Positions 1 through 37,838 of a stretch of DNA of 37,838 nucleotides are shown piece by piece (positions within the stretch are counted from its first letter, which is position 1; every line of letters begins with the position of its first letter). The DNA is taken from NCBI GenBank assembly GCA_025362015.1, contig JANYIO010000037.1, positions 1 to 37,838 of the forward strand, written 5' to 3'. The stretch is from Gammaproteobacteria bacterium (GTDB lineage Bacteria; Pseudomonadota; Gammaproteobacteria; Pseudomonadales; Cellvibrionaceae). A program made the position numbers and the translations under genes. The notes under the pieces are model-generated. The model did no database searches and was not told the DNA's origin. It saw only the letters and a list, made by a program, of their open reading frames with translations.

Positions 1-1
1 C

Positions 2-3000
2 AGCGATCCGGCGTTGCGCGGTCTGCTTATTGAAGTGAATGCCGGTGGTGATGTAACAAATTTAGGCAATATTATTGCCGAGCGCGGTAATGTCACTTTG
101 GCTGGAATTGCGGTTAATCATTACGGCACAATCAAGGCAACCACATCAGTGGATTTTAATGGCACCGTACGTTTACTGGCGCGAGATAAGGCCAAACCAG
201 ACGATGCTATTGGATCCATTGATCAAGTTTCTGCATTATTGGATCCTGCTACTAATCTAAATACATTGACCGTAACATCTGGTCCTGAACGTTACCGTGT
301 TGCTACGCGTGGTGGTGGTGTCACTATTGGTGAAGGAGCGGTTATTGAAGTCGCTCCCGAATTAGACAGCAAAAAAACTGCTCCTGATGCACAAAAGCAA
401 GGGGTGTCTGGCGTTGAAATTGCCGGCAATACTATTAACCTACAAACAAATGCCAGCATTACTGCCAAAGGTGGCAAAGTCTTTTTGGAAGCAACTGATA
501 ATTTAGAGGCGGTGTTCGATACAACTGGCTACTTATATAAATTACCACCTTTAATCGTCAAAAAACCTAATAAAGTTGAAGAGCCTGAACAAACCCGTCC
601 GAGTCGCATCACCCTGGAAGCGGGTAGTAAAATAGATGTGTCTGGTGTGCAGGTTGATTTACCCATGGAGCGCAATGTAGTACAGGTAGAATTACGTGGC
701 AATGAATTGGCCGATTCACCTTTACAGCGCACGGGTTTTCTTTACGGAAAAAAAGTGTTGGTGGATGCGCGCAAAGGCACACCATTGGCGGATATTGCAG
801 GTGTATTGGCAACAGTGCCAAAACAAGTTGGCGAACGGCTTACGCAAGGCGGCAGTATTCAATTGCGCTCCGCTGGTGATGTGATTGTGCAGGGTGGAGA
901 TAATAAATTGCCAGCTGCGAGCCTGGATGTTTCCGGTGGTGGTATTCATTACGCTGCAGGTTATGTGACTACCACAAATCTTATTTCTGAAGGCAAAGTG
1001 ATTAATATTGCCGATGCAGATCCTAACCGGATTTATACCGGTATTTTGGGTAAAGAAACGGCAACCAATAAACGTTTTAACATTACTACAACCTTCAATA
1101 ATTTTTTTCAAAGCAGTGATCGTGGTGAATTTGTTACAGCTTTTGACCAAGGCAATGTAGCAGGTTCATTTACACTAAAAGCGCAAGCTGCCAGTTTTCA
1201 AGGCACTATTCAGGCCGGTACTTTTTCAGGCCCGGATCAACGCCAACCTGCGAAGACAATTCGCCCCGAATTTGGCAGTTTTAATCTTGAGGTTAACTTA
1301 CAAAACCTGGGTATTTTTCAATCCGATGCTGCGCAAACTTTTATTGTAGATTCACTATTAAAATCAGTTGATGCTTACAAACTTTCAGCAGCAAACCCCA
1401 ATGGCTATTTCGCGACTGATACTTTGGTTCTGCCGCAAGATTTATTTAACAAAAGTGGTTTTGCGCATTACAACCTTAGTGCCCGCAATGGCAGCATTGA
1501 GGTTGCTGATAAAGCTGCCCTGCATTTAGCCGTTGGCGCTAGCTTAAATTTGTTTGCGACTGATCATTTAAGTATTAATGGCAGCATTCAAGCCACCGGT
1601 GGGGCGGTCAGTTTAACGACTGCTGGTAATCAGGGAGTGGGGCCAAACAAAGATCAATATTTTATACCGAATAATCTTGCGACAGATAATTTAAATCGCC
1701 CCATAAATTTTAGTAGTAAAGCGATTATAGATACATCGGGTTCCTGGATTAATGACAATCCGCTGCTTGCCGGTAATGAACAGCAACCGACATCGCAAAC
1801 CTGGATTGATGCAGGTGCGGTTACTTTGAAAGCAGCGGGTGATTTAATATTAGATGCTGGCTCGGCAATAATTGCCAACGGTGGCGGTTGGATAAATCGG
1901 TTAGGCAGTTTTGTGGCGGGTAAAGGCGGCAATATTAGTTTAAGCGCTGTGCTGCTACCTACGTCCTCCAACCGATTGATTAATGAAGCTGCAAAAATTG
2001 ATGTCGGTGCGAACCTCAGTAGCTATGCCTTTAATCAAGGTGGAACCTTAAGTATTACGGCAGCTTCAATTAATATCAGCGAAAATCAAGAGGTGTCTGA
2101 AACACTTCAATTTAATCCAGCGTTTTTTCATGGCGATGATCATATCGGTGGCTTTAGTGCGTTCAACCTCACTGCAAAAGGCACTAAGGAATGGGTGAGT
2201 CATTTTACGTTCAGTAACACTGAATTCACTGACATAAAACTACAATCAAACAATTATTCTACTGGCATCAATAATGTTGGTTTAACAACTAGTTCCACAC
2301 TTAATCTTCTGCCAACGGGCACTAACTTATTGGCGACTTTAGGTAAAGGATTATTACCGAATTACGCGCGTAATCCTGTCAATTTAAGTTTAAGCCTTTC
2401 TGATGCATCCGATTCTAGTTGGCATTTGGTGAATGGGGCACGCACTAATAATTTTGTGGTGCCTAACCTCGTGCGCGTCACTGCGGACCCAAAAGCTAAA
2501 GTAAGTTTTACATCTGATACCAGTTTAGTTTTCGACGGCATCATTAACGCGAATGGCGGTAGTGTTAATTTTACGCAGCAAGGCCATCTAAGTGATTCTG
2601 AATTAGATATCGCGAATTTTGATGATGTGGGAATTTGGTTGGGTAGCAACAGTTTTATTAATGTGAGCTCAACCTTTATTACAACTCCTCCTGGCAGTAA
2701 TGGATTAACAAAAGTTGGAAAAATTGTCGATGCTGGTTCACTAAATTTATCAGTTGATCGCGGCTTTGTTATTGCTGAATCAGGTTCGATTATGGATATT
2801 TCAGCGCAGGCTTATTCCACAGAGCGTTATGTATCTAGCGATAAATTGGGTGCGCATATTGAAACGACTATGCTGGCCGCTAAAGCTGGATCACTTTCAT
2901 TGAAGGCAGCTGAAGGAATTTTGTTTGATGGTGAATTGCGCGCACAGGGAGCTGGCTCGGGTGCGTTAGGCGGCACACTTTCAGTGGAGTTGAATACTAG

Positions 3001-6000
3001 TAGTAGAAATGTTCCTCCTGTAGATATAGGTAAATTTGATAAGTATGATTTTTCTAAAATATCTTTTTCTGATCGCAAAATTATTTTGGTTCCAACGCTT
3101 ACTGATGAAAATGGTAATGCAACATCTTTAATTCCCTTCTCACTAAAGTCTAGTGACCTTGGCAAAGTAGATGCATTACGGGATAGTAAAAAGGGTGAAG
3201 CAAAATTTTCGATTAAAAAATTAATAGAATCCGGTTTGGATTCTTATGTATTTACTACCGGTTATACGGAGCAGCCAAAGGCAGCAGATCAGTTAATCCT
3301 GATTAAAAAATTTGATCCTAATTACATTCCTGCAAGTGGTGTGGGTAAGGTTATGTTTCAAGGTAATGCTGCTTTTGTAGCCGGTCGCAGTATTGATTTT
3401 AATGCAACAACTGTTAGTGCAAGTAATGGCCGTGCTTTAGTCGTTGCACCTTATGTAAAAGTTGGTTTGGCAAATGGCTTGCTGCAAGTCGCCCCTCCTG
3501 AAGGTGTTCCATCCGTAGATAAGGTCACAGGCGGGAATGGTGAGCTGGTTATTGTTGCTAGCGACTTAAAGTCTCTCCGTGATACAGCTCAATTAAGTAC
3601 GGCAGAGTTGAGTAGCAGTTTGTTTACACGAACAACTTCCGACATTTTGCCTTTGCTAAATAGCCCCAAGGCTGACGGTTTGTTAAATTTAGTTGGCAAT
3701 GTTGTGATTCAAGGTGTTGATAATGTGACCCTGGCGAGTGCGGGTGATATCCGCACCAGTGGTTTATTGGTGGGTGATGGTAAAGGGAGCAACGCGCGCT
3801 ACTTTGGTAGCTTTTCAGTTAATAAAAATCTAAGCCTGCAGGCCGATCAAATTTATCCAACGACTTTATCGGAATTTATTTTTGCTTCGGGTCAATATGA
3901 TCTCTTTAACGTAACAAAAAAGGCTTACGCGCTAGATAATCTTAATCGCCTGGATCTTTTGAATACAATAAAGTTTAACGTGGTGTATACGGATGCTAAT
4001 GGAATTGTTCTGCCTCCTAAAAGTGAGCGAGCAACTGTTGCCGAGGCCTATGATTTACTTGAGGGGAAGTTGGGGATAGGTGATGAGATAGGTCGAGCAG
4101 ACTTTTCGAATAATTATGCAATAACGAAAGAAACGATTACAGGTATTATCAATCCGAAAATATCGGGTAATCCCGAGGGTAAAATCACTATACTTTCAGG
4201 TGGAAAATCATCCCCCGTGATGAGTGACGCTGGTAGTTTAATTTTTGATGCTCCCAATATTGAACAGGGTGGTACGGTCAAAGCACCCTTCGGTCGACTT
4301 GTGTTTAACACGCAAGGTGTGAAAGGCTCAGTGGTGATGGGTGAAGGCAGTCTCACGTCGGTTTCTGCTGAGAACACCAGCATTCCTTTTGGTGAGTTAG
4401 ATGCGTCGGGTGCTTTAATCTATGACCCCAATCCTACTGTTGATATTAAAACGGGTGTACGCATATTTCCAAACGGTGTGCGATTATTTACGCAAAGTCC
4501 TGAAGCTAAAGTTGTTGTAAAGTCTGCAAACATCGATTTAAACAAAAGCGCTACGGTGGATTTATCGGGCGGCGGCGACTTGCTTGCCTCCCGTTTTGTG
4601 CCAGGCCCTGGCGGTTCTAAAGATGTATTGGCGGCTGTAAATTCGGGTAAATCATTTGCGGTGGTGCCGAGCATTCAAGGCCAGTATTCTGTTTATGATC
4701 CCGCCATTATTAATGAACCAGGAAATGTTAATTTACATACTGGGCGTAGTCTTGGCGAAAGAGTTTATTTGAGTGGAGCAGCAGGTTTACCTGCAGGAGA
4801 ATACACAATTTTACCGGCACGTTACGCATTATTGCCGGGTGCATTTTTGATTACACCAACAGGTGACGGCCAAGTTTATTCGCAAGGTCAACAAGTTAGG
4901 CGCGTGGATGGTACACCAGTTGTGGCAGGGCGTTTTAGTGTAGCTAATACCGGTGAATACGATAGCCAATACAGTGGGTTTATTATTGAGCCGGGCACTA
5001 TCGCAAAAACTCGTAGCGAATATGTCGTTGCCAACGCGAGTGATTTGTTCGGTGGTGTTGATGCAAAAGGTAACCATAAAAGTTCACCAAGGGATGCCGC
5101 AGGTTTGTCTCTTAGTGCGAGCGCTAGTTTGAACTTGGAAGCAAATGTTATTACCAAGGTTGCAGAGAAAGGCCAAGGATCAGAGCTGGATATTGCGAGC
5201 ACTAACCTATTAATCACCGATAAAATTCTTAGCGACACTAATGCTGTACAAGTATTGGTTAATCAACTAACAGGATTTGATAGCATATTATTGGGCGGAA
5301 CTCGCACTCTTAATAGCGATGGCAGTAGTTCAATTAAAGCCGCTGCACAACAAGTTGAAGTCGCTAAAGATACGCAGTTAAGTGCAGCGAATATATTACT
5401 CGTTGCCAAAGGTGTTGATGCTAAAAAAGGAATCGTAAAACTCAATGGTGGTTCACAAGTAACTGCAACAGGTAGCTTCCAACAACAAAACACAGACGTT
5501 ACCTTTTTTGGGGATTCGCTGCTGAGCGTATCGTCTGGCAAACCCGTTGTTGTTACACAAAACAGTGTCACTCAAGGCGATTTACTGCTCAGTAAAGATT
5601 CCATTATTCACGCGGATAATGGCTCAGTGTTACTCCTTTCCAATGCGCAAACACTGTTAGATGGCAACCTGCAAATGCAGGGGGGCGCACTGAATGTCGG
5701 CGCTGGTCGTGTGAGCCTAGGGCAAGTTAATAATAGTGTTCCAGGTTTAAAATTTACCAATGAAAGTTTGGCCAACCTCAAGGTGGATAGCTTGCAGCTT
5801 ACGAGTGCTACGAGCTTGGATTTGTATGGAACGGTTAATTTAAACTTTGCGGATTTAACTTTGCAAGCCAGCAGCTTACAAGGCTTTAACGGCAATGGTA
5901 CGGCGGTTTTGGACCTCAATGCAGCTAACATTAAGGTTAGTAATAGCCTTACTTTATTGGGCAACTCAACGGCTTTACCGACAGATATTAATGCGATGGC

Positions 6001-9000
6001 CACAGGTCTTGGTAAAGGTAGTTTAACGATAACAGCGGACAAATTTGTGCTAGGTAAAGGCAATCTGGCTATTGGCGGTTTTGAGCAACTTAACTTCACC
6101 GCAGGTACCGCTTTGGTTGGCCAAGGCTCTGGCATTTACCGCAGCTACGGCAGTAAAAATCTCACTTTTACGAGCCCATTACTCACTGGAGTGGGTGCAT
6201 CCAATACGCAACTTTTGGCCGATGGTGTTGTTAAGATCCAAGCCAGTGGCAGCGTTTCCGATGCCACACTGAAAGCCTACAATGGTTTGGGTTCACGTTG
6301 GGCAATGAGCGGCACTGCGATTGAATACACCGGCAATGCCATTTTGCCAAGTGGCGAATTATCCATGAGTGCGGTGGGTACACATGGTGAAAATCTCAAC
6401 CTAGGCAGCGGCGCAAAAATAGATGTATCAGGTCGTGCAGTCATGTTTGATGATGTTAGAGCTACCTCAAATGGCGGTAGCATTAAACTAACGAGTGCGA
6501 GTGGCAATGTTGTTTTGGATAAGAATGCTAGTTTGAATATTTCTGGCGTTGCGGATAGCGATAGTAAACACCGAGATGGTAGTGATGCAGGCAAGCTGAG
6601 CATTCAGGCGCTGGCAGGAAATGCAGAATTGGCTGGCAGTATTACCGCAGCATCCGGTGAAAAAAATAAAGGTGGTAGTTTGGATCTTGCCTTAAAAACA
6701 GTTGCAGAATTTAGCAGTTTAATTAAACAAGTTGTGGCTGGAAATTTTAACGAAGCCTTTGGTTTGCGTGTAAGTACCGGCGATTTAGCACTAAAAGAAA
6801 ATGAGCAATTAAAAGCACATAGTATCTCCCTCACTGCAGATAGCGGTAGCATCAACATTGCTGGAAACTTAAATGCTTCTGGCGAGAAAGGTCAGATAAG
6901 CCTAAATGCCAGTAAAGATCTTACTTTAGAAAGTACTGCACAACTTAATGCAGCATCAACTATCGACACTAAGGGAGGTAAGGTATTTTTGGGTAGCAGT
7001 AATGGCTTCATCAACATTACTGAAGGGGCGCAAATTGATGTGTATGGTGGTGGAAGCGTAACACTCCGTGCCTCTCGAACTCAAAATGGTAAAATTATAA
7101 GCGGAAATCAAGTAGGGAATGATGTCGCCATAAATTTGCAAGGTACTGGAGGCTTTAATTTATTATCAGTAATAAAAACTGGCGTGGCAACAGTCAATGT
7201 AAATGCCGTTAAGATTTACGACATTCTTGCATCAACATCTGAAATTTTTAATACGGATGTGAATGGCAATTCAACGCAAATGGACGCCACAGCAACATTA
7301 AATTATTTAGCACGCATGCCTTTTGGTGCGACTTGTGGGGCTGATGAGGGATGCAGCTTATTGATTAAATCAGGCGAAAGTTTTAGTAGTTTAGTTTATT
7401 ACCCAACCATCGAAAAAGGAGATCCTATTCCTGTCGATGCAATCTGTGGAGTTACTAATGGATGTTCATATAATTATACGGTAAATGATACCGCGTCGAC
7501 TATTGCAAATATCGACACTAAAAATTATATGATAGAAAATAATGCAAAAAATATGGAAATTCGCTTGTTTGGAAAATTTGAATCAAATGATAATTACCAT
7601 CTAAAACCTGAACTCGAATTGCAATCTAAAGGGAGTATTACCGTTGATAAATCAATTGATTTTGGTGAAGGTCTTGGGGTTGTTCAAAGTCAACCAGAAA
7701 TCATAGCAACAAATTCTGGCGATTCTCTCATCGTTCAAACATTTTATGTCGATAATGATACGGTTGATTCCCTTTGGCGATTTAATGATGTGCTAACAAC
7801 AGAGAAAATTTTTGATGCTAGTCAAGGACAAAATAGTGACTTTACTCGACATGTAAATGGTGAGGCGGGTGTATTGACGCTTCGAGCGAATCAAGATATT
7901 AATTTTACGGCAAATTTATCCGATGGTTTTGTAAAGAGTTACTCTGCAAGTCAATTTGTTGCTGATAGCCAGCTACCGAGTGCAAGTAATCCTAATCAAG
8001 GTTTTAGAAGCCAACTCAGTAATGAAAAAAATGGATGGAGTTATAGTTTTACTTCAGGGGCTGATACAAATAGTGCCGACGTTAGTGCTGTTAATTCTTC
8101 AGGAAAAATTAGTATTGCAAAAGAAGTTACAGTAAGGACAAGTGTGGGAGACATTAGTCTGTCAGCCGGAGGAAATTTACAAACTGGATTCCATTCTTCC
8201 ATTTACACTTCAGGTCGTGCAACTGATAAAGGTTTTTACGACACAATTGCAAAAGATGAAGATATTTTTGATGGCCTTGTTATGGCCAATGCTAATTATG
8301 CATTCAATGGTGGAAATATTCGCCTGAATGTGGGTAATGATATTGAAGCAGAAGAATCTACTCAATCGGTTAACGATTGGTTGCAACATGCAGGCGGCAT
8401 CGTTAGCGGAGATGCAGATCATTTTTCGTTTGGTACTTATATCCCTACGACATGGGCGGTAGTGTATGAATATTTCAGACAAGGCGTAGCTACTCTCGGC
8501 GGTGGCGATGTAAATATTAGTGCCGGAGGCAGTATAAAAAATGTAACCGTCGCGTTAGCAACCACTGGGAAAAATATAAGTCAGTACGATGAAAAAAGTG
8601 GCAAAGTAGAAGCAGCTTCAGATAAAACTATTTTAATTCAAGGTGGTGGCGATCTTAAAGTAGAGGCAGGAGCCGATATGGTTGGCGGTGATTATTTTGT
8701 TGCGAAAGGGAAGGGTGATATTCGTGTAGGTGGTAGTATTCTTTCATCGACAAATGGAGTTGCTACAGCATTTGAAATTGCGGATAGCGATATTTCAATT
8801 TTATCAGGCGGTAATATAATACTCGGTAATGTTACTAACCCCACAGTGCAAAAAATTAGTTCATATCAAACTGGAACTTTTGGTCTAGGCTTGAGTGGTG
8901 GTACTACTACAAATAATTACACCAGTAATTTCTTTACTTATGGCAGTGATTCGGCGCTCAACCTCACCTCGCTATCTGGAAATGTGTCTATATTAGCTAA

Positions 9001-11185
9001 GACTGCAAAGTCACAAGATACAGTGCCTTTTGTCAATAATAATGCAAACGATACTCCGGAAAATATATATCCTGCTCAGTTACATGTTAGTGCACTACAG
9101 GGTAATGTTGATATTGCGAACACAATGGGTGGTATTAATTTATACCCATCAAGTAAAGGTAATTTAAGACTTTATGCACAAAATAATGTAACAACCGAAA
9201 ATGGTCTCTATATTAATGTAACCGATATTGACCCTACGCTTTTACCTTCAATAGTTAACCCTTTAGGTAGCACAGAGTGGCTCAAAGCATTCAGTGTTAC
9301 TACGATAGCAACTAAAGCTATCGACCCTGTGTTACAGATGCATGCTGAAGCGCCTCTTTACTCTGACAGTGATAATGGTACAAAACATGAACCTGTTAGA
9401 GTCGTTGCACAAAAGGGTGATATTACAAATCTTCGCTTAATTTCACCAACACACGCGTGGGTTTCAGCAGGGCGTGATATTAGTAATGTCACCTTCGAGT
9501 TTCAAAATGTAAACCAAAGTGATGTGAGCATCGTAAAAGCAGGGCGCGATATTGTTTTCGGAACACCACGTAACGTAATAACAAATTTGGTGGATGAAAA
9601 TTCAGCTACGCAAGGAATCGATATTACTGGCTACGGTAGTTTGGACGTGATCGCCGGCCGCAATATTTCTTTAGGCGCATCACGCGGTATTCAATCCATC
9701 GGTGCACAACGTAATCCGAATTTAATTAAAAATGGGTTTGGTGAAGAGTCTGGTGCTGATATTAATTTATGGGCTGGTATTAAAACATCGCCAGACTATT
9801 CAAGCTTCGCTGCCAATTATATTGGGGTGTTCAGTGCAATTGAAGGTGCGACCACCACTGAGCAGTTAATTAATACGGTATTAAATTTAAATACCAGTGT
9901 GCGTGCGAATGCTGAACATTTTATAAAATCAGTTAGCAGCGTTACTCATCGCGATTATTTTTCAGGGGTTAAATCACAAAGCGTTTCTGATGCGGAAATG
10001 GGCGCTTATGTTACTGCGGCGCGTTCAGATTTTGAAAACTTAAATAAAGTTAAACAACAACAAATCGCATTCCGTATTGCAAACTCTCGCAGTGATAATT
10101 ACGCCGGTGATTTAATTGAACTCGTGACCTCGGCGCGTTTTGGCGGTGACTTATTGGATGTGGATGGAAAAAAATTAGATGCAGCAGCGCTACTAAATAA
10201 ACCTATCGCTGAGCAATATCAATTAGCACTTACAGCTTTCAAAGCAGCATCTATTTATGCGCAGCGCCAATTAATTTTGCAAACCTATTTTAATGAAATT
10301 AAACAAGGCGGTATTCAAGATGCGTCGGGTGCGATCGTGGATAAAACAAAAGATGGTTTTATCCGTAGTACAACAGCGATTAATACCTTGTTTCCCACAA
10401 AAGATGCAACAGCCACTAAACCCTCAGATAATTTCAAAGGTGATATCAGTTTAATTTTTAGTACCGTGCAAACCCAGCAAGGAGGCAATGTGAATTTAAT
10501 TGCACCGGGCGGTGGTGTTGACGTGGGCGCGGCAGCCATTGGTGGCGGCGTGAGTAGAGACTCTTCCAAATTAGGTTTAATTGCGTTACGTAACGGCAGT
10601 GTCAATGCCACAGTGAATGGATTTACAACAACTAGCGATACTGATGCCGCAAAAAAACAAGGCTATAGCATTCGCGTAAATGCCTCACGTGTTTTTGCGT
10701 TAGACGGCGGCGATATTTTGTTGTGGTCAACCGATGGTGACATTGATGCGGGTCGCGGTGCTAAATCAGCGCTCTCTGTTCCACCACCGGTTATTCTCGA
10801 AGACGGTTCTGTGAATTTCCAGGCCGCTGTTTCCGGCAGTGGTATTCGTAACTCGCGCTTTACAGCAGATCGCTCACCCGGTGCCGTTTATTTATTTGCA
10901 CCAACCGGCGTTGTCAATGCAGGCGATGCCGGTATTGGCTCGCAAGGCGATGTATTGATTGCAGCGCAACAAGTGATAGGTGCAGACAACATCGATGTAG
11001 GTGGAGTTTCTATCGGGATCCCAGTGACTACTGGCGTATCGGCAGGTGTGGCGTCTGCGGGTGCTTCTACCAATTCGGCAACAGATTCAGTCGCAAAAGA
11101 TTCGCTGGGTGGCGGATTGGCGGAAACGCTTGATCAGAAAGGCTCAGCGTTTGTCACCATTGATATTTTGGGTTTTGATTTTTAA
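2..11185 (+). CDS. Filamentous haemagglutinin family TpsA exoprotein, 5'-truncated by window edge
   Basis: This is the C-terminal 3727 residues of a very large secreted beta-helix protein. The reading frame is open from base 2, so the Sec signal and the N-terminal TPS (haemagglutination activity) domain lie outside the window. The body is a long run of short Gly/Asn/Ser-rich repeats such as AGRDIS, LSAGGNL and GGNVNL, alternating with hydrophobic strand residues, which is typical of right-handed parallel beta-helices. The last ~600 residues look like the conserved C-terminal region of the DUF3739 filamentous haemagglutinin family: QTQQGGNVNLIAPGGGVDVG, then ALDGGDILLWSTDGDIDAGR, then SGSGIR, ending in VTIDILGFDF. 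The only cysteines I noticed are two CGxxxGC pairs near 7334 and 7445. The next gene encodes a TpsB transporter, its expected partner. Likely role: exported adhesin or biofilm surface protein. The family call is firm; the ligand is unknown. Confidence 0.93.
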   Translation, partial: SDPALRGLLIEVNAGGDVTNLGNIIAERGNVTLAGIAVNHYGTIKATTSVDFNGTVRLLARDKAKPDDAIGSIDQVSALLDPATNLNTLTVTSGPERYRVATRGGGVTIGEGAVIEVAPELDSKKTAPDAQKQGVSGVEIAGNTINLQTNASITAKGGKVFLEATDNLEAVFDTTGYLYKLPPLIVKKPNKVEEPEQTRPSRITLEAGSKIDVSGVQVDLPMERNVVQVELRGNELADSPLQRTGFLYGKKVLVDARKGTPLADIAGVLATVPKQVGERLTQGGSIQLRSAGDVIVQGGDNKLPAASLDVSGGGIHYAAGYVTTTNLISEGKVINIADADPNRIYTGILGKETATNKRFNITTTFNNFFQSSDRGEFVTAFDQGNVAGSFTLKAQAASFQGTIQAGTFSGPDQRQPAKTIRPEFGSFNLEVNLQNLGIFQSDAAQTFIVDSLLKSVDAYKLSAANPNGYFATDTLVLPQDLFNKSGFAHYNLSARNGSIEVADKAALHLAVGASLNLFATDHLSINGSIQATGGAVSLTTAGNQGVGPNKDQYFIPNNLATDNLNRPINFSSKAIIDTSGSWINDNPLLAGNEQQPTSQTWIDAGAVTLKAAGDLILDAGSAIIANGGGWINRLGSFVAGKGGNISLSAVLLPTSSNRLINEAAKIDVGANLSSYAFNQGGTLSITAASINISENQEVSETLQFNPAFFHGDDHIGGFSAFNLTAKGTKEWVSHFTFSNTEFTDIKLQSNNYSTGINNVGLTTSSTLNLLPTGTNLLATLGKGLLPNYARNPVNLSLSLSDASDSSWHLVNGARTNNFVVPNLVRVTADPKAKVSFTSDTSLVFDGIINANGGSVNFTQQGHLSDSELDIANFDDVGIWLGSNSFINVSSTFITTPPGSNGLTKVGKIVDAGSLNLSVDRGFVIAESGSIMDISAQAYSTERYVSSDKLGAHIETTMLAAKAGSLSLKAAEGILFDGELRAQGAGSGALGGTLSVELNTSSRNVPPVDIGKFDKYDFSKISFSDRKIILVPTLTDENGNATSLIPFSLKSSDLGKVDALRDSKKGEAKFSIKKLIESGLDSYVFTTGYTEQPKAADQLILIKKFDPNYIPASGVGKVMFQGNAAFVAGRSIDFNATTVSASNGRALVVAPYVKVGLANGLLQVAPPEGVPSVDKVTGGNGELVIVASDLKSLRDTAQLSTAELSSSLFTRTTSDILPLLNSPKADGLLNLVGNVVIQGVDNVTLASAGDIRTSGLLVGDGKGSNARYFGSFSVNKNLSLQADQIYPTTLSEFIFASGQYDLFNVTKKAYALDNLNRLDLLNTIKFNVVYTDANGIVLPPKSERATVAEAYDLLEGKLGIGDEIGRADFSNNYAITKETITGIINPKISGNPEGKITILSGGKSSPVMSDAGSLIFDAPNIEQGGTVKAPFGRLVFNTQGVKGSVVMGEGSLTSVSAENTSIPFGELDASGALIYDPNPTVDIKTGVRIFPNGVRLFTQSPEAKVVVKSANIDLNKSATVDLSGGGDLLASRFVPGPGGSKDVLAAVNSGKSFAVVPSIQGQYSVYDPAIINEPGNVNLHTGRSLGERVYLSGAAGLPAGEYTILPARYALLPGAFLITPTGDGQVYSQGQQVRRVDGTPVVAGRFSVANTGEYDSQYSGFIIEPGTIAKTRSEYVVANASDLFGGVDAKGNHKSSPRDAAGLSLSASASLNLEANVITKVAEKGQGSELDIASTNLLITDKILSDTNAVQVLVNQLTGFDSILLGGTRTLNSDGSSSIKAAAQQVEVAKDTQLSAANILLVAKGVDAKKGIVKLNGGSQVTATGSFQQQNTDVTFFGDSLLSVSSGKPVVVTQNSVTQGDLLLSKDSIIHADNGSVLLLSNAQTLLDGNLQMQGGALNVGAGRVSLGQVNNSVPGLKFTNESLANLKVDSLQLTSATSLDLYGTVNLNFADLTLQASSLQGFNGNGTAVLDLNAANIKVSNSLTLLGNSTALPTDINAMATGLGKGSLTITADKFVLGKGNLAIGGFEQLNFTAGTALVGQGSGIYRSYGSKNLTFTSPLLTGVGASNTQLLADGVVKIQASGSVSDATLKAYNGLGSRWAMSGTAIEYTGNAILPSGELSMSAVGTHGENLNLGSGAKIDVSGRAVMFDDVRATSNGGSIKLTSASGNVVLDKNASLNISGVADSDSKHRDGSDAGKLSIQALAGNAELAGSITAASGEKNKGGSLDLALKTVAEFSSLIKQVVAGNFNEAFGLRVSTGDLALKENEQLKAHSISLTADSGSINIAGNLNASGEKGQISLNASKDLTLESTAQLNAASTIDTKGGKVFLGSSNGFINITEGAQIDVYGGGSVTLRASRTQNGKIISGNQVGNDVAINLQGTGGFNLLSVIKTGVATVNVNAVKIYDILASTSEIFNTDVNGNSTQMDATATLNYLARMPFGATCGADEGCSLLIKSGESFSSLVYYPTIEKGDPIPVDAICGVTNGCSYNYTVNDTASTIANIDTKNYMIENNAKNMEIRLFGKFESNDNYHLKPELELQSKGSITVDKSIDFGEGLGVVQSQPEIIATNSGDSLIVQTFYVDNDTVDSLWRFNDVLTTEKIFDASQGQNSDFTRHVNGEAGVLTLRANQDINFTANLSDGFVKSYSASQFVADSQLPSASNPNQGFRSQLSNEKNGWSYSFTSGADTNSADVSAVNSSGKISIAKEVTVRTSVGDISLSAGGNLQTGFHSSIYTSGRATDKGFYDTIAKDEDIFDGLVMANANYAFNGGNIRLNVGNDIEAEESTQSVNDWLQHAGGIVSGDADHFSFGTYIPTTWAVVYEYFRQGVATLGGGDVNISAGGSIKNVTVALATTGKNISQYDEKSGKVEAASDKTILIQGGGDLKVEAGADMVGGDYFVAKGKGDIRVGGSILSSTNGVATAFEIADSDISILSGGNIILGNVTNPTVQKISSYQTGTFGLGLSGGTTTNNYTSNFFTYGSDSALNLTSLSGNVSILAKTAKSQDTVPFVNNNANDTPENIYPAQLHVSALQGNVDIANTMGGINLYPSSKGNLRLYAQNNVTTENGLYINVTDIDPTLLPSIVNPLGSTEWLKAFSVTTIATKAIDPVLQMHAEAPLYSDSDNGTKHEPVRVVAQKGDITNLRLISPTHAWVSAGRDISNVTFEFQNVNQSDVSIVKAGRDIVFGTPRNVITNLVDENSATQGIDITGYGSLDVIAGRNISLGASRGIQSIGAQRNPNLIKNGFGEESGADINLWAGIKTSPDYSSFAANYIGVFSAIEGATTTEQLINTVLNLNTSVRANAEHFIKSVSSVTHRDYFSGVKSQSVSDAEMGAYVTAARSDFENLNKVKQQQIAFRIANSRSDNYAGDLIELVTSARFGGDLLDVDGKKLDAAALLNKPIAEQYQLALTAFKAASIYAQRQLILQTYFNEIKQGGIQDASGAIVDKTKDGFIRSTTAINTLFPTKDATATKPSDNFKGDISLIFSTVQTQQGGNVNLIAPGGGVDVGAAAIGGGVSRDSSKLGLIALRNGSVNATVNGFTTTSDTDAAKKQGYSIRVNASRVFALDGGDILLWSTDGDIDAGRGAKSALSVPPPVILEDGSVNFQAAVSGSGIRNSRFTADRSPGAVYLFAPTGVVNAGDAGIGSQGDVLIAAQQVIGADNIDVGGVSIGIPVTTGVSAGVASAGASTNSATDSVAKDSLGGGLAETLDQKGSAFVTIDILGFDF

Positions 11186-11230
11186 TTGAGAGTTTTTTTT
11201 CAACTATTTAGTTAGCATAATTTTTTACGC

Positions 11231-11323
11231 TGTCATCCTCGCGTAGCGGGGATCCAGCTTTTAACGCTGAAAGTTAATTATTTTTATAACTAAGAACTGG
11301 ATCCCCGCTTCGCGAGGATGACA
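11231..11323. repeat. REP-like inverted repeat between tpsA and tpsB
   Basis: Two 27-base arms at 11231-11257 and 11297-11323 are reverse complements at 26 of 27 positions, separated by a 39-base A/T-rich spacer. Each arm also folds on itself (CCTCGC against GCGGGG around GTA) and ends in the palindrome GGATCC. This architecture matches dispersed REP/BIME-type elements of proteobacteria. It could also act as a partial transcription attenuator that lowers tpsB expression relative to tpsA. No T-tract follows, so a rho-independent terminator is less likely. Confidence 0.8.
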
Positions 11324-11355
11324 ACTGTAAAATTTACGGAGAATAAATTGTTGTG

Positions 11356-13104
11356 ATGTGGATGTGTGAAATAAAAACAGTTAAAAATCTGAATTCATTT
11401 AGGTTGTACCCGAGTGTGCTGTTGCGCTGGTTGTTGGTGTTTCCGCTTACGTTTGGCTCGCTAGCTTATGCAGAAGGTCCTACTGAGGCTGATGCATCAG
11501 TGCCAGTTTCGCAAACGCCAGTTGAAAATAATGCGCCACTCGCCGAAGCCCCCAAAAAACCTGAACATAAATTTAATATTTGGGAGTTTGAAGTTCATGG
11601 TGTAAATCTGATCGCGCCAGAAATTATTGAAAATGTATTAACCCCTTTTGTGGGGCCAGAAAAAAGCTTCTCGACAGTTGAGCTGGCGGCACATGCGTTG
11701 GAAAAACTCTATCGTGATTCAGGTTATCCGGTAGTGGTGGTTGATATTCCTGAGCAGGATGTCGTTGGTGGAAAAGTAAAACTAGCTGTCACTGAAGGTG
11801 TAATTTCTCATGTTAGAGTAACGGGTTCTGATTATTTTTTATTGAGTGATATTAAGCAGCGAGTGCCATCACTGAAAGAAGGTGGGCCACTTTATATTCC
11901 GAAATTACAACAAGAGCTGAACAAGTTAAATAGTTTGAGTTCTGATTTGCGTGTAGTGCCAGTGCTTAAAGAGGGAGATAGTCCAGGTGCCGTTCAGGTA
12001 GAGTTAAAAGTAAAAGATCAATTACCACTACATGGAGAAATTGAATACAATAATTATGCGTCTGCTAATACCACTCCAACACGTTTAAGCGCGAGTGTTG
12101 GTTATGAAAATTTGTGGAATAAGTTTCACAATTTTTCTTTAATGATGCAAGTAACACCTGAAAATACGGACGAAATTAACGTGTTAGTGGGAACCTACGT
12201 TTTACCTATTGAAGATGGTGCCAGTCGATTAGCGCTCTATGGTGTGTACTCTGATAGTAAAATAGGAGAAGTTATAGTTCTACCTGGCGGCCAAAGGGTA
12301 ATAGGTCACAGTCAAATCGCAGGGCTCCGTTATGTAAAACCTATGAATGTTAGTTCTGACTTTCAACACGTTTTAACCCTGGGTTTAGACTACAAAGATA
12401 CATCGAATGATATAAATGGATTGGATAAGAGTAGCAAACCATTCTCTTTGACTACGCCATTATCACTTGTTGTTTGGGCTGCAGAATATAAAGCAACCTG
12501 GCGACAACCAGAACATACAACACAATTGGGTGGAGGTGTCTATTTTGGTTTAAATAATATCGTCAATAACTATCAAGAATTTAAGGATAGTCGTTATGGC
12601 GCTAAACCTAATTTTATCTACTGGAAGGCTTTCACGCAGAGAAATACTAACTTGCCTGCCGATTTTTTATTGATTAATAAATTAAAATTGCAATACACAG
12701 AATCACCGCTTGTATCAAACGAACAATTAAGCATCGGCGGCACAACCTCGGTGCGCGGTTATTTTGAATCGCAAAACATGGGCGATAGAGGTGTAATAAC
12801 GACGGTAGAGTTATATACGCCGAAATTACTAAAAGATTTTAAAAATATATCCGATCTCAAATTATATACTTTTCTAGAAGGTGGATCAGTGGAAGTGTTA
12901 AAACCATTGCCTGATCAGAAAAGTGCTTTTGATTTAGCGAGCGCGGGTGTTGGTGTTGAGTTATCACTTTTTAAAAATCTTAAAGCAGAGTTGAGTTGGG
13001 CCTACCCATTGAAAGATGCCTGTGGCGGTGTCTGCGGAAAATCCGTCAGTGATGTTGAACGAGGAGAGAGTCATACCGGTTTTGATTTGACGTATAAATA
13101 TTAA
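11356..13104 (+). CDS. TpsB / ShlB-FhaC-HecB family two-partner secretion transporter
   Basis: This is an outer-membrane Omp85-superfamily transporter that exports the TpsA protein encoded just upstream. An N-terminal Sec signal ends near AYA-EG (about residue 38). A linker rich in Pro, Ala and Glu follows, then POTRA-like repeats over residues ~70-225, including the F-x-V-x-G-V-x-L start and the stretch DSGYPVVVVDIPEQDVVGGK. The rest is a 16-strand-type beta-barrel with the conserved VRGY motif (around residue 466, in GGTTSVRGYFESQNMGDRG) and a C-terminal aromatic strand ending in TYKY. Length (582 aa) is normal for the family. In-frame starts are GTG 11353, ATG 11356 and ATG 11362. The only Shine-Dalgarno-like GGAG is at 11338-11341, slightly far from all three, so the exact start is uncertain. 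Substrate assignment to the adjacent TpsA is inferred from context. Confidence 0.92.
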   Translation: MWMCEIKTVKNLNSFRLYPSVLLRWLLVFPLTFGSLAYAEGPTEADASVPVSQTPVENNAPLAEAPKKPEHKFNIWEFEVHGVNLIAPEIIENVLTPFVGPEKSFSTVELAAHALEKLYRDSGYPVVVVDIPEQDVVGGKVKLAVTEGVISHVRVTGSDYFLLSDIKQRVPSLKEGGPLYIPKLQQELNKLNSLSSDLRVVPVLKEGDSPGAVQVELKVKDQLPLHGEIEYNNYASANTTPTRLSASVGYENLWNKFHNFSLMMQVTPENTDEINVLVGTYVLPIEDGASRLALYGVYSDSKIGEVIVLPGGQRVIGHSQIAGLRYVKPMNVSSDFQHVLTLGLDYKDTSNDINGLDKSSKPFSLTTPLSLVVWAAEYKATWRQPEHTTQLGGGVYFGLNNIVNNYQEFKDSRYGAKPNFIYWKAFTQRNTNLPADFLLINKLKLQYTESPLVSNEQLSIGGTTSVRGYFESQNMGDRGVITTVELYTPKLLKDFKNISDLKLYTFLEGGSVEVLKPLPDQKSAFDLASAGVGVELSLFKNLKAELSWAYPLKDACGGVCGKSVSDVERGESHTGFDLTYKY

Positions 13105-13161
13105 ATTTTTGTAATGATAAAACACTTATTTTTTTAAACCATACCATTGAGAACACACGTT

Positions 13162-14844
13162 ATGAAAAAAGGATCATCAGCACTAGTACTGCTTATGTGC
13201 ACATTATTAAGTCTAGATCAAAGTGCCATTGCGCAAGAAGTAACGAAAGAGGCTGCGCCAATGAGTGAAAAGGATGTTTTGCAATTGCAAATTAAAACAC
13301 AAACATTAATTAACGTTTTGGTACAAAAAGGCGTTATTGATGCTGAAACAGCACGTTTGCTGAATGCCAAAGCAGAGCAGGAAACGGCCAAGCGTTACAG
13401 CGACGCCACTGAGGTAGTACCGAATTCACAAAAAGATAAACCAGCCACTGTAGAGCCTGGTGTTGTTCGTGTGCCTTATGTATCGAAAAATGTGCGCGAC
13501 CAAATTCGCAATGAAGTAAGCGCCGGCCTGGCAACAGAAGTTGAAGCTGCGGTGATGAAAAAAGCAGAAATGGAACGTTGGGGCGTACCCAATTCATGGC
13601 CATCATGGTTGCAAAAAATTAAACTTTCAGGTGACGTACGTTTTCGTGCTGAAATGGATAAATTCGCAGCAGAAAACTCTGATCAATATATTGATATTCT
13701 TGCCATCAACAAAGCGGGTGGAACCATTCCCGCAGGGCAAGCTGCATTTTTAAATACTACCGAAGATACCGAAAGATTACGGTTACGTGCAAGGCTTGGT
13801 ATTAATGTCGCGGTCGCTACCGGTTGGGATTTAGGTTTGCGTTTAGCTTCAGGTAGTGGCACCAACCCTGTGTCTTCTAATTTCACCTTGGGCACTAACA
13901 TGTCAGATTCCGCGTTTAATTTAGATCGCGCCTATCTCGCCTATAAATCATCAGCAAAACAAGTACAAGTTTGGGCTGGTCGTTTTGCAAACCCATGGTT
14001 GTCTACCGATCTGGTGTGGGATGAAGATATTAGTTTTGGTGGTATCGCCGCAAGTTACGCACCGCTTCGGCCACTTGATGAAGAAGGTTTTGATCCCTAT
14101 ATCACCATTGGCGCATTTCCGTTGGATGATATTGAACAGAGTGCGCAAGACAAATGGCTCTTGGGTGCGCAAACTGGTTTTAATTATGAATGGGAAAATC
14201 AAAACTTATTTAAATTTGCAGCAGCCTTTTACGATTACGAACATATTAAAGGTCAATTTAATACTTTTGGCAGCAACCTGTTGGATTTCACAGCTCCCAA
14301 GTTTGTGCAAAAAGGCAATACCATGTTTGATATTCGTAACGATGATAAAACTAATACCCAGCTTGCTGCATTGGCATCAGACTATAAAGAAGTTGATATA
14401 AATCTTGTCTACGATATTGCCAGTTTTGCACCGACTCATATAGTGCTTATTGCTGACTTTGTACGCAATGTAGGCTTTAATGCAAAAGAAAATTTGCAAG
14501 CATTGGAGACTTCAACAAAATTAAATTTTGGTGCAGATGCAATTCAAGAACATGCTGATGGTCGTAAGGTTGAAGTGCTAGTAGGTTGGCCAAAAATATC
14601 AAAAAACGGCGATTGGAATGTGTCTGTAGCTTATAAGATGCTGGAAAGTGATGCGGTACTTGATGCGTTTACCGATTCCGATTTCCATTTGGGTGGTACA
14701 GATGCATCTGGTTACATTGTTAAGGCGCAATATGGTTGGGCGGACAACGTTTGGACAAGTTTTCAATTGTTAAGTGCTAATGAAATACACGGAGCAAAGT
14801 TGGGTGTTGATGTGTGGCAAATAGATATGCATATGAGATTTTAA
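13162..14844 (+). CDS. Putative outer-membrane porin (Porin_5-like)
   Basis: A 560-residue outer-membrane beta-barrel protein, probably a passive or substrate-selective channel. ATG 13162 is chosen over TTG 13147 because it starts a clean signal peptide (MKKGSSALVLLMCTLLS, cleaved near AIA-QE) and has GAGA about nine bases upstream. Residues ~30-60 look helical or coiled (KDVLQLQIKTQTLINVLVQKG). The segment WGVPNSWPSWLQKIKLSGD followed by VRFRAE is characteristic of the putative porin family PF16930. Alternating aromatic strands follow, ending in a C-terminal strand with terminal Phe (MHMRF), the BAM recognition signature. It lies 57 bases after tpsB and is probably co-transcribed with it. 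Whether it takes part in adhesin export or nutrient uptake cannot be read from sequence. Confidence 0.85.
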   Translation: MKKGSSALVLLMCTLLSLDQSAIAQEVTKEAAPMSEKDVLQLQIKTQTLINVLVQKGVIDAETARLLNAKAEQETAKRYSDATEVVPNSQKDKPATVEPGVVRVPYVSKNVRDQIRNEVSAGLATEVEAAVMKKAEMERWGVPNSWPSWLQKIKLSGDVRFRAEMDKFAAENSDQYIDILAINKAGGTIPAGQAAFLNTTEDTERLRLRARLGINVAVATGWDLGLRLASGSGTNPVSSNFTLGTNMSDSAFNLDRAYLAYKSSAKQVQVWAGRFANPWLSTDLVWDEDISFGGIAASYAPLRPLDEEGFDPYITIGAFPLDDIEQSAQDKWLLGAQTGFNYEWENQNLFKFAAAFYDYEHIKGQFNTFGSNLLDFTAPKFVQKGNTMFDIRNDDKTNTQLAALASDYKEVDINLVYDIASFAPTHIVLIADFVRNVGFNAKENLQALETSTKLNFGADAIQEHADGRKVEVLVGWPKISKNGDWNVSVAYKMLESDAVLDAFTDSDFHLGGTDASGYIVKAQYGWADNVWTSFQLLSANEIHGAKLGVDVWQIDMHMRF

Positions 14845-14860
14845 GGAAAAGTCTTTACCC

Positions 14861-14913
14861 TTTTTCAGTTGCACGCAAGCTAATATCTAACCTACTTGTG
14901 TGCGATTGAAAAA
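14861..14913. terminator. Hairpin at the 3' end of the porin transcript
   Basis: Bases 14861-14879 pair with 14895-14913 (19 pairs including three G-T wobbles) around a 15-base loop, 17 bases after the porin stop codon. The outer pairs are a T5 run on the left and an A5 run on the right, so no U-tract follows the stem in the + direction. It may be a 3'-end stabiliser or a rho-assisted end rather than a canonical intrinsic terminator. Confidence 0.5.
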
Positions 14914-15028
14914 TAGGATCAGTTAGTTAAAAAATAAAGACCATTATTTAAAAATAATAGAATTGGTTTTATAATTTTTGCAAGTCATAAAAGTAACATC
15001 TAATCTTAATAAAACTGCCAAAAACACT

Positions 15029-15066
15029 TAACAAATATATAAGAGGAATGTCTTATATATTTGTTA
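15029..15066. promoter_or_regulatory. Perfect 16-bp inverted repeat, 6-bp spacer
   Basis: Left arm TAACAAATATATAAGA (15029-15044) and its exact reverse complement (15051-15066) flank GGAATG. It lies 178 bases upstream of the VPLPA-protein gene at 15245. The dyad is A/T-rich with no following T-run, so a protein-binding operator or a regulatory RNA hairpin is more likely than a terminator. The perfect match over 32 bases is unlikely by chance in a 400-base gap. Confidence 0.55.
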
Positions 15067-15244
15067 GCCTCAGCTGCGATTCTAGAAATTTTAGATGAAT
15101 TATAAAAAATAAGTTTTTTTAGCAAGCTATAAACGGACGACAATAAACGAACAGGCATTAAAAAGCAGTCTATAAAGCTGTAAAAATGAGTGTCTGATAC
15201 ATTAAATATTTACCTGCATTATTAAATGGAGAAGGAATACACAT

Positions 15245-15973
15245 ATGAACATCACAATTAAAACGCAAAGACTTATATTAGTAGGTGCTTTTGGGCTCTT
15301 ATTAAGCTTGGGAACGCAAGCTGCTAGTATTAATTATGTATTGGATCAAACCAATATTGAAACTGTCATGCCTGATGGTCATCCCTATGTTACGGTAACC
15401 ATTCAAGACGGAATGACTTTTGGTACGGACACAAATGCCATTAAGTTCACAGTCGATGCTATTGATTCAGCATTTACCTTAGCAGGTGTTAGTAAACAAA
15501 GTAACTTTGGTATTCGTGATTTCGGTTTTAATTTGGCGGCAGGCGCACCAACTGTAACAGACAGCAACATTGTCGGACCTGCTGGTTGGGTCGGAAATAT
15601 AATCCCTCCCAATAATCAGCTTGATGGTTTCGGCCGGTTTGTCGGTGATATTAAAGGAACCGGAACCAATCGATTCGATCCTTTGGTATTTTGGATTACA
15701 GGTGTTGTTGGCGATACCATTGCAAGCTACGCTGCACCTTCAACTAATGGAAATGGCGGTGTAGCGGGTCAAGGCAATGCCTGGTTTGCAGCCAATATTG
15801 GTGGCTTTACTATTGCAAGCTCTACCATCACCAGTGGTTATTTTGGCGGCGGGAATGGCACTACGCCACCTCCAATAGCACCTGTGCCTTTACCTGCGGC
15901 ACTGTGGTTGTTTATATCAGCCTTAACCGGTGGTTATTTTTCTGCTCGTAAGAAACGTGCCATTACTATTTAA
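15245..15973 (+). CDS. Secreted protein with VPLPA (PEP-CTERM-type) sorting tail
   Basis: A 242-residue exported protein. It has a Sec signal (hydrophobic GAFGLLLSLG, cleavage near TQA-AS), a ~185-residue beta-rich, cysteine-free domain, a PPPIAP spacer, and a C-terminal tripartite sorting signal from residue ~214: VPLPAALWLF, a transmembrane stretch, then the basic cluster ARKKR. This layout is the gammaproteobacterial version of PEP-CTERM. Such proteins are recognised and cleaved by an exosortase in the inner membrane and delivered to the EPS matrix or cell surface. A strong Shine-Dalgarno (GGAGAAGGA) precedes ATG 15245. The gene stands alone on the + strand, with dyads upstream and a strong terminator downstream. 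No exosortase is in the window, and the function of the mature domain is unknown. Confidence 0.85.
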   Translation: MNITIKTQRLILVGAFGLLLSLGTQAASINYVLDQTNIETVMPDGHPYVTVTIQDGMTFGTDTNAIKFTVDAIDSAFTLAGVSKQSNFGIRDFGFNLAAGAPTVTDSNIVGPAGWVGNIIPPNNQLDGFGRFVGDIKGTGTNRFDPLVFWITGVVGDTIASYAAPSTNGNGGVAGQGNAWFAANIGGFTIASSTITSGYFGGGNGTTPPPIAPVPLPAALWLFISALTGGYFSARKKRAITI

Positions 15974-15990
15974 CGTTGTAATGTAAAACT

Positions 15991-16066
15991 AAGCAGCGTG
16001 GGCTCTTTAAATTCTATTATCAGTAGAGTTTAAAAAATATTTAAGCCTGCGCTGCTTTATTTTATG
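15991..16066. terminator. Bidirectional terminator between convergent VPLPA genes
   Basis: Bases 15991-16004 pair with 16044-16057 (14 pairs, two wobbles), and the loop contains a second stem (TTTAAATTCTA against TAGAGTTTAAA). On the + strand the stem is followed by TATTTTAT, and on the minus strand by AGTTTTAC, so it can end transcripts from both sides. This fits the convergent arrangement of the genes at 15245 (+) and 16741 (-). Confidence 0.75.
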
Positions 16067-16173
16067 TCTTGCCATTTATCTGCATCTTTTTTCACTCGTT
16101 CTCTTTGCCTCCGTGGTTTTACATAACGCCTCAATTCAATTTTATCCATGAACGACAAGGCTGCATCGGCCAT
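16057..16173 (-). CDS. Possible small basic protein, 38 aa
   Basis: An ATG-initiated minus-strand frame starts 4 bases after the stop of the upstream VPLPA gene and ends at the terminator stem. The product is strongly charged, with motifs MDKIELRRYVKPRRQRERVK and KKDADKWQ, and reads more like real protein than random A/T-rich translation. There is no Shine-Dalgarno, so translation would depend on coupling to the gene before it. It could equally be a leftover fragment of a larger gene. I do not recognise the family. Confidence 0.35.
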   Translation of the reverse strand: MADAALSFMDKIELRRYVKPRRQRERVKKDADKWQDIK

Positions 16174-16177
16174 GTTA

Positions 16178-16741
16178 TTAGGCCATGCTAAAGCCTTTTG
16201 TATCTAAGCTGTTCATTTTGTTTGCGGCGCGATTTTGTCTGGAAAAACACACAAGACCCAATAAAGATGTTGCCATAAACCAAAATGCAGCAGGTAGTGG
16301 AACCGGTGACACATCGCCTTGCAGCATATTTAAATTAAACGTGCCCGTGTTACTACTACTGTCAGTAATAGCAAAAATACTTAGCCAGTAATCACCTGCA
16401 GCACCTACATCAAAGGTAAAAAATGTGTTGGCAACGTTAGAGTTTCTATCAAGTGTAATGGAGCCAAGATTATGGCCTGATGAATCAGAAACCATTGCAC
16501 CTAAATGGTTGAAGTTATCGCCAAATTTTTGTGTGGTTAATCCAAAATCGGTAAGCAGCATCGAGTATTTTCCTGCGCTTTGAAAGTTAACTCTTTCATT
16601 ACTAGCCCAAACGCCTAGTACAGTTTTTTGAACTTCGGAACCGTTGCTGCCTATTATGTTTACAGACGCGGCCTGTGATGCTGTAGCTGCACATAGCATC
16701 ACAAAAGGTAAGGTCGATTTAAGTAAAGTTTTGATTTTCAT
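16178..16741 (-). CDS. Secreted protein with VPLPA sorting motif and an unusually long tail
   Basis: A 187-residue exported protein. ATG at 16741 is preferred over the upstream in-frame start because AAAGGAG lies 6 bases before it and the signal peptide begins cleanly (MKIKTLLKSTLPFVMLCAAT, cleavage near SQA-AS). The mature part is beta-rich and includes AAGDYWLSIFAI, as in PEP-CTERM proteins with pre-peptidase or jelly-roll-like domains. VPLPAAFWF begins at residue ~147 and is followed by a hydrophobic segment and SRQNR. About 16 extra residues then run on to the stop, whereas normal sorting tails end at the basic cluster. The gene lies 84 bases downstream of the RHH regulator gene with no terminator between, so the two may form one transcript. 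Likely a matrix or cell-surface protein; function unknown. Confidence 0.8.
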   Translation of the reverse strand: MKIKTLLKSTLPFVMLCAATASQAASVNIIGSNGSEVQKTVLGVWASNERVNFQSAGKYSMLLTDFGLTTQKFGDNFNHLGAMVSDSSGHNLGSITLDRNSNVANTFFTFDVGAAGDYWLSIFAITDSSSNTGTFNLNMLQGDVSPVPLPAAFWFMATSLLGLVCFSRQNRAANKMNSLDTKGFSMA

Positions 16742-16825
16742 GTGGAGCTCCTTTAGCAAGTTTTAGAATAATAAAGTGTTTAAATATATGGTTTGTAAAA
16801 CTGTTAATAAAAATAATTTTGCTAT

Positions 16826-17308
16826 TTATGCAGTTGCTAACATGTTTTCTTGCTTGTTTTCGTCGCGTGAACCAAGAATATATTTGCTATAAAGATATTC
16901 ACGAAACACCTCATTTACGCGTTCCGGATTTATCTGTTTTTTGCATAGTGACGATAATTTTTTAATCATGTAAATCGGGTTAAGCTTCGACATAGCCATA
17001 AGCTCAATATCCTCCATGTCAATCCTCTGGCTTGGTTCAGTAACGTTCAAATTGAATATTTCATTCAACTTGGTAATGTCCAAATCAAAGTGGTCCATCA
17101 AAAAATCTCCGCATTCAAGCCATATTGGAATTAAATCCGCTCCCTTCACATTCTTGTCGTTTAGCAAAACAAGCTTTTCTAAAATATTTTTCACGGAAAA
17201 TCTAAATAAATCTGACTCTCTTACACCAAGGCGCATGGAAAGCTCTTTAATTCGCTGAATATCTACGAACGTTAAGCGCACTGAAATGTTTTTCATGTTG
17301 TTTTCCAT
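16826..17308 (-). CDS. Ribbon-helix-helix-like DNA-binding protein, possible EPS/VPLPA regulator
   Basis: A 160-residue protein. The N-terminus (residues ~5-45) fits a ribbon-helix-helix fold: strand ISVRLTF, helix DIQRIKELSMRLG, turn VRESD, helix LFRFSVKNILEKL. The remaining ~110 residues are helical, with an acidic then a basic half (ECGDFLMDHFDLDI, later KKLSSLCKKQ), and I do not recognise them. ATG 17308 is chosen because AGGAG sits 6 bases upstream; the ATG two codons earlier abuts the AGGAG. No signal peptide or membrane helix is present, so it is cytoplasmic. It is divergent from the EPS operon and directly upstream of a VPLPA gene. Together with direct repeats in the intergenic region, this suggests a local transcription regulator. 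The fold is fairly likely; the target is inference. Confidence 0.7.
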   Translation of the reverse strand: MENNMKNISVRLTFVDIQRIKELSMRLGVRESDLFRFSVKNILEKLVLLNDKNVKGADLIPIWLECGDFLMDHFDLDITKLNEIFNLNVTEPSQRIDMEDIELMAMSKLNPIYMIKKLSSLCKKQINPERVNEVFREYLYSKYILGSRDENKQENMLATA

Positions 17309-17374
17309 TTGCATCTCCTACTCGTTAATTTAATTATTTTGTATTTATAAGGTAGGCTATTTATATTCCTTGTT

Positions 17375-17444
17375 TATTACATAATGAATAAAGATTAATG
17401 AAGTTTATATTTAATAATTATTACAAAGGTTTTCTTATGTAATA
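17375..17444. promoter_or_regulatory. 10-bp inverted repeat TATTACATAA upstream of the RHH gene
   Basis: TATTACATAA at 17375-17384 recurs as its exact reverse complement at 17435-17444, with 50 bases between. The right copy abuts the tandem direct repeat at 17442. The spacing permits looping between two half-sites or two separate sites on the RHH gene's 5' side. Low complexity (A/T-rich) makes chance occurrence possible. Confidence 0.35.
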
Positions 17445-17463
17445 CGTTTTGCATACGTTTTGC
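17442..17463 (+). promoter_or_regulatory. Tandem 11-bp direct repeat ATACGTTTTGC x2 (operator-like)
   Basis: Two exact, abutting copies occupy 17442-17452 and 17453-17463. An 11-bp period places both on the same DNA face. RHH repressors (MetJ/Arc/CopG class) are known to bind such tandem half-sites cooperatively, and an RHH-like gene starts 134 bases away. A third copy of the core, CATACGTTTTG, occurs upstream of the VPLPA gene at 35045. Binding by the neighbouring protein is inference. Confidence 0.5.
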
Positions 17464-17613
17464 TTTTTAAATCTTGTTAGGAATTCTATGACTGCATGAA
17501 TTTTGATCAATGATTGCGCTGATTTAAATTGGTTGTAAGTGAGCGGGGTAGGCTCTGGGGCGGAATAAATGTGGGAATGACGTTTGGTGCGTGGCAATAT
17601 TTAGTCATTTATT

Positions 17614-17633
17614 TGTCATAACTGTGTCATAAC
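17614..17633 (+). promoter_or_regulatory. Direct repeat TGTCATAAC x2 with 11-bp period
   Basis: TGTCATAAC occurs at 17614-17622 and 17625-17633, again one helical turn apart, about 90-110 bases before the first EPS gene. A related TAGTCATTT lies just upstream (17602). The position is right for an activator or repressor of the EPS operon. Confidence 0.45.
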
Positions 17634-17721
17634 ATGCGCTATCTCAGTTGTGCAGGCCCTTGCTTTTAAGTGTCTGCTTAAATATTTAGTTTTTTGTGAA
17701 CAGCTCCATTGGGAACCCTTA

Positions 17722-18294
17722 ATGTACATCATTAGATTAGTGATACTTTTTACGCTCGGTGTTTATGCTTCCTATGGGGCGACGGCAGAAATCATTGAGC
17801 CAGGGCAGTACAAAATTAATCCCGGGGATGTGTTGTCGGTTTATGTATGGAATGAAGACAATGTCAGTCAAAAAGAGATATTGGTAAGGCCAGACGGACG
17901 TATTAGCATTCCTATTGTGGGTGAAGTCGTCGTTGCAGGGAAATCTATAGGGGTAGTCAAGGAGGAGCTATCGGCGCGGCTATCAACCATTTTAATCGAT
18001 AAGCCAGTAGTGACAGTTTCAGTTGTGCAGCTGAGTGGGAATACGGTATTCGTGTTGGGCAAAGTTGCGCGCCCTGGGCAATTTGTAATTCTTGGCAAAT
18101 TAGATGTTACCCAAGCCTTGGCCTTAGCTGGTGGTACTACTACTTTTGCCAAAGAAAGTGATATTAAAGTGCTACGTCGCGATCAAGATGGTACACAAAA
18201 AGCAATAAATTTTAATTATGGGAAAATAGAAAGCGGCAAGAATCTGGAAGATAACATCCTCATACAAAGTGGTGATGTGGTAATAGTGCCATGA
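17722..18294 (+). CDS. Short OPX/Wza-like polysaccharide export protein (XrtA-locus EpsE type)
   Basis: A 190-residue periplasmic or outer-membrane-associated polysaccharide export protein. ATG 17722 is chosen over GTG 17650 because it begins a normal signal peptide (MYIIRLVILFTLGVYAS) with GGGAA upstream. Residues ~30-105 form the Poly_export domain (YKINPGDVLSVYVWNED, then RPDGRISIPIVGEV), followed by an SLBB domain (VFVLGKVARPGQF, then VTQALALAGG) ending in GDVVIVP. It lacks both a lipobox cysteine and the C-terminal amphipathic helix that forms the outer-membrane pore in full-length Wza, so it probably works with another pore protein. The next gene, overlapping it by 4 bases, encodes a beta-barrel candidate. 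It is the first gene of the EPS operon. Confidence 0.9.
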   Translation: MYIIRLVILFTLGVYASYGATAEIIEPGQYKINPGDVLSVYVWNEDNVSQKEILVRPDGRISIPIVGEVVVAGKSIGVVKEELSARLSTILIDKPVVTVSVVQLSGNTVFVLGKVARPGQFVILGKLDVTQALALAGGTTTFAKESDIKVLRRDQDGTQKAINFNYGKIESGKNLEDNILIQSGDVVIVP

Positions 18295-19694
18295 TGATAA
18301 TGGGCACATCCAGTGGGTCTACTATACCGCTTGGTCTGTCAAAAATTGTAGAAATATTTTTTTCTAACTCATGTGCAATAGTCTTCGTGTTTTTGTTGAT
18401 AGCAGCAGTCACGCAGGCTGCTGAAAACCGTTTGGGCACTTCTCTAACTGCTCAACAAGACCTAGATGATAACTATTTGATGAGCCCTACAGATCAACAA
18501 ACGCTTTCAGGATTCTATTTGAAACCAAAAATCAGCTATCGTCATGATGATGGTTTTGAAACATTTTCGGCAGATTTGCAAGACTCCAGTGAGCGATATA
18601 ACCACTCTGAATACAATGTCGATAATCCAGCTTACGCAATCAATTATCAACGTGTAATGGAACGTGCGACATTAAGTTTTGGTTATGATGCTCTGCGCCA
18701 ATCAACCAGAATTTCTGAATTTAAAGATTCCGGCAATGCAGGCAATGGTTCAACTAATCAACAAACCAGCACTGCAACTGCGGCATGGCAATACCAACTT
18801 AGCCCCAGAAATTCAATTTCAATGAATGGTTCAATGCAAACCATTGGTTACGAAAGTGCTGCCTATGCAGATTTAAAAAACAATAGTCTTCAACTTGGCT
18901 GGCAAAGCGAATTAAGTGATCGGTTAAGTTTTTATACGGTGTTGTCAGAATCACAATACGAATCTAAATATGAAGCAGACTTTTACGTAGTGCCACAGCG
19001 TATTCAAAGCTACTTATTGTGTCCACCGAATTCATTATTAGTATCAGAAATTGCCTGTATTAGTGCTACATCTCCACGTGGTGATGCCGTTAATGCAACA
19101 ACATCTCCTGGCTTACAAGCGGGTTTGAAATGGAATATTCAAGAACAATTAAAGTTTTCTCTCGGTGCCGGGGTTACACATGTAAACACTGTGCAAACCA
19201 TAAAAATTCCTGAAGTATCAGTTCAATATGGCCCACCTATAGATCAGGAAGTTTTTTTTGGTGGGCAGCGATCCAGCCGCAGCGAATCAAAACTCGTGAC
19301 CACGAACATGAATCTCACGTATTTGTTAGAAACAACTACGTTCGGGCTTACCCTATCGCGAAAAATGCAGCCGAGTAGTACGGGTTCGTTATTGCGAATC
19401 GAAAGCCTGGATTTTTCAATGCGAAAATCACTGTCAGAAATTGATTGGATAGAGGCAGATTTTACGGCTGAAAAATTGTTAACTATAGATGAGAAAATTA
19501 TTGGTTCGTCATCCGTGAACAGAAATATTTTTCAAGGTACCCTAAAGTATGGGTATCGTTTTAGTAATACGTTGGTGGCTTATGCCTCCATGAGTTACAA
19601 GCGACAAGAAGCCAATGAAAATGACACGATTGTGGCAAATTCAATGTTGGGAGCTTTAGCAATAAGCTACACGCCGAAAGAATGGATGTGGTAG
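18291..19694 (+). CDS. EPS-locus outer-membrane beta-barrel protein (TIGR03016/BBP2-like)
   Basis: A 467-residue protein. It has an N-terminal membrane segment or signal (KIVEIFFSNSCAIVFVFLLI, cleavage near TQA-AE) followed by many alternating amphipathic strands with aromatic ends, such as LKPKISYRHDDGF, LSFGYDALRQSTR and YGYRFSNTLVAYASMSYKRQ. This is the pattern of an outer-membrane beta-barrel. The order OPX, this protein, GNVR matches the PEP-CTERM-associated EPS loci, in which a hypothetical barrel protein of this size (TIGR03016) is conserved. Its ATG overlaps the TGA of the exporter gene (ATGA), indicating translational coupling. Likely role: outer-membrane conduit or assembly partner for the polymer. 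Three closely spaced ATGs (18291, 18294, 18300) leave the exact start open. The C-terminus WMW is atypical for BAM substrates. Confidence 0.8.
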   Translation: MMIMGTSSGSTIPLGLSKIVEIFFSNSCAIVFVFLLIAAVTQAAENRLGTSLTAQQDLDDNYLMSPTDQQTLSGFYLKPKISYRHDDGFETFSADLQDSSERYNHSEYNVDNPAYAINYQRVMERATLSFGYDALRQSTRISEFKDSGNAGNGSTNQQTSTATAAWQYQLSPRNSISMNGSMQTIGYESAAYADLKNNSLQLGWQSELSDRLSFYTVLSESQYESKYEADFYVVPQRIQSYLLCPPNSLLVSEIACISATSPRGDAVNATTSPGLQAGLKWNIQEQLKFSLGAGVTHVNTVQTIKIPEVSVQYGPPIDQEVFFGGQRSSRSESKLVTTNMNLTYLLETTTFGLTLSRKMQPSSTGSLLRIESLDFSMRKSLSEIDWIEADFTAEKLLTIDEKIIGSSSVNRNIFQGTLKYGYRFSNTLVAYASMSYKRQEANENDTIVANSMLGALAISYTPKEWMW

Positions 19695-19726
19695 GTATAA
19701 AGAGAATGGACATGGTAGGTATAAAG
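19679..19726 (+). repeat. 24-bp tandem duplication at the EPS gene junction
   Basis: Two abutting 24-base units (19679-19702 and 19703-19726) agree at 22 of 24 positions; the match continues four bases beyond the second unit. The first copy contains the TAG stop of the barrel gene, and both contain AAAGAGAA, of which the second serves as ribosome-binding site for the next gene. This looks like a recent slippage duplication that moved the downstream start 24 bases away. Confidence 0.8.
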
Positions 19727-19736
19727 AGAAAATACA

Positions 19737-21491
19737 ATGAATATTGAAACTGATGAAGAGGTCGGTAAATCCCTGTCCGATTATTTGGCGTTAGCAAAAC
19801 GTCGCAAACGAATCATGGCCATTACTGCAGCTATTTTATTTGTAGTGGGGCTTCTTGCAGCTGTATTGTGGCCGGCAACCTATCGTTCTACCGCGGTTAT
19901 TCTGATTGAATCGCAAGATATTCCACCAGATTTAATTCGCTCTACTATTACTAGCTACGCGGTACAGCGCATTGAAGAAATTAAACAACGCATTATGACG
20001 ACTGGAAACATTATGTCAGTAGTGCAGCGTTTTGAGTTGTACAGTGATAGAGAACTTAATCGGCTTACTCGTTCAGAAATATCCAAAAAGTTTAGAGACA
20101 ATGTTTCGGTTGAGCCGATTAGTGCAGATGTTATAGATCCGCGCAGTGGTAACCCTACCAAAGCGGTTATTGCTTTTAAATTAGCGTTTGATGGCGATGA
20201 GCCACAAAAAGTGCACAAGGTTACCAACGAATTGATCACACTCTATTTAAATGAAAACTTAAGAGGGCGTACCGAACAGTCAAATAGTACATCGGATTTT
20301 TTATCCAGCGAATTAAAGTCACTGGACACATTATTGAAAGATCTTGAAAGTCAGCTTTCAACTTTTAAGGAAAAAAATAAAGGTAGCTTACCTGAGCTAA
20401 ATGGTTACAACTTAAATACACTGGATCGTAGTGAGCATGAACTCATTGAAATTAAAACGCGTATGCAAGATCTAGAAAGCCGAAAAATAGAATTGGCTTC
20501 GCAATTGGCACAATTGAATCCATCCGCGCCAACAATTTTGGCAGACGGAAAAGCGGTACTGAGTGATTCAGACAGGCTTAGAGCACTGCAATCTGATTAC
20601 CGGCGTAAAGCTGCTATTTATAGCCCTGACCATCCGGATTTGATGAGATTAAACCGTGAAATTAGTGTCTTGTTGCAAACACAAGGTAATAATAATGATG
20701 CTAAAGATGTTGGCAAGCAGCTCCAGGTTGCGCGCGATCAGTTGGCTCAAGCTCGCGAGAAATATACGGGTGAGCATCCGGAAATAAAAAAATTAACGGA
20801 AGTTGTCAGCAAGCTGGAAATAGAACTGCAGAACGCAAACAGAGGTACACCTGAGGTTATTCCCGATAACCCTTCCTATGTTTTATTGGATACACAACTT
20901 AAATCAATAGAAAGCGAAATTGCTTCGCTGGTTACAAAGTCTCAGCTCCTTAAAGAAAATATTAAGGAAAACGAACAATTGTTACTGAAGGCTCCTTCGG
21001 TGGAAAGGGACTATCAGGTTTTACTCAGAGATTATGACAATACACGTTTAAAGTATCGCGAGCTTAGCGAAAAACAAATGCAAGCAGAGTTGGGCAAAAG
21101 CCTTGAGCAAGAACGAAAAGGTGAGCGATTTACACTAATACAGCCACCTGAAATTCCTGAGGAACCGCTCAGCCCTAATAGAATTGCGATTGTATTTATA
21201 GCTCTTGTGTTAGCTATTGGTTTTGGTGTTGTGGCCGGTATTATTGCAGAAGCTTTAGATCCTAAAGTTTATGGTGAAAAATCTATCGAAGCTATTACAG
21301 GCATTTCTGCATTAGTGCTTGTCCCTTTTTATGAAATACCAGTAGATGATAGTGTACGTAAAAAATCTACATTATGGATCTTTGCAGGAATCGCCGTGGT
21401 AGTTCTTATTTTTATTGTACTCTTCAATTTTTTTGTCAAACCACTAGATGTAACCTGGTTTCTTCTGTTACATAAACTTGGCCTTAACTAA
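19737..21491 (+). CDS. Polysaccharide chain-length determinant, Wzz/GNVR family (XrtA type)
   Basis: A 584-residue inner-membrane polysaccharide co-polymerase that sets EPS chain length and couples synthesis to export. TM1 is at ~26-45 (IMAITAAILFVVGLLAAVLW), and the Wzz domain follows (YRSTAVILIESQDIPPDLIR). A long periplasmic coiled-coil spans ~190-450, and a GNVR-like segment (LLRDYDNTRLKYRELSEKQM) lies at ~425. TM2 is near 482-505 after PPEIPEEPLSPNR, and a third hydrophobic segment is at ~546-567. The extra C-terminal helix, with a short cytoplasmic part between the last two segments, is a feature of the exosortase-locus subgroup (TIGR03007). No kinase domain is fused; the next gene supplies it. 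AAAGAG lies 6-11 bases before ATG 19737. Confidence 0.92.
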   Translation: MNIETDEEVGKSLSDYLALAKRRKRIMAITAAILFVVGLLAAVLWPATYRSTAVILIESQDIPPDLIRSTITSYAVQRIEEIKQRIMTTGNIMSVVQRFELYSDRELNRLTRSEISKKFRDNVSVEPISADVIDPRSGNPTKAVIAFKLAFDGDEPQKVHKVTNELITLYLNENLRGRTEQSNSTSDFLSSELKSLDTLLKDLESQLSTFKEKNKGSLPELNGYNLNTLDRSEHELIEIKTRMQDLESRKIELASQLAQLNPSAPTILADGKAVLSDSDRLRALQSDYRRKAAIYSPDHPDLMRLNREISVLLQTQGNNNDAKDVGKQLQVARDQLAQAREKYTGEHPEIKKLTEVVSKLEIELQNANRGTPEVIPDNPSYVLLDTQLKSIESEIASLVTKSQLLKENIKENEQLLLKAPSVERDYQVLLRDYDNTRLKYRELSEKQMQAELGKSLEQERKGERFTLIQPPEIPEEPLSPNRIAIVFIALVLAIGFGVVAGIIAEALDPKVYGEKSIEAITGISALVLVPFYEIPVDDSVRKKSTLWIFAGIAVVVLIFIVLFNFFVKPLDVTWFLLLHKLGLN

Positions 21492-21509
21492 TAGAAAGAT
21501 AATTTTATT

Positions 21510-22334
21510 ATGGAACATATTCAGCGAGCCATCGAAAAAGCACGCAGTGAGCGTGAAGGTGATATAGGGCAGAAAACAGGATTAGAGAGTGAAAATAACT
21601 CTCAATTTTATGCTCAAAATGCAAACCATCGCAAAAAGTACAACGCATCTGTTGATGTTGAGTATTCAAAGACTCGACGCATAACTATTTCAGATACAGA
21701 GCTGAAAGAGCGAAATATATTTGCCGGTTTTGCCCATGACCCACGCTCAGAGCCATATCGTCAGTTGCGCTCGCAAGTGTTAAAAAAAATGCGTGCAGAA
21801 GGTTGGCAAACACTTGCCATTACCAGCCCAACTACCGGTAATGGGAAAACATTAACCGCACTTAACCTGGCCATAAGCTTGTCGCAAGAAGTCAACCAAA
21901 CAGTGTTGTTGGTCGATCTCGATTTAAGAAATCCCGGGATAGCGACGGCTTTAGGTGTTGAGTTGCTAGAGCATGGAATCGTTGATTGTGTAATGAATAA
22001 AATTCCACTGGAAGATATTTTAATTAATCCAGGTTACAACCGTCTTGTTATAGCGCCAGGTACGCCTCAAGGGCATCAAACATCTGAAATACTTTCATCA
22101 CCGCAAATGCAAACCATGCAAGCGGAGTTAAAAGGGCGTTATGCTGATCGTTTAATTATTTATGATTTACCGGCGCTACTCACTAGCGACGATGCTTTAG
22201 TGTTTGCGCCTCATGCGGATGCAGTGCTGTTGGTGGTAGAAGATGGTGGTGCGAGTGAGAGTGAATTAAAGCAAGCGATGAAACTTCTTGAAGGCACTCA
22301 TATTCTTGGTACTATTATTAACAAGCATCGTTAA
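21510..22334 (+). CDS. CpsD/CapB-like BY-kinase (EPS tyrosine autokinase)
   Basis: A 274-residue cytoplasmic ATPase of the bacterial tyrosine kinase family, partner of the chain-length protein encoded 18 bases upstream. Walker A is SPTTGNGKT (106-114), Walker A' is VLLVDLDLRNPG (132-143), and Walker B-like RLIIYDLPALL lies near residue 213. The RSEPYRQLRSQVLKKM segment before Walker A matches the oligomer-forming region of BY-kinases. There is no clear C-terminal tyrosine cluster (it ends in INKHR), so autophosphorylation at a Tyr-rich tail is doubtful. XrtA-locus kinases (TIGR03018) are of this short form. Likely controls polymerisation or export through ATP-dependent cycling. Confidence 0.9.
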   Translation: MEHIQRAIEKARSEREGDIGQKTGLESENNSQFYAQNANHRKKYNASVDVEYSKTRRITISDTELKERNIFAGFAHDPRSEPYRQLRSQVLKKMRAEGWQTLAITSPTTGNGKTLTALNLAISLSQEVNQTVLLVDLDLRNPGIATALGVELLEHGIVDCVMNKIPLEDILINPGYNRLVIAPGTPQGHQTSEILSSPQMQTMQAELKGRYADRLIIYDLPALLTSDDALVFAPHADAVLLVVEDGGASESELKQAMKLLEGTHILGTIINKHR

Positions 22335-22374
22335 AAGAAAGTAATGAATAGCAAAAAGCCACAGAGCTAAAAAT

Positions 22375-23229
22375 ATGTATTTGAAATATTACGGTTTCAC
22401 CAAAAAGCCATTTAATCTTATTCCGGACCCACAGTTCATGCACTTTTCGGAAAAGCATAAATTGGCCTACAGCTTGCTCGAATATGGAATCTATGAACAA
22501 ACAGGCTTAACTGTTATTACTGGCGAAATCGGTAGTGGTAAAACCACGCTATTACGCTATCTTCTGAAAAAAATTAATTATCAAGAAATTGTTGTTGGTC
22601 TTATTGATAACACTCATGAATCCCTGGGAGATTTACCCAGCTGGATAGCAACAGCGTTTAATATTGAATACAGCGGCCAGGATAAAGCAAAACTTTATCG
22701 CGAAATTCAGAATTATATCATCCAACAATATTCGGCGGGTAAGCGCGTGTTATTGATTGTGGATGAAGCCCAAAACATGAACGAAAATACACTCGAAGAA
22801 TTAAGATTATTAATGAATATTAATTCAGGAAGTGATTTGTTACTGCAAATTATATTGGTTGGCCAGCCTGAGCTGTTAACTACTTTACTTAAACCTAGCT
22901 TAACGCAACTGGCGCAACGCGTTTCTGTTGAGTATCACCTTGAGTCGCTATGTCTGGAAGAAACTCGCGTCTACATAAACCATAGAATTCACACCGCGCA
23001 ATGTGAACGTCTGGTTTTTGATGAGTTGGCGATAGAACAAATTTACAAATATTCGGGCGGTATACCACGATTAATCAATGTGCTTTGTGATAATGCCTTG
23101 GTCTATGGCTACGCACTGGACCGCGAGATTATTGGTGGTGACATTATTTTGGATGTTGTAAAGACCAGAAAGATTGGGGCTTTGAATAGAAATAATAGAA
23201 GTTCAGATAATGCGCCCTTGACTATATAG
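22375..23229 (+). CDS. XrtA-locus AAA ATPase, ExeA/GspA-like (TIGR03015 type)
   Basis: A 284-residue P-loop ATPase. It opens with YYGFTKKPFNLIPDPQF, the signature start of the ExeA/GspA-like family. Walker A is GEIGSGKTT (50-58), Walker B is VLLIVDEAQNM (125-135), a sensor-1-like LLQIILVGQPEL follows, and an arginine-rich lid has GGIPRLINVLCDNAL. It lacks the periplasmic peptidoglycan-binding extension of true ExeA, as is usual for the copy conserved in PEP-CTERM EPS loci. Its molecular role there is not known; an energising or regulatory function with the co-polymerase is an inference from conserved neighbourhood. It is the last gene of the recognisable core, and the next gene starts 131 bases on. 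Confidence 0.9.
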   Translation: MYLKYYGFTKKPFNLIPDPQFMHFSEKHKLAYSLLEYGIYEQTGLTVITGEIGSGKTTLLRYLLKKINYQEIVVGLIDNTHESLGDLPSWIATAFNIEYSGQDKAKLYREIQNYIIQQYSAGKRVLLIVDEAQNMNENTLEELRLLMNINSGSDLLLQIILVGQPELLTTLLKPSLTQLAQRVSVEYHLESLCLEETRVYINHRIHTAQCERLVFDELAIEQIYKYSGGIPRLINVLCDNALVYGYALDREIIGGDIILDVVKTRKIGALNRNNRSSDNAPLTI

Positions 23230-23360
23230 ATCTTAGCTAAAGGAAAGTTTTACCGGTTGTAATCTGTCCATAAGCTACTTTTGTTTTAATAATTAATTGT
23301 GCGATACGAGCCTACTACTTTCGGTAGGGAACTTTAAATTCTCCTGTAAATCGACTACAC

Positions 23361-25046
23361 ATGGCATTCAAATTCCCCGGTTGCATTATTATAGCGTTAT
23401 ATAGCTTTGCGGCATTATTTTGTAATGCTGATGCCATAAGTGGCAGCAGCGAATTGATATCACAATTAACTAACTCAGTGAAGCTAATTGCTCCGCTCGA
23501 AGAAAATCTAAAATTAAGTAACACTAAAGGTACTTTGCTCGGCTGGGTGCGTTTAGATAATTCGCAATTATCTCGTACTTTGATGAGTGCGCGTTGGGAT
23601 AAAAACATTAAAGAATCATCTTATTTGGTGTTGTCAGATGGTTGGTGGGAGCACACCAATGATAAAGGATTCTATTTTGTATTGGACAACAAACAGATTT
23701 CATTTTGCCATATTGATAACTTTACATTCCCTAGTAATCAATGGATGTTTGTGGCTGTGACTTGGGGACAGTCTAATCAACAAAGCTATTGTCAAATCTA
23801 TTTAAATGGTCAGTTCTATACGGAAAATAAAACAAATATAAAAATTATAAAAAATACTGAGCTTGCTTATCAATTTTCTGATGTTTTAACTGATGATCCT
23901 GAACATAGATTTTCTCAAGGAATGACCAGTGGTTTTTTCTACCATTCTTCAACATTGAGCTGGAAGGATATTCTTTCAATATACAATGCTACAAAAAGCA
24001 AATTTCAAGAACAAAAAATGTTGTCAAGTAAATCAAGTAGTAAAACTACAAATTTTAAAGATTTTAAGCAACGAATATTATTTGATGAGGATATTTATTG
24101 GGCGCTCAGCAAAACCAATACCGATGAGGTGTTAGCTGAAGTTGAGCGAAAAAATTTTAATGTGTTTATACCTTGTGTGTGGCATGGAAAAGGCGCTTAT
24201 TTCAAAAATAGTAAAGGAATTTATGATCCCCGTGTGAAATACAGAATTATAGCCGGGGATGACCCATTAACATATTTGTTATCTCAAGCAAAAAAGAAAA
24301 ATATAAAAATAATTCCGTGGTTTACCATTTCTTTGCAAGAGTCAAATGCTTTACCTGAGTTTGCCGATGCTGGCATTGGAGAGGCCTTTAATGTACACAA
24401 TCTACAGTTTCGAATTTACATATCCAGCTTAATTAACGAAGCAATTGTCGATTATCAATTGGAAGACGTAAATCTGGATTATATTCGTTCAATGGGTATT
24501 TGCGTTACTGAGAAATGTAAGCAAGATTTTAAACTTAAATATGATAAAGACTTATCAACAGAATACTCGCATACGCAAGATACTTATATTTTTTCAAAAT
24601 TTATATCTGCGTGGAACAATGATGCTGTTACTGATATTTTGAAAAGAGTACGCGCTAATATTCCCTCTAACGGCTCAGTCAAAATCAGTGTGGATGCAGT
24701 ACCTTTGAATAAAGAATTGCAGTTTCAAGGGCAGGAAAGTATAGATTGGTTGAATGACGGGTTAATCGATACAATATTTTTAATGAGTTACCAGCGAAAT
24801 GTTGAAATCAATAAAATGGTAAGCATCGCCAATAAAGTGAAGCGTGGCCAATTGATCCCAATTATTTCTACTTATGACAAAATTGCATCAACTGTTGTCG
24901 CAAGAGTTCCTGCGGTCTTAGGGGAAATTATCGATCAGATAGGCAGCAAATTTAGCAATGATGCAATTGCTATTTATCATAGAAAAAGCCTAACAAATGA
25001 TCAAATTCTCTATTTGAATCATCAGCCTGAAGAAAACATAAAATGA
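23361..25046 (+). CDS. Secreted LamG-like plus GHL10-like TIM-barrel glycosidase candidate
   Basis: A 561-residue exported protein with a signal peptide (CIIIALYSFAALFC, cleavage near ADA-IS). Residues ~40-215 resemble a concanavalin/LamG lectin fold (GTLLGWVRLD, NQWMFVAVTWG, YCQIYLNGQFY). A Ser/Lys linker follows, then a C-terminal ~320-residue domain with FDEDIYW (~240), NVFIPCVWHGKGAYF, KKKNIKIIPWFTI, NLDYIRSMG (~371) and ISVDAVP (~443). The Asp-rich strand ends and overall order resemble the hypothetical glycosyl hydrolase GHL10/PF02638 TIM barrels, with the Asp of NLDYIR as candidate catalytic residue. A paralogue without the lectin part lies at 27762. The start is poorly supported by a Shine-Dalgarno. 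The stop overlaps the next start (ATGA), tying it to the polymerase. Likely trims or binds the EPS in the periplasm or outside; activity not proven. Confidence 0.78.
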   Translation: MAFKFPGCIIIALYSFAALFCNADAISGSSELISQLTNSVKLIAPLEENLKLSNTKGTLLGWVRLDNSQLSRTLMSARWDKNIKESSYLVLSDGWWEHTNDKGFYFVLDNKQISFCHIDNFTFPSNQWMFVAVTWGQSNQQSYCQIYLNGQFYTENKTNIKIIKNTELAYQFSDVLTDDPEHRFSQGMTSGFFYHSSTLSWKDILSIYNATKSKFQEQKMLSSKSSSKTTNFKDFKQRILFDEDIYWALSKTNTDEVLAEVERKNFNVFIPCVWHGKGAYFKNSKGIYDPRVKYRIIAGDDPLTYLLSQAKKKNIKIIPWFTISLQESNALPEFADAGIGEAFNVHNLQFRIYISSLINEAIVDYQLEDVNLDYIRSMGICVTEKCKQDFKLKYDKDLSTEYSHTQDTYIFSKFISAWNNDAVTDILKRVRANIPSNGSVKISVDAVPLNKELQFQGQESIDWLNDGLIDTIFLMSYQRNVEINKMVSIANKVKRGQLIPIISTYDKIASTVVARVPAVLGEIIDQIGSKFSNDAIAIYHRKSLTNDQILYLNHQPEENIK

Positions 25047-26269
25047 AATACTTAATTAACATTTTAATGTTAGCGATGATAGTAAAAGACATAAAGTTTA
25101 TTGGGGATCCATTTTGGTTGCGCGGGTTTACTCAGATTGGTATGTTGATTGTTGGCATCGTACTATTATTAACTAAATATAGGGTTAGTTTATTTAGGAA
25201 ACAATGGCTTATATTTATTTATGTTTTTATGTTAATACTGTCAATAATGTATTCGCCTTTTAAAACCTATACATTTTTGCAGGTAGCCTCTTTTCTTAGT
25301 GCGATTATATTTTTTTTGGGTTTGTCTCTGTATGACACAAAACGAAAAAATGAATATGTTAATTCGCTTATTAGCGGGCTTATTATCTGTTACTCGCTCA
25401 CTAGCTGCATGAGTCTACTGCTCTATATTGTAAAGCCCTCTCTAGCAATGTTACATGTTTGGGGCGAGGAAACACGCTTTTGTGGCGTATTTGCCGAACC
25501 GGGTATTATGGGGGTTACAGCTGGATTGGTTGCTGGATTGGCAGTTATCAAGCCAATGAATATATTTCTAAAAATAGCTATTGTTATAGTTGCTACAATA
25601 TGTGTGTTTTTAACTTTATCGCGAACATTTGAAATAGCACTCATTGTGGCATTACTTGCTACTTCCTGGATGTATTTCCCTCGTTATAGGAAATGGTATG
25701 GTCTAGTGGGAGGTTTGTCGGCTCTATTTATATTGGTTGCAATCAGCGCATTTCAGTTATCGCTGAGTAGTGAAAAAATAAAAAAGATTGAGTCTGTCAG
25801 TCGCTCGGACTCAATTACTAACTTATCAGGTAGAACTTCATTCTGGGCCACTGTAATAAGTGAAAGAAGTAAAGAGCCACTGGTGGGTGAAGGTTTTACT
25901 ATGGGAGGGTTAGCTCTTTTACATAAAAAAAATTCTTACATGTCCTATGAAAATATTGATCCGCGGATGATAGGGCGTACAACATTGCACTCTGGCTATA
26001 TACAGGCACTGGCTGATTTGGCGTATCCTGGCTTTTTAATTTACACAATAATAATATTACTTGCAGTTTTTCGACCACTTTTTAAAGATAAGCAGCGCCA
26101 GCATTCTGTATTATTTTATAGTGCTTTATATATGTTAATTTCGAACAGTTGTGAAAGCATGATTTATTCTGCTGCAAATTTTCCTTCTATATTTTTTTGG
26201 TTTGTTGCTATTTTGTTAAATAGTTACATTATGGGTGAAAAATATTCCAACGCAGTGGTGCGTAAATGA
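25043..26269 (+). CDS. O-antigen polymerase/ligase-like membrane protein (Wzy type)
   Basis: A 408-residue integral membrane protein with about ten hydrophobic helices. A large periplasmic loop near the C-terminus contains LSGRTSFWATVISERSKEPL and VGEGF, the Wzy_C/O-antigen ligase signature (GRT-x-x-W then P-x-x-G-x-G). An Arg/Glu-bearing helix (LSRTFEIALIVALL) is typical of the central channel. Likely reaction: joining lipid-linked repeat units into polymer on the periplasmic face. It overlaps both the preceding and following genes by 4 bases (ATGA), so all three should be translated as a coupled set. Polymerase is preferred over ligase because it sits beside a flippase and a Wzz-like protein. 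Confidence 0.85.
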   Translation: MKYLINILMLAMIVKDIKFIGDPFWLRGFTQIGMLIVGIVLLLTKYRVSLFRKQWLIFIYVFMLILSIMYSPFKTYTFLQVASFLSAIIFFLGLSLYDTKRKNEYVNSLISGLIICYSLTSCMSLLLYIVKPSLAMLHVWGEETRFCGVFAEPGIMGVTAGLVAGLAVIKPMNIFLKIAIVIVATICVFLTLSRTFEIALIVALLATSWMYFPRYRKWYGLVGGLSALFILVAISAFQLSLSSEKIKKIESVSRSDSITNLSGRTSFWATVISERSKEPLVGEGFTMGGLALLHKKNSYMSYENIDPRMIGRTTLHSGYIQALADLAYPGFLIYTIIILLAVFRPLFKDKQRQHSVLFYSALYMLISNSCESMIYSAANFPSIFFWFVAILLNSYIMGEKYSNAVVRK

Positions 26270-27672
26270 AAGTCATTATTGCTTACCTGTTTTTATTTTT
26301 CGGGCTTGGCATTAATTACATTTTTAATGTGACTGTTGCTAGAGGACTTGGCCCTGAAAATTATGGAACTTACAGTTATGCCTTATATTTATTTAATATA
26401 TTTTCATTAATAGCCGTTGCTGGTTTGGATGAGGCAGCGCTTAGATTTATTCCTCAGTCAAGTAATAAAGATTCAGAAAAATCCGCTATGCAAATACTTG
26501 CATTAATTTCATCCGTTATATTCTTGTGTTTATTTTGTGTCGTAATAAGTCTATTTCTAGGTGGAGAAATTGCGCATATTAGTTATATTTTTGCAATGTG
26601 CTTACCATTATTTGTATTTATTTCAGTTAACAGCGCTATTTTGCAAGCAAATCATATTGTCGGGCCAAGAATGGCATTTCGTTATGCACTAGAGCCGGTT
26701 TCTAAAATTGTTTTTTTCTTTATCATTATCCAATATGCAACATCTATCAACGCGGCTGCATATGCTTTTTTATTAGCATTATTAATTACCAATCTTACCG
26801 CACTATTTACATATAGATCACATTTGTTGTTGCATGGATTTCAAGTTACAAAAGTAAAACTTAAAGTTTTGCTTGATTTTGTAATTCCGATGCTTGCTTA
26901 TAATGTGATTAATGTAGTTTCAGGTAGGTTAGATGTTTTAATATTAGGTGCAATAGTTATGTCTTCGACGGTGGGTCAGTACAGTGCTGCATTCCAAACT
27001 GCCGCCATGCTTGCTATCGTGCTACAAGGAATTGAAACAGTATATGCCCCAATTTTTTCTTCTCATGTTGGCAAGAAGGATTTCGTAAATCTTAATATTG
27101 ATTACCAGCGTTCATTGCGGTGGACAATGTTGATTTCCTCTCCTATTTTAACGATATTTTTAATATACCCTGAATTAGCTTTGATTCCTTTTGGTAGCCA
27201 ATACATGGAAGCTGCATCCATATTAGCTATTCTTTGCGCGGGTCAATTTTTTAATCTTGCAACTGGCTCAGCAAATGCGATATTGCTAGCAATGGGAAAA
27301 ACTAAAATTGTTCTGTTGAACAGTATTATTTATGTGATCATTACTTCAATATTTGTCAGTGTTGGTACTTATTTTATGGGAGTAACGGGGGCCGCACTTG
27401 GAGTTGTATGTGCAATTGCAATTCCTAATGTGTTGCGTGTTATGTTTGTATATAGGATTACTGGGTGTTATCCGTTTAGCGTACATTACTTAAAAATATT
27501 ATTAGCACTATTTATAAGCTTAATAATTGGATTTTACATAAAACCAATTATTGGTTACTTTGGTCTTTTACTATTTCCATTATTATTTTTTATGTTAGTC
27601 ATGTTATTTGGACTTCATAAAGAAGATAAACAATTAATTAATAAAACATATTTGAAAATACTTAAAGTGTAA
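26266..27672 (+). CDS. Wzx-like oligosaccharide-lipid flippase (PST/MATE-like)
   Basis: A 468-residue polytopic inner-membrane protein with 12-14 predicted helices. It starts LFFGLGINYIFNVTVARGLG followed by PENYGTYSYAL, the classic N-terminus of polysaccharide transporters (Polysacc_synt family). Conserved features include GLDEAALRFIPQ in helix 2-3 and YSAAFQTAAMLAIVLQGIE after the mid-protein loop. Expected role: moving undecaprenyl-linked repeat units across the inner membrane for the polymerase encoded immediately upstream, whose stop it overlaps by ATGA. Together with Wzy, Wzz-like and OPX proteins this defines a Wzx/Wzy-dependent pathway. Very A/T-rich codon use, as is common for flippases. 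Confidence 0.9.
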   Translation: MKVIIAYLFLFFGLGINYIFNVTVARGLGPENYGTYSYALYLFNIFSLIAVAGLDEAALRFIPQSSNKDSEKSAMQILALISSVIFLCLFCVVISLFLGGEIAHISYIFAMCLPLFVFISVNSAILQANHIVGPRMAFRYALEPVSKIVFFFIIIQYATSINAAAYAFLLALLITNLTALFTYRSHLLLHGFQVTKVKLKVLLDFVIPMLAYNVINVVSGRLDVLILGAIVMSSTVGQYSAAFQTAAMLAIVLQGIETVYAPIFSSHVGKKDFVNLNIDYQRSLRWTMLISSPILTIFLIYPELALIPFGSQYMEAASILAILCAGQFFNLATGSANAILLAMGKTKIVLLNSIIYVIITSIFVSVGTYFMGVTGAALGVVCAIAIPNVLRVMFVYRITGCYPFSVHYLKILLALFISLIIGFYIKPIIGYFGLLLFPLLFFMLVMLFGLHKEDKQLINKTYLKILKV

Positions 27673-27761
27673 TGGATTTAATCATTCATAACATGTATTA
27701 CTTCAATTACCATTCATGATGGTTAATGGGTAGTTTGTAATGTAATCAATGGAAGTTAAAT

Positions 27762-28931
27762 ATGTCGCTGATTAGTAGTTACCTCTTTAAGGGGATGTTG
27801 TTAGCTTTGTTGTTTACAATGTCCATGAATCTATCGTATGCAAATGTCATATCAGTATATAAAAATGATCCAACGTGGATAGCAGATGCTCATAAAAATT
27901 ATTCACGACATTCTAATTTGCCTGACGGTGTAGAAAATCGAGTCATGTTTGATGAGGATATTTGGTGGGCGCTAGATCGGGCTAATACAGATGCTATCAT
28001 TAATCGTTTAGCTGAAGCGGGTTTCAACGTTTATATTCCTTGCGTTTGGCATGGTGCAGGAACTTATTATACTTCTTCTGTGGCATATCAGAATCCCCAG
28101 ATTTTAGCGAGAATAAAAAACGGTGATGACCCACTTAAATACCTTATTGAGAAAGCTCACGCAAAAAATATAGAAGTGCATGTATGGGTTACTGTTGTGC
28201 GTAGAGATGATGATAAGTATAGAATTTTTTATGATACAGACTCACCCGAAAGTGCTTTCGATATTCATAACCTGAAATTTAGACAATTTGTTACATCGTT
28301 AATGTTGGAGTTAGTAAAAAATTATGACGTTGATGGATTGAATCTGGATTACATAAGAAGTATGGGGTATTGCGCCTCAAAAAAATGCGAAAATGACTAT
28401 GAAGAAAAATTTTCGAGAAATTTACAGATAGATATTCTATTAAATAGAGTTTTAAGGGGTGGTATAAAAAGCATTGAGCTATGGAACGAAGAAGCAGTAG
28501 AAGATATAGTAAAATCAATATCAGAAAAATTGAAATTATTAAAACCAAAACTAATTCTCAGCATTGACAGCGTTCCCAATGCACGGGATTTTAGATTACA
28601 AGGACAAGATAGCTTGAAATGGCTGAATAATAAATGGATAGATGTCATATTCTACATGGAATATCATAATGACTTTCAGATTGAACAAATAGAGCTTGCA
28701 AAGTCATATGTGCATAATCCGGATGCAATCATACCTCTGTTTTCCCTTTATGATCTTTCAACTCTTGAGCAAAAGCCTGGCGCATTGCTAAAAAAATCTA
28801 TCCTCGCTACAAGAAGATTGTGGCCTGACTCAGGAGTAGCTTTTTATCATTATAAGCAACTGAATACAGAGCAAGTCTCCACATTAAAATCATCAGTTTA
28901 TGCCAATCCTTCGCATCCAACATGGCGGTAA
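27762..28931 (+). CDS. Secreted GHL10-like TIM-barrel protein, paralogue of the 23361 gene
   Basis: A 389-residue exported protein with a signal peptide (LLALLFTMSMNLSYA-N). The catalytic-type domain has the same motif series as the C-terminal half of the protein encoded at 23361: MFDEDIWWAL (~62), NVYIPCVWHGAGTYY, KAHAKNIEVHVWVTV, LNLDYIRSMGYC (~193) and LSIDSVP (~265), then QGQDSLKWLN. Even the Cys pair after the Asp motif (YC..KKC) is kept. It lacks the LamG-like domain. GGAAG lies upstream of ATG 27762. The two copies flank the polymerase/flippase pair, suggesting an internal duplication with division of labour: one lectin-tethered and one free hydrolase. The substrate is presumably the EPS made by this locus; this is inference. 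Confidence 0.78.
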   Translation: MSLISSYLFKGMLLALLFTMSMNLSYANVISVYKNDPTWIADAHKNYSRHSNLPDGVENRVMFDEDIWWALDRANTDAIINRLAEAGFNVYIPCVWHGAGTYYTSSVAYQNPQILARIKNGDDPLKYLIEKAHAKNIEVHVWVTVVRRDDDKYRIFYDTDSPESAFDIHNLKFRQFVTSLMLELVKNYDVDGLNLDYIRSMGYCASKKCENDYEEKFSRNLQIDILLNRVLRGGIKSIELWNEEAVEDIVKSISEKLKLLKPKLILSIDSVPNARDFRLQGQDSLKWLNNKWIDVIFYMEYHNDFQIEQIELAKSYVHNPDAIIPLFSLYDLSTLEQKPGALLKKSILATRRLWPDSGVAFYHYKQLNTEQVSTLKSSVYANPSHPTWR

Positions 28932-28947
28932 TTTGTCGCCTAAAATC

Positions 28948-29139
28948 TTAATTCTTTAAACTAAAATATGTGTAAACGATTTGAATACTTATCCCCGCAA
29001 TGCAATTAAGTAATGTCAGGTCATTAAATAGTAATACTTCATGAGTAGCTTTGCTGGGTATTCGCTCTAAATAAGTTTTCAGTAAGATCGTTATAACCAA
29101 TCCTCCAAAGCACCTGCTTTGAGAGAAGTGAATTTTATT
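28948..29139 (-). pseudogene. Coding-like minus-strand fragment, possible membrane-protein remnant
   Basis: A 63-codon minus-strand frame without a usable ATG fills most of the gap before the 29160 gene. Its translation looks protein-like: GGLVITILLKTYLERIPSKA, then a hydrophobic stretch LTLLNCIAGISIQIVYTYF and a final SLKN. The first part recalls the last helix and short tail of membrane acyltransferases, and an intact antisense acyltransferase lies further right (32451). It overlaps the leader of the 29160 gene, so it is unlikely to be functional. It may be chance; only a database search can decide. Confidence 0.3.
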
Positions 29140-29159
29140 CTATCTAAAGGAGTATCAAT

Positions 29160-30326
29160 ATGAGCGAAAATTATTCTCGACGCAATGCCATTTTTGCAAT
29201 GGCAACGATAGGGGGCGTAGTTGCTACCGGTGGCGCGCTTATCGAATCTTCACAAGCAACTGCGCAGACGAGCACAACTTATTATCCACCTGGCAATATC
29301 TTAAATTTTGGTGCAGATCCGACAGGTACTAACGATTCATATTCTGCTTTCGCTGCGGCCATAGCTGCACTATGGAATTCTGATAATGGATGTGCCATTT
29401 ATGTACCAACAGGAAAATATAAAATTAACCAACCCATTATTTTTAAAACAAAAATGAAACTTTACGGTGATGGGTTTAGTTCCGTGATCAAATGTAACTT
29501 TGGAGTAGGGACGACAATTCCAAATGTAGCTGGAGCAATGCCAGGCGCATCACTTTCTTTAGCTCCTATGATTTGCAATACCTCACCCATTATGTGGTGG
29601 TCTATTCAGGACATACAGTTTGATGGTCTAAGTAAAAATGTTTATGGTGCCTGGTTCGCATCGGCTTATTATGGAACTATTAAAAATGTGCATTTTATGG
29701 CTATTGGTGGGCGGCCTTATACTGCCCTCGTATCCAACTTCATTAATCATAGTCACGTTGCTTTTTATGAATGTGGAGACAGCGTAATTTGCTGGAACTG
29801 TTTAAGTTTTTCTATGGATACTGTCGCTTTTGAAGCCTGTACAGGTAATTACTCATTTCAGTGGCGTTCAAATGCAGGTTATGGGACTTTGGATATGAGA
29901 AATATCTACTTAGAGAATACTTTAGCAAGGTACAACACGATTGGTTTTATTGGTTTAGGTGGGCATTCCATATTCGGTCGTTCGTTTTTGGCTTCGAATA
30001 AATTACAAAATTCGACACTGCGTTTAATTCACCTTTTCGACGATAACGACACAGTGTTTATTGATGGCTTGTCATTATCCACTATGGCACCACATGGAAT
30101 TGATCTAGGCCAAATAAGTGATTTAAACCCTATGTATTATTATTTCGGATCGGGTGCCGTTGGTAATTCTATTTCAGGATATATTCATTTAGCATACATT
30201 CTAAAAAATCCTGCTAGCACAAGCATTATTTATCAAGATATTGGTTCAAGTTCAAATGGAGTGTTGGCTCATCCACTCCCTGCGCCCAACGGATCCCAAC
30301 CTAATTTCGTCACAAGCTTAACTTAA
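29160..30326 (+). CDS. Secreted right-handed beta-helix protein (Pectate_lyase_3-like), Tat-type signal
   Basis: A 388-residue protein with a twin-arginine-like N-terminus (SRRNAIFAMATIGGVVATGG, cleavage near ATA-QT), suggesting export in folded form. The domain begins with ILNFGADPTGTNDSYSAF, the hallmark start of the Pectate_lyase_3 superfamily (N-x-x-x-x-GAxxDGxTDD-like), followed by IYVPTGKYKI and KLYGDGFSSVIKC, then beta-helix coils (WWSIQDIQFDGL, YGTIKNVHFM, GTLDMRNIYLEN). Members are polysaccharide lyases, hydrolases, epimerases or phage-type depolymerases, so the precise reaction cannot be read. A strong AAAGGAG precedes ATG 29160. A second beta-helix protein is encoded at 33936. In this locus it probably modifies or cleaves the exported polymer. 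Confidence 0.8.
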   Translation: MSENYSRRNAIFAMATIGGVVATGGALIESSQATAQTSTTYYPPGNILNFGADPTGTNDSYSAFAAAIAALWNSDNGCAIYVPTGKYKINQPIIFKTKMKLYGDGFSSVIKCNFGVGTTIPNVAGAMPGASLSLAPMICNTSPIMWWSIQDIQFDGLSKNVYGAWFASAYYGTIKNVHFMAIGGRPYTALVSNFINHSHVAFYECGDSVICWNCLSFSMDTVAFEACTGNYSFQWRSNAGYGTLDMRNIYLENTLARYNTIGFIGLGGHSIFGRSFLASNKLQNSTLRLIHLFDDNDTVFIDGLSLSTMAPHGIDLGQISDLNPMYYYFGSGAVGNSISGYIHLAYILKNPASTSIIYQDIGSSSNGVLAHPLPAPNGSQPNFVTSLT

Positions 30327-30390
30327 ATAGTAGGAAAATATTTGTATTGTGCCTTATTATCTATTCGGCACAAAATATTTAATAGTTATT

Positions 30391-31284
30391 ATGTCAATTA
30401 CAAAAAAATACTTCGTTCTGTTATTTTTTTTTACATTTCTCATTTTTTTAGTTGTATGTGGTGGCATAAGTTGGAAGCTTTGGGAAAATAATTGTGCGAC
30501 GCAATACCCTGCGCAACTCAGCATTGAGCAGAGTTTGAATCAGGGTATTGCTTGGTTAGAAACTAATCGCGCCAATATCCTCGCCGAAGAAAATCCCATG
30601 TTGTGGTGGATGATAAAACAAAGTGCAGAATTAACGCAGAGCACCACGTTGTTAAGTTTGTATAGTGAATACAAGCAGCGTTACCTGGATTCCAATCCAA
30701 GAAATGTGTGGGCGTATCTCTTTAATGCCAATGCCAAGGTATTCATTGATCCGCTTCAGCTAGAGAATATGCCCGATTACAACCTGCTTTTCCTCTACGC
30801 TTCCAGCTGCGACTCGTTGTTAGCGCAAGAACCGCTAGTTATTGAACAGCTGTCCCCCAATTTTTGTAACACGCGAATGCTATCGCCAACCTGTGTAACT
30901 CATCAACTTATGGGGTTGAGAATTGCACAGATTCATCAGTGCGGCGATATTGGGAAAATGAATCAAGTTAGTAGTCAATTACAAGAACGGATATTAAATC
31001 AACTCTTTTGGGATTTTAGGGTTGTCGATGTGTATTTGCAGCGAGTATGGGTAATAGTTGAATCGGGTGCTGGTAACAAGTTAAAACCTGTCTGGATTCA
31101 CCGTGTTTTATCAATGCAGAATCCCGATGGCGGTTGGCCAGGATTTGAATCGCTTATATCCATATCCAATCAGCGCTCATTGGGTTTTTCCTCAAAAGGA
31201 ATCGACATAAGTACGAGCGAATCTAACTTTCACACCACTGCACAAGGTGTGCTTTTAATGAGCCTTTTACGTGCAGGGCGATAG
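30391..31284 (+). CDS. Membrane-anchored protein with terpene-cyclase/toroid-like C-terminus
   Basis: A 297-residue protein with one strong N-terminal membrane helix (YFVLLFFFTFLIFLVVCGGI) and a soluble remainder that is helical and Cys-bearing. Near the C-terminus, VLSMQNPDGGWPGFESL and later FHTTAQGVLLMSLLRAG recall the QW-type repeats (Q-x-x-DGGW) of alpha/alpha-toroid proteins such as squalene cyclases and some glycan-processing enzymes. It lacks enough repeats to be a full cyclase and has no DxDD motif that I can see. The start is uncertain: ATG 30391 gives the cleanest anchor but has no Shine-Dalgarno; GTG 30349 has AGGA 13 bases upstream. It is flanked by a beta-helix gene and a VPLPA gene, so a role in EPS processing is plausible but unproven. 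Confidence 0.6.
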   Translation: MSITKKYFVLLFFFTFLIFLVVCGGISWKLWENNCATQYPAQLSIEQSLNQGIAWLETNRANILAEENPMLWWMIKQSAELTQSTTLLSLYSEYKQRYLDSNPRNVWAYLFNANAKVFIDPLQLENMPDYNLLFLYASSCDSLLAQEPLVIEQLSPNFCNTRMLSPTCVTHQLMGLRIAQIHQCGDIGKMNQVSSQLQERILNQLFWDFRVVDVYLQRVWVIVESGAGNKLKPVWIHRVLSMQNPDGGWPGFESLISISNQRSLGFSSKGIDISTSESNFHTTAQGVLLMSLLRAGR

Positions 31285-31362
31285 CACATATCGAGATGCA
31301 AAGGATGATTTTATTCTAACCTTTTGTATCAAACTACTGTAAAAATAAATTGGAGATATTGC

Positions 31363-32226
31363 ATGAAAATCAAAAAATATTTAATAGGAATTGCCATATC
31401 ATTCTCGGTAATAGATCATAGTTATGCTACAACTATAGATTTCAATGATCTACCGCAACAAATTATTACCCGTGAATTACAGGAGGAAAGTATTGGTGAA
31501 GGTTTTTTATTGGGGGGTAAACCGTTAGAAGATCGTGTTAACTTTACCAGTTTCCTGGATTCGCCTAATTTCAGTGTCTTTGATTTAACAGGTATAGGAA
31601 GTGAATATACTAAACCTTTCAATAATTTTTTAATCCGTTACAATTTGGATGCTTCTTCCAATATTAGTTCTACCAACGCTAGCGGTATTATCTCAAGGAC
31701 ATCATTGAGTGGTAGCGTGTGGTTGGAGGCTGCAAAAACGTTGGATCTAAATAATGATAACCTTGTCAAGGTGTATAGAGATAAAGTTAAAAATTTAGAT
31801 TCGATGCCTTCGTGGCCTTTAATATTTTCTTTTACAGCTGCTGCAGCGAGAAGTGGCTCTGGAAATGTATCAGCACCAGATTTTTTCGGCGTGTACCCAG
31901 GTTTTTCTACACAAAGTGGTAATGTAAGTGTTAACGGAGTATTTACTTGTATAGAGTGTGGTTTCGATATCACTTTGAATTTAATTGGTCTTAGTTATGA
32001 TGGTAATGGGCAATCCTCCTTTAACTTATCAGATAACCGGGCATCGCTCATGACTTTTCACGATTTTGTAGATGGCGGTAGTAATTATACTAATATTAAT
32101 CAGACCGAAAGTTTAAATGTTCAGCCAGTCCCGTTACCCTCTAGCATAGGTATGTTTTCAGCGGCTTTGTTGCTGTTGTTATTTCGTGTTAAACGTTTTA
32201 ATAGTATTGTTGCAAAATTGGTTTAG
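31363..32226 (+). CDS. Secreted protein with degenerate VPLPS sorting tail
   Basis: A 287-residue exported protein. ATG 31363 is chosen because GGAG lies 7 bases upstream and a signal peptide begins there (MKIKKYLIGIAISFSVI, cleavage near SYA-TT). The mature N-terminus TTIDFNDLPQQIITRELQ is typical of PEP-CTERM proteins of the 'FDDL' type. A CIECG pair occurs at about residue 195. The tail starts at ~256 with VPLPSSIGMF, then a hydrophobic AALLLLLF and basic RVKR, followed by ten more residues. The usual AA-x-W after VPLP is replaced by SSIG, so recognition by the exosortase may be weaker. Function unknown; probably a matrix or surface protein of this EPS system. Confidence 0.75.
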   Translation: MKIKKYLIGIAISFSVIDHSYATTIDFNDLPQQIITRELQEESIGEGFLLGGKPLEDRVNFTSFLDSPNFSVFDLTGIGSEYTKPFNNFLIRYNLDASSNISSTNASGIISRTSLSGSVWLEAAKTLDLNNDNLVKVYRDKVKNLDSMPSWPLIFSFTAAAARSGSGNVSAPDFFGVYPGFSTQSGNVSVNGVFTCIECGFDITLNLIGLSYDGNGQSSFNLSDNRASLMTFHDFVDGGSNYTNINQTESLNVQPVPLPSSIGMFSAALLLLLFRVKRFNSIVAKLV

Positions 32227-32263
32227 TAATTCTCAAAAGAATAACAGCTCAAAGTTACTAGCT

Positions 32264-32380
32264 GCCTAGTTCTAGTAGATGACAATGATGTAACGATTTA
32301 ATGAAGATAAAATTAAAAAGGAAACTTTATGCGAAATACTTTTCACTCCAGGAAAGTACTACAGTCTTAAAAACATTATA
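32264..32380 (+). repeat. Diverged direct repeat, copy A (pairs with 33641-33754)
   Basis: About 115 bases that recur in the same orientation on the other side of the acyltransferase gene. The first 50 bases agree at 41 of 50 positions (shared GATGACAATGA, CGATTT-ATGAAGATA), similarity continues more loosely, and both copies end in AAAACATTATA. Copy A holds a good AAAAAGGAAACTTTATG start-like sequence leading to only 13 codons before a stop, suggesting the leader of a lost gene. Confidence 0.7.
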
Positions 32381-32415
32381 TGAGTAAAAATTGGTTGTGC
32401 AGTCTCTTATCTAGT

Positions 32416-32455
32416 TGGTTCTACCCCCCACAAGTATTTTTATTGTGGTTCTACC
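32416..32455 (+). repeat. 10-bp direct repeat TGGTTCTACC with 30-bp period
   Basis: TGGTTCTACC occurs at 32416-32425 and 32446-32455; the second copy covers the acyltransferase stop codon. Between them CCACAA (32428-32433) and TTGTGG (32443-32448) can pair, a weak hairpin at the 3' end of the minus-strand transcript. It may mark a small duplication at the end of the gene. Confidence 0.4.
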
Positions 32456-33536
32456 TGTCTGCAACGATTTGTACATGACTTTTTTGTGACGCATGTTTTT
32501 TTGGTAATAAAAGAAATCCAATAATTTTTTGTTTTTTTGCGATTTCCCATAAGATAATAGAAAACCCCAATCCGACAGTAAAACTTACTATACAATTTAA
32601 AAAAGGGTAATTAATTAAATGTGATAAAATCTTAAATGCCTTCCCTTGTGCCGAGCTATGAAATATTAGAATAAATAATGAGCCAGAACCTAAGTAGGAG
32701 AGCATCTTCTTGCCATATTTATACCGGTTTAAAAGTGCAGCTATACTAATTGTGATGTAGATACCCGTTATGGCTTGTATGGATGAAATGACTGAATTAC
32801 CGTAACTTCTCATATTTAAATCAATAGTTTCATCAAAATAGTAATGCATAGATGTAAAGATAACTAGTGCAACGAAAAAAATATTTAGATTAAAATTAAA
32901 GTTCTTTATTTTATCGTGCAGCATATAGCCCGCTAAAATAAAGGTAGATGTAATTAACGTAATATCTAAGCCCCAAGGTAGCCCTGGTAAGCTATTAAAT
33001 GTAACTGGGGCATTGATAAAAGTGGTTGGGAGCCAAAATAGACTAATAGCACTAAGGCCAATTAAGAACATCAGAAGCACAATTAGTATTAGATATAAAA
33101 TTGGCATCCCTTTCGTCAGTTTCAAAACAAAAAATGAAAAACTTAATGAAATAAACAAGTGCGATAAAAACCACAATGGCGGCCAAGGTATTGTAATTCC
33201 ATTCCCCCATAAAACACCTAATATGTACTGAAAAGTTGGTGCCTCCACCAAATTCATAGCTATTGATAAAATTAGCTTTAAAACTCCCAAGAAAATTAGA
33301 ACCACAAAATAAGGTTTTAATAAACTATCTGCTTTGGACCATAGAAAAGATCTGAGATCATCAGATTCTCTTAAAAAAATCCCTGATAAAAAGAAGAATA
33401 ACGGTACATGAAACGAAAATATCACTCTAGATAATTCAGCATTATCTGGGGAGCCAACCCAGCTATTGTGCCCAAGCACTACCAAAATTATTCCCAAGCC
33501 TTTCACGATGTCAATAGTAACATTGCGACATATCAT
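32451..33536 (-). CDS. Membrane acyltransferase (Acyl_transf_3, fucose 4-O-acetylase-like)
   Basis: A 361-residue polytopic membrane protein. The N-terminus TIDIVKGLGIILVVLGHN carries the conserved His of the acyltransferase-3 family, followed by FSFHVPLFFFLSGIFLRES with the second conserved FH-x-P-x-FF motif. About ten helices follow, including GSLFILIFHSSAQGKAF. These enzymes transfer acetyl or other acyl groups to sugars during polysaccharide synthesis. It is the only accessory gene on the minus strand and is bracketed by two copies of a ~115-bp repeat, so it may have been inserted into, or left behind by rearrangement of, the locus. GGAG lies about 11 bases before ATG 33536, a slightly long spacing. 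Likely substrate: the EPS repeat unit; inference. Confidence 0.88.
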   Translation of the reverse strand: MICRNVTIDIVKGLGIILVVLGHNSWVGSPDNAELSRVIFSFHVPLFFFLSGIFLRESDDLRSFLWSKADSLLKPYFVVLIFLGVLKLILSIAMNLVEAPTFQYILGVLWGNGITIPWPPLWFLSHLFISLSFSFFVLKLTKGMPILYLILIVLLMFLIGLSAISLFWLPTTFINAPVTFNSLPGLPWGLDITLITSTFILAGYMLHDKIKNFNFNLNIFFVALVIFTSMHYYFDETIDLNMRSYGNSVISSIQAITGIYITISIAALLNRYKYGKKMLSYLGSGSLFILIFHSSAQGKAFKILSHLINYPFLNCIVSFTVGLGFSIILWEIAKKQKIIGFLLLPKKHASQKSHVQIVADR

Positions 33537-33935
33537 TATATTGGTAACTCCATGATGTATATAATATTCATTTATAAATTTTTATTTTATATTTAATTAT
33601 CATAAAAATCGCAGCTTATAAATACAAGCTACGCCTCCAAACTTAGTTCTAAAGGATGACAATGACGTGACGATTTGATGAAGATAGAATTAAAGGAAAT
33701 TTTATCGATAAATACTTGTTGCGCCAGGTAGGCACGCATACTTAAAACATTATATTTATGAAATCTTTATGAAATAATATCTAAGTATACATATAGTGCG
33801 CACTAACTCATTACGATTGGAAATTGTGTTGTAAAAACTCAATGAGTGGCTAGTCCAAGTCTGAGTGCGTTTAATTACACAGCAATTCTCAAATGCTTTG
33901 CTGAATATCCTTCATATGAATACGGAGATTTTAGT
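33537..33935. other. Intergenic region with repeat copy B, no gene seen
   Basis: This 399-base A/T-rich gap between the divergent acyltransferase and beta-helix genes holds copy B of the diverged repeat (33641-33754), a short tandem TATGAAAT at about 33757-33775, and the GGAG (33924-33927) that fixes the start of the following gene. No coding frame is convincing; an upstream in-frame extension from 33846 lacks a ribosome-binding site. Confidence 0.55.
33641..33754 (+). repeat. Diverged direct repeat, copy B (pairs with 32264-32380)
   Basis: Same orientation as copy A, sharing TTAGTTCT, GATGACAATGA, CGATTT-ATGAAGATA, AATTAAA-GGAAA and the terminal AAAACATTATA. The ATG present after the ribosome-binding-like stretch in copy A reads ATC here. 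It lies 182 bases before the beta-helix gene at 33936, so it could be part of that gene's leader or promoter. Confidence 0.7.
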
Positions 33936-34922
33936 ATGTCGTTAAAATATTTTTCAATCATTTTTATGTCATCAATTGGTTTTTGTGCAGAGGTATTTGC
34001 TGTCAATGATCCCGTTTGCAGCCAGCCACAATTGCAAACATCAGCGCTACAATCTGGGAAAATTAGTGTTAAAGATGCTGGTGCTGTAGGTAATGGCACA
34101 ATTGACGACACAAATAGTATTCAAATTGCAATTGATTGTGCATTTAATAATGGTGCAGGCTATACGGTTTATTTCCCTCCAGGTGCGTACAAAATTACTA
34201 GCGGACTTAATGTTCATCGGGATGTTGATCTTCTCGGAGAAGGTATTGGCTGGGCGTCGGTAATTTATCCTATCAATTTGGCAAGTGGTACGGCTGCAAT
34301 TTATCTTGATGGAACTAAGCAAAATGGAGGTTGGGCATTCAAAAATACACTTAAGGGTTTAAACATTGATATGAAAGACTCGGTAGGTAAAATTGCGATT
34401 CAAATCAATAATGCTTACAACATTCATATTGCAGATACCTATATACGTGCAAATATCACCGGCACCACACAAACTTCAGCAGTTGCCGTTGTCGATATCA
34501 ATACTTCAAATCACGTCACTTTGGATCACATAGTAATTTATGGTGAACAAGGAATAGGTACTGGTTTGAAAATAAATGATTCTTGGGTTACAGCAATTAA
34601 CCCTGATGTTGAAGGCCATGCCGCTAATATAATTGTTTCTGAAACCGCTATTGGTAAAGGAAAGTTTAATATGTTTGGCGGTTACATGGAGCGGTTTGGC
34701 CAATATGGCATTAGATTTAATAATACTGGCTACAACCACATTGATGGTGTTGTTATTAAAATTCCAAATAATTCTCCCCATGGCGTATCGTTTAATAATA
34801 GTACCAATAACTTATTAACTGGTGTTTCACTTTTGTGCGCAACTGGCACTAATTGCACTGCAATATGGGGTTCTAGTGGCAATACTATTACCAATACTTT
34901 GATTCAGGGAAATACGCTGTAA
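33936..34922 (+). CDS. Secreted right-handed beta-helix protein (Pectate_lyase_3-like)
   Basis: A 328-residue protein. ATG 33936 has GGAG 8 bases upstream and opens a Sec signal (MSLKYFSIIFMSSIGFCAEV, cleavage near VFA-VN); the longer frame from 33846 has no such support. The domain begins ISVKDAGAVGNGTIDDTNSI, the Pectate_lyase_3 N-terminal motif, followed by VYFPPGAYKI and VDLLGEGIGWASV. Beta-helix coils with stacked Asn follow (NHVTLDHIVIYG, YNHIDGVVIKI, GNTITNTLIQGN). Paired Cys residues (CATGTNC) occur near the end. It shares layout with the protein encoded at 29160 but uses Sec rather than Tat and is shorter. Likely a lyase, hydrolase, epimerase or depolymerase acting on the EPS; exact chemistry unknown. 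Confidence 0.8.
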   Translation: MSLKYFSIIFMSSIGFCAEVFAVNDPVCSQPQLQTSALQSGKISVKDAGAVGNGTIDDTNSIQIAIDCAFNNGAGYTVYFPPGAYKITSGLNVHRDVDLLGEGIGWASVIYPINLASGTAAIYLDGTKQNGGWAFKNTLKGLNIDMKDSVGKIAIQINNAYNIHIADTYIRANITGTTQTSAVAVVDINTSNHVTLDHIVIYGEQGIGTGLKINDSWVTAINPDVEGHAANIIVSETAIGKGKFNMFGGYMERFGQYGIRFNNTGYNHIDGVVIKIPNNSPHGVSFNNSTNNLLTGVSLLCATGTNCTAIWGSSGNTITNTLIQGNTL

Positions 34923-34977
34923 ATTTAAAACTAAACTTAAGTGTGCCATTATGAATTTTCTTTACGTTCGATTCTGT

Positions 34978-34988
34978 CATACGTTTTG
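34978..34988 (+). promoter_or_regulatory. Third copy of the CATACGTTTTG element, upstream of a VPLPA gene
   Basis: CATACGTTTTG here is identical to 17452-17462 in the EPS/RHH divergent region, and a partial TTACGTTCG precedes it by 13 bases (34962). It lies 57 bases before the VPLPA gene at 35045, within promoter range. A shared operator would link this distal gene to the same regulator. One 11-base match could be chance in 38 kb of A/T-rich DNA, but the position supports it. Confidence 0.35.
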
Positions 34989-35044
34989 TTTTATTTTTAA
35001 TTGCCACTTATTTAATATATATCAACTTATGAAAGGAAAATAAG

Positions 35045-35671
35045 ATGAAATTTTTTAAATATGTTTTGTTTGTAATTTCATTAAGCTCGGCTATGGAGTT
35101 ATCTGCTTCCGTAGTTGATATTCAAGACAAGCCTCGTAGTGATAGTAGTTGGCATACTTCATACAACCTTTATAACGCGTTCAACTGGGGAGAGTCGAGA
35201 AAAGAATTCAGTCTTGATAATATGGTTTCTGGAGACTATGTAATTAATTTTGATTTTTTAAACCCTCATATAGACACAACACCTTTTCCTTTTAATTGGA
35301 CTAGTTCTTTGTCATTAACGACTGATCATAATGATGGTTTTATTTCTTTGCATGAGATTAAAAGCTGTTACAATCTTCAATGCAATTCTTATCAAAGTAT
35401 AGGATTTGAGTTTGACAAAAATGCACTTGTCAATGTTGTAAATTCTGTGTTGCTCAGTGCCAATAAAATATCAGGATTATTTGCGGTGCATTTGGATTCA
35501 GATGTAAAGTATTTTCTTTTTGTCAATGATTATGACTATAGGTTTGCTAATTCTAGTCCTTTTACAATATCTATTAATTCAATTGCTCCATCCCCCGTAC
35601 CTTTACCCGCTGCAGTTTGGATGTTTGTTTCAGCAATAGTTGGATTTTTTTGTATTGCGCACAAATGTTAA
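35045..35671 (+). CDS. Secreted protein with VPLPA sorting tail lacking a basic cluster
   Basis: A 208-residue exported protein with a signal peptide (FKYVLFVISLSSAMELSAS, cleavage near SAS-VV) and a beta-rich mature domain of ~155 residues with two Cys (CYNLQC). A SPVPLPAAVWMF motif starts at about residue 184, followed by a hydrophobic stretch (VSAIVGFFCIA) and a very short end, HKC. The Arg/Lys cluster that normally retains the tail for exosortase cleavage is reduced to one Lys. A frameshift near the end could have removed it, or the short tail may be natural. AAAGGAAAATAAG precedes ATG 35045. Mature function unknown. Confidence 0.78.
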   Translation: MKFFKYVLFVISLSSAMELSASVVDIQDKPRSDSSWHTSYNLYNAFNWGESRKEFSLDNMVSGDYVINFDFLNPHIDTTPFPFNWTSSLSLTTDHNDGFISLHEIKSCYNLQCNSYQSIGFEFDKNALVNVVNSVLLSANKISGLFAVHLDSDVKYFLFVNDYDYRFANSSPFTISINSIAPSPVPLPAAVWMFVSAIVGFFCIAHKC

Positions 35672-35707
35672 AATTTAAAACTAATTTTATTTTAAAAACA
35701 CAGGGAT

Positions 35708-35865
35708 GTGCAATTCTTTATTCTTATAGTTATTTCTGCATTAGGTGCCGGCTTTTTTGTTCGTTACAGACAACTGGGCTTTTTAAAAATATTTTCAGTT
35801 TTAGCGTAATAATTGCTGTTTTCGTTGCCATAGCCTGTTTGTCTAAAAACCAAAATAGATATTAA
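35708..35865 (+). pseudogene. Possible frameshifted small membrane protein
   Basis: From GTG 35708 a 33-codon frame encodes a hydrophobic peptide (FFILIVISALGAGFFVRY then RQLGFLKIFSVLA) and stops at 35809. The next frame continues hydrophobic with SVIIAVFVAIACLS and ends SKNQNRY at 35865. A one-base indel in the T5A5 run (35780-35789) would join them into a two-helix protein of about 50 residues. The GTG has AGGG only two bases upstream, so translation is doubtful. It may be a decayed small gene. Confidence 0.3.
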
Positions 35866-35867
35866 TT

Positions 35868-35882
35868 TGGTACGGAAATTTC
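35868..35882 (+). promoter_or_regulatory. Sigma-54-like promoter candidate before the 35956 gene
   Basis: TGGTACGGAAATTTC matches the -24/-12 consensus TGGCACG-N4-TTGC at 9 of 11 specified bases, with correct spacing. The -12 G is T here, which weakens it. It lies 74-88 bases upstream of ATG 35956. RpoN control of PEP-CTERM genes is known in some exosortase bacteria, which gives some prior support. Confidence 0.25.
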
Positions 35883-35955
35883 GGCATTATAAATGTGTTA
35901 GTTGCAGCAGAGCGCATTAACACTAAATTTATTTAATAGAGAAAGGAGTACAGAT

Positions 35956-37437
35956 ATGCGTTTAAAATTCGGATTTTTTATTTCAGGTATTTTTTCGCTG
36001 GCAGTTACAACTTCTGCACATGCAGCTGTTTCGCCTAAAGAGATATTTGCATTGTCATGGTCTACACCAACTTATAGCAGCGGCAGTGGTGCACACATTT
36101 ATCCAATGACTAGGTTTGGTGTAGGTGCAGGTTATGATACGCCAACAACTACAGCACTTTCTGCTTCACAGTCTCCAATTGGGCGTCGTGGATTGTTGCT
36201 TTTATATAGTCAGCGTAGCATTCTCGGTAATACAGGTGACACATGTATAGACCCAGCAACCAACTCGGCCACACAATCTCAGTGCCCATATTTTAATAAT
36301 GGTATTAGTGCAACTCAATCAGGTTTTCAGAGTTTTTTTGCAGACTATAAAGCGGCGGGTGGCTCTGTTGACTTTTTAGTACTTGATTCTGAAATTGGCC
36401 TTTCAAACTGGCAATTGGGTACATCAACTCAGCCTTATGATGCAATTGAGAGCGATGCAAGATATGGCACTAATACCTATAATTCTTTAATTAATATGGC
36501 TACAGCTGCCGGCTTACCGTCACTGACCTTTCAGCCGCTTAGCAAAATTGGTACAAATTATTCAAATCGTGATGAAATTGGGGTGTGGAATGAATTAATG
36601 GGTGAGCGAATTAACGACGCAGTAATTTCGTCGGTTGCTGGCCCGTTGTTAAGCTTTTTCCCGGCTGCAAAGATGTCTGACTACGATCAATTTTGGCATC
36701 ACCCAAGCGTTCCAATGTATGACCCGAATGGCTGGCCAGTGGCTCAATTTGGAACTGGGGAGGCCGTTGGTACTCATGCGGCACCCAGCCTATATGGAGA
36801 CATTGGCAATTTTCATTACGGGTCGCTCAACCCAACTGGACAAGAGTATGCGCCGACAAGTTTTAACGGCTTTAGGATGGATGTAAATAAAATGCGTGGT
36901 GTTGTATTGGGTACAAGTACTCAACTTAACATTGCAATAGCAAATGTAAAAACGTCTCCCTGGGTTGCTTATCGTGGATTTCATGGTCCAACATCCACAT
37001 ACAGCAATAGCAATTATTATCAAGAATCAGTCATTCATGCCGTACTTGCTGGTGCCGATCATCTCCTGTTTTGGAACCCAACAGCGCAAGATAAAGCATC
37101 GACAGATGATCAAACCCTTAGCGATGTTCTAGCGGAAATGAATGGTTTAGTTGGATACAGTGATCGTAAAACGCTTGTCACTGGGCTTGCTAGCTGGACA
37201 TCAAAATTCATTATCACCACAACTTATGCGAACGGGAAAAAAGTATCTCGTCTTACAGCATCGGAGGGTGACCAAATTATATGTACAACTAATGCACAAA
37301 AACTTTTGAGTTGTAATATGGGGTCTAGTGGTGTCGTTAATTTTCCTTTAGGTGTTAAAACCCAGTACGGAAAACTTAATGTATCTTCGGCTGGTATTTG
37401 GGTTGTACAACCGAATACCGCAATGAATCCGTATTAG
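35956..37437 (+). CDS. Secreted protein of unrecognised family, glycosidase-like hints
   Basis: A 493-residue exported protein. ATG 35956 is preferred because AAAGGAG lies 7 bases upstream and a signal peptide starts there (FGFFISGIFSLAVTT, cleavage near AHA-AV). The mature part is soluble with few Cys (one CIDPATNSATQSQC pair). VDFLVLDSEIG near residue 155 has clustered acidic residues at a strand end, and the later GADHLLFWNP with alternating beta/alpha segments suggests a TIM-barrel enzyme. The last ~80 residues (ITTTYANGKKVSRLTA, then ISTAG-like VSSAGIWVV) look like a beta-sandwich appendage common in glycoside hydrolases. No sorting tail is present. I cannot assign a family. Position at the end of the locus suggests polymer processing. 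Confidence 0.7.
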   Translation: MRLKFGFFISGIFSLAVTTSAHAAVSPKEIFALSWSTPTYSSGSGAHIYPMTRFGVGAGYDTPTTTALSASQSPIGRRGLLLLYSQRSILGNTGDTCIDPATNSATQSQCPYFNNGISATQSGFQSFFADYKAAGGSVDFLVLDSEIGLSNWQLGTSTQPYDAIESDARYGTNTYNSLINMATAAGLPSLTFQPLSKIGTNYSNRDEIGVWNELMGERINDAVISSVAGPLLSFFPAAKMSDYDQFWHHPSVPMYDPNGWPVAQFGTGEAVGTHAAPSLYGDIGNFHYGSLNPTGQEYAPTSFNGFRMDVNKMRGVVLGTSTQLNIAIANVKTSPWVAYRGFHGPTSTYSNSNYYQESVIHAVLAGADHLLFWNPTAQDKASTDDQTLSDVLAEMNGLVGYSDRKTLVTGLASWTSKFIITTTYANGKKVSRLTASEGDQIICTTNAQKLLSCNMGSSGVVNFPLGVKTQYGKLNVSSAGIWVVQPNTAMNPY

Positions 37438-37838
37438 TTTTTGAAATGCTAGTCATGCAGGGACGCGTGTACTTCTGACTTTTAACCTCGCCCCAACAAC
37501 TACACTGTTCCTCAATTTTTTAAGCCTCTTTGGAATTAATAAGGCCGTGAGTTTTACAAAATTTAACGCTCGATAATACGGATTGATTAAATTGCCAAAC
37601 CAGGTGCTGCAATTGCTCTAGCGTTTGGCGCGGACATTGAGTTTAACCCTTTAACGCCAGATCCTAGTACAAATTACACTACCTTCATCTCCATTCTATT
37701 TAATGAGATCTTTGCACGATCAGCATCTAAAAATGTAGATTAGCGCATCGTGCGATTAAAAAATAAAATAGCCAGAGTTTTCCACAAAAAAGTCTCAAAA
37801 ATGCATTTACAGCGAGATATCTCTCACTATTTCATTTT
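37438..37838. other. Right-edge region without an intact gene
   Basis: This 401-base stretch holds one coding-like fragment (37591-37743) and a nested dyad (GCACGAT at 37714-37720 against ATCGTGC at 37747-37753, with ATCTA/TAGAT inside). No clear terminator follows the 35956 gene. I see no other gene, but a gene could begin past the edge. Confidence 0.5.
37591..37743 (+). pseudogene. Coding-like fragment, possible gene remnant
   Basis: Fifty codons run from just after a stop (TAA 37588-37590) to TAG at 37741, with no start codon near the beginning. The translation is protein-like: IAKPGAAIALAFGADIEFNP, then TPDPSTNYTTF and NEIFARSASKNVD. Composition, including Pro, Asp and Gly placement, is unlike random A/T-rich frames here. 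It may be the 3' remnant of a deleted gene. Family not recognised. Confidence 0.3.

Follow-up and report, generated by a model that had tools for sequence, protein, structure and literature searches.

Export genes of a probable XrtD-type exopolysaccharide locus on a gammaproteobacterial contig that ends in an insertion sequence

Gene content of the contig

The window, that is the whole stretch of DNA analysed here, is contig C146 in full (37,838 bp) and belongs to a draft assembly of 328 contigs. Its export genes, which like all genes below are on the forward strand unless stated, begin with an outer-membrane polysaccharide export protein (OPX, 17722..18294; PF02563 72.7 bits, SLBB), position 17722 being an internal ATG of the 17650-18294 open reading frame that precedes a signal-peptide-like N-terminus. 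This is followed by an outer-membrane barrel-like protein (18291..19694), a GNVR polysaccharide co-polymerase (19737..21491), a BY-kinase (tyrosine autokinase, 21510..22334) and an ExeA-like ATPase of exosortase exopolysaccharide (EPS) loci (22375..23229). Pfam and NCBIfam searches confirmed this five-gene core, which had been proposed in an earlier note on the sequence; the barrel-like protein, a putative barrel, had no family match, and no relative of it was found in the genome contigs searched. The Wzx and Wzy genes that the note had placed after the core were also recovered with Pfam, downstream of one GHL10 protein, as a Wzy_C ligase/polymerase (25043..26269; PF04932 49.2 bits) and a Wzx-type MOP flippase (26266..27672; PF01943, PF13440). 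Judged by family match, the window encodes the flippase, polymerase, co-polymerase and OPX of a Wzx/Wzy-dependent pathway.

Most of the remaining genes resemble tailoring or secreted proteins. These include two putative glycoside hydrolases of the GHL10 family, one with a LamG-like domain (23361..25046; PF02638, PF13385) and one without (27762..28931; PF02638 84.8 bits), two pectate-lyase-like beta-helix proteins (29160..30326, PF12708 49.4 bits; 33846..34922, PF12708 58 bits) and an acyltransferase of family 3 on the reverse strand (32451..33536; PF01757 100 bits). A protein with a long N-terminal helix (30349..31284; no Pfam match, one NCBIfam match under cut-off) and a secreted protein with no family match (35902..37437) could not be assigned, and structure predictions made without an alignment were unusable for both (mean pLDDT 41.4 and 31.0, respectively). 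Altogether, five of 16 open reading frames (18291-19694, 30349-31284, 31324-32226, 35045-35671 and 35902-37437) had no family match or only matches under cut-off. Sigma-54 type sites occurred in the window about as often as expected (3 observed, 3.25 expected).

Four window proteins, all apparently secreted, carry VPLP(A) tails at the C-terminus, with a top TIGR03370 score of 23.2 bits against a cut-off of 25.35. This highest score, slightly under the cut-off, belongs to the VPLPA-type protein on the reverse strand at 16178..16759. The others are a VPLPA-type protein at 15245..15973 (tail VPLPAALWLFISALTGGYFSARKKR; 13.8 bits), a protein with a VPLP tail at 31324..32226 (tail VPLPSSIGMFSAALLLLLFRVKRF; PEP-CTERM matches under cut-off) and a VPLPA-type protein at 35045..35671 (tail VPLPAAVWMFVSAIVGFFCIAHK; TIGR03370 14.4 bits, under cut-off).

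The earlier note had also remarked that genes for glycosyltransferases, an exosortase, a polysaccharide deacetylase and a FemAB-like protein are missing, and indeed no match to any of these was found in the 16 open reading frames between 17650 and 37437 (Pfam and NCBIfam, E up to 0.1; frames of at least 100 aa, the antisense 111-aa frame at 31638-31973 being set aside). The priming transferase of TIGR03013 and the deacetylase of TIGR03006 were likewise not among these 16 frames.

Comparison with XrtA loci

The core had been read as the signature of an XrtA locus, and for four core proteins NCBIfam does rank an XrtA-system model highest. In the XrtA/PEP-CTERM EPS locus of Haft et al. (2006, PMC1569441) the exosortase gene normally lies among the EPS genes, and the features shared with that locus, as with the genome's own copy on contig C278, are OPX, the GNVR co-polymerase, the tyrosine kinase and PrsT. 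However, none of the four core proteins with an XrtA model reached its cut-off: OPX scored 120.8 bits against 180 (TIGR03027), the co-polymerase 233.5 against 278.85 (TIGR03007), the kinase 166 against 230.65 (TIGR03018) and the ATPase 294.4 against 324.5 (TIGR03015). The kinase score does not discriminate, because the kinase of the C278 locus also misses its XrtA cut-off (165.3). In contrast to the window, C278 passes TIGR03013, TIGR03027, TIGR03007 and TIGR03006, and is a separate locus of XrtA type, with an EpsB_2 (PF02397) priming transferase and an XrtA deacetylase, whereas a second EPS cluster in the genome, on contig C302, has a WecA-type transferase beside an exosortase of XrtD type. 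Given also the VPLP(A) tails in the window, the XrtA assignment is disfavoured, and it is extremely unlikely that the window is an XrtA-type locus which has lost its glycosyltransferases and exosortase.

The contig end and a second cluster with XrtD

The final 134 bp of C146 (37705..37838, no strand assigned) are the terminus of a DDE-transposase insertion sequence (IS) which is multi-copy in the genome, with 99–100% identity to four other contigs over 134–141 bp and exact but shorter matches in two further contigs. In the copy on C58 a DDE_Tnp_1 transposase adjoins the matched terminus. Besides C58, the far side of the IS was traced to C215, C108, C40 and C323, which carry other genes and no recognisable EPS cluster, and none of which is C302; C40 carries the right end of the IS whose left end closes C146, next to what we take to be an ATP synthase operon and gidA. 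Because the window is an entire draft contig ending in an IS, the absence of glycosyltransferase, exosortase and deacetylase genes from it has little weight, and genes for synthesis and sorting seem to be lacking mostly because the contig stops inside the IS.

The same IS bears on whether C146 belongs to this genome at all. Among 21 genomes of the genus, this one alone has the ATPase or XrtD at the cut-offs used, and the contamination estimate of the bin is 1.96%, as might be expected if C146 were a contaminant binned into the genome. Against this, the IS at its end recurs at 99–100% identity in other contigs of the bin, with its right end on C40, and the G+C content of the window (0.389) is near that of C302 (0.39–0.42) and of other contigs of the genome (0.375–0.454). 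Contamination is therefore considered very unlikely.

Contig C302 encodes three GT4 glycosyltransferases, WecG- and WecA-type transferases, gmd, fcl, PrsT and an exosortase which is XrtD, the VPLPA-CTERM type, and not XrtA (TIGR04152 565.1 bits, cut-off 400); it is the single XrtD above cut-off in the genome. The expectation of the earlier note was borne out in part. A second cluster, in which an exosortase accompanies a WecA-type transferase and glycosyltransferases, was found on another contig, though the exosortase is XrtD rather than the XrtA that was sought. The "lack" from which a split locus had been argued is explained by the contig end at an IS. With a crude tail filter, which missed two window tails visible by eye, VPLP-type tails were detected in five of 45 open reading frames on C146 and C302, versus one of 213 (presumably a RodA-like protein) on 14 other contigs or regions of the genome, a non-random set chosen for exosortase, EPS, ATPase or IS matches.

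No contig overlap or assembly link was found between C146 and C302. In a comparison of contig ends among six contigs of the genome a shared 25-mer occurred only between C304 and C278, inside a repeated stretch. At its left end C302 does not run into IS sequence, and a search of the genome with this end recovered only C302 itself. The first gene on C302 is nucleotidase-like, with relatives (E ≤ 1e-100, 55–80% identity) in six of the 17 same-genus genomes searched; when the C302 left flank was compared with the 36-kb nucleotidase region of a congener (G003), the nucleotidase gene alone was in common.

XrtD loci in other genomes and the proposed pathway

Thirty-two other genomes have an XrtD that passes its cut-off, and in 16 of them the XrtD contig also carries a relative of the window ATPase (E ≤ 1e-55, a threshold that admits some paralogs of 37–41% identity). 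The ATPase lay upstream of XrtD on the same strand in 14 of these 16, at a spacing of 1.0–31.0 kb which in nine exceeds the 15.5 kb remaining on C146. Identity to the window ATPase was 43–56% for 15 of the 16 and 37% for the last (G240), compared with 34–38% for the best match in each same-genus genome (n = 20), so that by pairwise identity the window ATPase is closer to XrtD-linked ATPases than to the other ATPases of its genus. The identities of ATPase and XrtD to the C146 and C302 copies co-vary (Spearman 0.85, 10 of 11 loci, no ATPase frame being called in G085), a correlation we do not rely upon because shared genome ancestry alone could produce it.

Eleven XrtD/VPLPA-CTERM loci (TIGR04152), from the same bacterial order as the window, were annotated. 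In seven of 11 the core order OPX, barrel, GNVR, kinase and ATPase, as in the window, leads into a variable block that includes genes for a flippase and polymerase-like proteins, and then into XrtD, WecA and PrsT. In eight of 11, a gene at the same position as the barrel-like protein has 20–25% identity to it. Core, variable block, gmd-fcl and XrtD-WecA-PrsT all occur on one contig in G206, where gmd and WecA are each split over two called frames, and in G227, where one extra gene lies between fcl and XrtD; in G120, G219, G101, G064 and G050 the order is core, block, then XrtD-WecA-PrsT. The single-contig genome G254, like the single-contig G101, has a contiguous XrtD locus, but gave no WecA match. 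VPLP- or VPVP-tailed genes lie near one end in five of 11, and some blocks contain GH-like secreted proteins, a tally from which one G219 protein spanning two loci is omitted. Unlike these loci on one contig, the known parts here sit on two contigs, and the sequenced part of the block differs from its relatives, with two GHL10 proteins, two beta-helix proteins and no glycosyltransferase. In Povalibacter uvarum (L159) and a Thiogranum MAG (L133) the core is present with no XrtD match within 10.8 kb downstream, an indicative result among the matches listed in a scan of 80 named loci, as the frame picker drops genes in G+C-rich contigs.

The core is not tied to XrtD, because in G266 the ATPase and XrtD are on separate contigs, the one with XrtD extending ~200 kb upstream of that gene, and G319, G241 and G029, the only other XrtD genomes of the same family, two of them single-contig, have XrtD with no ATPase match at E ≤ 1e-55. 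No ATPase match at this threshold was found in eight of 33 XrtD genomes, and in eight more the match is on a different contig from XrtD. A truly split locus, with core, Wzx/Wzy and tailoring genes at one site and synthesis genes and XrtD acting in trans from elsewhere on the chromosome, would fit these genomes, the missing assembly link between C146 and C302, the absence of C302 from the far-side IS contigs found and the nucleotidase gene shared by the C302 flank with some genus members. We nevertheless regard it as rather unlikely, as the eight different-contig genomes are all drafts (50–660 contigs), ATPase and XrtD lie within 31 kb on one contig in half of the other XrtD genomes, and the IS cuts C146 exactly on the side where XrtD is expected. 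It is also unlikely, at a slightly lower level still, that an acquired XrtD system has been physically divided in this lineage into an export and tailoring island with its own hydrolases and lyases and a synthesis and sorting island, co-acquired and working in trans.

We conclude that the window probably carries the export part of an EPS locus of XrtD type (VPLPA-CTERM), its lack of synthesis and sorting genes coming mostly from the IS-ended contig, and that C302 is probably the far end of this locus. What was observed directly is the protein families, the single XrtD above cut-off, the tails, the co-distribution, the order of genes in related loci and the IS at the contig end; from these we infer adjacency, C146 and C302 most likely being chromosomal neighbours at opposite ends of a single acquired XrtD locus, and every biochemical step of the proposed pathway. 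The WecA-type transferase on C302 would initiate an undecaprenyl-linked unit, which WecG and the GT4 enzymes of C302 would lengthen, with GDP-fucose supplied by Gmd and Fcl of the same contig. Wzx would then flip the unit and Wzy polymerise it, chain length would be set by the GNVR protein, BY-kinase and ATPase, and OPX with the barrel-like protein would export the polymer, which the acyltransferase and the secreted GHL10 and beta-helix proteins may modify or trim. XrtD may cut the VPLPA-tailed proteins of both contigs, which would then reach the cell surface or matrix.

No paper on an exosortase with VPLPA-CTERM or with XrtD was found in the open-licence library searched, so the architecture of XrtD loci may be little described there. 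The comparison provides a usable gene order for such loci, namely export core, variable block, XrtD, WecA-type transferase and PrsT, with ATPase and XrtD at most 31 kb apart, and illustrates that the end of a draft contig can mimic a missing function.

Gene content and the broken contig end

The earlier note had correctly positioned the core (OPX, barrel-like protein, GNVR co-polymerase, BY-kinase and ExeA-like ATPase) and the Wzx/Wzy genes downstream. Its claim that glycosyltransferase, exosortase and deacetylase are missing also held within the 16 ORFs scanned (17,650–37,437, ORFs of 100 aa or more except one 111-aa antisense ORF), none of which matched these families or FemAB in Pfam and NCBIfam at E-values up to 0.1. 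Five of the 16 matched no family or did so only below cut-off, hence a very divergent enzyme could conceivably be hidden among them.

The window spans all of C146, one of 328 contigs in a 4.5 Mb draft, and ends 15.5 kb past the start of the ATPase gene (22375–23229, forward strand). Its final 134 bp show a 99–100% match to contigs C144, C8, C58 and C28; C111 and C241 hold shorter exact matches. The C58 copy runs on into a DDE transposase, hence the window's contig breaks at a repeated IS element. The note had suggested an XrtA-signature locus, perhaps split or specialised for export and tailoring; we consider it likely that this is an ordinary representative of EPS loci with XrtD, the VPLPA-CTERM type exosortase, interrupted by an assembly break. 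Contamination is a less likely origin of the contig, given that the IS at its end recurs on other contigs of the genome bin, some with housekeeping-like genes.

The segment 2–14844 holds a 3,727-aa ORF that runs off the contig start and resembles a filamentous adhesin by appearance. Next come a ShlB/FhaC-type transporter with POTRA (11353–13104) and a Porin_5 protein (13147–14844). A two-partner secretion system probably adjoins the EPS locus.

Exosortases and synthesis genes on other contigs

Haft et al. 2006 (PMC1569441) describe the epsH homolog as almost always located amid EPS genes; proteins encoded nearby and/or implicated in EPS synthesis include those of GT group 1 and PF02397, as well as deacetylase and chain-length proteins. 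An 8TM_EpsH search of the window's own genome detected two exosortases, on contigs C302 and C304. The former is XrtD (TIGR04152, 565 bits vs cut-off 400) and stays below the cut-off of the XrtA model (TIGR03109, 164.5 vs 208). It is flanked by three GT4 proteins, a WecG/TagA protein, a WecA/MraY-type transferase and VPLPA-tailed proteins, with Gmd (593.8 bits, cut-off 415), PrsT (318.8, cut-off 312.2) and Fcl (483.6, slightly under its cut-off of 500) nearby. The second cluster that the earlier note proposed looking for is therefore present, with XrtD in place of the XrtA it had named.

Also on C302, an Arm-DNA-bind_3 integrase fragment (L003:18731-19129), 1.2 kb past the VPLPA gene downstream of PrsT, fits mobile acquisition. 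In the region L004:1668-3781 of this contig, a small exosortase-family protein scored below cut-off for XrtM (TIGR04300, 110.9 vs 125) and XrtH (TIGR04177, 67.6 vs 86); divergent from its gene is a subtilisin-like protease ending in IPTLPAWALVLSILGF, a tail which we take to resemble the IPTL type, and the two are possibly another sorting pair.

The C304 protein barely passes 8TM_EpsH (106.4 vs 105.55) and reaches the general signature TIGR04178, under every named-type cut-off; a repeated stretch is common to this contig and the end of C278. Priming transferases (PF02397) occur on C278, C267 and C174. C278 carries an XrtA-type locus (EpsB_2, OPX, GNVR, kinase, PrsT-like, GT4 and XrtA deacetylase; L053), with TIGR03013, TIGR03027, TIGR03007 and TIGR03006 above cut-offs, and the kinase (165.3 vs 230.65) and PrsT-like protein (290.4 vs 312.2) short of theirs.

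Linkage and gene order in relatives

No link between C146 and C302 was found at the left end of C302, which is unique in the genome, or among contigs on the far side of the IS, where the four located carry other genes and do not include C302. If C302 came straight after C146, ATPase and XrtD would lie some 25.7 kb apart, any gap added, within the range seen in relatives; the figure is simple arithmetic and does not count as evidence that the two join.

A search of 293 genomes from the order gave 33 with XrtD above cut-off, and 25 of these matched the window ATPase (E ≤ 1e-55), own genome included throughout. The match lay on the XrtD contig in 16 of the 32 others, at start-to-start spacings of 1.0–31.0 kb (>15.5 kb in nine), with ATPase upstream on the same strand in 14 (exceptions G285 and G240). 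Eight further genomes, every one a draft (50–660 contigs), had it on another contig. In G050, two XrtD genes pass the cut-off, each on its own contig (C116 and C43; loci L083 and L042), and the ATPase lies 16.5 kb upstream of the one on C43. Eight XrtD genomes gave no match at this threshold. Among them are G319, G241 and G029 (two of them single-contig), the sole others of the same family in which XrtD passed its cut-off. XrtD can therefore exist without this core, which speaks against strict pairing.

Eleven of the linked loci were annotated, and seven (G120, G219, G206, G227, G101, G064, G050) follow the order core, variable block, XrtD-WecA-PrsT. Among these seven, annotation called no OPX for G050 and no barrel for G050 or G219, and in G206 both gmd and WecA appear as two frames. 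In two more loci, G254 and G107, core and block are followed by XrtD-PrsT with no WecA match; gene order differs in G085 and G285. In nine loci (all but G120 and G085), BLAST placed relatives of the C302 GT4 or WecG proteins in the stretch from core to XrtD. Gmd-Fcl immediately precedes XrtD in G206, as on C302, and is one gene farther in G227. VPLP-type tails precede the core in G254, G085 and G107; downstream of PrsT, tails of VPVP or VPLP type occur in G227 and G050. VPLP tails take such positions in the window and on C302 too.

Among nine large proteins picked from relatives' variable blocks, three had glycoside-hydrolase-type domains above Pfam cut-off (CBM4_9 with GH10 in G206, GHL15 in G101 and G050), one (G064) matched GH123 below threshold, and the remaining five showed no such domain in Pfam. 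Secreted carbohydrate-active proteins are thus not peculiar to the window.

Dispersed EPS genes and possible joint acquisition

A study of Aquincola flocs (PMC9850573) maps prsT and epsB2 outside the large EPS cluster and reports that floc formation requires both, so the scattering of EPS/PEP-CTERM genes has precedent. Within the window's genus, the ATPase (E ≤ 1e-55) and XrtD (E ≤ 1e-60) were each detected in one of 21 genomes, in both cases the window's own, the top ATPase matches in the other 20 having 34–38% identity; within that sample, then, the two halves belong to this genome alone. On these sequence comparisons, the distribution fits a joint gain of the window core and the C302 XrtD cluster.
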